Below, piece by piece: positions 1 through 64,000 of a stretch of 64,000 nt of DNA (the first letter of the stretch is position 1; each line of letters starts with the position of its first letter). This DNA comes from Sipunculus nudus (lineage: Eukaryota; Annelida; Sipuncula; Golfingiida; Sipunculidae): positions 38,393,079 to 38,457,078 of the forward strand of contig CM049309.1 of the NCBI GenBank assembly GCA_026874595.1, in the 5' to 3' direction. The notes below the pieces were generated by a model, which searched no databases, was not told the DNA's origin, and worked only from the letters and a program-made list of their open reading frames with translations. Made by a program: the position numbers and the translations under genes.

Positions 1-1055
1 TATACAAAAAACATCAAAAACCATTTACACTCAGACACAATTCTACTGACTTGTTCCAGTTGGCTGTTGAACAGAAACTCAGGTTTACATTTAATAACAG
101 TTCCATAACTGTATTTAAATGTGTAGCATAATCCTTGATATAATTTTAACATTGCTGGTCAAGTAATTCAACGTCTGGTCAATCAAACAACACATGGTAC
201 CAAAATGTTTGTCTAGGATTAACTGAAAAGGGTGATTCCAGCTTCACTCATTTGGGCCAGCAAGGTGAGAAAAGGATACTTCTTATCTCTGTTGCTTTGC
301 AAAATGGTATTAAGTTTGTCATCCCATGATACATTTTTGTTCAACAGCCTCAAACAATTAAAATGAGTCTTGACTTTCACAGTGAACAAAAAGGATGATT
401 TTCCACGCAGCTCTCAGTATTAAGGCCATTGTGACTTAATTTTGGGTATTTGTGGAGCTTATACCAGGACTAAGTTCGATGTTGAGCAAGAAAATTTTAG
501 ATTCCCATTTGTGCTCAGCTAAGAGCTAGACAGCCAGACAAAGACACAAAGCTGCAGCTCAGCATGCCTTAAACACAGCGGAATTATAAGTTTACGCCAG
601 AAGTTACAGATAATATATAGGAATTTTAATAAGTCCTGACAATGTTAAACACGGAGAAGATTTACACATAAGCTAGGACAGGAAAATGATGCTTCTTTTA
701 CATAAAGTACTGTGGTTGGTCTTCTAGTTCACAAATGTTTCAAATTTGAAATATTTGCAATATGAAATTATCTCAAAAATAAAATATTTGTGAATAAGAC
801 ACCACATCTGCACAGATCAACAATAATTTTCCAATAATTTTATCAATAATTGGTTATTGATATAACAATGATTATGTACATTTCCTGAGTTACAGTATGG
901 TAAATTGCTAAAATGAAATCCTCGCAAAACACTGAAGAAGTGCAAATTGCGATTATTTGTATTACCTGTTTAAGTCCTGCTGCTGGATATATGAAGTCTC
1001 ATGAGTTATATCATGAACTGTACATCTCTGTAACACTGAAGACAAAGACACTCAC
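1..1055. other. Intronic or downstream DNA, no feature recognised
   Basis: This should contain or lead to the next PM20D2-like exon. I searched the minus strand for the expected C-terminal helix (about 50 residues after EAAG) behind an acceptor and did not find one. The sequence is plain AT-rich DNA with no clear repeat structure. Confidence 0.5.
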
Positions 1056-1181
1056 CATGTGCTTCAACAGTCCCTGCTGCCTCCTTAAATCCTACTGAGT
1101 TCAGCGGGGCATCTGTGCCAATGGCAAACGCTGGGTTCAAACTGGGCACCTCTTGTGACACATTACCCATGTCAGTGGACC
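1056..1181 (-). CDS. PM20D2: PM20D2-like exon 5 (residues 334-374), last exon visible
   Basis: Acceptor GGTTTGCAG and donor GTGAGT flank 126 nt (phase 1 in and out). It encodes STDMGNVSQEVP, then FAIGTDAPLNSVGFKEAAG and TVEAH. In PM20D2 the segment before EAAG contains a conserved His (NHT) that binds metal; here Asn-Ser stands in its place. At least one more exon is needed because the exon ends at a good donor without a stop. Confidence 0.84.
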
Positions 1182-2381
1182 CTGCAAACCAGAAAATTCA
1201 AGGTACAATGGCAGTAAACACTAAATGAAAACCAGAAGATAACATAAAATTATGTACTTAATACACACTACGGTAATATGTGTGGTGGAAACAATCTGTG
1301 TGTCAAATTTAAGGCAAAAATATGAAGTGATCTAATTTTGGGTATACAATTTAATTTTGATTAATAAAAGATATATTACTGGAAAAAAGTCCATAGCTTT
1401 AAAATGTTATGTGTTAAGTGATCAAGTATCTTTCCTGATTTTTTACAAAATGCATTATGTTTGAGCCCATAACTTTTTTTAAATCATGTAATACAGACCT
1501 AATTTCTGGCATGTACATAGGAACTATATGGAGGAATATTTATGGTAAATACGAGGAAAAACAGGTGAGTGGTTTCGTAGTTAGGCTGTCCTGAAATGTG
1601 AAAATAGGTTTTTAATAAAAAATTGAGGTTTTTCCTTAATTTCTCAAAGGAACAAAGTCGCAAAGACCCAGTTTTTGGCTTGGTAGGAGATCTTGGGGAC
1701 ATCTAACATTATGCCAACAACCTTGGGAGCATACAGAGCTTCACTGAATGACCAACAATGACCACAGTGGACTGCTTGACAATGTAAGGGAATACAACAA
1801 GAGCCTCCAAAAAAATTCAATAACTAGCCCAATTTTGCAGCTTTTATTTTCAAATTTCAGATTTTAACAGATTAAATCCTTAGTTGTACATGCTGTGAAA
1901 ATTAGATCAACAGTACTTACAGGAAAAAAACGTGCCATGGTCAAAATTGGGCAAAATTTAAGGTACCAATTTTTTATTTTTGTTAATATTTTTAAAAATT
2001 TAAAAGATTTTGATCTAATTTTGGGTTTACAATTTAATTTTGATTAATTAAAGTTATATTACTGGAAAAAAAAGTCCATAGCTTTAACATGTTTTGTTTT
2101 AAGTGTCCGACGGGTCACAGTTGGACGGGTCCCAGTCAGATGCTCTATCAATAACGTATGGGTTTAATACACAAAGGCTATAATATATGCATTTGTATAT
2201 AATATATATATTAAAATAAATGAATATATGAAAATATCAAGCAGTATGAAACGTCCTGAAGGATGAACGGCTCTTCGCATAGACCACCCGGCTATATGGC
2301 GACGCGTTACATTGTCTCATTTTTATCACTTACCTTGCAATATCTAGGGTATTTTGCTGTCTTGTTGTCTTATTATATATA

Positions 2382-2438
<57 letters not shown>

Positions 2439-5400
2439 GTATATATATATATATATATATATAAGGCTATGTGTATATATCTTACCATTTGCAACACCAT
2501 GAAGGATGAACGGCCTATTTACATAGAACACCAGGCTAACTGGCGACATAAAATGCAATCATTAAAACGTCATGTATTTGGCATCGTTGAGGCCTATATT
2601 GAATTTATTCATTGGAACAATAATTTATGAGATGTTATCTTAAAATAAATGCAGTTCATAATTTTTTATGGAACGTATACAGAGCTTAAATAATTATTGC
2701 TTGCTTGTGATATCAATAAAATCAAAATTTTCCTTATTTCAAAGCCGAGTTACGTGGTCAGTCAATAAAATATGAGTTATTCATTTCATATATTACACAT
2801 TTTTCTTCCATAAATAGCCTTTTGTTATTGAATTCAATGCTTCTTTACTCACAGGTGTAGGTTATCCTACACTGCCTATTATTTTAGTATTAAATTCAGT
2901 GATTCTTTACGGACTTGTATCGTACAATGCCTTTCATTTTAGTTGATAGATAGATATAGCGATAGATAATTAGATAGATAGACAAACAGATAGATAGATA
3001 AATTTCACATAGATTTATTAACTCCTTAAATAAATTTATGTATAAATCACTGTCTTCAAAGACCTTAACAGGAATGAGAAAAACTGTACACCCCATATTA
3101 CCACGTTTCAAAGGGAAACCACATAAGTGCATCTTCCTGTTAATTAACCAGTTACTGTGATTAGGTTTCGTTCCGCACCAGTTGTCTAAGCCATGTTGTA
3201 ACTGTTAAAATAACAGCACGGTGGTCTTTGATAAATATTCTGTTGATTAACATGAACCACCAAACATTAAAGTTCCCTGTGAAATAAAAGGAATGTGTAT
3301 TGTATGATAATAATTTCATTTTTCAAACCATTCGTTTTTTTATGAAAATAACATCTTTCTCCTTTCTTTCTATCAAATCTCTCTCAGGCATTCTCTCTCT
3401 CTCTCTCTCTCTCTCTGTTCATGTATTTACCTGTACGTATATTACCCGTGTATTTAGCAGATAGCAATAAGTGAATATAAACTTCATCCAAAATACATAG
3501 GACAACACAGACAAACATAAATGTGTATATTTACATGCATTAAGCCTTTCCTCAGCTCATTTTCGATTAATAATAGACGGGACCACGAGAGATAACTGTT
3601 GTTCTGTTTACCTTGTTTGTGGGGTTGTGTCTTATTGATTTATAAAACACCTATCAAAGGGTAATCGGCTGTTTTTACTGAACTTATAAAATGCCTTACC
3701 ATAATATTCAATGTGAAACGCAACTTAATTAGTCTCGTTATTTACACAATGAGTTAATTATAAAGCGACCTCGCTTCCCTTTGAAGTGTGGTGACCGTGT
3801 CAGAGGTGCAGGTTTCCCTATCATATATCCCTGATGTGGTAAGGGGTTTCCAAACTGATTTTCTACTCTTGTTTCTTGGAAATGTGCATAATTTTGGACT
3901 GACAATATGGCAGCACATGGCTTATGTGATATATCGAAATAAAATATGAGAATTCTCCGAAAACCTAGCTTATATTTTGCTTATTTACATTAATTGGCAG
4001 AGCATGTCGACCGCACGTCGGTTATTATAGTAGATATTGCTAATTTATTTGACATTTGATTGCATGTTGATTCGTTATTGTTATTCTGACGAAACAGATA
4101 ATATTAGGATATAATGATTTCAGTTTTCACGAAAGATACGTCAGGGAAGAAAACAATATAACGGTTAAAATCTATAGCTCTTTGAACAATAATTCATGTA
4201 CACAGGTATAAAGGCTTGCATAAAATTTCATAGCTATATTGTGTTTGATCAGCATATATAAACTTTTATTATTTAAGTTAGTCTTTACCATTAAGCTTCA
4301 ATCCCTGGCTACTTACATATGTAATTAAGTCACATAAATATAACATATCTTCTAAATGGGACCTGTCCATCAGGGACCCGTCTATCTGGGACCCGTCCAA
4401 CTTGGACCGTCTAAATGGGACCCGACCAACTGGCGCCCGTCCAACTGACACGTAATCCTTATAGTCAGCTGAGCTAAAAAGGCATGGGGTCACAAAGATT
4501 CTATATATTCACAGATTTGACCTTGAAGACCAAAGGTCACCAGTTTTCAAACATTTCCAAGATCTTGGAGGAAACAATTTGTGTGTCAAATTTGAAAAAG
4601 CAGGAACAACAATATACTAGGATCACAAAAACCTAGATTTCTGCAGATTTGACCTTGAAACTCATTTGACTAATTACCATCTGACACCTTTTGTTTTAAT
4701 TTTTTATAAAAATACATCCACCAACTTGAGAAATATTATGTTTTTGTAGGTCTTTTCTGTAACCAAAAATGGAAATATTCAAGGTTAAAGCCTTCCTTGT
4801 TGTAAAGGCCATGACCCTAATGATAAAAGACTTTGTCCTATATCCATATTTATGCATGTACATAATATGAAAGAAATATGTCCATTAGTATTTGACATAT
4901 AATGATCACACAACTGTAAAGTGGCAATGATGGGGTATTAAAAGGTGCAAAAAACAAGAAAAAGATTATAGGCTGCACCATCAGTCTCCCATAATAGACA
5001 AAGCCATCAAAGAACTTAGGTCAACCTGATTTTTGGATCAATCCAAAACCTTTTTTAAGTCATTTAAGATGATTTTCACAAAAAAAAAGGCCAATTCAAG
5101 GTCAAGATCACTCTCCTGATAAAATACATGACCACATTTTCCACAAGCTTCCCATTCTTATCCATATCATGTGTAAAGTTTGATAACGATCCATGAAATA
5201 TTTTTAGAGTTATTTCACTTGCAAGAAAACTGTGGGACCATGCTTAAACCATAGTTTCCCCACACAGGGGATACAATTATATTTAGGAGCTAGACAGGTA
5301 ATTGCAAGAGTCATAATGAGCAGGTGCACATGTGTTGCCTCTGTTAACTGTCTCCAACGGGCAATACCTGGTCAACCTTTCAGTGCCATTGCTTCTATTG

Positions 5401-8400
5401 TCTGTTTGATTACTTGGGCTGTAGTGGTCTGGGCAAGTAATGGAACACAGTCATTAGGTCTGTTGTGGCTTAGTGACCAGTGGAACTGGCATTACCTGTA
5501 TTGTTGTGGCAGCTTGTTTTTCATGAGGAGATCTTACCTGTTGTGAACTATGACAAATGGTGCATGTACACTGGAATATATGAGGAGCCCTGGTTTCCAA
5601 TGGTCTTCTACAGGTCAGTTTTGTGAATAGATACATCAAGTAAACTGTGAATGTTGGTGCAAAATTTTCAGCAGTGAAACTGCCTTCATCAGCTGGAGTT
5701 AAGACACCTGATCAAAGCATATCTTAAAAGTTTTGTGCTTTTCACAGTGAGCCAGAGTTATCTAAGAGAGAAATGGGTGTATAATCTCAGCATACAACTT
5801 CTGGATTTTTTTCTCTCTACTATCTATACATGACAGTTTAATGTGAGCACTCTTAACCCATCTTATGATTGTGGACAGGTACCATGATTGGTTTCGGTCT
5901 GGTAGTCAGTTCACTGTCCGACTTAGTTTTTTTTAAACTTTTGGTAAGGAGAAGGGTTTTAGTTTTCCAATGGAGCAATTTGTGAATTGCTACAACAATG
6001 AACTAGTAGTCTTTTTTTAAAGCAGATGTAGCTCAATTGATCTAACCATGAACTATACATGACCTTACGTATAGCATATTCATTATATCAATAATCATGA
6101 ACAGGGCTGTTGTGAGTAACCAATCAGGTTACCCATGGCAATTTAAACAGTCAATCACATGAAAAGTGCAAAATTTGCATAATTTGGGTGACTTTCCAAA
6201 AACAGGGACAACTATACTGCTATAGTCTGTAGGTTAGAGTACCCAACTTTGTATTTTTTCCTGGATATTTTATCTCTGTACAAAGAAGACAGTATAAAAC
6301 TAGAATACGGGTAGTCGAAAAGCGGCAAAATCAGAGTAGGACAGGTGAAGTGAGGCATGGATTGACTGGCAAGGGGAAATAGAGTTACATGTGTTACATA
6401 TTAGAATGGATGTCCGCCACATAAACATGATTGTAGGTGGGGCCACCTGTTATTTGAACGAGAAACTATCCAAGATGTATACACATGCAAAATTTCAGGT
6501 GGAAAAGTCAAACCACTGCAGAGATTGGAGTGATTTTATCCAACAGCAGACAAACAGATGGACGCTGTGCAAAAATGGCTGCAGGTGGCGCCACCATTTT
6601 TGTGCATATTATAAAGCTATCCAAGGTCTACATTTGTGTCAAATTTTTTCCTGATTGGTCAAATGAGTCCTGAGATAGAAGCATTAATGTCTGCAGCGTG
6701 AATGTGAATGAAGCTGGCACCACCTGTCATAAATTCAAGAAAGCTATCCAGGATGTATACACATGCAAAATTTGGTCAAACCACTGCAGAGATATGAGTG
6801 ATTTTAACCCAAAGCAGACAAACAGATGGATGCTGTGCAAAAATGGCTGCAGGTGGCGCCACCATTTTTGTGTATGTTATAAAGCTATCCAAGGGCTACA
6901 TTTGTGCAAATTTTTTTCCTGATTGGTCGAATGAGTCCGGATATATAAGCATGGATGTCTACAGTGTGAACGTGAATGTAGGTGGCACCACCTGTCATAA
7001 AATCAAGAAAGCTATGCGGGATGTTTACGCATGCCAAATTTCAGGTAATTTGGTCAAACCACTGCAGAGATATGAGTGATTTTAACCCAAGGCAGACAAA
7101 CAGACGCAGACTTTTTTCCTGATCGGTCAAACGTTTCCCCGAGATATATGGGTTTTTGTGTGAAAACAGACGCACAAACGGACGCTGAGCAGAGAGGAAA
7201 GGTCAGAGGTCAAGGCCAATTGGTTAGGCACCAGTTCACATGTGACCCGATACTTGGTGTAAGTTTCGGAAAAATCTGTCCGGTAGTCTCAGAGGAGTTC
7301 TCCGGAAATGAACATGGTGGCGGCGGCAGAACCCGGTCAAAAACATAGTATCTGCAAAACTTTGTTTTGGCGGATACAATAATCTGGCCCCAGGGCTGCA
7401 GGAGCTATTACGCTGAATGCTGACTGAAACAATGTCTTACGTTTAATGGAATTTGTACAAGACATCCAAAATATGACAGACCACTTCACAATGACTGACA
7501 TATATTCATCACATGGGAACACAGATATAATCAAACAAAGTACAGCTGATGACGTGAGTCAATGCGGTTTCATACTTGAAAAACCATTGTGATGTCACTG
7601 CCTTACAAACAGCTCTCGCAGCCACAGACATGGAAAGCATTCTATGTTGGAGTGTTTTTGTTGCTCATTTGCATAATTAGGTCAATGACATTATATTGGC
7701 TAGGGTGGTTAGGTATATTAAACAGATGGACAGGAAGACTGGAACACACTTTAGTCCTACCATTTGAACCCTGAAGAAATGCATCTGTTTAAATGGTACA
7801 AAAGGTCAGAGGATATTATGTCACGGTAACTGTCATAATAGCAAACAGGAAAAATCACTTTGTGACATTTTGTCATATGATTTTGACATTTTAAAAGGGG
7901 CTCAAAATGCCACAATTTCTATTTCATTTGAAACACGAACATTGAACTTAATACATATGTCTAAAAAAATCATGCATCTTATATTGGAGAATGTATGATA
8001 CAGCTAAAGTTAAGCTTCTCACCTGTGTGTAAAACCCCTGGATCTTGACTGAAGTCAAGTCCAACTGTCTCTGCATTGGTCTGATAGATGGTTGCCAACT
8101 CATCATTGTGTAGTAATGGGAAGTATGGTCGATCTTGAAAAGTAAACTTAGCCTCTGTGTGTGTTGCCTACAAAAGAAATGTTAAGATAACACATTTATT
8201 TATCATTACATCTCGTCAAACATAATGCAAATTTCAAGCTATCATTGTATCACTTGGCCATAACATTTTGACAAAACTGGTTTCCATGTACTGAAAATTA
8301 ACTGTTATCACAATTTGAAAAATATGACATCTGATGAAGTTTTCAAGACAAGAAAGGACAATTATTATTTAATAAATCAGGGCTTAAAATCAAGTTTAGA

Positions 8401-11080
8401 AACTACTTGCCCCAAGGGCAAGTACCATCTAGCTTTTACTTGCCCTTCAAGAATATTTACTTGTCCTACAATATCAGTTATCGTAGCCAAGAAGACAAAG
8501 CTTGTTCCACATGATAGTGCTGCATGAGTGCATGTTATATTGTTTGTTAGATGATAAACATATTCTAATGCTTGTTTGTGAATAATATTTCTCTTTAGTA
8601 TTTGTATGGATAAACATACAAGTATTTTCAGATAAAAGAGGCATTGTCAGTATTATTTTATTTCTCCATGAAAGATAATGGCTCACTGATGATTTGTCTA
8701 GATTCATGCTTTTGGGTATAGATTTATGTTGGACTCACTTGCCCAAAAGGAGCCGACTACTGGATACTCTCCAACTATTTTCTAGAACTTTTACTTGCCC
8801 CAGGCAAGCAGTTACCAGGCAAGCAGTAAAATGGGGCCCAATCACCTATCTGACCTTTATAAACTAAAGACAATCCCTTGGAGAATTTATAAAAATAGGT
8901 CAGAAAATGTAGATATCACCACACATAGGCTGCTTGTTTTGTTTATTTCAACGTGTTTATAATAATATGTAGGGCCCCGCCAAAAGAATCAAAACAAATT
9001 CAACAAAGGCATCTAGCAGCAAGTCAGATAAGCCAGAGCTTTTCAAAAGGTGTTTTGCAACAAGTGACCTTTCTGCCTTGGCATTTATACAATCTACCAC
9101 CTTAGGTTTCTTGTTTTTCCCGCTTGTCAACACTGCTGTGTTTACAAACATGTTGATGCTAAACAAGTATATACATCCTTCACAGAGGCCTAACGAGAAC
9201 TTTGCACAGTTACCTTTAGATCATTAATATATAAACAGAGGAAGCTGGAAATCACCTAAATTCTTTTTCAAAAGGTAGGTGAATTGGCACCTTTAACCAT
9301 TATTGTCAAGCCATGTATGTGTCAAAAACTACAAGGATACAAATCTTTTGACTTATTAAAGTTCACCTTTCCTGCAGCTACAACACAAGCTGTGCATCTC
9401 TGTTGCAACAGAACCAGGTCAGTATGATCAGGCCCCCTGAGCCAGAACCGTAGTTTACTGGAGCTAGGAATAACATTAGGCTGCACACCACCCTCCTCTA
9501 TGATACCTGTGTCAATAATAAAAAATATATATAAATCAATGTGAGATGAAATTAAAGTTTTCCTTCCCTACCCTTCATTCTCCACACATACACAAATTCA
9601 CTTGCCCTTTTCTCATTCATACATTTGTTTATTGAGTACCAAAAATCCTAATATGAACTGCCTGATGTTAGATACCTTTTTATTGTTTTCACCTCCTGAC
9701 TTGGAGAAAATTTCTCTGAGGCATACATACATCACTAAAAGGGCATTCCTTCTTTTTTTTCAATATAGAATGCAGATGCAACGCTACATGGCACCACCTT
9801 TTAGTGGTGTATCACATGCATTCACACACGTTTGGAAACTGTGCGTTCATTGTGTGCAACAGTTTCCTCATGTAGACTATATAGATCTATAATACAATTT
9901 TTGGACTCTTGTACTTTGGAGATATATTTAAATCCCCTCCTCTTCTGGCAATGTACTCAACAACAGGAGGTATGCAGCTGAAGGCTGGGGTAATCTCTTT
10001 GTAAGCAGAATTGGGATACTGACACCAATTTTCAATTTTGGAAATGAGGTCACAGTTATATTTATTTGAGATCTAACTAAAGGGTTAAGAGGTTTAAAGG
10101 AAACAGGTTTGTTTTTTGCAAATGCTAAGAAGACTCGCATGATTGGCCAACTGTCAAAGCTGAGTGAAACAAGTTTAATCTCAGTTAACTAATAGCTGAA
10201 CCGTTAATGTGACCTAATTTTAGTTTTTACACTAGTCTTTCAGCCAGAAGAATGAAAAGATTCATGCACCAATGAATTTGGCAGACGGAAAATGTGGACA
10301 GATGGATGACTTTTCAGTGGACTTAACGGTTTCTGCTTATTTGTTCATGTTTCACCAAATAAAATTCTAAGAAGGCAGCACTATCATGGTATATATATAT
10401 ATATATATATATGTACCAGCTCTGGAAATATGACTTCAATAATATTATTGTATAATATCAGGTCATGAATTGCCTTGCATTTATTGACTGCCTTGGTTGC
10501 CATGTGACAATGTCTCTCATTAATTTCCAGTCGAGAACCAGTTTTCTATTGTTTTTATTTGGACACTGACACCAACCGACCCACACCCTGCCAAGCCTCG
10601 GTCTCATGACACCGAGAACTGGTCAGTGTCCATTTTGTGCTTGGCAGGTAAGGACTGTTTTTACTTAACTCTTAAACTGCAATAAACCCTAACATTTAAC
10701 CAATTTGGTACTTTCAGTTTTCAGTTTCAGTATATTGTGTTAAGCGTTTATATTCCATATTCCATTTGTAATGCTACTGGGTAATTTATATTTGTTGTAT
10801 ATGCATGAATATTTGTATTCATTGTATTTTCATATTTACGTATTTTCAAATGTAGTTTCTAAAAAGGGCCCATTTATATATTGATTCATGTGTTTTCTCG
10901 TGTATCTGTTACTGAGTAATATGCCCAATTCTCCTGTATATAATCAAGTAATTAATTGTAATGTGCACATTATATGAACTGAATATACCATATATTTTAT
11001 ATTTATCAATAAATCATATGTAAACCAAGAGTGTCCATTTTGTGCTTGGCAGTAACTCTGGATTGGAGCACATGAAGAAA

Positions 11081-11128
<48 letters not shown>

Positions 11129-14100
11129 AGACTTGCTATTCACTCATTCTGGGTGACCAAGGCTCTTGCCTGGAACACACGTTACATATATATAACTATT
11201 AAAATTCAAAATGCAGCTTAATTACATTTTTAAATTTGTGAGATACATAAGTCAATGAACCTAATATTGTCTTTGTCACTTGCTCCAGGGCATACTAAAC
11301 ATCTGGTGCTACAGATAATGAAATATAAAAGACATATTAACTGCAAAAAAGTTGTTAATACCTCTACAGTGTGTACACAAAATAGAGACTTTGTAGTTCA
11401 CTAAATTATAGCTGTCATTTTACATTCAATGTTGTTGAATTCTGAAAGATAAGCCTTGATAAATCAATATTTATATAAAGAATATACAGAAAGTTTGAAC
11501 ACCATGCAGATTATATTTTTGAATACTTGAAGCACGATGCATTTTCACACCATAAACAAGGATAAAACATACTGAACCCCGCACTGCCCAGACTCAGACT
11601 CACAAGAGAACGGCTCTGCTGTTTAGGGATTGATGAGTCAAAATCTGACCCCCACAATGCACCCAGGCTTCTAAATACACCAGCGGCGTATAGGAATTAA
11701 TGTAGTGAAGAGGAATGAATTCTCTCATATATATTAACATGGGTGTTTTTTTTTGTATGGACTTCATGGAATAAGTAATTTTCTGTAAGCATGGGCATGT
11801 TAAATGAAAGTAGAACGTGTTTCCTTGAAATGTAACATATTTTGATTTTGAAGTTTGACATTTGAGATAAGTAGTCCTGGCCATCCAACAGTACTTATAG
11901 ACAATTGAGGTTCATTTTGAATAGAAACCACCTCTAGTGGGAGGGTGACTGAACCCAACATATGACCTTACCGTTTACTGTCCATGTTGGTTTCAGTTGC
12001 TGTCTCAGCAGGGCAATATTGTTGTAGCAGGCCACAGCAGCATCTAGTGCATTTCTTCCCTCCCATGCAAATGCTGAAGAATGCGCAGCTTTCCCAGTGT
12101 ACTCCACCCTCAGTTCAATGAAGGCTAAATGCTCTGGCTTAACTATGTCACAGTTCATTGGAGACAGCATCAATACACAGTCCACATCCTGAAACATGTC
12201 TGCAGCAACAAAATCTATCTTCCCTCCTCCACAATTCTCAGCAGGTGTGCCCAGGACTGTAAGCTGTGAAGAATAATAATGACAGCATTGGAAATCATTT
12301 GTTTATAGCCAAACAGTGTCATATTATTGGGGTCCGTGGATCGGTGATTGGCTGAATCAAATTACATTTATTTTATTATTAAAACAGATGAGTGTGACTT
12401 TTTAATTTTTGATTGGTGTTTTCCTCTGAACTGGAAAAACGGGGGTTGTCTGAGCCAAATGACATGTGAAAGTTCTACCAGTGATAGTACTTGCTGAAAA
12501 CAATTTACTGTTGAAATTATGACAAATCAGTAACAAAGTTTAGCTTACAACTTACAAGTGACCCACAGGTCATGACACTCAGCTGTCAAATCTGTGACCA
12601 TATATCAAATGAGAACTCAGATCAGACCAAGTGGCCCTTGGGTCATGACGCTCAGCTGACTGACATGTTGACAATATGTCCTTAACAGACAACTAATTAA
12701 GGTAATGTAGGTGGCATCATTGTTCATGCATATTAGCTTATCAAGACCCATAAGCACAAGAAATCTGATGACAAACCAACCGGCCTTTCATGAGGACTCT
12801 GGCAATTTTTGTGTATTTTGCATTATTTCTAGGGAGCTCAAACATACCCCAAAACTCTGAGAATATAGTTCACTGTGACCCAATTTCAGGGAGGACTTTT
12901 GAGGAACTCTCAGGATGTCAAGTTAGAAGATTCGGGGCCCAAAGGTTATGATTTTTGCCCTACTTTGGTATCAAATTTTCAATTATTCTGAGGGGTCCTT
13001 ATATTTATAAGCCCCATAGCTCAGAAAATATGGGTAACAGAGACCTAAATACACGTTTCCAAGGAGATTTTCATAGACCTCCCTGGATTTTAGGTTAGAA
13101 GATTCCAGGTCCAATGTTTATGATTTGTGCCCTGCTTTGGTATCAAATTTTTAATTATGATAGGGGGCACTTATAAGCCCAATAGCACAGAGAATATGGG
13201 CAACAGAGACCTAATTTCAGGTTTCCATGGAGACTTTTAATGTACCTCTCTGGATGAAAAGTGGGAAGATTCTGTGTCTAGTAGTGACAATTTGAGTCCT
13301 GTTAACAGATGACGGCATGTTTTGAGGTCTCAAAAATAGATAAAAAAAATAGTAAAAAATAGAAAAAAATACAGGTGGCACCACCAGTCTGCAGAAACTG
13401 ATAAAAAATTTAATGATGAATATCCATTCAAAGAATCATGGTGATCAATGCATTGGTTGTTCAGATACTTGAGCTTTTGTATCAAATTTTTCATTATTCT
13501 GGAGGGTTCTTCGGAGCCCTATAGCTTGAAGAATATGGGAAACAGAGTCCTAATTCCAGGTTTCGAAGTAGACTTTTTATGGGCTTCCCTGAATATTGAG
13601 ACAGAAAATTTAAAGTCCAGCGGTTACAATTTGTGCCCTGTTAACAGATGACTACATCTTTTAAGGTCTCAAAAATAGTGGAAAAAAATCGAAAAAATAC
13701 AGGTGGCACCACTGGTCTGCAAAATCTGATGAAACACTGCATGATTAATATCCACGCTAAGAATCATGGTGTTCAATGCATAAGTTGTTCAGATACTTGA
13801 GCTTTTGTGTCAAATTTTTTTACTATTCTTGGGGGGGGGGGGGGGGGGGGAGGGGTACTTTGGAGCCCCATAGCTTGAAGAATTTGAGTAACAGAGACCT
13901 TATTCTAGGTTTTTCAAGGAGACTTTTCATGGACCTAACTGGATGTAAAGTAAGAAGATTCCAGGTCCAGCGTTTACAACTTATGCCCTATTAAAAGATG
14001 ACAGAATCTTTTAAGGTCTCAAAATAGAGAAAAAAAATTGTAAAAAAATAAAAAAAGTACAGGTGGTGCCACCAGTCTGCAGAAACTGATAAAACACTCC

Positions 14101-17100
14101 ATGATTAATATCCATGCAAATAATCATGGTGATCAATGCATTAGTTCTTCAGATACTTGAGCTTTTGTATCAAATTTTTCATTATTCTGGGGGGGGGGGG
14201 GTATTTTGGAGCCCCATTGCTCAAAGAATATGGGTAACAGAGACCTAATTCCAGGTTTCCAAAAAGATCTTTCATGGACCTCTTTGTATGTAAAGTTAGA
14301 AGATTCCAGGTCCAGCGGTTACAATTTGTGCCCTATTAACAGATGACAGCATCTTATGAGATCTAAAAAATAGAGAAACAAGATACCTATGGGTCACTGT
14401 GCTCAGCTGACGTTAACCTTGAAGGTAAAAATCTAAAGAATATCTAATGGAGATAAAGTGTAAGAGGAAGAGGTAATAAAGGCCATGGTTGGTTTATATG
14501 ATTGGTTTGTATTGATGAGCAAGAAATTGTTGCAAAAAATATTTTGTGACCTGACCATGTGTTTCCTAACGTTGAAACTAAAGCATGTGAGCAGTTTGTG
14601 AACAAATGATCTGTACTATTACCATGATCATTAGTTGGTTTTTCGATTAGCTGTTGACATTTCAGTAGTTTACACATTTGTTCAATTGAATCTATTTTTT
14701 TGCATAATATATATTTTTAATTATATATGTATTTTTTTTCATGAAATGTATACAGCTGAAATATAGCTAATTAACAACATAAAACAGGGCAAACAAATCT
14801 CAAATTCTGCTGAGGCAGGAAAATAATGAACAAATGTTTGTATTAAATCCTGATTTTTTTATCACATCAATTATTTTCTAATTTAAGTTTATATTTCTAT
14901 ACATTTCCAATTTAACATATATATCTGAATATAAAAGTTGATTCATAATTCTCAATTGCATCATCATAAATCTCAATCTTGTCAGATAACACCACATCAT
15001 GCATACAAATGTTTATTTATTTTTTACCACAAAAATATATCTTTTAAATCTGCAAAACAATAAATATCTAAAAATTATACTTGATTTAGATTTCACAATT
15101 TTTAATTGTGTCTTAATTTATCAATAATGTGCTTCATATTTTATAATAATTTAAGCATACTGATGGGTTCATTTATATTTGTTAAAATCATTTAAAAGAA
15201 AACTGATTTCGTTAAAAATGCTACATTACACAACATTGCATCTTCTGGATTACACCTTAAATTATTTTTTCAAGGAAAGTTTTTGCATATCGGAGTGGAA
15301 ACAGCATTACAATTAAGGAGATACAGTGAAAACAATACCAATTACTGCATAACACTTGGTGGGTTGGGTTTGCGGGGGGGGGGGGGGGGGGGTGATTGGG
15401 GTGGTGATATGAGAATAACTGTACACCTGTCACAGCGGGGGATCTCCTCCAATGACTGTAACAAATCAGAAACCCTGGCATAGCTGACTTCCAGTGACCT
15501 GGAGTGGGACCCTGCATCTGTAATCAAATCAAGTGACTACAGAAAAAACAAGGGACCTATGGGTCACTGTACTCAGCTGACGTAAACTTTGAAGGTAAAA
15601 ATCTAAAATAATATAAAATGGAGATAAAGTGTAAGAGGAAGAGGTAATAAAGGCCATGGTTGGTTTATATGATTGGTTTGTATTGATGAGCAAGAAATTG
15701 TTGCAAATAATATTTTGTGACCTGACCATGTGTTTCCTAATGTTGAAACTGAAGCATGTGAGCAGTTTATGAACAAATGATCTGTACAATTACCATGATC
15801 ATTAGTTGGCTTTTTGATTAACTGTTGACATTTCAGTAGTTTACACATTTGTTCAATCGAATCTTTTTTTTGTATAATATATATTATTAAATATGTTTTT
15901 TTATGAAATGTATACAGTTGAAATATAACTAATTAACAACATAAAAAATGGCAAACAAAGGCTGATCTCAAATTCTGCTGATGCAGGATAATAATGAACA
16001 AATGTTTGTAATAAATCCTCATTTTTTTATCAATTTTTTTTAAATTTAAGTTTATATTTCTATACATTTTCAATATAACATATATATCTGAATATAAAAG
16101 TTGATTCATAATTCTCAATTGCATCATCATAAATCTCAATCTTGTCAGATAACACCACATCATGCATACAAATGTTTATTTATTTTTTACCACAAAAATA
16201 TATTTTAAATTTGCAAAACAATAAATATCTAAAAAAAATACTTGATTTAAATTTCACAGTTTTTAATTGTGTCTTTATTTATCCATAATGTGCTTCATAT
16301 TTTATCATAATTTAAGCATACTGATGGGTTCCATTATGACTGGTAAAATCATTTAAAAGAAAAATGATTTCTTTAAAAATGCTACATTACATAACATTGC
16401 ATCTTCTGGATTACACCTTGAATTACTTTTTCAAGGTAAGTTTTTGCATATCAGAGTGGAAACAGCATTACAATTAAGGAGATACAGTTAAAACAATAAC
16501 AATACTGCATAACACTTGGTGGGTTGGGTTTGCAGGGGGGGGGGGGGGGGTGATTGGGGTGGTGATATGAGAATAACTCTACACCTGTCACAGCAGGGGA
16601 TCTCCCCCAGTGACTGTTACAAATCAGAAACCCTGGCATAGCTGACTTCCAGTGACCTGGAGTGGGACCCTGCATCTGTAATCTGTAATCAAAGCAAATG
16701 ACTACAATAGAGCCTCAAGAAAAAAAATCAATAACTAGCTTAATTTTCAAGCTTTTACTTCCAAATTTCAGATTTAAACAAATTAAATATTTATGTTTAC
16801 ATGGTGTGAAAATTAAATCAATGGTACTTACAGGAAAAAAACGTGCCATGGTCAAAGTTGGGCAAAATTTAAGGTACTGATTTTATTTTTATGCTAATTA
16901 CTAAAAAAATTTACAAAATTCAGATCTAATTTTGGGTAAACAATTAAATCTTAATTAAACATAGTTATATACTTGGGAAAATAGACTCTAGTTTCAAAAT
17001 TTTTCATGTTAAGTGAGTAAATATTTTTCCTGATTTTTTACAAAGTCCATTATGTTTGGGCCATAACTTAAAGAATTTATACTAAACAGACTTAATTTCT

Positions 17101-20100
17101 GGCATGTACATAGGAACTATATAGAAGAATATTTATGGTAAATATGAGAAAAAACAGATGAGTGGTTTTGATATTAGGCAGTCCTGAAGTGTGAAAATAG
17201 GATTTTAATAAAAAATTGAGGTTTTTCCTTAATTTTTCAAAGGAACGAAGTCGCAAAGACCCAGTTTTCAGCTTGGTAGGAGATCTTGGGGACATCTAAC
17301 ATTATGCTGAATTTTGGATTCCTAGGTCTTACGGTTTCAAAACGTGCCACATCTACGGACGGACGGACGGACGGACGGACGGACGGACGGACAGACGGAC
17401 GGACAGACGGACAATGGACGACGACTATAGCTCAGATGACTTATAGTCAGCTGAGCTAAAAATCAATAACTAGCTTAATTTTTAAGCTTTTATTTTCAAA
17501 TTTCAGATTTAGACAAACTAAATATTTATGTTTACATGCTGTGAAAATTAAATCTATGGTGCTTACAGGAAAAAAACGTGCCATGGTCAAAGTTGGGCAA
17601 AATTTAAGGTACTGATTTTTTTTTATGCTAATAACTTAAAAAATTTACAAAATTCATATCTAATTTTGGGTGAAAAATTGAATCTTAATTAAACATAGTT
17701 ATATACTTGAGAAAATAGACTCTAGTTTCAAAATTTTTCATTTTAAGTGAGTTATTATTTTTCCTGATTTTTTACAAAGTCCATTATGTTTGGGCCCATA
17801 ACTTAAATAATTTATATTTTACAGACTTAATTTCTGGCAGGTACATAGGAACTATATAGAGGAATATTTATGGTAAATATGAGGAAAAACAGATGAGTGG
17901 TTTTGATATTAGGCAGTCCTGAAGTGTGAAAATAGGATTTTAATAAAAAATTGAGGTTTTTCTTTAATTTCTCAAAGGAACGAAGTCGCAAAGACCCAGT
18001 TTTTGGCTTGGTAGGAGATCTTGGGGACATCTAACATTATGCTGAATTTTGGATTCCAAGGTCTTACGGTTTCAAAACGTGCCACATCTACGGACGGACG
18101 GACAGACGGACAGACAGACGGACGACGGACAATGGACCACGACTATAGCTCAGATGACTTATAGTCAGCTGAGCTAAAAAATTAAAAAATTCGAAAAAAT
18201 ACAGGTGGCGCCACCAGTTTGCAGAAACTGATGAAACACTCCATGATCAATATCCATGCTAAGAATCATGGTGATCAATGCATTAGTTCTTCAGATACTA
18301 GAGCTTTTGTATCAAATTTTTCTATTTTTCGGGGGGGGGGGGGGGTACTTCAGAGCCCAATAGCTCAAAGAATATGGGTAACAGAGACCTAATTCAAGGT
18401 TTCCAAGGAAATTTTTCATGGACCTCTCAGGATGTAAAGTTAGAAGATTCTAGGTCCAGGGGTTACGATTTGTGCCCTGTTAACAGACAGACGGCCGGAC
18501 GGACCATGGACAAAGAGTGATTGCTTAAGCTCAGATGACTTACAGTCAGCTGAGCTATTTAAAAGCAAATAAAACTGACAGCCATATATGTAACATATAT
18601 ATGGTTGAAATGTACATTTTGTTCTAGTCACTAAAAATTTATCTAGTGGACTGAGTGCATACGAAATGCTGCACAGCACATGGTGTGACCCTGTGTAACT
18701 ACTGGGTAAGGAGCGTATCAGCTGAAATGTTTCCATTAGTCACTTCACTAGGACAGGCTTGGTTACAGACAAAAACAACAAAAGCCTCACATAGATGACA
18801 CAAGGGAGCACGGTAACAGCTTAAATGCTTCTTAATCATTTGTTTGTGAAGTTTTTGTATCAGCAGTTTTAGCACATCAAAGATTAGATAATATTAACTT
18901 ATTCATATGGTGTTTGAAATTTTTAGTTTTCAAAGTAATAGTATATAGATAGAATTGAGCTGTAACAGTAAAGATAATATCAGGTAAATGATAAGAGAAA
19001 TATCAGTCAAATAACTTCTCATTTCCTGCTGTGCCATTGTCACCCCTAACTTAACGTGAAAACTTTACAACGGATATATCCTATAAAACAATAGGATGGG
19101 TTAACGCTCGCCACTTGATTTCATTAATCAAGAAATTAGATCCTGGTCATTACAGGTGACATTTCCAGGTTCTTTTAAGGACGTGTATTAAAATACCAGA
19201 CAATCATACACCTAGATCAATAGAAACTATGAGACATCAGGTTAAATTCACAAATATAATTCAAGACAATACTTACAGAGACACAAATGTGAGTGTGTGC
19301 GTTGATGTGTCAATACGACAGTTCTTCACATTAAAATTACTGGATAATTACTGAGTCCATGGTTTGTATAAAAAAACCATAAAGTCCAGATCCTTCAGAG
19401 ATCTCTGGTTACTGTTTTGTGTAGAATCTAGCGTATGGTTAGCACCATATAGCTCTAGTCTTTCTGAGTTTAGCGATCTTCAGCTGATCTTGCTTGTCAG
19501 CGACCCGGGTAGGTTTACGTTCACATGCATGCAATAACGCTCTTTGTTTATGTAGAGCTTAGAGTCCTTGACCTTGCTCGTGTAGCAACGGTTTCACGGC
19601 TTACGGCGGTTATGTATCTAGGTCAAGCTGAACTAGGCCGGCAGGTGACGAGCGCGCTCTCTCACTTTATCACCAATACGAAGCTCTGTCGGCAGCACGG
19701 CTGAGTTCTCATGAGCTGGGTCCTTGCCTCATGTAGAAGCTTGCTTCCATGCCGTTCCTGGCGTTTCAATGTTCCTACTCCCGTTCGTGCGTGATGCCAC
19801 CTCAAGCTTCAAGACCCAACTGAAGGCAGCCTCCAGCGTCTCTCCCTGAACTCTGACGTCACAATCGTCGTCACATTACGGCGATCCGGTTCTCTGATTG
19901 GCTTATTTCTCAAGTGTCCCTATAAGGATATATGTGACCTAGTTTGACTGTTAGCGTCACCATGGCGACCCACATACCAAATGTAATAATTACACACGAT
20001 GCGTGACACGGATAAATCAGCTGATAGCCGATGGGATTCCATACAAGAATACACAATATATATATATGGGTCATTCCGCAGTAAAATGAGCAATTACGTA

Positions 20101-23100
20101 TATATCTGGTCTCTTCTTATTCATTCATCAGCAAGTAGTTAAAGGTTTTACACAAATACATATAGTTAAATACCTTGGCATGGGTTCTCCATCCATCCAA
20201 TCTGAGACAATAAAGGATGGATTATTACTTGTGCAGGCCCGTCCCAATATATGCACTTTCAGACAAATAGCATGTCTCCTGAGCAAGGAGCTAATATATT
20301 AGGTCATTTGGTAGAGTAGATAAAGAACTCATTCATTACCTTAATTAGCTAAATTAAAATACACAATAAGGTGTTCAGATTCCATTGTTGCTTGAAGCAA
20401 TTGTTGCCACTAACTTTTTTTTGCGAGCATTTCTGATCTGTCCCCCAGTTTTGAGTCAACTCCGTCACATAAAGAATTATATCCAAGCAAATTGACAGTT
20501 ACATATTTATATCTATACAAAGCCAAATATAAAATGTTGCATGGACATACTTTATCCATGAAACACTGTTTTATACATAACATGTATCTAGTATAAGAAA
20601 TGGAACCCTTTATGTCTTCATCCTGGAGGGTGGAAAATTAACGTGTCAACTCCGTCACAGCTTTTTCACCCTCATAAATAGATAAATGGGTAAAATGTTA
20701 TTATGTTCAAGAAAAACATGTGTTTTTTGTTTAAAATCTTCAATAACTGGCTTATAACATGATTTTCAAAAAAATTATAAATTAAAAATCAAGCATTTGT
20801 CAACTCCATCACAGTCAACTCAGTCACGTGATGGAGTTGACATGTCTGTATTTTGAGCACTGATTACTTAACAAAGCTTTCACCATTATTATATATACTA
20901 ATATATTGTATATTTCATTAGATTGCAACTATATTTTATGTGTAAGCTTAATTATTATTCAATTTATTTAGTTCCAGGCAATATTATTGATTTATGAATT
21001 GGCTAACTAATGAAATACAGTAACCCAGCAGAAAAATCTTGCATTTTGGTATTCTGACCTGATACATCCACTGCTATTTATATAACTGAATATTTTCATA
21101 TTTAACAGCATGGGCAATTGGCAATCTAAATTATTTAAAAATAAAATGAAGCTAGATATGATACAGGGCATTCCCTCTTGAAGCCTGTGTTCCATATAAT
21201 CAATAAAGATATGACCCCAGATTCATAGTGGTTTCATTCTGCTGAAGAGTGTCAGACCTGTACCTTGAACCACAATATCCAGTCATTTAGAATACATTTG
21301 CTAGATTTTGACAGCATTTAATACATCCTGTCCCAGCAGGAAAAGCTAAGCATGTTGCAGCAGACTTGGTCAATTATTGTGCTATAATATATTTTTGTCT
21401 GTGGACATTAATATGATTTAATTATTCATATGTCCATTGTATGACACTTGATTGTAGAAATGCTGCATAAAATAAAAAAATAAAAACAAATAGTGTCAAT
21501 TTCTCTTTTCCTGCTAACATGCTGCTTCTGGTTCCCACAAAAGACAGTGGCAACATAATAACAGAATCTTTTTTGCAAATGCAGACACTGATGAAGATGA
21601 CTCCGTGACACCTGGAATTGCTCTTCAGTTTCAGTAAAACCTGTTTCATTGTTCAATGTAACTGTTAATTTGGTTTTACAAAATAGTTTTCCACTTTTGA
21701 ACTGGTAAATGTGTACAAACAGAAACTTTTGCACTACCTGTAACTCTGTTGTTGAAACATCCAGAGTCAATAGTGCCAATCTTGTTGGATATATTATCTA
21801 GTTAGGATTATGAATAATTACAACTTCTTGCATCACTGAATTTATTTGGCAGCTGATGGACAGTTCCAGTCCTCTAGTGGTCAGCAAAAAGAAGGCAAAA
21901 CTGAATCTACAACCCTTACAAAGAGCAGCCCCATCTCCTCTTAAGGTCTTTTACCCTGTCTCGCCTCCCAGAGATTTCAATGGCCTTTAAAATATTTCAA
22001 GACATCTACAGACCCCAAAACTGACAAGGAAAAGGAAATTTAAATCAACTGTAGGATGTCTAATCATTTTGAATTACCTGTGCTGTATACTTTAAATATT
22101 ATAAACAAACAGTCAAGTTGTTTTCATGAGTTTGCAGAGAAATATTTAGTTATGCTACAACAGATTTTCTTCTGTCAGCTAGAACTTAAATAAGAGCAAA
22201 TTTATGTGACACAATCAAGTGCTGGTGAATAAAAAAAAATTAAATGCCATATAAGGAAATATTTGATCACAGAAGACTTGTGCATGAAAATAATTAAGAG
22301 ATTTATAAAGTCATATGTTAGAGTATACCGGTCAAAAGCCTGTTCTGTCAACTCCGTCACAAATACTCATGGTCTTTGCCAGCTAAATATTATCAAGGGT
22401 ATCATTTAACAACACAGATTTTTCTGTTATAAATGTAAATAAAGGAAATCTTGATTTATCTAATGATGATTTAATCTGTTTTTATTAGAATAATTGTCTT
22501 TACCTGAGAAAAAGAATTAAAGAAAAAAATGGTTTTTGATAAAGTTTGCAATTTTCTTAACCTTTTTTGTATATACATTGGTCTAATTCATAAGGCAAAG
22601 TTATATTTAATTTTCTAAGGGAGGAATGATATTTTGCCATTGTCTTGTATTATTTAACTGGTGTCATCTCCTTAAATTTTGTAGTTCAGATCAATTAACA
22701 TGACTGTGACGGAGTTGAAAAAGTGTTTTACTGAGCTTTGGATGATTTTTATTTTCAAAAAAGACTTTGCTGTTTAAGCTGGGCTTTAATGTGTTAGTGA
22801 AACTAGACATCTCTGCCTACATGTGCTACAAATTTAAGCCAGATATGACAAAAAAATTTTTTGACCAAGCAGTATCACCAGTTTGCCCAATTTACTGTGG
22901 AATGACCCATATACAATCAAGACCTGTCAACGCTTTAGGATGACGCTTCACGTCAATATCAATAGAGAACAGACTTCGTTAAACTATGATACAAAACACC
23001 GTACATATTGTCACCGATTTCTGGCGACATCACCCCCTCCTTTTAAGGAAAATACACAGTATTTTCTCGATACATCGTATCTTTCTATCTTACAGGGTCC

Positions 23101-26100
23101 AGCTAAACATATTTACATGTAGCAATACATAGCAATACATAAGGGTCATGTAACAAGTTGTCATTAGTACATGCCCACGGTCTATGACACAGGGCAAAAT
23201 CTAGTACATGTTTAGACTTAACTGGCTAAACATTATAGCTCATTACATCCTAACATTCAGGCAGTCTGCTAAGAAAATCAGGTCCATGGTTTAGTTTACC
23301 TGACACTGCTTCAATATCAAATCTAAACTCTTGTAGAACCAGTGCCCATCTCATTACTCTCTTATTAGCACATTTTGATTTGCTAATACACTTTAATGGT
23401 TTGTGGTCGGTCTGAATGGTGAACGGTCTACAAGCCAGGTACATCTCAAATTTCTGTACAGACCATACAATTGCTAATGACTCTTTCTCGATGGTGGAGT
23501 AATTTCTCTCCCTGGGCAATAGTTTACGACTGGCATAAGCTACTGGGTGCATGATCCCCTCGTGTCTTTGCATCAGGATACAGCCAATACCCACATCAGA
23601 TGCATCACATTTCAAATAAAATTGTTTACTGAAATCAGGTAGCTTCAGTATGGGAGGGTCTGACAGTTTAGCCTTTAGAGAACTGTACGCGTTCTCGTGT
23701 ACGGGTTTCCAGTCTAGTTTGTTAGGTTGACCTTTCCGCGTTAGATCAGTCAAGGGCACCGCTATTTCCGCATAGTTTGGCACAAATTTTCGATAGTACC
23801 CTGTAAGACCTAGGAATGCTCGCAAAGCCTTCTTTGTCTTAGGTCTATCAGTGCTCTGTTTCCCCGTCTACACCGTCAGGATCATGTATAGAATCAGGTG
23901 CGCCCTTGGCTACCGCTGCCAGAATATGCTGGGGCTCGTTTCTAGCATGGTACCGTTTCAGCATATTCACGTGGAAGGTTTTAACCTTATCGCCAATCTT
24001 AATCCGATAGTCTAAGTCCCCAACCCTGTTTACAATAGTATAGGGGCCTTTCCACTGTACCATTAATTTGTTCCGCTCCGTCGGGAGTAACAACAAAACT
24101 TCGTCTCCCGCCTCAAACCTGCGCGTGCATTTACCTCTATCATATACCAGTTTGTGTCTGTTCGCTGATTTGTTCAACGCCTCTCTAGCTAACGCGCATG
24201 TGTCGCTTAGTTTGTCTTGTAGGTCCAGGACGTATTGGTACGTGGTTTTAGTCTCGACGCTAGTATCTCGCTTGGTCCACAGATCCCTTAGAATCCGCAT
24301 CTGTCCTCTAACGATCCTACCATAGAGCAACTCAAAGGGTGAGAACCCTGTGCTCTCATGTGGCGCTTCTCGGTACGCAAAAAGCACGGCGCTGAGGTAC
24401 CGATCCCAATCTCGCGGTCTTTCCTCGCACATCCGTTTCAACATTAACTTTAACGTTCCATTGAATCTCTCCACCATTCCGTTGCACATAGGATGGTAAG
24501 GAGTAGTGGTGAGCTGTCTTACAGACAAAACACGGCTAACTTCTCGCATGAGGTCTGATGTAAATTGTGTTCCCATGTCAGTAAGCACCTCTGACGGCAC
24601 TCCTAACCGCGCATAAATATCAACTAGCGCATCAGCCACAGAGACTGTATCTATGTTCTTTAAAGCAACAGCCTCCGGATATCTAGTGGCATAATCCATA
24701 ACGGTCAGAATATACCTGTGACCTCTCTCAGACGCTGGATGGATCGGCCCAACCAGATCCATCAAAATTCTACGCCAGGGCTCATCAATTAATGGCATCT
24801 GGCCTAACGTAGCTCCAGGCACCTTGCCTTTCGGTATGGTTTTCTGGCAAATGGGACAAGACTTGCAAAACTCAGCAATGTCATTATACATCCCTTTCCA
24901 GAAAAACTGAGTTCTCACGCGGTCGTGCGTTTTGTCTATGCCCTGATGGCCCTCCATAACCGCTTCGTGGCCCATCCTCATTACGTCGTACCGTAACGTC
25001 TGAGGTACCACCACTCGAGATCCATCTTGATCTCCCCGTTTATCACTCACAACCCGAACTAAATATCCGTCCTCAATTCTAAACGGACTATCATTTCTAG
25101 CCTCTCTAGCTAGCCTCCAATACGGCGCTAAAGACCCATCCTCCTCCTGCGCCTTCAAAAATTCAGCCGGACTCACATCGGCAACTGGGCTTGCAACATT
25201 CAAGCTACGCGTCGGTATCTGTTTCTCTCGTGCAGCGCTCCGTGTCTCCACCGCGGACGACACCTCCTTTTGTGACTCTATACCGTCACACACTATGCCT
25301 GAGGACGGCTCAGACTTCCACGTCGGGTCCGGATCATACGGATCACGCGCTCCCGCTACGTTACCTAGCGCTAAATCACATACAGCATCCCCGACCACCA
25401 TTGCCTCGATAGTACCGACAAAGTACGCACAGTCCACATTAATCCTAGCCGTAGGAAATTGTCTTACAGACCCGTCGAACAACCTACACTCGACCTGGTG
25501 TCCGGTGAACTGATTCGGCTCCACGTACGACTCACGTATTCCTGCCGAGGAACATCCCGAATCCCGCAGCACCCTCGCTGACTTACCATTCACCAGCCCT
25601 TCACACACAGGTAACGAGATTCCGCCTTCTGTCTGGGCAGCAAATCCTAACGACTGACTCGGACTCTCTACTTCCGGTTTCACCGCACCGACTGTCTCCG
25701 TTTCCGCCTCGACTACTGCCATTGACATAGTCTCCGGTTTCTGTTTTGGGTTATACGGGGGGCTAAAATTAGTCCTATACCTCTGCTGATCGCCAGCAGC
25801 ACGCCCTACTTGAGGGGAAGACCTAGGCCTCGACCGGGCACTAGTCTTACATTCCCGCGCCTTATGTCCCAGTTCATTACATAAATAACATCTGATGCCT
25901 CCTGATGGCTTAAATGTCTGACCGCCCGGACTGCGCTCAACCTCTCGCTTCTCTCTAGGCTGAGATACCGGTTGCGCTGGACGCGGCACATTATTGCCAT
26001 AACGAGGACCTGCTGTAAGGCTGTGTACACCGTGAGCCTCCGTATAACTCTCGGCTAAGTCTACCATACTATCAAAGTCACGACACCGTCTCTCTTTCAA

Positions 26101-29100
26101 AAACATAGAGAGATCCCTACTACAGCAGTTTACGAACTGCTCACACATCAACAGGTTAACTACCCCGTCGTAGTCACCTCCGACCCCTGCCATCCCTATC
26201 CAATGGTCTAGGTATCCACTCAGTCTCACCGCAAACTGACTCGGCGTTTCGCCTCGCTCAGGCCTACAAGTCCGAAACTTGTGTCGATAACCCTCTTCGG
26301 TCATTTGGTATCGCTTTAACAAGGCTATCTTTAACTTATCGTAATCCATGGCCTCACTAACCGATAACTGTGTGTAAGTCCCTAGCGCCTTACCCCGCAG
26401 TAACGGACTCAGGTGTAACGCCCAATTCTCCCTATCATAGCCTTGACATACAGCTAATCGTTCAAATCGCTCAAGAAACGCATCTAGCTGATCGTGTGCC
26501 TCATCAAAAGGTGGAAGCTGGATTTTCGGGAATACATCCCTACTTCTCTCTTCTTTAACCCCAGAGTCAGACTTTAACCTTAGAACCTCTAATTCGTGGG
26601 CTCTAGCCTCTAGCTCGCGCTCTAATTCCCGCTTCCTAGCTCTTTCCTCACGTTCCTCATCCGCACGCCGTCTAGCCTCAACATAATCTTGTAAAGCCTG
26701 GTCCTTAAGTCCCAAGGCCTGTCCGCATCTAACAAGTGACTCTAACGTCTCCATGGTAACGCTCTAACCTAGTAAGATTCCAGTATCTAGTAATATCCGC
26801 TCTTAAAAATCCGTAAACACGTACTGTTAAAGCCAACCTAACGAACCGGCGGTATCCGTACAATTACACTACGGTAGCTCTACGCATCAAAATCTACTTA
26901 TACGGACGGACGGACGGAAGGTCGGACGAAGGGTCAGACGGATGGACGGATGGATATCAAAATATCAATAAACACCATGCACCTATGATTACCATGCCAA
27001 TCGGGAGGGGTAAACTTACCTGTAAAGAGACCCTACCACGTGACCAATCACAAACCAGTGTAGGAAAAATTATACCAGGGCGTATCTAACAACATCAAAA
27101 ATTTTCACTCTAATCTGGGTTTATATCAAACCAGTAATGATGTTCAGGTATCACTGAACTAGCATTACTCACAAAACATGCATGTGTTCTAGCCAAATCT
27201 TCAAGGTATATGCTAATCCTGAAACAATGTTGTGCTTCAGGTAATATTCTCACTGAATAAATATTAACTCCTAACAGTGGGGTAATTTCATTGAGCAAGT
27301 ATACACTATAACATCAGTTTGGTGTCATTTCCAATTATTAATTCAGATCAACTCTGGTTTGAGTATATGAATGTCTGGTTTCAGTACTGTTTTCTCAGTT
27401 CAAAACTTCTGAAACTTACTGTAATTAGCCAGTTTTTTTTTTTTTTTTTAAGGCTAATTATATCCTGGCACGCTCGCCATACAATGTCACCCCTAACTTA
27501 ACGTGAAAACTTTACAACGGATATATCCTATAAAACAATAGGATGGGTTAACGCTCGCCACTTGATTTCATTAATCAAGAAATTAGATCCCGGTCATTAC
27601 AGGTGACATTTCCAGGTTCTTTTAAGGACGTGTATTAAAATACCAGACAATCATACACCTAGATCAATAGAAACTATGAGACATCAGGTTAAATTCACAA
27701 ATATAATTCAAGACAATACTTACAGAGACACAAATGTGAGTGTGTGCGTTGATGTGTCAATACGACAGTTCTTCACATTAAAATTACTGGATAATTACTG
27801 AGTCCATGGTTTGTATAAAAAAACCATAAAGTCCAGATCCTTCAGAGATCTCTGGTTACTGTTTTGTGTAGAATCTAGCGTATGGTTAGCACCATATAGC
27901 TCTAGTCTTTCTGAGTTTAGCGATCTTCAGCTGATCTTGCTTGTCAGCGACCCGGGTAGGTTTACGTTCACATGCATGCAATAACGCTCTTTGTTTATGT
28001 AGAGCTTAGAGTCCTTGACCTTGCTCGTGTAGCAACGGTTTCACGGCTTACGGCGGTTATGTATCTAGGTCAAGCTGAACTAGGCCGGCAGGTGACGAGC
28101 GCGCTCTCTCACTTTATCACCAATACGAAGCTCTGTCGGCAGCACGGCTGAGTTCTCATGAGCTGGGTCCTTGCCTCATGTAGAAGCTTGCTTCTATGCC
28201 GTTCCTGGCGTTTCAATGTTCCTACTCCCGTTCGTGCGTGCTGCCACCTCAAGCTTCAAGACCCAACTGAAGGCAGCCTCCAGCATCTCTCCCTGAACTC
28301 TGACGACACAATCGTCGTCACAATACGGCGATCCGGTTCTCTGATTGGCTTATTTCTCAAGTGTCCCATATAAGGATATATGTGACCTAGTTTGACTGTT
28401 AGCGTCACTATGGCGACCCACATACCAAATGTAATAATTACACACGATGCGTGACACGGATAAATCAGCTGATAGCCGATGGGATTCCATACAAGAATAC
28501 ACAATATATATATATACAATCAAGACCTGTCAACGCTTTAGGATGACGCTTCACGTCAATATCAATAGAGAACAGACTTCGTTAAACTATGATACAAAAC
28601 ACCGTACATATTGTCACCGATTTCTGGTGACATCCATAAAGCATGTGATCAGATAATACTGAACTGACTTGTTCTGGTCCAGCGACTTTCTAAGATATGC
28701 CTACTGTTACAGCATTCTATGTGCCTGGAGCTGCTCTCCTGGCCTGGTGATATCTATATGTTGGAGCCTGTTAGTGGATCTGGCCCATCTGCCCATGGGC
28801 TCGGCCCATATGAGGATCCGTTATTGATACCATGAACGGTCTGGCCCATCTGCAGATGGGCTTGGCCCAATAACCGATTTTAGTTTTTGTTCGTAATACG
28901 TTATTATTTCATTATCTTAATGAATTTTGTACTCAGATAAACATTTCTCAGAAATTGAATGTGTTTATTTAAACATAAATCACTATCACAGCCTTACATC
29001 AATAAATTTATCATCAAAATTACATAGATGTGCATTCAGTGTTACTGAATCTAAAGGATTCAAAATTATTGATTTGCCTATATATACTCTAGGGGTGTCC

Positions 29101-31745
29101 AAAACACTTGTTATTCCCTCTAAAGCAAAGCCCGGAGAAGAGGTCAGCAAGTATCTACGAGGGTAGTCCCTACTGATAGTCTGTTTGACGTCGCCAAGAA
29201 CATCCACGAGAGGGAGGTGGAACATGCAGGAAATCGAAAGACCATTGCTCATGAAAGTGTTTCATTTATCATGTAAGGTGTATCCGATATTAAGCTGGTG
29301 AATTCATCATACCTAAATGCTTTTATACCCTTAAGTGTTATTTTTGTGTTAGTGACAACCAAATTAACTAGAAAGCACTCACAAAGCACATGCCTCCACC
29401 ACCGCCTGTATACGTACCCATGCAAGTACACCCGGTTATATAACATGAAATAGTATAAGGCCTTTTAGACAAAAAAGGTACAACCCTATCATAATAGTGT
29501 GCCATTTAAACCACCGTTTTGTCATAATTTATTCAATTTATATAATATAGATTTATTTTACATATATGTTTATTGTCCCAAATCCAAACAGGGTCTATAA
29601 ATAAGTTTAGAATAGTTCCTTGTAACCTGAGCTAAAATTTTATTTGATAACAGTGTCCCACACAGACCAAAATTTTTAATATGCAATAATTAACTACATT
29701 TACTACTCGGCTAGTAAACTACATTTACCCTTGGCATCATCTCTGTGATAACCTGAAAAATGGAGTATACTGTCTGACTTACCTGGTGCTCTCATCACGA
29801 GGACACCATGCAACAATTCTGTACGAATGCTAAGTAGAGAGCTTATCAATAAAATGACTCTAAGAGAGTGTTAGCTACATATATAACTATTCTATTGTCA
29901 AAATGTATATGGTAACCTTGATATATATGTGGTTATTTAAAAAAGAATTTGAGAAACTGATTTACTACCATAGATAATTGCTCTTTAGTAAAATTGTATG
30001 GTACCATGGAAGTCACATCTATGTGGTAATGTTAATGGTAATGTAATGTAAACAGCTGAAATTACTCTTTGGTAAAAAGTGAACCTCATTAAACTCTTAA
30101 CATCACACGAATGCAATGTAGACTAATTAAGAATTGTGTGTAAAAGTTATGAAATAGGGTATTTTAACACTGAATGCACATATATATGTAGTTTTCTATG
30201 CACATCTATGTAATTTTTATGGTAAAATTATTGATGTTAGCTAGGCTGTGATAGTGATTGATGTTTCAATACACACATTTATGTTCTTAGACATTTTTGT
30301 CTGAGTACAAAAGTCATCAAGATAATAAAATGATAACACATTACTAACAAAAATGAAATCGGTTATTGGGCCAAGCCAATCTGCAGATGGGCCAGAGTTC
30401 ATGGTATCAAATCCGTTATTAGGCTGCCCATCTGCAGATGGGCAGCCCAATTACGGATCCTCATATGGACCAACCCCATCGGCAGATGGGCCAGATCCAC
30501 AAACGGGCTCCAACACATATAACACTGGGCCAGGAGGTGGCCTCTGGGGGGGGGGGGGGGGGAGATGGTGTTTGATAACCTTGGGCACTTCACTGGACAG
30601 AACAAGCAACAGCCATGAGATAGCAAAGTTCATCCCACATATACTGCTGGTCTTTAATGACTAAAATCAGTAAAATTATATGGCACATGAACACATTCAA
30701 TCAAACCCAGTTTGTTGACCTTGCTGTTGCAAGGGGATATAACTGTGATTATCCCCTCCCCTCCCCCATATTTAACTTGAAAAGATTGGGGGAAATTTAA
30801 TGGCCACTCATTTGAAATCTATATAAATTTTAATCCCAATTTAGGTATTATACGTAATCTTAAGGAATAACTGCCCAGTAAAACCTGTCTGGCTGCTATG
30901 CCTTACCACATGAAATTGTAAAACTCATACTTACTCATATTTCATTCAATTTTGGAGCAAATTCAGCCAATTTCTTAATAAAACTAAGTTGTGAACTTGT
31001 GCAAAAGTAACAAACAGAACGCATGTGAAAACATCCATGAAAATTGAAAAGTATTAAAATAATTGAAACTTTTTGAATTGGGAAGTGATTTTGCAATGAA
31101 CAAAAATGATTTGAACTGAATTGGAATTTTTCTCCAGCACATTGTCATTTTTAATAATTGAATTTGAAAATTTTGAAATTACCCCAGGTTTGAGGACAAT
31201 ATTTTTGGCAGGTACTAATTTATTTCGAAGAGAAGTCGCTATTCTGTCGTGTTTATTCAATTTGCTTTAGGTGATTAGGCCCCTTTAACTTCAGCTGGAA
31301 AAGCCAGTAAAAACCTGATACGTACCACTGCAGGCTTGACGGAACCGTCCATCAAACATCTTTTTACAGCTACTGCGGCAGCAATACTGGCCACAGCACA
31401 CAGATTATGACCTGCTGCATGGCCAAGTTCTGGAAGAGCGTCATATTCGCAAAGCAAACATATATTCGGCAACTTCTTGTCTCCCGAGGCACCGTCTTCT
31501 GCAGAAGGTTTGTACTGAGCTTTGAACCCTGTTGGAAGTACACATTTTCTCTCAACACTAAAGCCTTCCTCGGCCAGGAAAGCCGTGAGGATATCATGTG
31601 CTTTTGTCTCTTTGAAAGCCAGCTCCGGATTCATCCATATTTCAGTACTGATATTACGTAACCTATCTCTGTTGTCATTTATGCATGACTGGATCGCTTC
31701 CAGCATAGTGTCTGCCAATGCCATCCTCACGCCAGCATAGGTCAT
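1056..31745 (-). CDS. PM20D2: PM20D2-like M20-family amidohydrolase gene, five exons seen, 3' end missing
   Basis: Five exons join in phase (420, 292, 140, 145 and 126 nt) to give about 374 residues; human PM20D2 has about 436, so some 50-60 C-terminal residues are missing, probably beyond the left edge. All introns are GT-AG. Recognisable blocks in order: LCEYDALPELGHAAGHN (residues 98-114), LGTPAENCGGGK (144-155), YTGKAAHSSAFAWEGRNALD (the dimerisation/substrate block, H201), KPTWTVNG, GGVQPNVIPS, GSTDMGNVS and FKEAAG. PM20D2 family members hydrolyse dipeptides that carry a basic residue and act in metabolite repair in the cytosol. Here three metal-ligand positions known from M20D enzymes are changed: Cys to Ala at 111, Glu to Asn at 150, and the C-terminal His to Asn360/Ser361. 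The general-base Glu149 and H113/H201 remain. Frames and splice sites are clean, so an expressed but possibly inactive paralogue is likelier than a pseudogene. Confidence 0.86.
1322..2102 (-). mobile_element. Pearl-like repeat fragment (about two A units)
   Basis: Two degenerate copies of the A unit that recurs at 16700-18176, 40061-41440 and 45717-46440. Marker blocks are ctggcatgtacataggaac, tttgcgactttgttcctttg (read on the minus strand) and acgtgccatggtcaaa. The copy is cut by the TIR element starting at 2103. A short piece of the family's palindromic end survives at 4466-4486, just right of that element. Confidence 0.68.
2374..2463. repeat. (TA)n microsatellite
   Basis: About 90 bp of nearly pure TA with a few interruptions. 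The chance frame through it is low-complexity and not a gene. Confidence 0.95.
2944..3002. repeat. (GATA)n-type microsatellite
   Basis: Interrupted GATA/TAGA repeats of about 58 bp inside the 2103-4451 element. A (CT)n run of about 26 bp follows at 3391-3416. Confidence 0.9.
4452..6299. other. Intronic DNA, mostly unrecognised
   Basis: The first 35 bp keep a remnant of the pearl-like palindrome (cttatagtcagctgagct). The stretch to about 5200 has blocks of the type 'tgaccttgaa/aaggtca' and 'acaatttgtgtgtcaaattt', which recur in other decayed repeats here (compare 53330-53500). A 104-codon plus-strand frame at 5232 shows no recognisable domain and is not called. Confidence 0.45.
6300..7379 (-). 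mobile_element. Helitron-like element with GGTGGCGCCACC tandem units, copy 1
   Basis: Read on the minus strand it begins with a hairpin made of gtatccgcc, aaaac and their complement (7348-7377). It contains diverged units carrying the ggtggcgccacc palindrome and ends near 6300 in cgtattCTAG followed by T, which fits a Helitron 3' end (CTRR, inserted before T). The same hairpin and end occur in the copies at 46590 and 62596. No protein is encoded; short frames in it are repeat translations. Confidence 0.68.
7380..8022. other. Intronic DNA, nothing recognised
   Basis: This stretch lies between the Helitron-like copy and exon 4 of the PM20D2-like gene. No repeat or coding signal stands out. Confidence 0.5.
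8023..8167 (-). CDS. PM20D2: PM20D2-like exon 4 (residues 285-332)
   Basis: Acceptor TTTTGTAG and donor GTGAGA flank 145 nt (phase 0 in, phase 1 out). This is the less conserved part of the C-terminal catalytic domain and includes NDELATIYQTNAETVGLDF. It ends in the split Gly that opens the GSTDMGNVS motif. Confidence 0.82.
8378..8840. mobile_element. hAT-like non-autonomous element, decayed
   Basis: The left edge reads cagggcttaaaatc and the right edge (inverted) gggccccattttactgcttg, with several short tracts of 'acttgcccc/ggggcaagt' just inside each end. A related left end lies at 52354. CAGGGCT termini are typical of animal hAT elements. No clean target duplication is visible, so the limits are approximate. 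Confidence 0.48.
9367..9506 (-). CDS. PM20D2: PM20D2-like exon 3 (residues 239-284)
   Basis: Acceptor GACACAG and donor GTGAAC flank 140 nt (phase 1 in, phase 0 out). The translation runs IIEEGGVQPNVIPSSSKLRF and continues into a helix-rich stretch. It matches the strand of the PM20D2 dimerisation domain that carries GGV-PN-IPS. Confidence 0.84.
9507..11971. other. PM20D2-like intron 2
   Basis: Apart from the direct-repeat structure at 10561-11052 and TA microsatellites at 10389-10412 and 11083-11125, nothing is recognised. Short frames at 9602 and 11600 lack any supporting feature. Confidence 0.5.
10561..11052. repeat. 23-bp direct repeats around about 380 bp, with an inverted stem at the left
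   Basis: The sequence starting agtgtccattttgtgcttgg occurs at 10625-10647 and 11030-11052. Just left, ggacactgac (10561) pairs with gtcagtgtcc (10622) as a 10-bp stem. The 380-bp interval ends with aataaa (about 11010), but no poly(A) follows. It may be an insertion with a long target duplication or a decayed terminal-repeat element. Confidence 0.4.
11972..12263 (-). CDS. PM20D2: PM20D2-like exon 2 (residues 141-237)
   Basis: The acceptor TTCACAG precedes the exon and the donor GTAAGG follows it (phase 0 in, phase 1 out). The exon encodes LTVLGTPAENCGGGK, then the start of the lid/dimerisation domain with YTGKAAHSSAFAWEGRNALD and LLRQQLKPTWTVNG. His201 is kept. The usual Glu-Glu pair (general base plus metal ligand) reads Glu-Asn (gag aat), a two-base difference from any Glu codon. 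Confidence 0.87.
14379..18176 (-). mobile_element. Inserted pearl-like element with two internal tandem duplications
   Basis: It starts caagatacctatgggtcac, next to ctcagctgacg, and ends with the 29-bp palindrome (18148-18176) after an ACGG tract. Inside, a block of about 1.17 kb is present twice (14379-15548 and 15549-16700), followed by two A units of about 0.73 kb (16727 and 17460), each with an ACGG microsatellite and a palindromic end. Poly-G runs lie at the same place in each 1.17-kb copy (15374 and 16537). Paired open frames on the minus strand (14444 and 15603) are duplicates of this block, not genes. Confidence 0.7.
17354..17410. repeat. (ACGG)n microsatellite of a pearl-like unit
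   Basis: About 13 ACGG repeats with a few substitutions, directly before the palindromic terminus. Shorter equivalents lie at 18094-18125, 18485-18505, 40105-40120 (as CCGT) and 58141-58175. Confidence 0.9.
18558..19037. other. Intronic DNA between two insertions, nothing recognised
   Basis: About 480 bp of AT-rich DNA. Its last five bases, gccat, nearly match tccat to the right of the LTR element and probably mark the retrotransposon's target duplication. Confidence 0.5.
19038..23029 (-). repeat. 3' LTR of the gypsy element, interrupted at 20068-22908
   Basis: The two parts, 19038-20067 and 22909-23029, together match the intact LTR. The total is 3 bp longer, or about 4 bp allowing for one indel, which suggests a 4-bp duplication within the TA run when the DNA transposon entered. 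The end reads GGCGACA instead of GGTGACA. Confidence 0.92.
20068..22908. mobile_element. 2.84-kb DNA transposon nested in the LTR
   Basis: Terminal inverted repeats begin GGGTCATTCC(G/A)CAGTAAA and agree at 23 of 26 positions. The motif GTCAACTCCGTCAC or a one- or two-base variant occurs at 20455, 20645, 20799, 20814 and 22347, and inverted at 20828 and 22706. The pair at 20814/20828 forms a 28-bp near-palindrome. No intact transposase is visible; a 117-codon minus frame at 21426-21779 is the longest and matches nothing I recognise. I cannot assign the superfamily. Insertion happened after the retrotransposon integrated, because the other LTR lacks it. Confidence 0.82.
23250..23838 (-). pseudogene. 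RT thumb plus RNase H remnant of the gypsy pol
   Basis: In a different frame from the upstream polyprotein and overlapping its stop, the sequence reads DRPKTKKALRAFLGLTGYYR, the thumb/connection region that follows the RT palm in Ty3/gypsy enzymes. An RNase H domain follows: CDASDVGIG (first Asp), EKESLAIVW (Glu) and TDHKPL (Asp), ending in HGPDFLSRLPEC. The fingers and palm with the YxDD active site are absent. The first ATG (23825) lies inside the conserved block, so independent translation is unlikely. The frame ends about 220 bp before the 3' LTR. Confidence 0.86.
23848..26754 (-). CDS. Retrotransposon Gag-protease-integrase polyprotein (968 aa)
   Basis: A single uninterrupted frame. Residues 20-70 form a charged coiled coil; 75-245 are a retrotransposon Gag domain. 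A CCHC zinc knuckle follows (C289, C292, H297, C302). An aspartic-protease-like region has D398-S399-G400 and DLALGN near 460. The integrase has an HHCC zinc domain (H596, H603 region; C633, C636), a D,D35E core (D666, D726, E762; exactly 35 residues between the last two) and a GPY/F module (G903-P904-Y905). Integrase follows protease directly, with a linker of about 80 residues and no reverse transcriptase between them, unlike standard gypsy order. The ATG at 26754 begins METLESLVRC and leaves a leader of about 730 bp after the LTR. The frame closes with TGA. Confidence 0.93.
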   Translation of the reverse strand: METLESLVRCGQALGLKDQALQDYVEARRRADEEREERARKRELERELEARAHELEVLRLKSDSGVKEERSRDVFPKIQLPPFDEAHDQLDAFLERFERLAVCQGYDRENWALHLSPLLRGKALGTYTQLSVSEAMDYDKLKIALLKRYQMTEEGYRHKFRTCRPERGETPSQFAVRLSGYLDHWIGMAGVGGDYDGVVNLLMCEQFVNCCSRDLSMFLKERRCRDFDSMVDLAESYTEAHGVHSLTAGPRYGNNVPRPAQPVSQPREKREVERSPGGQTFKPSGGIRCYLCNELGHKARECKTSARSRPRSSPQVGRAAGDQQRYRTNFSPPYNPKQKPETMSMAVVEAETETVGAVKPEVESPSQSLGFAAQTEGGISLPVCEGLVNGKSARVLRDSGCSSAGIRESYVEPNQFTGHQVECRLFDGSVRQFPTARINVDCAYFVGTIEAMVVGDAVCDLALGNVAGARDPYDPDPTWKSEPSSGIVCDGIESQKEVSSAVETRSAAREKQIPTRSLNVASPVADVSPAEFLKAQEEDGSLAPYWRLAREARNDSPFRIEDGYLVRVVSDKRGDQDGSRVVVPQTLRYDVMRMGHEAVMEGHQGIDKTHDRVRTQFFWKGMYNDIAEFCKSCPICQKTIPKGKVPGATLGQMPLIDEPWRRILMDLVGPIHPASERGHRYILTVMDYATRYPEAVALKNIDTVSVADALVDIYARLGVPSEVLTDMGTQFTSDLMREVSRVLSVRQLTTTPYHPMCNGMVERFNGTLKLMLKRMCEERPRDWDRYLSAVLFAYREAPHESTGFSPFELLYGRIVRGQMRILRDLWTKRDTSVETKTTYQYVLDLQDKLSDTCALAREALNKSANRHKLVYDRGKCTRRFEAGDEVLLLLPTERNKLMVQWKGPYTIVNRVGDLDYRIKIGDKVKTFHVNMLKRYHARNEPQHILAAVAKGAPDSIHDPDGVDGETEH
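26755..27484 (-). other. Retrotransposon leader with possible tRNA primer site
   Basis: Untranslated stretch between the 5' LTR and the gag ATG. It holds a degenerate ACGG run (26903-26955), a poly-T tract (27431-27449) and, five bases inside the LTR, TGGCGAGCGTGCC, a plausible primer-binding site (the TGG pairs with tRNA CCA). The matching tRNA is not identified. Confidence 0.6.
27485..28632 (-). repeat. 5' LTR of the gypsy element (intact)
   Basis: 1148 bp, with terminal TGTCACC...GGTGACA inverted ends. It carries a TA run (28505-28516) that is the insertion site in the other LTR. For transcripts on the minus strand this is the promoter copy. Confidence 0.93.
28736..30536. mobile_element. 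Element with long terminal inverted repeats (about 260 and 295 bp)
   Basis: The left arm (28736-28996) and the inverted right arm (30241-30536) share ctcctggcc at the tip, then gttggagcc, ggatctggcccatctgc, atatgaggatccg, ggcttggcccaataaccga and atcactatcacagcct at the inner edge. The right arm has about 40 bp more, an extra palindrome copy. The 18-bp perfect palindrome GCCCATCTGCAGATGGGC occurs at 28844-28861 and 30426-30443. The 1.24-kb centre has weakly protein-like frames at 29080-29450 but no recognised transposase. It lies about 100 bp from the gypsy LTR. Confidence 0.7.
30537..31325. other. Remainder of PM20D2-like intron 1
   Basis: A poly-G run (about 30547-30562) adjoins the long-TIR element. 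Beyond it nothing is recognised up to the exon 1 donor at 31325. Confidence 0.5.
31326..31745 (-). CDS. PM20D2: PM20D2-like exon 1 (residues 1-140)
   Basis: The start at 31745 is favoured because an in-frame TGA lies three codons upstream on the minus strand; the next in-frame ATG is at residue 8. The exon ends at codon GTG before the donor GTACGT (phase 0). It carries the N-terminal catalytic-domain helix (ISTEIWMNPELAFKETKAH) and the EYDALP and GHAAGHN motifs. In M20D enzymes the second motif is normally HACGH, where Cys binds metal; here it is HAAGH. Confidence 0.88.
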
Positions 31746-31910
31746 CCGAGGTCAACAGGCAGCAATCTCGTCAGGGAGTCATGTGATTTACTTTAACTTC
31801 AGTGAGCAGACGAATCGAATCTCGCGAGACCGCGATGGTAACATGGCCGCCTGCTGTAAAGTGGAAACTAAGAACTGTGTACACTATTCGTGAAGAAGCG
31901 TGGCATTGGT
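31746..31910. promoter_or_regulatory. Putative bidirectional promoter with TCTCGCGAGA box
   Basis: Just upstream of the PM20D2-like start on one side, and facing the DNAJC14-like gene on the other, lies the 10-bp palindrome TCTCGCGAGA (31820-31829), followed by acatggccgcc (about 31840), which resembles a YY1 site. TCTCGCGAGA is a known core element of TATA-less, often bidirectional metazoan promoters. A possible 5' UTR exon of the plus-strand gene could end before gtatgc near 31909; this is unproven. Confidence 0.55.
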
Positions 31911-34900
31911 ATGCGTATACGTATAATTATACAGTTCTTCACTATTATTTCATGCCATCGTACCTCTTGCTTCTTGAATATTTAACTTCTTATTTGGCAC
32001 AAGAAATACCCGAAAAAATCGCTTCCGCAACTGGCTTACTCCCCATTTGTGCCTTTGGCATTGTGATTTGTGGTTTCACAACACTGTCAACAAGTTTAGT
32101 TTGGGAAAACAGCGTTATCAGCACTGTGACTTAATACATGGTCTCGGGACTGTCAGTCATGGTATGAACCCAATAAGTTAAACTTATGGGATGATGCGAA
32201 ATGCTGATTTGTTTGCTTTCTTTTTCATTTTAGCTGGATAGAAATATTGGGCTGAGTATAGAATCCGGTCTTCATTTCCAAGATGGGTCTAAACTGACTG
32301 GACGGTCTCATATTAGTAGTAATCCGCACATAAGCCATGACATGCCTTATGGAATGACATTGACATGCCTCTTACTTCTCCATGACGTATCCTAAACGTC
32401 ATTACGTCCGTCCATATACAACCATAACCTCGTCCATGTTGGCCGGATTCTTTATTCACTGCGATATATTTTTCAGATGTGGGCATCTGTAATTCAGATT
32501 GTGGTTTGTATTCAGAACTTTGTCTTGTTTTGGAAGTAGAATAACCTGTTTCTTCTGATTTTCTCATATTTACCTTGCATGTATTGTGGTAGATGTCCTC
32601 AAGTTCACGATCATTACAACATCAGTGGTGTTCCAGTTAATTGATTATATAGATTATTCTTTGTTTTCTCTCATAATTGAATAAATTGTTTGTATTTTTA
32701 GCGAAACTGTGGGCTTATGCAATGGCGCGGTGGGGTCCTTCCACCGTCATCCATATGTTAACCCATACTGTCTCAAAAACTGAAAAAGCTAGCAGAACCA
32801 AATTTTATTGAAGAATCAGTGATATGTCAAAAGTTGTGGGATTAAGTTTTATGTGGCGCCACCTGTGCCAACTTAAAATTTATGGGGAAAAGCTGGAAAA
32901 CCTTTGAAAATCTTCTTCTCCCAAACTGTCAAGCCAAATTGTTCAATATTCACAGAAATGATCCCAGAGATGAGCTCTCAAGTTTTATCATATAATTATA
33001 TGTTTTCAATGAATTTTGGCCAATTTAGAGGAATAAACACAATTATCTCAGAAACAACAGGAGCCAACTTAGGCAGTGTACAGACTAGGCATATATCCGG
33101 GTTTTAGATTAATCTTATGGCAACTAGACAGCCTCCAAGGCGATCTCGATGGGACCTGCCCTCCTCATGGTCTTGTTTTATTGGCCTCTTTCAGATGGCT
33201 TTCAGACAGCTTGTGTTCCCGTGTGTACAGGCAAGTGGTCTATATTGGGATTGAACTCCATAATAGTGTGCGCGTTGCCTGACAGATCGCACAAAAGACA
33301 GCCCAGAGCTTAACATGCTATGTCTTTTTTTCTCCTCGTCTGCCTGGCAATTGTCCTGGCAACTTCCTCTTCAACATGCTGAATTCAGTCCTAAACTGAA
33401 ACAAAAATACCAGAGAGAGCAAAAATGAGGCTACACAAAACAAACACAAGGAGCACACTTTTGATATGATGGGAGCAGCCATGTTGAAATACCCCGGATG
33501 CATTGCATTAAGTTTTAAGCTTTGGCAGACTGCCAACTGTATCAGATTAGGCAACGGGTCAAGAGTTCATTCAGTGCAACCAGGTACAGGTCAAGAGTTC
33601 ACCCGGTGCAGTAGCTGCAGCTGGAATTTTTGTCAGGTTCACTCATGGCAGCTTCCTTCCTCACCTGGGCTTGCTCAGCCCAAATCACCTGAATCAAGAG
33701 AAGTTTGATATACTGGTTTGATATATTGTCCATGCATCTTTGATGGCATTTTCTTACACTCTTGCCACCTACAATGACAGTGTATGAACCTGCTAATTTC
33801 TCAGGAGGGATTTGATATATCAGCCTGAAATTTGGCATATGTATACATCTTGCATAGCTTCGTCATTAACAAGACTGGTGGTGCCACCTACAATCATTTT
33901 TGTGTGTTGTGCACCCATGCCAGTATTTCAGCAATGATATTTGTGTAATTGGTGTTTGTACTCGGGGCTCAAAATGTTTAGTACTTGCATTGTACATATA
34001 CATGTCACACATACTTTATAAGTAACGGTCAACCTCGGAAGCATTATAGCTAATGTATATCCCATTGCACAGGTTTGCATTAGGCCTGCAGGCTTTGTTA
34101 TATTAAATTACCTATATTTTTGTATCTGTGTACACACCAAAGAAATATTATTAACAAACAAACATTTGAACAAGTTTTTTGGCTGACATGCAACATCACA
34201 TGAAACACATCCTCTGTAACACACTTAATCTTCATCGCTGTGATCACTGATTTTTGTAGGGTAGGAAAAACTTCATGTAGGGCAATTAAATCTGGATGAT
34301 TAAATTGTTATGTGCCCTATTTTCAAAAGTTAATATCGAGCCTTGTAGGATACTAGCCCATCTTGAAGCAACATTCTTCCTCCAACAGAATGAAAAGGAC
34401 ATGGCAGAGAATAGTAATGATGTCATGATAGACTTTGCTTACACAAGAGGTACTTACAACAACAGAGCCATTGATTATGAGTTGCTGACACATTTTTATA
34501 TGCCCATCATATGACGAGAGTATTAAAGTGTACTGTCCGTCCATTAACTTTTAGTGTTGCTGCAATAACTTTCCAGGGCTTTTGAGTGATTCTAACGAAA
34601 CTCACCATAACTACTTACCAACAGATTATCTCAACCAAGTTCGATTATGGGCAACATCCACTCATGTTTTATAAGGTCACTATGTTACTTTGTGGCGTTG
34701 CCGCATTAACTTATGAAAGAATATGAAGGATTTTGATAAAACTCATCAGAAATGTTAATCAATAAAATGTCTCACCTAAGTTCGATTTCCAGCAAAATCC
34801 ATACATATTTTATGAGGTCAGAGGCTCACAGGTCACCGCATTTTTGAGGCACATTGTTGACTGACCAAAAATCCTATGGATTTTATATGAAACTCATACA

Positions 34901-35469
34901 TGTTTACCAATAGAGTTTCTCACCTGAATTACCTTCTCATCAAAATTCATGCATATTTAATGAGGTCAGAGGTCACAGGATATGCGATGGTCATATTATG
35001 TATATTTGCAAGGCTCATGTTACACTGTTTGTCTTGGCCCCTTTCTTCACACTCAGCACTGTTATGTCACACAATTACCACTTCACTAAGGGACAAACAT
35101 GGTCACTTGTAAACAGACAAATTACAGTGACACCTTGAATCTCAGATACATACACAGACTACCAGGTCATAAAGTGAATAATATTTATTTCATGATCATT
35201 TGGCTTATTCTGGTCTAGTAGCAAGTTTAGTTTTACGGTCCAAGTAATTAGTAACCAAAAGATTATTAGAAAAAAATAATGTGGCCAGGGGTAGTTGAAC
35301 AGACTATGTCACATTAATTCTGCAGCATCTGATTTACTCTTTGTTCATCACACTTCAGTTTATGATATCTGACATCTGTTCAGCATTTTATTTATTTAAA
35401 AGTGTGGTGATTTATTAATATGTTCACTTGTTGTCAGTTGATTCTTCAGATATAAATTTTCTTTTTCAG
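31911..35469. other. Probable 5' UTR intron of the DNAJC14-like gene, with repeat debris
   Basis: The coding exon at 35472 follows a splice acceptor, so a non-coding first exon should lie upstream. Debris includes fragments with 'ggcgccacct' or 'ggtggtgccacc' near 32856 and 33880, a decayed piece like the element at 51000 (32628-32702), and three imperfect repeats of about 180 bp at 34550-34985 (markers: aactcat, 'cacctaagttcgat', 'atgaggtcagaggt'). The plus frame at 31802 starts in the promoter and shows no domain. Confidence 0.45.
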
Positions 35470-38400
35470 GGATGGAACAAGAGGAGAAACAGTATGGCAG
35501 TGCTGTGGGTGCAGATACCCTGGATCCCCAACATTTTCTTGACCCAGCCATGTTTGGTCAGCCAGAATATGGGGCACAGGGGACCAACAGTCCATTTGAC
35601 ATTCCTGTACAAAATTGGCAGCCACCTGTGACCGCAGCTGGTCGCCCCAACTTACCTGAGCCTTGGCTGGAGTTTGGTGACTTTGGCAGTCATGCCAGCA
35701 ATGATGTCTCAAATATGTCTCCTAATATACCATTCTCCACGTATGCTGATTTTATGGCCAGTCTTAGCCAGCCAGAGTCATTGTCTGAACCTGACACAGA
35801 CAGAGGAGTCTATACACAGTATGCTAACATGATTGAGGAGTTGAATTCGGCGAGACTAGACTTTGGCACTGCATCAACTGAGGGACAGCAGATGTATTCT
35901 GATGCAATGAAACAATGGCAGATGGATGATCAGGACTATATGGCTATGTATGATCCATTCAGCACATCCATATTGCAGGATGTTACAGATACAATGGATA
36001 AACCTCCCCTGTCTGGTGGTGCTTCCAAACCTAGTTATTCTGACGTGGCTAAAAACAAGCCAAATGCACAAGTGCCAAATGCTAAATCAGAAACGACCAA
36101 AGTGCCATCAGACTCTACCGGATCTAAACCTGATTGTCAGGGATTTCCCCAAGCCAGGCCGGTTTTTCGCAGGGCCAGGGTTCCAAAAGGAACTCCAGTA
36201 AGACCTCACACTGTCTCAGGTCCCCCGCCAGCACATGTGAAACCGGATTCTAAGTATGGACTTGATGACTTTGAGATGCCTGCAGAAGAACCCCGGCGAA
36301 GAGGACATTCTGTGGATGGATCCTCAATGAACCGACGCAACTCTGGTAGTAGTGTCAGCAGTGGTGCTAGTGGAATGGAGGATATCCATGTTTCCAGACC
36401 TTTGAATGCTTTTATGACTAAGAACGGCCCTGTGACAGGTGGTGGTTTGAAGTATGAAATGAAAAAGGAAGGGTTCCCAAGCTGTGAGAAGCCTGGTAGT
36501 GGAGCTGAGGGCAGTGATCATACAACAAAAAACACCCCTCCCTCTCTGAGAAAACCTCAGCGCTCTCCGCCAGAGAGATTTTTTGATCCCAAGAAAATCT
36601 TTGGTGGGTGTTCCTCATCATTATCCTCCGCTGCAAACGGGAACCACAGTATACCAAATAATCAGCAGTTTCCAAGAATGGAGGAGCAAGAAGTGCTTAA
36701 TAATGGTAAACCTCTCAGTGCCAGTAGTTGCAAAGGTCCAACACCTAAGTATATAAATAATGACCTAAGGGACCATTCGGAGACACGTAAACAGAATAAT
36801 TGTGCCCCAGGTCAGCACAGTGGAAGAGAGAAGACTTCAGGAAAAACCGAGGATGCCAGCCATAAGTGTAGCTACAGCCAGAAAAGTACTGACCATGGAA
36901 GCGCTTCATGTGCCAAACAGCCCAGTTTGAAGAAACAGGACAATCAGGCAAGGAAATCTGCGGATTTACAACGAGGCTCATCCAAGAAACAACGAAGACA
37001 ACATAGTGACCAGCACTTATCATTTGGTAAGTATTACAGCTAATGATTTTCTTGCATTACCCCTCTGAAATATTGTGTACACTTCAATAAAAAGGTTGGT
37101 CAGTTGGTTCTGAGCGATTTGAAGTCTCATATTAGTGATTTGGTTATTATTGAGTAGAACGGACACATATTTCTTCATGACTGTTTATTAATTAGGTCCT
37201 GGTACAACTTTTCAGTCTATAAATCACCTGTTCAGTGTTTTGTCATTCATCCTAAGATTAAGAAGAATTGCTGGCATATAGTTCTGACTTCCCTCATCTG
37301 TTGGGTTGACTTTCATGGCCTTTACTAATCCCTTCCCAAAGTTTCTTAATCTTAGAAATTGTTTTCTGTCATTTTTGCATATAAATAAACTGTGGTTGCC
37401 TTTTTATTCCCGAGGGTTTTAATTTCACAATATCCGCGAACATGAAATAATCGCGAATATGAAACCCTTGGGAATTAATGCCCCATCAGCTTAGATGATT
37501 TCTGAAAACAACCTCATCAACAACCTAAATTTGCCCATGGATAAGCCATACACACAAACTGTGATACATATCTACTGTGATACAAGTCCTAATTTAATGA
37601 CTGAACCAGAAATAAGCTAGGTATTGTAGGATTTTTTTAAAACTTTAAATCAATACAGATCCTGCTATATACCTAGACTTTACATGTTATAGTGCAATCG
37701 CAAAAACAAAACCTGCGAAAATGTTCAAAATGAAGAAATCGTGAAATTTCAGCCATGGGGTAAAAAAAGGCTAACCAAGGTATACCATTACCTGCTTATA
37801 AACAGACTCATTGAGACTTTTTGTATCCAGCCTATATTAAAATGGGTGACCCAACCTATTGATACTATGCGTCTGTGATGTCAGAATAGCAATAGTTAAA
37901 TTTCATAAAATTTTGCATCTGTGGAATGGACTTTCACAGATGCTTTATATTTTCACACATGTTTTGCTAGTTCACTCTGGAATGGATGTCAGACTGAGAG
38001 CCTGACAATTTGCATTGATGCCCTTATATCAGGAGTGGTTTGGCATTTCAGCCTGAACTTTTGAATGTTCACCTATCTTTGGTTAATTTCTTTCACCATC
38101 TGCAATCACATACTCACAGAATACATTCTTGCATCCATCTCAGGAGTGGTTCAATGTGTCAGCCTTATATGATGCATGTCCATAGAGCCAAGATTGCTTT
38201 TTCTTGTGTTCAAGACTTGTGCCTTATAGTCGTTTTTGCTTTGTGTCCATCTGTGCATCTCTTTGGGTGAAAATCACTAATATGTCACCAATGGATTGGC
38301 TTATCGGCCTGGAATATTGGATTTCCATCCATCTTGTGTAACTTTCTCATACTCAAGACAGGTGGAGCCTGACATTTTCCTGTTTATTCCCCATATGGCA

Positions 38401-41400
38401 TATTCTGGTTATTAAATTGTACCATGCAAAAATTAAAAAAAGCAATGCCCCATTGTTGACCAATGTTAACATTTCTATTTATTACTGAATCATTTATATG
38501 GAGTACATAATTATCTGAAAATATTCTCTAATGATATTCTAAAGTATTTTGTTGTCTTCACAGTTGGGAAGTTCTTACTCTATAAATTGAAAAACCAGTA
38601 CTAGCACTCATTACCAGATCCACCACTCAGTGTATTGTAATCATGAGAGCGGTAAACACTACACAGATTATCCCTATCTGTTTTTCCCCATGCATGCAGT
38701 TCTGTCATTGGTGGGGGGGGGGGGGTGTTGTAAAAATTGGATTGACTAGTTTTGAATTAACAACATTAGCTTATAGGATCAGTAGGATGTATTCTCTTGT
38801 TGAAAATCTATTGCAGTAAAAGTTGGTCATAAAACTTCTGTATTTTGCAGTCAGGGAACTATTAGTATTACTATTATCCAGACTTCATAGCATACAACTT
38901 GTCAAGAGATCCTTTTATTCAGTGAAAATTCCTTAAATTTATGCATAACCACCTGTGCTTCCTGTTTCCGATATTGTCTGAGTTTCTATACTTGTCTAAA
39001 TGTTTGAAAACAGTTCATGTTTCATTTGTGCACTGTGTGTAAATATCTAGGCCGAGATCCCGATCTTGCCCAATCAGTGATTAGTCCAGACCAAATCCTG
39101 ATTGGTCCAGACCAGATCTCAATTTGTATTCAGTCCAGCCAAAATCCTGATCTTCAAACAATAACAAAGAGAATGATTTCCTGTCTAATCAGTTGAAGGT
39201 TGACTTATGGCTAACCATACCCTGATCTCTCTCATAACTGTATCTACTTGCTAACTTCATGTGCACAAGGTGAAATTTCCTCAAATTATTCAGAAGTATG
39301 TGTTGAAGGTGTTATTTAGTATTATGTCAACTCTCAGCCTGAATCAGGATTTGGGCTGGACCAGATCTTGATCTGGCTTTTGACTGGTTAGAATCCTGAT
39401 TGAAATTTGGTCAAGCCCAACTCTGGGACAATTTGGGTGTTGGCTGGACTGAATCCCGACCATGATTTGCGATTGGTCCAAATCAGGATCTGGGCCTTGA
39501 CATAAACATGCATATAATGTGTATCTACACATTAAGGTCACTTCAAAGTCTGTATGGTTATCAAATACAATTTTATTATATACAATTATAAATAGTCTCC
39601 AAGCAGTACTCAAACAGTGGCACATTTGCAGGTAGTAGATATTATGAGGTGTTTGTTATGTAAAATGTGTGCTAAAGGGAAATAAAACATGTTATAACTT
39701 GGACGTTCATGCTCTGTTATTGAGGGAATAAGACACACAACCAGGAAAGCAGTGCCCTGGGGTACATACTTTGTTTGTCAGCTGTACTATAATGACTGTA
39801 ACAGATACTTTTTGGCCTATATAGAGGAGCTTAAACTGAACAAGTAGTAAATTCACCTTCCATCTGTCAGTTACAAGTTGCCCATTATCACTTCTGGATC
39901 TGTTATTATATACCAGCTGATTTCAGTTGTGCTTATATACTATAAATTATGGCAAGATTCATTCCATCACCACTTTCCACATTTCCATTGCTAAGCTTAG
40001 GTAATAATTTACTCAGAGGAAAATTATTACTGTTGATATATCTATAGCTTTAATCATTTTTAGCTCAGCTGACTATAAGTCATCTGAGCTATAGTCGTGG
40101 TCCGTCGTCCGTCCGTCCATAGATGTGGCACGTTTTGAAACCGTAAGACCTAGGAATCCAAAATTCGGCATAACATTAGATGTCCCCAAGATCTCCTACC
40201 AAGCCGAAAAAATGGGTCTTTGCGACTTCGTTCCTTTGAGAAATTTAGGAAAAACCTCAATTTTTTATTAAAAACTTATTTTCACACTTCAGGACTGCCT
40301 AATATCAAAACCACTCATCTGTTTTTCCTCATATTTACAATAAATATTCCTCTATATAGTTCCTATGTACATGCCAGAAATTATGTCTGTATTATATAAA
40401 AAAGTTACAGGCCCAAACATAATGCATTTTGTAAAAAATCAGGAATGATATTTGATCACTTAACACAAAACATTTTAAAGCTATTGACTTTTTTTCCAGT
40501 AATATAACTCTAATTTATCAAAATTAAATTGTATACCCAGAATTAGATCAAAATCTTTTAAATTTTTAAAAATATTTACAAAAATAAACAATTGGTACCT
40601 TAAATTTTGCCCAACTTTGACCATGGCACGTTTTTTTCCTGGAAGTACTGTGGATTTAATTTTCACAGCATGTTTTTGTTACCATTTTATCTGTTAACAC
40701 CAAAAATTTGAAACCAGTTGATCAAAAACTGTAGATTTTATTCAAGTTTTCAAGCACCATGTAACATATTGTTTACATCAAGCTAGTCCTATGCAGTTTG
40801 CAAGAGCTCAGCTCCCCAGCTTCAGCTCTCAGTTCCTAAAATTTGGAATACAATTAGATGTCTCCAAAATCCCCTACCATGCCAAGAATTTGGTCACTAG
40901 GATTTAATACCTTCGAGATATTAATGAAAAACTTCACTTTTCCATTAAAAACCCATTGTTACACTTCAAGACTACCTAATATCAAAACCACTGATCTGAC
41001 TTTAATCATATATAATATACATATTTTTCTATACATTCTCTATGCACATGCCAGAAATGATGTCAGTATTGCATAACTGTTTTAAGTTATGGGCCCAAAC
41101 GAAATGCACTTTGTAAATAATCAAGAAATATATTTTCTCCCTTAACAAGGGGATTGCTGAAGCTAGAGCTTTTTTGTCAGGGATGTAACATTATTTAGTC
41201 AAGATTCAATTGAATACCCAAAATTAGTGCTGAATTTTTCAAATTTTATAAGTTATAAGTATAAATATAAAATTAGTACCTTAAATTTTGCCCAACTTTG
41301 ACCATGGCACATTTGTTTCCTGTGAACACTGTTGATATAATTTTCATATCATGCACACATAAGGATTTCAGCTTTTTAGTTTAGAAAGCTGAAAGAAATT

Positions 41401-44400
41401 GGCCAAAAATTGTAGCTTTTATTAATGTTTTTATGAGACCATGTCAGACCTTGGCTCTCTCCAGCCCTTCTTGAGTCACCTGTATGTTGACCTTGTTGAA
41501 CTTATAGCAAATTATGCATGCTTGATGCAAGGCATACACTGGGGCAGCAAGGCAGCTTATGGCCAGCCACAGTTGATCCAGGTGTCCAACCCAACTCATC
41601 TGGTAGTTTTAACCAACAACTTAACAATAAACAATAAATTAATAAATTTTTATTGGTTTTTAATAACAAATTAAAGAAAAATAGAAAAGGAATATGTTAG
41701 TTTATAATAACAGGAAATTTATTTGCAGTTACTGATGATATAAGAATCTTGTATCGATGGATAGAATGTCACGTATTCCAAATAACACCATGCAGTCACC
41801 TATGTTATTTTTCAGTTCAATTTTAATGATAAAAAAGTAAATCATATTATTCATTACTAATCCTTAGGGATCATATGAAGGAAATAAACGATAGACAAAG
41901 ATGCAGTTGATAATATTAATCTAGATTCCTACTGTTTCTAGTGTGTACATTGATGTGAAATTAGTCCAAAATGAATATATTACATTTATTTTTTTAATAT
42001 AAATAAAAGCCATAAAACCAGGTACTTAGATCATTATTTAAATGTGTGAATTTTGTATATTCTGGATTCTCAACATCATTGTTTGGTGAAAACTGAATAA
42101 ATACCAGACATGGTGTGAATACTTTGCAATTGTATTGAAATACAAATATGAATATGTACTCCATTATAAAATTTCTTGCATAAAGAATGGGAAGTCAGGT
42201 AAAAATGGAAGTATATGAATACCAGTGCAAATACTTTCAAAATGTATTCATGAATGCATTCATGAATATATTCTTTAATATTATTTTAATAATCATTTCA
42301 GTTATATTTCATTTTAAAAAATCATATGATTCTCATATTATTTTTTATAAAAATATTTGGGACAATATTTGTAATTTTTTTTAATAAATAGTTAGTCTTA
42401 TATTATATGTTCTGCTTATAAGTTATATGGCCAAGTCAAAATCTGTGTGACAATAGTGGTCCATTTTTTAATAAAATAAATGAAATCAGTCCTCTCCCCT
42501 GTCTCCAAAGGTACTATCAAAATCATACATAAGCTAAACAACAACAACTCATAATACAGCTTATATTTATTACCACACAAAATAGCATGTGCCTCATTTC
42601 TAAATCATATTTTTTATCATATTTAACAGCTGGCACCGTGACCTATAGGTCCCTTGTTTTAATGATAACCATTTTATTATGTTTATTATCAGTATAGCAT
42701 TTGCCTTACCTGAGCCTTTTATGTTTTGACTGGCAATCACAAGTTTATGTTTGTCTTAAAAAAAAACTGATCCATTTTGTTGCAACAACCTTGTTACTAG
42801 TGGTGGGAGTTAGTTCTTTTTTCATAATCGATGAATGGTTTCAGCTAACCGATTGATGATCGATTAATAATCGGTTCAGGCAAATATAAAGAAAAATGCA
42901 TTTATCTGTGAAACTGTACTTTCTTAACCAAGCCCGCATGTCTTAGTAATTCTACCTCAAAAAAAGAAGTTCTTGCCTTTTTTTATATTTTCCTATTATT
43001 AGTAAAATATGCTTTTAAATGTTTCATTTTAATTATTTATAATAATAAAGAATTAAACCACAATCCAGGACATCTACTTGCTGCATAGACCCGGAGAATT
43101 TATTGAGCATTTTAACGCCCTACCGCCCATATTGTGCAATGTACATCCCGTTACAAAACTCTCCGCTAATTCTGCAGCTCCCTGCCAGTTCACAGAGGTT
43201 TATTATGTCCTCTGTTCTCACATCTACTGTGTAAGACTCGGTTACTTACGGAAGTTATTTGGGAACAAAGACTCATTATTTGAAGTGCAGAATGTAAAAA
43301 AAAATGGTAGAATAATTGTAGCCTATAACATAAAGGCATTCTGTACAAAAAATCATGATTATGATGTAATCGATAGTTGCCTTTGGTAATCGAGCACTTG
43401 AAAGTGGCAGCAAACCGACTGACTTTCGATAAAACTTGATGATCGGCCCACCACTACTTGTTACGTAATATTATAAAATCATTTGTCACAGCAGTTGGAA
43501 ACTAAGTTACAATAAAACATTGTTGCAGACAGCAAGCACTAAATGAACCAAAATTCTATCTGTTTAATCAATTCAGTATCCCTTGTTCAAACGATCCTGA
43601 TGTCCTGAGTTTCTTAATTATTATGGCTTTCTCAAATTTATCCATTTACCAATGCTGAACCTTCTTTCATCTGAATCTGGATTACCCACCATAGCCAATC
43701 ACGACAGGCAAATAATTACCAAACTGAGATGCAAATTCAGGTTTATTAAAATTCCTGAACACCTTTCATGGACTGGCAGAATTTCTTTAAGTTTATTAAG
43801 ACGTCCTGGTACTGGGTACTGCAGATTATGGTGTTATCTGTTTATAAAAAGAATGTGAAGAAGGGGGAACATCCAATGTCATCCATACATGGTCACTGTC
43901 TGTGCTATATATATGCTCAGTTAAGCATGAATCTTTAATCCACATATTGTGCACAGATGGACACAATCCACTTAACAGTACATCAGTTGCATTGTCTGAT
44001 ATGTGTCAAGCTAGGTCATTCTGTTTTTACAATATTTTGTCCCCGAGTCAAAAAGGTATTTTTTTACATTTAATAAATCATAAATAGAACTGAAATATCA
44101 TGATTAAAATTATGTACCATCTGAAAAATATATATATATGTCAAGGCCAAAATCTCAGTCTGGACCACCAATTGGCCCAGACCAGATCCTGATCGAGATT
44201 CAGTCTGGCCTTAATCCCTATATTCAATAAATAACAAAGAGAATGACTTCCTGTCTAATCAGCTGAAGGTTAGGGCTACCCATACCCCTGATCCAGCTCA
44301 TAACTGTATCTACTTGCTAACTTCATGTCCACAAGGCTCTTTTAATTATCAAATTAATGTAAAATTGTTTATATCTATAAAATGTTTTTGTTTATTTTAG

Positions 44401-47400
44401 ATACAGAATAGAATTTATATATTTTAATCCATACAAACATGTATTTGAGGTTTTGCATGGCATAAAAAAAATTTCTTCATGACGAAATTAGAATTTAGGC
44501 TGAACTAATTTGAATTTTCCTTAATTTAATCAAAAGTAGGTGCTGAGCACTTTATTTAGTAAGATGTCCTCTAACAGTTTGAATCAGGATTTGGGCTAGA
44601 CCAGATCCTGATTGGGGTTTGGACTGGTCAGAATCCTGATAGTGATAGGCTTTTGGTCTTGACCTATTGAGAATGGGTCCAGATCGGAGTTTGGCCTTGA
44701 CATATATATATATTTTCTTACATGTCACCCATTTTATTACATTATAATAAGTTTATAAAAAAGTGACAATGTTTCCAGAGAATGTTCACTTGCCATGTTT
44801 ACAAGATGGAATAATTTACATAATAACACAAGATCAGATAACATCAGATAGAGATCAGACATTCCCAGAAAGTAAAGGAAAAAGAGTTGGGCAGCAGCAG
44901 AAAAAAATATATATATATATATATATGTAATTTTGTAAGCAAAAGTAAAAGATACATGGTTGACCTTTTCAATTGTTTTCATAGAAATGGTTTCATGCAT
45001 GTGACTAATTGATTTCCATCTTGTGGGTGAGGAAATATTTTCGAGCTACCTTCAAGCATTGAATTAAGTTACAGGTCCTGTTCAACTTACTGAACAATCA
45101 GTCTTCTTTCCCAGAAGCCAGCTTGTTTATCAGTATATATAAATTTGTTATTGATCACCTCAAGTCCTGCTGGGCCATCTTGATGACTCAAGGTACATGC
45201 ATGATGCAGTACATGTGTGATTAAAAATTATGCCATTCAGTGTACGACTAAAAAAAATTGTAAACACCTGGCTTTAATTACACAATTCAGGTTCAGTTAT
45301 GAAGTCAATTTATGATTGATTTTAAATTCAGTAGACAACCAGAACAAAGGTTATACTTTGTTTATTACATTTTATACATCGCCTCACTGTTTTGCTCTAG
45401 TATTGAGCTGTGCGTGTAGTTTGATTAGAAAAGACAGATAAACACAGGTTTTCACACAACACTTCAAGGCCTTTTTTTCCAGGCTTATCAGACAGGGCTG
45501 GAAATTTACTACATATAGTCGGACATAACCGGCCTAATATTGTTTCTGTGGGACTAACTTGCCCCGCTGGACAGTCTGATTGGCTGTTGATTACCCCAGC
45601 TATAGGACACTTTTGTCAGTGGTGTTCTGATGCCAAATTGTTGAAATCCTTTGAATCACAAACAAATCATTTTTAACATATATTAACGAATTAATAATAT
45701 GTTATTTGAACATTCTTAGCTCAGCTGACAATAAGTCATCTGAGCTATAGTCGTGGTCCTTTGTCCATCTTCCGTCTGGTCTTCCGGCCGACTGTCCCTT
45801 AACAGGGCAAGTTTTGAAACCGTAGGACCTATGAATCCAAAATTTAGCATACAGTTAGATGTCTCCTAAATCTCCTACCATACCAAAAATTGGGTCACTA
45901 GGACTTCGTTCCTTTGAAATATTAAGGAAAAAAATTCCGTTTTAAATAAAAAAGCCATTGTTACACTTCAAGGCTGCCTAATATCAAAACCACTGGACTG
46001 TTTTTGATTATAATTAGTATTCATATTCCAACTTCCTTTTTCTATTAACATACCAAAAATTAGGTCAGTATTGAGTTTTGTTTTGAAGTTATGGGTCCAA
46101 ATATAATGCAGTTTTTTAAAAATCAGGAAATATATTTACTCATTTAACATGATAATTGCTGAAGCTTAAGACTTTTTTTCAGGGCTGTAACTTTATTAAA
46201 TCAAGATTCAATTATTAACCCAAAATTAGATCTGAATTTTGCAAATAATTAGCATAAATAAAAAATCAATAACTTAAATTTTGTCCAACTTAGGCTACGG
46301 CACGTTTTTCCCCTGTAAGCACTGTTGATTTAATTTTCACAGCATATACATAAGTATTTAATCTTTAAAAATCTGAAATTTCAAAGGAATTTATTGAAAA
46401 GAGAAGCTTTTATTCAAGTTTTCATACACCATGTCAAGTGTTGTTTACATCAGGCCCACCTAGTAGTACACCTTCACTTACATTATGTAACCCACTCCAG
46501 GCAGCTTGCCTTGGCTCAGCTTGGCCACTACTAGCAGGCTTCCCCTCTGCCCCTCCCGCAGCTAGTACATAAACTAGATGAATGTTATTGTATCCGCCAA
46601 AACAGAGTTTTGCGGATACTATGTTTTCAGCTGCACGCCGCCGCCGCGTAGGTGTCCGGAGAACTCCTCTGTAACCGCTGGGCGGAATTTTCCGAAACCC
46701 GGGATTATGTTCGGGTCACATGTGAACTGCTGCGCCCCGATTTTGTTTTGACCTCTGACCTTTCCTCTGCGTTCTGCGTCCGTTTGTGCGTCTGTTTCCA
46801 CACATAAACCCACATATCTCGGGAACCGTTTGACCGATCAGGAAAATTTTTTTGCACAAATGTAGCCCTCGGAGAGCTTTATAACATACACCAAAAATGG
46901 TGGCGCCACCTGCAACCATGTTTGCACAGTGTCCATCTGTTCGTCTGCCTTGGGTTAAAATCACTCATATCTCTGCAGTCACTTGACTAATTCACCTGAA
47001 ATTCCGCATGTGTAAACATCCTGGATAGCTTTTCTGATTTTATGACAGGTGGCGCCACCTACATTCACGTTTACGCTGCAGACATCCAAGCTCATATCTA
47101 GGGAACGGTTTGACCGATTGGGCCAAAATTTTGCATGTGTATAAATCTCATATAGCTCTTTATCATACGCAAAACTGGTGGCGCCACCTGCAACCATGTT
47201 TGCACAGTGTCCATCTGTTCGTCTGCCTTGGGTTAAAATCACTCATATCTCTGCAGTGACTTGACTAATTCACCTGAAATTCAGCATGCGTATACATCCT
47301 GGATAGCTTTTCTGATTTTATGACAGGTGGCGCCACCTACATTCATGTTTACACTGCAGACATACAAGCTCATATCTCGGGAACCGTTTGACGGATCAGG

Positions 47401-50400
47401 AAAATTCTTTTGCACAAATGTAGCCCTTGGAGAGCTTTATAACATACACCAAAAATGGTGGCGCTACCTGCAACCATGTTTGCACAGTGTCCATCTGTTT
47501 GTCTGCCTTGGGTTAAAATCACTCATATCTCTGCAGTGACTTGACTAATTCACCTGAAATTTGACATGCGTATACATCCTGGATAGCTTTTCTGATTTTA
47601 TGACAGGTGGCGCCACCTACATTCACGTTTACGCTGCAGACATCCAAGCTCATATCTCAGGAACCTTTTGACCGATCAGGAAAATTTTTTTGCACAAATG
47701 TAGCCCTTGGAGAGCTTTATAACATGCACAAAAAATGGTGGCGCCACCTGCAACCATGTTTGCACAGTGTCCATCTGTTCGTCTGCCTTGGGTTAAAATC
47801 ACTCATATCTCTGCAGTGGTTTGACTAATTCACCTGAAATTCAGCATGCTTATACATCCTGGATAGCTTTTCTGATTTTATGACAGGTGGCACCACCTAC
47901 AATCAAGTTTACGCTGCAGACATCCAAGCTCATATCTAGGGAACGGTTTGACCGATTGGGCCAAAATTTTGCATGTGTATAAATCTCATATAGCTCTTTA
48001 TCATACGTAAAACTGGTGGCGCCACCTGCAGCCATGTTTGCACAGCTCCCGTCAGTTTGTCTTTCATGGGATAAAATGACTCATATCTCGGCAGTAGTTT
48101 GACATATCTGCCTAAAATTTTGCAAGTTTATACATCCCCGACAGCTCTCTTGATTTTATGACAGGTGGCGCCACCTGCATTCTAGTTTATGCAGCAGATA
48201 TCCAAGCTCATATCTTGGGAAACGTTTGACCGATTGGGCCAAAGTTTTGCATGTGTATAGTTCTCCCAAAGCTCTTTATCATACGCTAAACTGGTGGCGC
48301 CACCTGCAACCCTTTTTTGCACAGCGTCCATCTGTTTGTCTGCCAAGGGCAAAAATCACTCATATACAATATAGTGGTTTGACTTATCTGCCTTAAATTT
48401 TGCATATGTATACAACTTGGACGGCTTTCTGGATTTTTTTGGTAGGTAGCGCAACCTACATACACAATTTGGCTGTAGACATCCATGCTAATATGCAACA
48501 CTTCACCCGTTCCACTCTGATTTAGGCGGATACAAGTAGTCGCTTGTCGACTACTCGTATTCTAGTTATTTTCTGTATTTGATTCATTCTTATTCTAGGC
48601 TGTGCTACATTTTAGATTTTGTATTGTACCACCAGGGTTACAATGATTAAAGTGCACATTTAATTGTCTACACGAAGAGGTGTATTGCTATATGAAAGGA
48701 TGGATGTTCATCAGATAAGTAATTCTTTACTTCAGAAGAATAAAAACTTCACCAGGTGTGAAATTGACTATTAATTCCAGTAAAAAATTATAGCTGAGAT
48801 AGTAATTAGCACAATGATGTTGTTTGTCACTCATTCAAATAACAGTGTGTATATTTTATTTGAAAAGATGGTTTTATTTTATCAGATTTACTGGATCTTT
48901 TATTTTGGTGAATAAAATTAAGCATGTACTAAAAACTCCAATGTACAAAACTTCTTAATAGTGATTCAAGGAATAATCTTGATGATGCCATCAATGCCAT
49001 GTTGTGGCATTATTTTCTTTTAAATTCAGTTTAAACATTTTTGATTTAAAAATAATAAAATATATGTTGCATAATATGATCCAATATGAGCTAAACTCTG
49101 GATAAATAATGATTGCAACTTAGGATTCTGATATTATAACTTATATTTTCAGATTTTTTTTATTACAAATTTATAAAACTTGTAAATAAAAAAATGAATC
49201 TGATAAAAACTGTAAATGGAAAAGGTGGATATGCTAAAAAAAATAGGCTTAAATATAGACTTAAATGCATTATTCCCTTTAAAGTGAAATAAAGGTATTA
49301 GTCCATTCTGTCCACTTGCCTGTCCATCTGTAAATATTTCATATGCATCACAGTATCTCAAAACCTTTCATGTTTTTCTTCAAGACAGTCTTGTCAGAGT
49401 ATTAGTTTTGCAATCATATATTTAGAACTTAACTATAACCAAGTAGGAGGGCCCCTTTCCTCTTAGCTTCTCATATGCTTGTATATATGAAAAACATTAC
49501 AATAGAATATTTTGCATATTTTGCATTTGCAAAAATTTCAAACTTCAGCTGAGCGCCGTGACCCATGGGTCCCTTGTTTAATTACTTTCCACGTTTTAAT
49601 ATATAGATGGTCCTGATGCTGATGGTCCAGGAGACAGACTCAGTACTTCAGAAATCATATAAACAAATTTATTTATTAAGTATAAAGAGCTAAAAAAATT
49701 CACTTATATACATTTTGGAATGCTTTACAAAAGTTTAAGTTGTGTTTTTGTATAAATTTAAAAATATTCCATGTTTTAAAATCATTTTAACATAGGGATG
49801 TGAACTTTTTTTGAACAAGAACTACTTTTTCCCTTTGTTTAATAGCTTTCATTAAATTATGTTGCACAAAAGCGCATATGTGTGCAGGTAAACACTTAAA
49901 ACTTTTACATTTTTTGCATGATACTGTGAATCGCTGAACACCCGAGCAACGCCACACACTCCTATGGACAATCACTCTGAGGATGTAGGATATATGAGCC
50001 ATATGTAATCTAGTTCTACTTCTAAAAAGGATAAAAGGGTGGCAGGAACAGATCTTTTCAAATTTGGCTTTACCAAGAAGCGTGACTGAGATGAAAAAAA
50101 GAAAGAAAATTTCAGAAGAAGAAAGTAGTCCAAGAAATGCAAGGACACTAATAAATTGTTGGAATAAAGATGAGGATATGATATGACTGAAATATATATG
50201 TAAGAATGTGGAAATGACATCGATGGTAATATGAACAAGATCTTGATTGAAATTTTGTGTTTACTTTTTGATTCTTTATTATCTTTATAACAGCGCTACC
50301 TGAAATAAAGGTACTTTTTACCAACAAAATTCTTTCACTGTCAATGTCATAAAATGTCTGGATTGACATGCATTTAATTAAGAAACCTAATGATTCATAT

Positions 50401-53400
50401 AAACCACCAAAAAAAGTGAATAAATTGAAATTATATTATTGTCCAGCAAAAAATTGTTGGCGTCCTGCAAAAAAAATCAGCTGTCCTATAACTTTTTACC
50501 CCAGCAGGACATTTTAGAATATTTCAAGCCCTGTCAGATATTGTTCACAGGGAATGATTTGAATTGATTAATCTAGGTTAACATATCAAATTATTAAAGT
50601 ATTGCTTTAAATAGTGAAAATAATAGTGAAATTATGTTAGTGCTAGTTGCGTTTAGAGGATCAGATGACTTGTAATAGTTGTATATATTTGTTAACCACT
50701 TTGGGTACAATCAGTTGAAGGGATATGTATTTTGTCCATTGACCAGTTTAGAAGGATGTGATGAATTTTGTTTAATATTTTCGTTCTCCATTTCGAGAAG
50801 GATTTTTCGCATTTTATTGTATACTTTGTCCATAGATCAGTTTTGAAAAGGCCACTTGTTGTATATTTTATTCTCTCACCAGTTTAGGAAGGATGAGTTG
50901 TCTTGTGTATTGTCCTGTGACACACTCAGATGGAACTTTATCCTGGCAAGATCAAAGGTCCTACCAGATTGAGATTTGTCTGGTAAGACATACATGTATT
51001 TATGTATCTTAGTGGTGTGCCAATTAATCAGTTTTATCGATGATAAGTAATTTTCTTTCATAATTTATTAAATTGATTGTATTTTTGCATAATCAATCAC
51101 AAACGATCATGTAAAATGTATGCACATCCTAACCAATCATATAATCCATTAAAATATGGTATTCTGTAAGGAAAAAACACAAAACAGCGAACAGCATTAA
51201 AATTAAACCTTGGGCAACGAACATGTGTCAACAACCAGGCCATTACCTTGACCTTATGCAGTGATGTAAAAGATTGAATTTACTATTTTAGATATAATGC
51301 TATGCAATATATATCTTAGTGATAAAGATGGTACATAAAACAACCATTTATTAATCGATCATCTGTCATGTTTCATCTTTCCATCATCAAATATTTTTTT
51401 AAAACAGTTTCCTCTCACTAATGCATGTACATGCATACTCTTGCCGTGTAAAGGTAATATATTATGATAGTTGCTGCAGTATTTATAAGAGATGTGTAAC
51501 ACTTTTATGATGATCCTGCACATCTTTAAATTACTTTGATAAATGAATTTCTTTATCATGGGTTATGTTTAATTTAAAAAAAAAACTTACCTGCCCTTTA
51601 AGTCTTTGCTATAAACAAAATACTGGTGACAAGTTAATGGCAGTTCACCACGATACATGTTTTTATTAGGGAAACATATTATGTGCCGGACTTTGATAAA
51701 TCTGTAATTCCTCCTGGTTTGGTGTTTTACTGCAGCTGTCCCAGATAAATGTGTTATCTAGGTGAAAGGTTGTTCCTATACATGCATGTGTGATATAGTT
51801 TGCTTTCATGCATACACAGGAGTTAACATCCAACATGCAGCTGAAATAGGGAAGAACTCACTGAATCAGTGGGCATTGTGCCCGGGATGGTTTTGATTTT
51901 TCACACCATTTTTGAGTTTTTATTAGACTTGTTTTGTTAAGATTATGGTAAGTTCTTTATTCTAGTGCAGTTATTTGCATTCGCATTATAACTGTTAATC
52001 TGAATATGGATATTGGTGGTTGTGATACCATCACGATTAAACTTTAATGCTGTACCAGTGATTAATATATATATATATATATATATTTATACACACACAG
52101 GAGTATTTGCTGTACCCGTGTTCTTTCATATCAGTTTTAAAAAGAAAATCGTTCATTTTAATTTTTTTTATATCTTAAAATATTTGATTATAAAAAATAA
52201 CATGATCTTGACATTTTACCCACTTGCCCTATGACAAAGCTGTACCATAACTCATAATGCTGTGACTGAGCACATATTTATCTTTGATTTAAATCACATC
52301 AAGAGATATACTGAAGATTCAGTGTCATTTGTGGAGGTTTTGTTTTCATGTGCAGGGCTCCACATTAACAGTTAACTGCTTGTATGAGGCAAGTAAAAGT
52401 TCCACATTGGTCATAGATCAAACAAATGTCAGCTCACACTTGCCCATCTGGGCTTTGAATTCAATTAACCATCACGGTATCTAATGCCTTCACCACCATC
52501 TTATCTTTGAACAATGATATCATGTTGTTAATGCCTCTTTAAATACCTGTTTAAATTGTATTTCAGGTACAACAGTCTAAAAAGAAATAATTAACAAACA
52601 TAAATTTAAAATACTTATTTTTAACATGCATTTAAAAATGATAAACTATATCTTATGGAAAACACTGTTTGCATGGGCAGAGTTTTGACCAATTACAATA
52701 CAAAACAATAATCATTACAATTATTATTATTTCTGAAAATGTCAGTTGCAGTTGAATATTATATTGTATCCTGTTGCTGATTATCTTGGATACTATGGTT
52801 ACACCATGGTCCCAAAAATATATTTTGAACACTGTCCTGTTCAAACTTGAATTGTGCATTGATATATGAGGACGAAACCTATTGAAAATGGGATCCTAAA
52901 CTTTACTTGGAGGGTGACCTTGACTATGTCCATTTTTGGTGAAAATTCCATAAAAATGATATAAATGTCTCAAGAAAGAATGGTAGTTTGGTAAAAAAAT
53001 TGGGTTGAGGAAAGATCTTGATTGCTTTTTCTTGTCGGGAGACTTGTGGCCCACATAAAATCCTTTCCTTGTTTTTTTGGGACTTAAAATACCCCATCAT
53101 TGCCATATTATTTATAAATTAATGGACAGATTCCTTTTGTATTATGCACTTGCACAGATATGGGTCATAGGGTAAGTCTATTTAAATCTGGGTCATGACC
53201 TTTGCTATGAGATTCGCCTTGATCTTGAATATTTCTATATTTGGTTTAAAAACAAAAACACATTTTTCCTAGGTGCATGGATGTATTAGAACCAAATTCT
53301 TTAAATCAAAATGAAAGATGTTGGATTGTAGTTTGTTGGATCATTTTTATAAACAGTGACCTTGACCTTGATCTTCAAGGTCAAGTCAGCCAAAATCCAG

Positions 53401-56400
53401 GATAATGTTGGACCCCATAAATTTTGAAGCACTGCTCATTTTTTCCTTCACACTTGACACACAAATTGTTTCATCAAAGATCTGAAACATCTTTGAAAAC
53501 TAGTGACCTTGTCTTTGGTTTTCAATTTTAAATCTGTGAAAATATATAATTCTGTGAACACCACAAGTACTGAAGTACTGTATATGATAGAGCAACATTT
53601 CAGTAAATGGTAGCTGTTTTTACAACTCTGATAGAACCAGGGCATAACCACAGAAAATATTAGGAACTGCAGTGACCTGTGTTTTATTCAAGGCCAAAAT
53701 CCCTAGATGGTTAAACAAGATATCTACAAATGATCCAGAGGAAGAGTTTTCTCATTGTTCACTATATATTTTCTGAGGTAATTTTGGAATCAAGATTTCA
53801 CAGCATCTGAGGCCAGTTTTATGTTGTGTATGATATTGCCATGATGTGGAGGAAATAAAATATGATGCAGAGGTTTATTGCATTATAATAGATAATGAAT
53901 CAGCTGATATAGACATCTGAGTGATTAGAGTTAATAGCTCAGCTGTATGAAAGTAGGGTTCACATTGTAAATATTAGACAGAGAAGGTTTTATCTAGACA
54001 TTCAGACAGATCTGGGTAAAATCCTTTTTGAAGCCTTCAATCAGGTCATGATGACCTGCAATGAAAAACACAGGTTTTGCCAGTTTGAAGAATCTTATTC
54101 ATGAAAGTCCCTCAAAGATCAGATCTGAAAGGACAACGCTGGGATTTGAATCACCTGAAATGTGTGTTCTCATTGAATCTTCTTATGTTTAAACAGGTGC
54201 ACCAGAAGCACCATCTACTATTTTAGTGTATCTTCATTTTTACTGGTACACACTTTGAGAATCACAGATGATGGCAGTCATGTCACAGTGCTCAGGATTC
54301 TGGCAGTGCATTCGTTGGAAAATGTAAAAGAATGTATTATATTATCCAGTTATATAACCCAGTTTTCATTCAGAGTTCAATGAATATTTGGAAAAAGCCA
54401 GTTCTTCAGAACTGTTGCACATATTTACAACATGATACCCACAGGCAATTGATCCCTTTATTCTTCTGATAATGTAAAGATTTCTTTTTTGCATAATTTT
54501 GTATTTTTAAAAGTTATATGACATCTTAGTGTCATGGTCTTTATCATTGTTTGGGTATACAATTTGTCTGATTGTCAGGTTCAGCAGAGCCTCATATATG
54601 CCACAGTTGTTTGTTCTGTTGTATCCTGTTATAAATTTAAACAATATACCCAGTGCTGAAGCTAGTTTCCCCAGGGAGATTTGTTTATATTTTTTTAACA
54701 ACTAAACTATCTGTGGACTTCTACCACTATGGATTCTTCCATCAGTCTTCCTGACGTCAACAGTGTGTAGGAGGTAATGTTTACCTGGATAATAAGTGAA
54801 TTTCCTCCCTGTGAGCTGAGTAAGGACAGATAATTAATAACCTGATGCAGATAGCCAGAATGGTAGGTGGTCCTGAGCCTGTGTGTGTGTCACTGAACCT
54901 GTCTGATCAGCATGACCATATGTTTGACGTCTGTCAAAACGAGGAGGATTTGGATGGGCATTAGATGGGTGTGTTCAACAGAATTGTCACAAGTCATTTA
55001 TTACACTCCACACCTCTGTGGCAGATGCCATGGCAACCGCTTGTGGTGGTTTAAAACGGGCAGCTTCAGGCTGTGTTGTTTGCGGGGTACTGCTGTCACA
55101 GTTTGGAAGATGGCCGGCTGCAGGATGTTGTGGCCACAGCCGATGTACCTGATGTAGGTGGCCCATGTAAAGCTAGCCAGAACGATGCCACTTACTCCTG
55201 TCAAAGTTTGCAGGTACATGAGCATGTGCTGTATTGTTTGTTATAGAGACCCTGTTTATCACTTCAGATGGACCACCTGTGGTCATAGAGGGTCTGTCTT
55301 TAATAGCAGTTCATAGAACACAATCAGTCATGCTGGTACCAGTGTCAGCTTTAAAACAGCATTCAAAAGGTTCATCAATATTTATTGAGGGTCTGAGGTT
55401 AAGATAAATATCATACTTGTTGAGGGTCTGAGGTTAAGATATATATCATACTTGTTGAAGGTATGAGGTTAAGATTGATATCGTACTTGTCTAGGGTCTG
55501 AGGTTTAGATAAATATCGTACTTGTCGAGGGTCTGAGGTTTAGATAAATATCGTACTTGTTGAGGGTTTGAGGTTAAGATAAATATCATACTTGTTGAGG
55601 GTCTGAGGTTAAGATAAATATCATACTTGTTGAGCATTTGAGGTTAAGATAAATATCGTCCTTGTTGAGGGTCTGAGGTTAAGATTAATATCATACTTGT
55701 TGAGGGTCTGAGGTAAGATAAATATCATACTTGTTGAGGGTCTGAGGTTAAGATTAATATCATACATGTTGAGGGTCTGAGGTTAAGATTAATATCATAC
55801 TTGTTTAGGGTCTGAGGTTAAGATAAATATCATACTTGTTGAGGGTGTGAGGTTATATTACTGCCTCAGCTTAGATTCAAACTCGTAATCTACCTGCTTT
55901 GAGTCCTGTTCTTTACCATTAGCCACCCCAGAAGCCAGTAACTGTTTACTAACTGTTTATTGATTTAGGAGAGGAGACAGGGTTGATCTGTGCACGTCAG
56001 TTAACAAAGTCAGCAACTTTGCCCAGACCAATTTCTGAGGACATAGGTTTTTCACTGTATGGTCATGTAGAATGAGTCTTGTCGCTATGGTATATGTGTT
56101 CATTTAATTGTTGTTTAGAGTTATGCTATATTAAGTAAAAAAAATCAAACAAGTATTCACTGTACATATTGTAATATGGTTAATAATTCACTTGACTTTC
56201 GAGAGTTGCCCATTTACAAATTTCCAACTTTGTTAAGTTTATTTTTGATTTTTTATTATTATCTAATAATATTTTACAAAATGAATCCTAAATATTACAT
56301 CATCAGCAATTCTGAAATATAAAGGGTATCAGGGAATGAACATTAAAAACATAAGGCCAGAGGGGCTGTTGTATGATCCTTGCTCTAGTCAAACCTCACT

Positions 56401-59400
56401 TAGAAGACCACCTCAGAAATGCAATCACTCTATAGAGGTCCAGTTGGTGGTCATAATTGCAGGTTTTACTGTTTATAATATCATCAGCCAGTGGTCAAAA
56501 CATGGTACATGTCTCTATTCTAGTGCAGTGATGATGCACCAGTGCATTGATATAAAGTGAAGATTCAGTATTGTCAGGTGTCCAGGTTTTATTGATATGC
56601 TGACAATATACTGTGGTTGCCATTTTGTTCATGAGGGTTTCAATTCACCATATTCATGAAAGGAAAGTAAAAGTTAATATGAAGCCTTCCTTGACCAGAC
56701 ACCTCACAGGAGATCAGTTGTTTATAAAATAGCCTCATTGGCATTTTTCGTTATTTATCCATATGACCACTGCCTGTAGGTTTAAAACTCAAAAAGGCAG
56801 ATGATTGATTTTATGTTACCTGTATATAAAAGAAAGACATTATAAATGATGTCAGATCTTGCATATTTTCTGCCTCATGGGACAAAAATGTCTACTTGTT
56901 ATCATGGGTCCTAATAATATTTTTAAAATTGAGCGCGCACATTGAATAATCAGTGTTACAGTTGATTTACAATGTTTACTGCATTATATGATTACGAAAG
57001 AGGAACCCTTGTGAAACAATGAACAAGTGAAAATTGTGAAATATCAGCCTTACAAATATAAAATATAAAGGCAACCACAGTAAAAAATGATCTCAGGCCA
57101 AATGTCTCATATTAACATGAGACATTATAAAATTTATCAGAATGAAGTTGAAAGGCATTTGATTAGCTAATGTGTGCACAGTTACACTGGTAAATGGATA
57201 TTTTTAAGATGCATGAGTGTTTATGACATTGTGGCCCTTGTTGTGGCACTGTTCGATGCCTTCCAGTGGTTCTTTATTTATGACATGCTATTGCTAACCC
57301 TTGTTTTGCGGGCTTGACATGGCCCTTCTTCCATGTCAATACTGTATGCTTTCCAATGTTTCTGTGCTCATGATATGTTGGTCCCTGTTTGATATCTCTA
57401 TAAGATGTCTCTCAGGGTATCTGTGTTGTTGACATGTTGGCCCTTATTTTATTCCTTCATAAGATGCCTTCCAGTAGTTCTGTTTATGATATGTTAGTCC
57501 CTGTTTGAAAAGATGCCTTTATCTTTTTCTGTGTTTGTAATGTGTTGGTTCATGTTTCATTTTCTTATAAGATGCCTTTCAGTGTTTCTATGTTGGTGAC
57601 ATGTTCTTTGTTTTATTGCACTGTGACATGCCAATCTGTGTTTCTGTGTTAAAGATATGACAGCCTGTATCATATATTTGTTTCTGTCATCAACAATGTT
57701 TGCTGTACTTTCAGGTGAAGTGATGCAGACGCTGTGGCAGCTCATCTGCTGGTGCTGTTGCCAGACTCTGTCCTTCTTTCTGTCTCTCCTTGTGTTGGTG
57801 CTAAAATTTACCATGGTTTGGTGAGTATGTTATGTTTGGATAAAAATAAAAGAAATAAAGCTGTAACATGAATAAATATTCAAATGCATATGGATTACTG
57901 TATAAAAAGATTTCTTGCAAAATATGGAAATGCAATTTTATTTATATGACCAGTATGCATAAAAAATTAGCTTATAAAATTGCATAATTTAGGTAATTGC
58001 ATTGACATTTGGAGGATATTTACACATGTTTTCTTGATGGTCTGGTGTACTTATATCCTCAGCTGGATTCTAAAAAGTCATATTGCATTACTTTTTAGCT
58101 AAGCTTACTGTAAGTCATCTGAGCTACAGCGATTACTCTTTGTCCGTCGTCCGTTCGGCCGTCCGGGCGTCTGTCCTTTAACAGGGCACAAACTCTAACC
58201 ACTGGACCTAGAATCTTGTAACTTGACATTCTGGGAGGTCTATAAAAAAATCTCCTTGAAAACCTGAAATTAGGTCTCTGTTACCCATATCCTTCAAGCT
58301 ATGGGGCTCCGAAGTACCCCCCAGAATAGTCCAAAATTTGATACAAAAGCTCAAGTATCTGAACAACTAATGCAATGATCACCATGATTCTTTGCATGGA
58401 TATTGATCATGGAGTGTTTCATCAGTTTCTGCAGACTGGTGGTGCCACCTGTAATTTAATAGATTTTTACGAATCTTTTCTCTATTTTTGAGACCTCTAA
58501 AGATGCGGTCATCTGTTAACAGGGCACAAATTGTAACGACTGGACCTAGAATCTTCTCTCTTGACATGCAGATAGGCCCATGAAAAGTCTCTTTGGAAAC
58601 TAGAAATCAGGTCTATGGTACACATAACCTATGAGCTATGAGCCTCCTAAGTACCCCCCAGAATAATGGAAAATTTGATATAAAAGCTCAAGTATCTGAA
58701 CAAATATTGCATTGAACACTATTATTCTTTGCATGGATATTGATCATGGAATGTTTCATCAGTCTCTGTAGTCTGGTGACATCACCCATATTTTTCTGAT
58801 TTTTACAAATTTTTTTCTCTATTTTTGAGACCTGTTAAGATGTGGTCATCTGCTAACAGGGCACAAATCATAACATCTGGACCTAGAATCTTCTCTCCTG
58901 ACATTCAGGGAGGCCCATGAATAGTCTCTTTGGAAACAGAAATTAGTTCTCTGTTACCCATATCCTTCAAGCTATGAGGCTCTGAAGTATCCCCCAGAAT
59001 AATGGAAAATGTCATACAAAAAAAACAGTATCTGAACAACTATTGTATTTATCACCATGATTTTTTTGCATGGATATTGATCATGGAATGTTTCGTCAGT
59101 TTCTGCAGTCTGGTGGCGCCATCTATATTTTTTCGATTTTTACAATTTTTTTTTCTCTGTTTTTGAGACCTCTTAAGATGTGGTCATCTATTAAAAGGGC
59201 ACAAATCGTAACGACTGGACCTAGAAATTCCTCTCCTGACATGCAGGTAGGCCCATGAAAAGTCTCCTTGGAAACCTGAAATTAGGTCTCTGCTACCCAT
59301 ATCCTTAAAGCTATGAGGCTCTGAAGTATCCCCCAGAATAATGGAAAATTTGATACAAAAGCCCTAGTATCTTAACAACTAATGCATTGATCACTATCAT

Positions 59401-60471
59401 TCTTTGCATGCATATTGATCATGGGGTGTTTCATCATTTTCTGCAGACTTGTGGCGCCACCTGGAATATAAAAATTTTTAAAGATTTTTTAAAAAATACT
59501 TTTGAAACCTAAAAAGATGCAATCATTTGTTAACAGTGCACAGATCATTACCACTATACCAAGAATTATCTAACTTGACATCCTTAGAGTTCATCAAAAA
59601 TTCTCAAAAACTTGAAATTAGATCACTGTGACCTATATTCTCTGTATTACAGTCCATGTTTGAGTACCCCAGAAAAAATGCAAAATACACACAAATTGCC
59701 AGATTCCTCAGGAATGGCTGGATGGATTGTCATCAGATTTGGTGTGCTTATGGGTCTTGATGAACTTGAGCTAGTATGCATGAACTATGATGCCACCTAC
59801 ATTATCTTAATTAGTTGCCTGTGCAAGGACATATTGTCAACATGTCAGTCGGCTTAGAGTCATGACCCATGGGACTTGTTTTACTCAGTTTAAGGGAAAG
59901 ATTGAAATGTTCTTTGTAACAATGTTTTAGATGTCAATCAATTCTAATCTTCCTTTTTGTTTACACATTATGATTTATGCAGATTTTTTTTTATTCTCTA
60001 AATTATACAAGTTATTTCCATGTTTTACAGCGGCCTAGTGGTATATAGTCTCTGCAGTCAGCTGTGTGTGAAGGCATGGCAGACCCTTCAGGCTAAAATA
60101 CCTTTCTTACAGAAAGTTTTCTCATTCTCCTGGCGTGGAAAATCCAGCTCAAGACCTCATAAATTTGGCCTAGACCAGAATATTGGCCTTCCCACCACAG
60201 GTAATATAACACATTTTATCACACAATAATCATGTCTATACAGTAGTGATGGGACCGATGTTTGACTGTAATCGATTAATGGTTGGCTGATACTGATGAG
60301 CCAATGAACAATCTTTTAATGCCATAATTTGTCACAGAGTTTTTCACAAAGGTAATGCTTTATGATGGAAGGTACCATTTCATAAAATTTAGGGGTACAA
60401 ACTTTAGAACAGTGTGTTTAATAATAATTTCACATACAAGTTTACTATATAAACATTGTAGGCTAGAAATT

Positions 60472-60549
<78 letters not shown>

Positions 60550-62272
60550 AACTGAGAGGATGTACTGGTCTGTATTTGATAAGAAATTTCAAACTCGTTG
60601 AGGTCAACCAATGTTTAGTGATGATTGATCATGAAATAACAACTAATTCCCAACACCAACTGTTATTGTTAATTAATTATAAATAGGTTCCTGGAACACT
60701 GTTGATGATTGATTCTGATCAAGGAAGTGACTCCCAACACTAGTATACAGTTTTGTGAACAGTTTAGAGCTGTAACTATTTGCCAGTGTACCAATAGTGA
60801 AATATTTATCTGTATCATCAGATGATCCCTGTATCAATTTGACAGTATATTTATATAGCCAGAGAGACTCCTGGCATTTCATAACAGTCGGCTATCCAGG
60901 GCATGAAAGGCAAAAAAATCATTGGCAGAAATCAGTTAACTGGCATCTGATTGGTTAACCACCTCATGATCAAACCAATTGAAATGATAGCCGTTTCATC
61001 ATTTACTCATTCTGAAGCATAGAGGCAAAAACATGGCTAACATGATCAGAGAAAAGCAAAGACATGGAATTTTAACTCTTATTATTTCTTAAATATATCT
61101 TAATGGATGATCATATCGGGAGAGATATATTTAGCCGTGAGTACATGACTCAGTATATGAACTTCATATTGGACTGGTCGTGATACAAGCATATCGAGGA
61201 ATGCATCACAGTTTTCCATCATGTTGCATTCATATTGTGGTAAAAAGCCCATAATTTAAACATAAGGCTATGAATAATTAATAAACAAAAAGAATGCATG
61301 TGAACTCACAACCCAGACTAAAACTCAGTCTCTCTTAAATTAATGTGATTGAAGGTGTTTGCTGGAATAAGTAATACTTATATAAATAAGGCCAGGATCC
61401 ATATAGAAGGGTTAAATTGGATAATAACAATGCTTGTGTGTTAAAAAACTGCTGAATTGATCACACTTTATAGTCTTCCAGTGCTGTCTTCTGACTGGGG
61501 ATCGCATTTTTCAGTAGGTATATTGGCACCCATTGAGCATATTAAGAGAGTCTTAGTATAGAAAAATAATCTGTTATCAGTAATAGTGACCATTTCATAT
61601 TGTTATTGTTTGGCACATGTAGAGCATGTAATGTACAGTGACAGATAGAAGTACAGGAACTATGGTTTATGCATACATGGAAACATTGAATCAGATAAAA
61701 AGATAACTGGTGAATGCATATGTAAAAATAGAACACTCCAATAAAGTTAAATTGTGAAAATCTGGGCAGTATTAATGATGCTGCTTAGCACTGTGAAGCA
61801 AGATGTTTGTCTTTCCATAAATTTTTTTATTCATGAAAAATGAATGTAAATGAGCTAATATGAAAACCACTGAAGATATTTCATGTTACAGCATCATTAG
61901 TGAATTAAACTATGTTTTAAGTGATGTTACAAATCAATTAATTTTTTCAATATGCAAGCATTGCAAGATGAGAAAAGGCATGGTCAGTACATCCCCTTCC
62001 CATAATAAGGTGGAGATGAAGGAAAGTAAATTGGTCATATTTGCAAACAAAAGATTTGCATATTGAATGTGTGAAGTGAAGTGCAGAAACTTTGAAATAT
62101 GAGAATAATGTGTTGCTAAAGCATAATAATCTGATAATGAATGAAATTAAGGTACACACAACTTTATTGTAATATTTGTCATTGAAGCTTTGTTTTAAAG
62201 AAAATGCTTTTCCTTTTAAGGTGAAGAGGCCATGAAAAGATTACTTGCCTGCAGAGGAAAAGATCCATATAG
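35470..62272 (+). CDS. DNAJC14: DNAJC14-like ER-membrane J-domain co-chaperone gene, 5' part
   Basis: Four coding exons join in phase to about 627 residues and end at a donor before the J domain. Residues 1-518 are a polar, Ser/Asn/Pro-rich region with no known fold. Residues 522-570 hold hydrophobic segments (FFLSLLVLVLKFTMVW and GLVVYSLCSQLCV), fitting the multi-pass ER-membrane part of DNAJC14. Then come GLDQNIGLPTTGEEAMKRLL (about 600-619) and ACRGKDPY, the lead-in directly before the J domain in this family. The J domain (HPD motif) must be encoded beyond the right edge, so the call rests on layout plus this lead-in. DNAJC14 proteins act with Hsp70 at the ER membrane in export of membrane proteins. 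Intron 37027-57714 is 20.7 kb and full of transposons. Confidence 0.68.
35472..37026 (+). CDS. DNAJC14: DNAJC14-like first coding exon (residues 1-518)
   Basis: The acceptor tttctttttcag ends at 35469 and the ATG follows after two bases, so the 5' UTR is spliced. The donor g|GTAAGT at 37027 closes the exon (phase 1); reading through it gives a stop six codons on. The frame is open for over 1.5 kb. The protein begins MEQEEKQYGSAVGADTLDPQ and is acidic and Gln/Tyr-rich to about residue 190. KPSYSDVAKNKP follows near 187-198, then basic Arg/Pro and Ser stretches (RRRGHSVDGSSMNRRNSGSS). The C-terminal part is Lys/Ser/Gln/His-rich. No structured domain is seen. Confidence 0.85.
37386..37787. mobile_element. 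Decayed MITE with ctgtggttgcc-type ends
   Basis: The left end actgtggttgcctttttatt and the inverted right end accttggttagccttttt are related. Internal 'gcgaacatgaaa/aatcgcgaatatgaaac' stretches resemble the clearer copy at 56611-57080. Confidence 0.5.
37788..40060. other. DNAJC14-like intron, first part
   Basis: Imperfect repeats with 'caggagtggtt' and 'tcagcct' lie at about 37980-38300. A poly-G run sits at 38711-38724. A degenerate copy of the 44139 element lies at 39047-39502. Nothing else is recognised. Confidence 0.45.
39047..39502. mobile_element. Degenerate copy of the TGTCAAGGCC-ended element
   Basis: It shares 'aataacaaagagaatga', 'ttcctgtctaatcag' and 'taactgtatctacttgctaa' with 44139-44702, and ends in tgggccttgaca. 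The left end is eroded (aggccgagatcccgatc). It is dense in 'ccagatc(c/t)tgat' words in both orientations. Confidence 0.6.
40061..42656 (+). mobile_element. Complete pearl-like element
   Basis: It starts at tagctcagctgac within the 29-bp near-palindrome (40062-40090), runs through a CCGT tract and two A units (40110-40700 and about 40820-41440), then AT-rich unique DNA, and ends ggcaccgtgacctataggtc, next to cccttg. No TIRs are seen. The flanks read ttt on the left and ttt on the right, fitting insertion at T-T. Confidence 0.68.
42798..43456. mobile_element. hAT MITE with perfect 8-bp target duplication
   Basis: Termini TAGTGGTGGG...CCCACCACTA are perfect over 10 bp. CTTGTTAC flanks both sides (42790-42797 and 43457-43464). 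The 659-bp interior has runs of 'atcgat/taatcg' near the ends and no transposase; the 103-codon frame inside is fortuitous. Confidence 0.86.
43465..45492. other. DNAJC14-like intron, middle part
   Basis: Contains the 44139-44702 element and a TA run (44908-44926). The rest is unrecognised AT-rich DNA. Confidence 0.45.
44139..44702. mobile_element. MITE with TGTCAAGGCCAAA ends
   Basis: Inverted ends TGTCAAGGCCAAA(A/C)TC flank 564 bp inside a TA-rich target. Many internal 'ccagatcctgat' words lie near both ends in inverted arrangement. No coding capacity. A decayed relative is at 39047. Confidence 0.72.
45717..49576 (+). mobile_element. Pearl-like element, interrupted by a Helitron-like element
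   Basis: The left end carries the palindrome (tagctcagctgacaataag), a degenerate CCGT tract and one A unit to about 46440. The right end reads gagcgccgtgacccatgggt, next to cccttg. The Helitron-like copy 46590-48565 lies inside. Without it the element is about 1.9 kb. Confidence 0.68.
46590..48565 (+). mobile_element. Helitron-like element with alternating GGTGGCGCCACC palindromes, copy 2
   Basis: The 5' hairpin is at 46590-46619. Eleven palindromes (two with one mismatch) start at 46899, 47048, 47177, 47326, 47457, 47606, 47737, 47886, 48015, 48164 and 48293; the gaps alternate between 149 and 129-131 bp. The 3' end has a 7-bp stem, GTAGTCG cttgt CGACTAC (48536-48554), then tcgtattCTAG and T, a canonical Helitron terminus. 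No Rep-helicase is present, so it is non-autonomous. Confidence 0.75.
50534..55375. other. DNAJC14-like intron, unrecognised stretch
   Basis: A left hAT-like end (cagggctccacattaacagt) lies at 52354, related to 8378-8840. A TA run lies at 52065-52087. Decayed repeats with 'gaccttgaccttga' occur near 53330-53520. No coding exon with acceptable splice sites and a recognisable product was found. Confidence 0.45.
55376..55857. repeat. 35-bp minisatellite, about 13-14 copies
   Basis: The unit contains gagggtctgaggttaagat followed by aaatatcatacttgtt. Copies differ by single substitutions (c/t at 'atcgta/atcata', a/t at 'agata/agatt') and one-base deletions. There are no unique spacers, so this is not a CRISPR array. 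Confidence 0.93.
55861..55934 (-). repeat. tRNA-like SINE head
   Basis: On the minus strand, ggggtggctaatggtaaaga resembles a Pol III A box region and gagtttgaatcta, about 35 bp on, resembles the B box (GGTTCGAATCC). Together they give a tRNA-derived SINE 5' region next to the minisatellite. The B box has several mismatches and no cloverleaf was confirmed. Confidence 0.45.
56611..57080. mobile_element. TA-flanked MITE (mariner-like ends)
   Basis: CTGTGGTTGCC and GGCAACCACAG are perfect 11-bp inverted ends, directly flanked by TA on both sides, as for Tc1/mariner insertions. Just inside, 'catgagggtttcaatt' and 'gaggaacccttgtgaaac' continue the inverted match. Length is 470 bp and no coding capacity is seen. 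Confidence 0.72.
57226..57650. repeat. Decayed tandem repeats of about 75 bp
   Basis: Five or six imperfect copies share 'gacatgttggcccttgtttt', 'ataagatgcctt' and 'cagtgtttctgtgtt'. They end about 65 bp before the second DNAJC14-like coding exon. Confidence 0.6.
57715..57820 (+). CDS. DNAJC14: DNAJC14-like coding exon 2 (membrane segment)
   Basis: Acceptor tactttcag and donor GTGAGT flank 106 nt (phase 1 in, phase 2 out). The translation begins GEVMQTLWQLICWCCC and continues as a hydrophobic helix, SFFLSLLVLVLKFTMV. The short Cys-rich turn (CWCCC) sits at the start of the membrane segment. Confidence 0.78.
58096..59878 (+). mobile_element. Complete pearl-like element (B type) in a DNAJC14-like intron
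   Basis: It opens with the palindromic end (tagctaagcttactgtaagt) and a CCGT tract. Four tandem units of about 300-340 bp follow ('gggcacaaa', 'ggacctagaatctt', 'ctggtggcgccacct', 'cccccagaataatggaaaat'), then a unique tail ending gtcatgacccatgggacttg. It is the reverse complement of the layout at 12628-18557. Confidence 0.7.
60031..60200 (+). CDS. DNAJC14: DNAJC14-like coding exon 3
   Basis: Acceptor catgttttacag and donor GTAATA flank 170 nt (phase 2 in, phase 1 out). It opens with a hydrophobic segment (GLVVYSLCSQLCV), continues as an amphipathic and basic stretch (FSWRGKSSSRPHK) and ends in GLDQNIGLPTT, which leads into the J-domain exon. Confidence 0.78.
60244..60742. mobile_element. 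hAT MITE containing a long TA run
   Basis: The left end TAGTGATGGGA and inverted right end TAGTGTTGGGA match at 10 of 11. Flanks ctatacag and gtatacag give an 8-bp target duplication with one mismatch. 'atcgatt' words near the left end resemble the hAT MITE at 42798. A (TA)n run of about 70 bp (60475-60543) expands the middle. Confidence 0.7.
60743..62220. other. DNAJC14-like intron, nothing recognised
   Basis: AT-rich, without repeats or coding signals that I can support. Confidence 0.5.
62221..62272 (+). CDS. DNAJC14: DNAJC14-like coding exon 4 (just before the J domain)
   Basis: A 52-nt exon between acceptor tccttttaag and donor GTGAGT (phase 1 in, phase 2 out). It encodes GEEAMKRLLACRGKDPY; in J proteins of this type a 'DPYxxLGV' start of helix I follows. 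The small size makes it easy to miss, but its phases fit both neighbours. Confidence 0.75.
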
Positions 62273-62595
62273 GTGAGTTCATGAAAGAGGTTTGTGAAAG
62301 GTTCATATCAGCCTCAGGAGTTTATGAGTCTGAGACACAGCATCTGGAATGTGCATTAAAAGTCTTGGAAAAAAGCTAAGCATGTTAATTCATAAGTAAT
62401 TAATATAGATCTGCATTTGCCAAAAGGTATAATATCTAATAATACATTGATGACATGAAATAAATGAGACCATTACAGTTGGAATCACATATTGGAGTTA
62501 CTAAACACAATTGATTTAGTTGAATGACTTGAGTTAAATTAAATTGACAAATTACCAAGCATTCTATGCAAGTTAAAAGTAAAATTGTATAAATT
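62273..62595. other. Start of the next DNAJC14-like intron
   Basis: Begins with the strong donor GTGAGT at 62273. Nothing else is seen before the Helitron-like copy. Confidence 0.5.
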
Positions 62596-64000
62596 GTATC
62601 CGCAAAAACAAAGTTTTGTGGATACTATGGTTTTGACCAGGTTTCTCTGCCGCCGCCGCCGTATTCATTTCCGGAGAACTCCTCTGAGACTACTGGACTG
62701 ATTTTTCCGAAACTTAGACCAATTATCGGGTCACATGTGAACTGGTGTCTAACCAACTGGCGTTGACCTCTGACCTTTCCTTTCTGCCCAGCATCCATTT
62801 GTGCATCTGTTTCCCTTTGACTGATCAGGAAAAAAATGTTGTACAAATGTAGCCCTTGGATAGCTTTATAACATACACAAAAAATGGTGGGGCACCTGCA
62901 ACCAAGTTTGCACAGTGTCCATCTGTTTGTCTGCCTTGGGTTAAAATGACTTATATCTCTGCAGTGGTTTGACTAATTCACCTGAAATTTGCATGCATAT
63001 ACATTGTGGATAGCTTTCTTGATTTTATGACGAGTGGCGCCACCTACGTTCCCATTCATGCTGCAGACATCCATGCTTATATCTCCGGACTGGTTTGACG
63101 TATCTTCATGAAAATTTGCATGTGTATAGATCTCACATAGCTCTTTATAATACAAGAAACTGGTGGCGCCACCTGCAATCCTTTTTACAGCGTCTGTCTG
63201 TTTGTCTGCCGTGGGACAAAATTACTCATATCTTGGCAGTGGTTTGACATTTCTGCCTAAAATTTTACAGGTTTATACATCCTGGACAGCTTTCTTGATT
63301 TTATGACAGGTGGCGCCACCTACATTCTAGTTTACGCTACAGACATCCAAGCTCATATCTCGGGAACTATTTCACTGATTGGGCCAAAATTTTGCATGTG
63401 TATAGATCTCACATAGCTCTTTATTATAAGCAAAACTGGTGGCGCCATCTTGAACCATTTTTGCACAGCTTCAGTCTGTTTGTCTGCTGTGGGATAAAAT
63501 CACTCATATCTCGGCAATGGTTTGACACATCTGCCTAAAATTTTGCAGGTTTATACATCCTAGACTGCTTTCTTGATTTTATGACAGGTGGCGCCACCTA
63601 CATTCTAGTTTACGCTGCAGACATCTAAGCTCATATCTCGGACACAGTTTGACTGATTGGGCTAAAATTTGGCATGTATTTAGATCTCACATAGCTCTTT
63701 ATCATACACAAAACTGGAGGGAACACCTGCAACCATTTTTGCACAGCATCTGTCTGTTTGTCTGCCGTGGGCTAAAATCACTCATATTTCAGTATTGGTT
63801 TGACTTATCTGCCTAAAATTGTGCGTGTTTATCATCTTGGATAGCTTTCTCGATATTTTTGTCAGGTGGCGCCACCTACATTTATGTTAACGCTGCAGAT
63901 ATTCAGGCCTATATCTCAGGACTGGTTGGACATATCCCCCTGAAATTTTGCATTTGTATAGATCTCACATAGCTCTTAATCATACACAAAATTGGTGGCA
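62596..64000 (+). mobile_element. Helitron-like element with GGTGGCGCCACC units, copy 3, cut by the window edge
   Basis: The 5' hairpin at 62596-62625 is followed by the same leader as copy 2 ('ggagaactcctctg', 'gggtcacatgtgaactg', 'gacctctgacctttcc'). Palindromes follow at about 63033, 63162, 63309, 63437 and 63588, several with one or two changes. The 3' end lies outside the window. Confidence 0.72.

Follow-up and report, generated by a model that had tools for sequence, protein, structure and literature searches.

Many metallopeptidase families are known to include pseudoenzymes. Among the systems that bear on the gene described here are MPP, a member of family M16, and PM20D2, whose substrates are dipeptides of the beta-alanyl-lysine type. 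According to excerpts of a 2024 pseudometallopeptidase review (PMC11266112), the MPP alpha subunit is without zinc residues and contributes residues to a working enzyme; across that review, 'M20' occurs solely inside two reference DOIs. Sections of PMC5082436 describe the p-aminobenzoyl-glutamate hydrolase of E. coli as one enzyme made of two unequal, mutually similar subunits, AbgA and AbgB, that are relatives of CPG2; one of the ligand positions in AbgB is a Gly. PpILR1, an IAA-amino-acid hydrolase, loses its hydrolytic activity through the mutation Cys137Ser, which affects the first ligand position, but retains another function (excerpts of PMC8149794). A limited search of the open-access literature, covering titles and the starts of abstracts, turned up no recognisable M20 or PM20D2 pseudoenzyme or pseudopeptidase, and an unnamed orthologue group of the protein described here may already exist among animal proteins.

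Here, we analyse a gene whose predicted product has the catalytic Glu, the lid trio, GSTD.GNVS and EAAG in common with PM20D2 (ACY1L2, Xaa-Arg dipeptidase; PDB 7YH4, 8ZEI, 8XZC, 8ZEL), and differs from it in that four of the five metal ligands are replaced. The S. aureus M20D peptidase HmrA (PDB 3RAM), with its ligand motifs HACGH, PAEE, IHP and GHT, is likewise unlike our protein at these positions. AbgA and AbgB differ from it as bacterial operon partners in an active manganese enzyme, whereas any partner of our protein is putative. The MPP alpha subunit is comparable to our protein as a homologue without zinc residues, and comes from another metallopeptidase family.

The window, by which we mean the whole stretch of 64,000 nucleotides that was analysed, corresponds to C4:38393079-38457078 of a 1.43-Gb assembly, and its edge cuts off the 3' end of the PM20D2-like gene. 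Five exons on the minus strand join with canonical AG/GT borders and consistent phases into 374 stop-free codons, and a sixth exon lies just beyond the edge:

Exon 1, 31326..31745, minus strand: aa 1-140, ending in phase 0 with donor GTACGT; EYDALP and GHAAGHN.
Exon 2, 11972..12263, minus strand: aa 141-237 plus 1 nt; GTPAEN, MLSP and GKAAHSS.
Exon 3, 9367..9506, minus strand: aa 238-284; GGVQPNVIP; holds lid Asn248 and Arg261.
Exon 4, 8023..8167, minus strand: aa 285-332 plus 1 nt; placed by open frame, splice sites and phase; aligns to human PM20D2.
Exon 5, 1056..1181, minus strand: aa 333-374 plus 1 nt; GSTDMGNVS, PLNSVGF and EAAG.
Exon 6, C4:38392577-38392414, outside the window, about 0.5 kb beyond window position 1: family profile match with fitting acceptor and phase.

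Exon 6 completes a PM20D2-like protein of 428 aa with a stop, intact over six exons, and in-frame stops lie upstream of the ATG. Over the acceptor and first codons of this exon, a near-identical stretch of about 46 bp is repeated at 58-bp spacing (L088 9440-9560, adjoining the window). The repeat gives two candidate acceptors, and the downstream one leads into a family-like C-terminus. The initial annotation had spliced the five exons inside the window by hand, and the borders, matching phases and stop-free frame bear out both the exons and their joins; the residues it quoted (Ala111, His113, Glu149, His201, Asn150 and Asn360/Ser361) are all found at those positions of the spliced translation.

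The gene model is computational, and a splicing or assembly artefact would mean that the real mRNA is put together from different exons, whose ligands are normal. We regard this as extremely unlikely. A tblastn search with a human fragment reveals no tandem or alternative exon with normal ligands in the window, and no motif exon is mis-spliced. Matches on contig C4 in the genome searches comprise this gene's exons and one chance-level hit (E 9.7). The ligand replacements are, as first described, spread over three clean exons with intact splice sites, and at three of the four codons they involve several nucleotides each.

Intron 1 and the neighbouring part of the window hold three further features:

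LTR-type retro-element, 23250-26763, minus strand: inside intron 1; one 971-aa frame with SCAN-like, zinc-knuckle and integrase domains.
Direct repeats, 19035-20067 and 27482-28515: flank the retro-element; blocks of 300 and 150 nt, 99% identical, 8447-8448 bp apart.
Open frame of 533 aa, 35442-37043, plus strand: candidate single large exon; no Pfam match at E 0.01 (523 aa searched).

Downstream of the 971-aa frame comes RNase H, in a frame preceded by little reverse transcriptase, and this order of integrase before RT/RNase H presumably recalls the Gmr1 group of Ty3/gypsy elements. The direct repeats are perhaps the terminal repeats of a young insertion, or perhaps a segmental duplication.

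The 374-aa spliced protein matches human PM20D2 (Xaa-Arg dipeptidase, PDB 7YH4) over aa 19-373 with a phmmer E of 2.6e-81 and identity at 147 of 355 aligned residues (41%), and matches S. aureus HmrA over about 350 aa (E 3.3e-43). M20_dimer (PF07687) scores above its curated cut-off at aa 188-280 (32.2 against 21 bits). With this 374-aa query, which ends before the last exon, Peptidase_M20 (PF01546) falls just under its cut-off (23.9 against 24.6 bits), and the NCBIfam amidohydrolase model TIGR01891 also stays below (135.6 against 153.75 bits, E 2.3e-39). Exons 1, 2, 3 and 5 and one unrelated frame gave no match at E 0.001 when scanned singly against Pfam, whereas the spliced protein matched. 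A plasmid search returned 254 bacterial records at less than 60% identity. By near-full-length sequence homology, the gene encodes a member of the PM20D2 family. An animal source would fit this closeness to the human protein, and also the spliceosomal introns and the size of the assembly.

Alignment to human PM20D2 gives the metal quintet of the window protein as Ala-His-Asn-Ser-Asn, where the human residues Cys142, His144, Glu183, His207 and His395 are taken as ligands by homology to described M20 sites, not from coordinates:

Ala111, codon GCA, 31413..31415, minus strand: replaces the metal ligand Cys (human Cys142).
His113, codon CAT, 31407..31409, minus strand: the sole retained metal-ligand column (human His144).
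Asn150, codon AAT, 12234..12236, minus strand: replaces the ligand Glu (human Glu183).
Ser174, codon TCT, 12162..12164, minus strand: replaces the ligand His (human His207).
Asn360, codon AAC, 1099..1101, minus strand: replaces the ligand His (human His395).

Residue 150 and Ser174 are 24 positions apart, as are human 183 and 207. The same spacing of 24 separates Glu173 and His197 around the predicted Mn of PpILR1 (excerpts of PMC8149794), and the spacing of Glu176 and Glu200 in CPG2 also matches (sections of PMC5082436). The initial annotation had counted three of five ligands as replaced, listing His201 among the ligand positions. Its assignments of Ala111, His113, Asn150 and Asn360 hold, and its count becomes four of five with the addition of the Ser174 column, which it had missed. 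His201 is ruled out as a metal ligand, as it aligns with human lid His234 and lies inside the dimerisation-domain match. By our count, the codons of the four replaced ligands (GCA, AAT, TCT and AAC) lie at least eight nucleotide changes away from the closest codons for Cys, Glu and His.

The protein could still be an active enzyme with a rebuilt site, holding its metal on other residues or using a metal-free mechanism through Glu149, His113 and His201, and candidate residues for this are present: Glu149, His113, His109, Asp102, Asp336 and the lid trio. We nevertheless judge this to be very unlikely. One ligand of five is left; Cys, Glu, His and His are poorly replaced by Ala, Asn, Ser and Asn; and in PpILR1 the exchange of one Cys for Ser is enough to stop hydrolysis (excerpts of PMC8149794). 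The changed metal site that was first offered as an alternative is disfavoured by the same remaining ligand and the same replacements. The window protein is, on this reading, very probably catalytically dead.

The catalytic-base column and the lid residues show the opposite state, with all four kept:

Glu149, codon GAG, 12237..12239, minus strand: catalytic-base column kept (human Glu182).
His201, codon CAT, 12081..12083, minus strand: lid-domain His kept (human His234); no metal ligand.
Asn248, codon AAT, 9475..9477, minus strand: lid Asn kept.
Arg261, codon AGG, 9436..9438, minus strand: lid Arg kept.

Alignment to human Glu182 confirms that the catalytic Glu149 is kept, as had been claimed. 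For the lid, our argument draws on CPG2 and PepD as treated in parts of one review (PMC6271292), which gives the lid residues of CPG2 as His229, Asn275 and Arg288 and describes the trio in relatives as clamping the substrate across the dimer. The spacings from His to Asn to Arg are 47 and 13 in the window protein against 46 and 13 in CPG2.

A site of this kind might serve a stand-alone binder, with an emptied pocket (Asn, Ser, Asn) and an intact carboxylate clamp, acting putatively as a carrier, sensor or buffer for a dipeptide or an N-acyl amino acid. In its favour, Glu149, the lid trio and GSTDMGNVS are all kept, and the metal-ligand positions are now polar or small. Pocket composition alone is no proof of binding, however, and His237Asn and other changes near the site could alter the pocket; we hold this reading to be possible but rather doubtful.

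A protein search of the assembly placed the window gene on C4 and its relatives on C5, C6, C9 and C15, at 13 other family loci (five on C5, five on C6, two on C9 and one on C15):

PM20D2 expansion, C5:47.015-47.053 Mb, C6:20.734-20.800 Mb and C9:38.659-38.683 Mb: tandem copies.
PM20D2 single copy, C15:23.141-23.164 Mb.

Searching with the human fragment recovered the same loci and added a stop-containing piece by C5g1, a further exon on C15 and one weak match to a contig of bacterial appearance. The residues of the paralogues come from local tblastn alignments rather than full gene models, and pieces with E of 0.3 or above or on the other strand were dropped; read in this way, 11 of the 13 loci carry Cys-His-Glu-His-His and two (C5g1 and C5g4) are incomplete. 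C5g4 reads Cys-His-?-?-His, the exon with two of its ligands not being found. C5g1 is a broken copy, in the stretch covered an exon-1 fragment with the stop-containing piece beside it, and was left out of the invariance counts and the tree. The initial annotation had proposed a search of the genome for an active paralogue, and the 11 loci that are ligand-intact by sequence are predicted to be active. With the window and human queries, and with C5g1 and C5g4 partly readable, we found no second ligand-less copy in the genome.

Six small contigs (C105, C109, C113, C117, C136 and C138), with 53-55% GC against 36.6% for the window, also carry M20-family genes, whose frames are uninterrupted. These contigs are likely bacterial, from symbionts or contamination, and their M20 (Pfam-family) hits were not counted as paralogues.

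The paralogues on C5, C6, C9 and C15 show 41-46% identity to the window protein over aligned exon parts. At four-fold sites the window gene differs by 0.53-0.76 from the 13 paralogue loci, which is at or near saturation. Exon breaks near aa 140, 238 and 284-290 are common to the window gene and the paralogues. A break that the paralogues show near aa 187-191 has no counterpart in the window gene, which in turn has an intron at aa 333, where the paralogue piece runs through in 12 of the 12 loci with a last-part piece; the C15 paralogue has a further break near aa 81-93. From this pattern of common, missing and extra breaks, we take the window gene to stem from an old duplication rather than from retrocopying. 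A recent retrocopy is ruled out by the presence of introns, three of them at positions common to the paralogues.

Two of the ligand-intact copies have changes in the lid: C15 has Ser at the Asn248 column, with the lid Arg kept, and C6h1 has Ser at the Arg261 column. Because the lid trio of the window protein is complete while these copies are altered, one could picture a split-function heterodimer resembling MPP alpha/beta, in which the window protein would be a dedicated lid donor, supplying in trans what a catalytic paralogue with an impaired lid lacks. We consider such an arrangement unlikely. Change of the lid Asn alone may be mild, as PepD loses only about half of its activity when this Asn is changed to Ala, and CN1 and CN2 naturally carry Thr at the position (excerpts of PMC6271292).

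How specific the loss of ligands is can be judged against a comparison set of 81 sequences, consisting of the best 80 of 517 confirmed prokaryotic relatives (a similarity-ranked sample) and human PM20D2. All 81 of these homologues carry Cys-His-Glu-His-His. In this set of the best 80 of 517 plus human, 26 columns are invariant in 81 of 81, and the window protein keeps 21 of the 21 non-ligand columns and one of the five ligands (Fisher p 3.3e-4). When invariance is relaxed in the same set, the non-ligand columns lost number 2 of 35 at a 97.5% threshold (Fisher p 8e-4), 6 of 43 at 95% (5e-3) and 8 of 57 at 90% (4e-3); the looser thresholds weaken the ligand contrast, yet it persists, and His237Asn in the lid region is among the changes that they admit. 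Once the paralogues from this genome join the set, 23 columns are universal; the window protein retains 19 of them, and those that it loses are exactly the four replaced ligands. The same 23-column count finds no loss in human PM20D2 and zero or one in each of 12 paralogues, the single losses being Asn248Ser in C15, Arg261Ser in C6h1 and Gly244Gln in C6h2, with none in the other nine. Judged by four of five ligands lost against none of 21 other invariant columns (best 80 of 517 plus human), the pattern is not one of plain decay.

Restricting the comparison to animal sequences, the window protein loses four of five ligands and nine of 70 other invariant columns (p 0.003). The nine include Ile116Cys and Glu118Val, and because both are close to the metal motif, the surroundings of the metal site have moved as well. 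General relaxation could be a fit to these nine changes, and they count in favour of a young pseudogene, a non-functional copy that would not yet have gained a stop or frameshift. So do the broken or incomplete family copies in the genome (C5g1 and C5g4) and the long branch of the window protein. In an unrooted protein tree of the window protein, human PM20D2, 12 paralogues and the first 12 of the 80 prokaryotic sequences as ordered in the alignment, this branch measures 0.95 substitutions per site and attaches on the same side as the C5/C9 clade, at a split with support 90; deeper splits of the tree are weak in places (support 35, 52 and 69).

Several lines of evidence stand against a young pseudogene. 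The six exons are intact, with correct splice sites and phases, and all four losses among the 23 universal columns are ligands. Differences between the window gene and C5g5 at codon positions 1, 2 and 3 are 0.445, 0.326 and 0.686, and those between C15 and C5g5 are 0.408, 0.290 and 0.682; the order in the window gene is that expected under protein constraint, as in other deep pairs. By a crude argument that assumes equal rates and ignores indels and rate variation, about 2.5 stops should have arisen in a neutral frame of 374 codons by a distance of 0.06 substitutions per site, where the probability of none is 0.08; at 0.1 substitutions per site the probability of no stop is 0.016. At these same two distances, the 15 ligand nucleotides would take at least eight changes with a probability of 5e-6 and 2e-4. 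Because the stop-free frame leaves little time for at least eight ligand-codon changes, neutral drift fits poorly. We hold a young pseudogene to be quite improbable, and the gene is probably maintained by selection.

We consider it likely that the window gene encodes a PM20D2-family pseudoenzyme, dead but maintained, that dimerises with active paralogues or binds a dipeptide-like ligand. The initial annotation had proposed a PM20D2-like pseudoenzyme with a non-hydrolytic role, and that proposal gains support from the loss of four of five ligands, from the ligand-intact paralogues and from the confinement of invariant-column losses to the ligands. In the mechanism that we propose, replacement of four of five ligands would have led to loss of the catalytic metals, and the protein would not hydrolyse dipeptides. 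The protein retains the M20D framework along with the catalytic Glu149 and the lid trio His201-Asn248-Arg261, and it would still dimerise. Through its retained dimerisation domain, the protein may then act as a non-catalytic dimer subunit, or as a dipeptide-binding regulator, of active PM20D2 paralogues. Because of the precedents of PpILR1, AbgA/AbgB and MPP, we favour a non-catalytic partner or regulator role by analogy, with a stand-alone binding protein as its close rival; that the protein acts by dimerising with active paralogues is a putative step, which we put forward tentatively.

Beside the normal PM20D2 copies elsewhere in the genome, the window gene is probably a functional relative that is not an enzyme. 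Its product has had the metal site removed and the dimer-spanning substrate clamp kept, and eleven ligand-intact sister loci are available for comparison in the same genome. Whether an M20 dimer can function with one catalytic and one clamp-donating subunit is a question that would be directly testable here.
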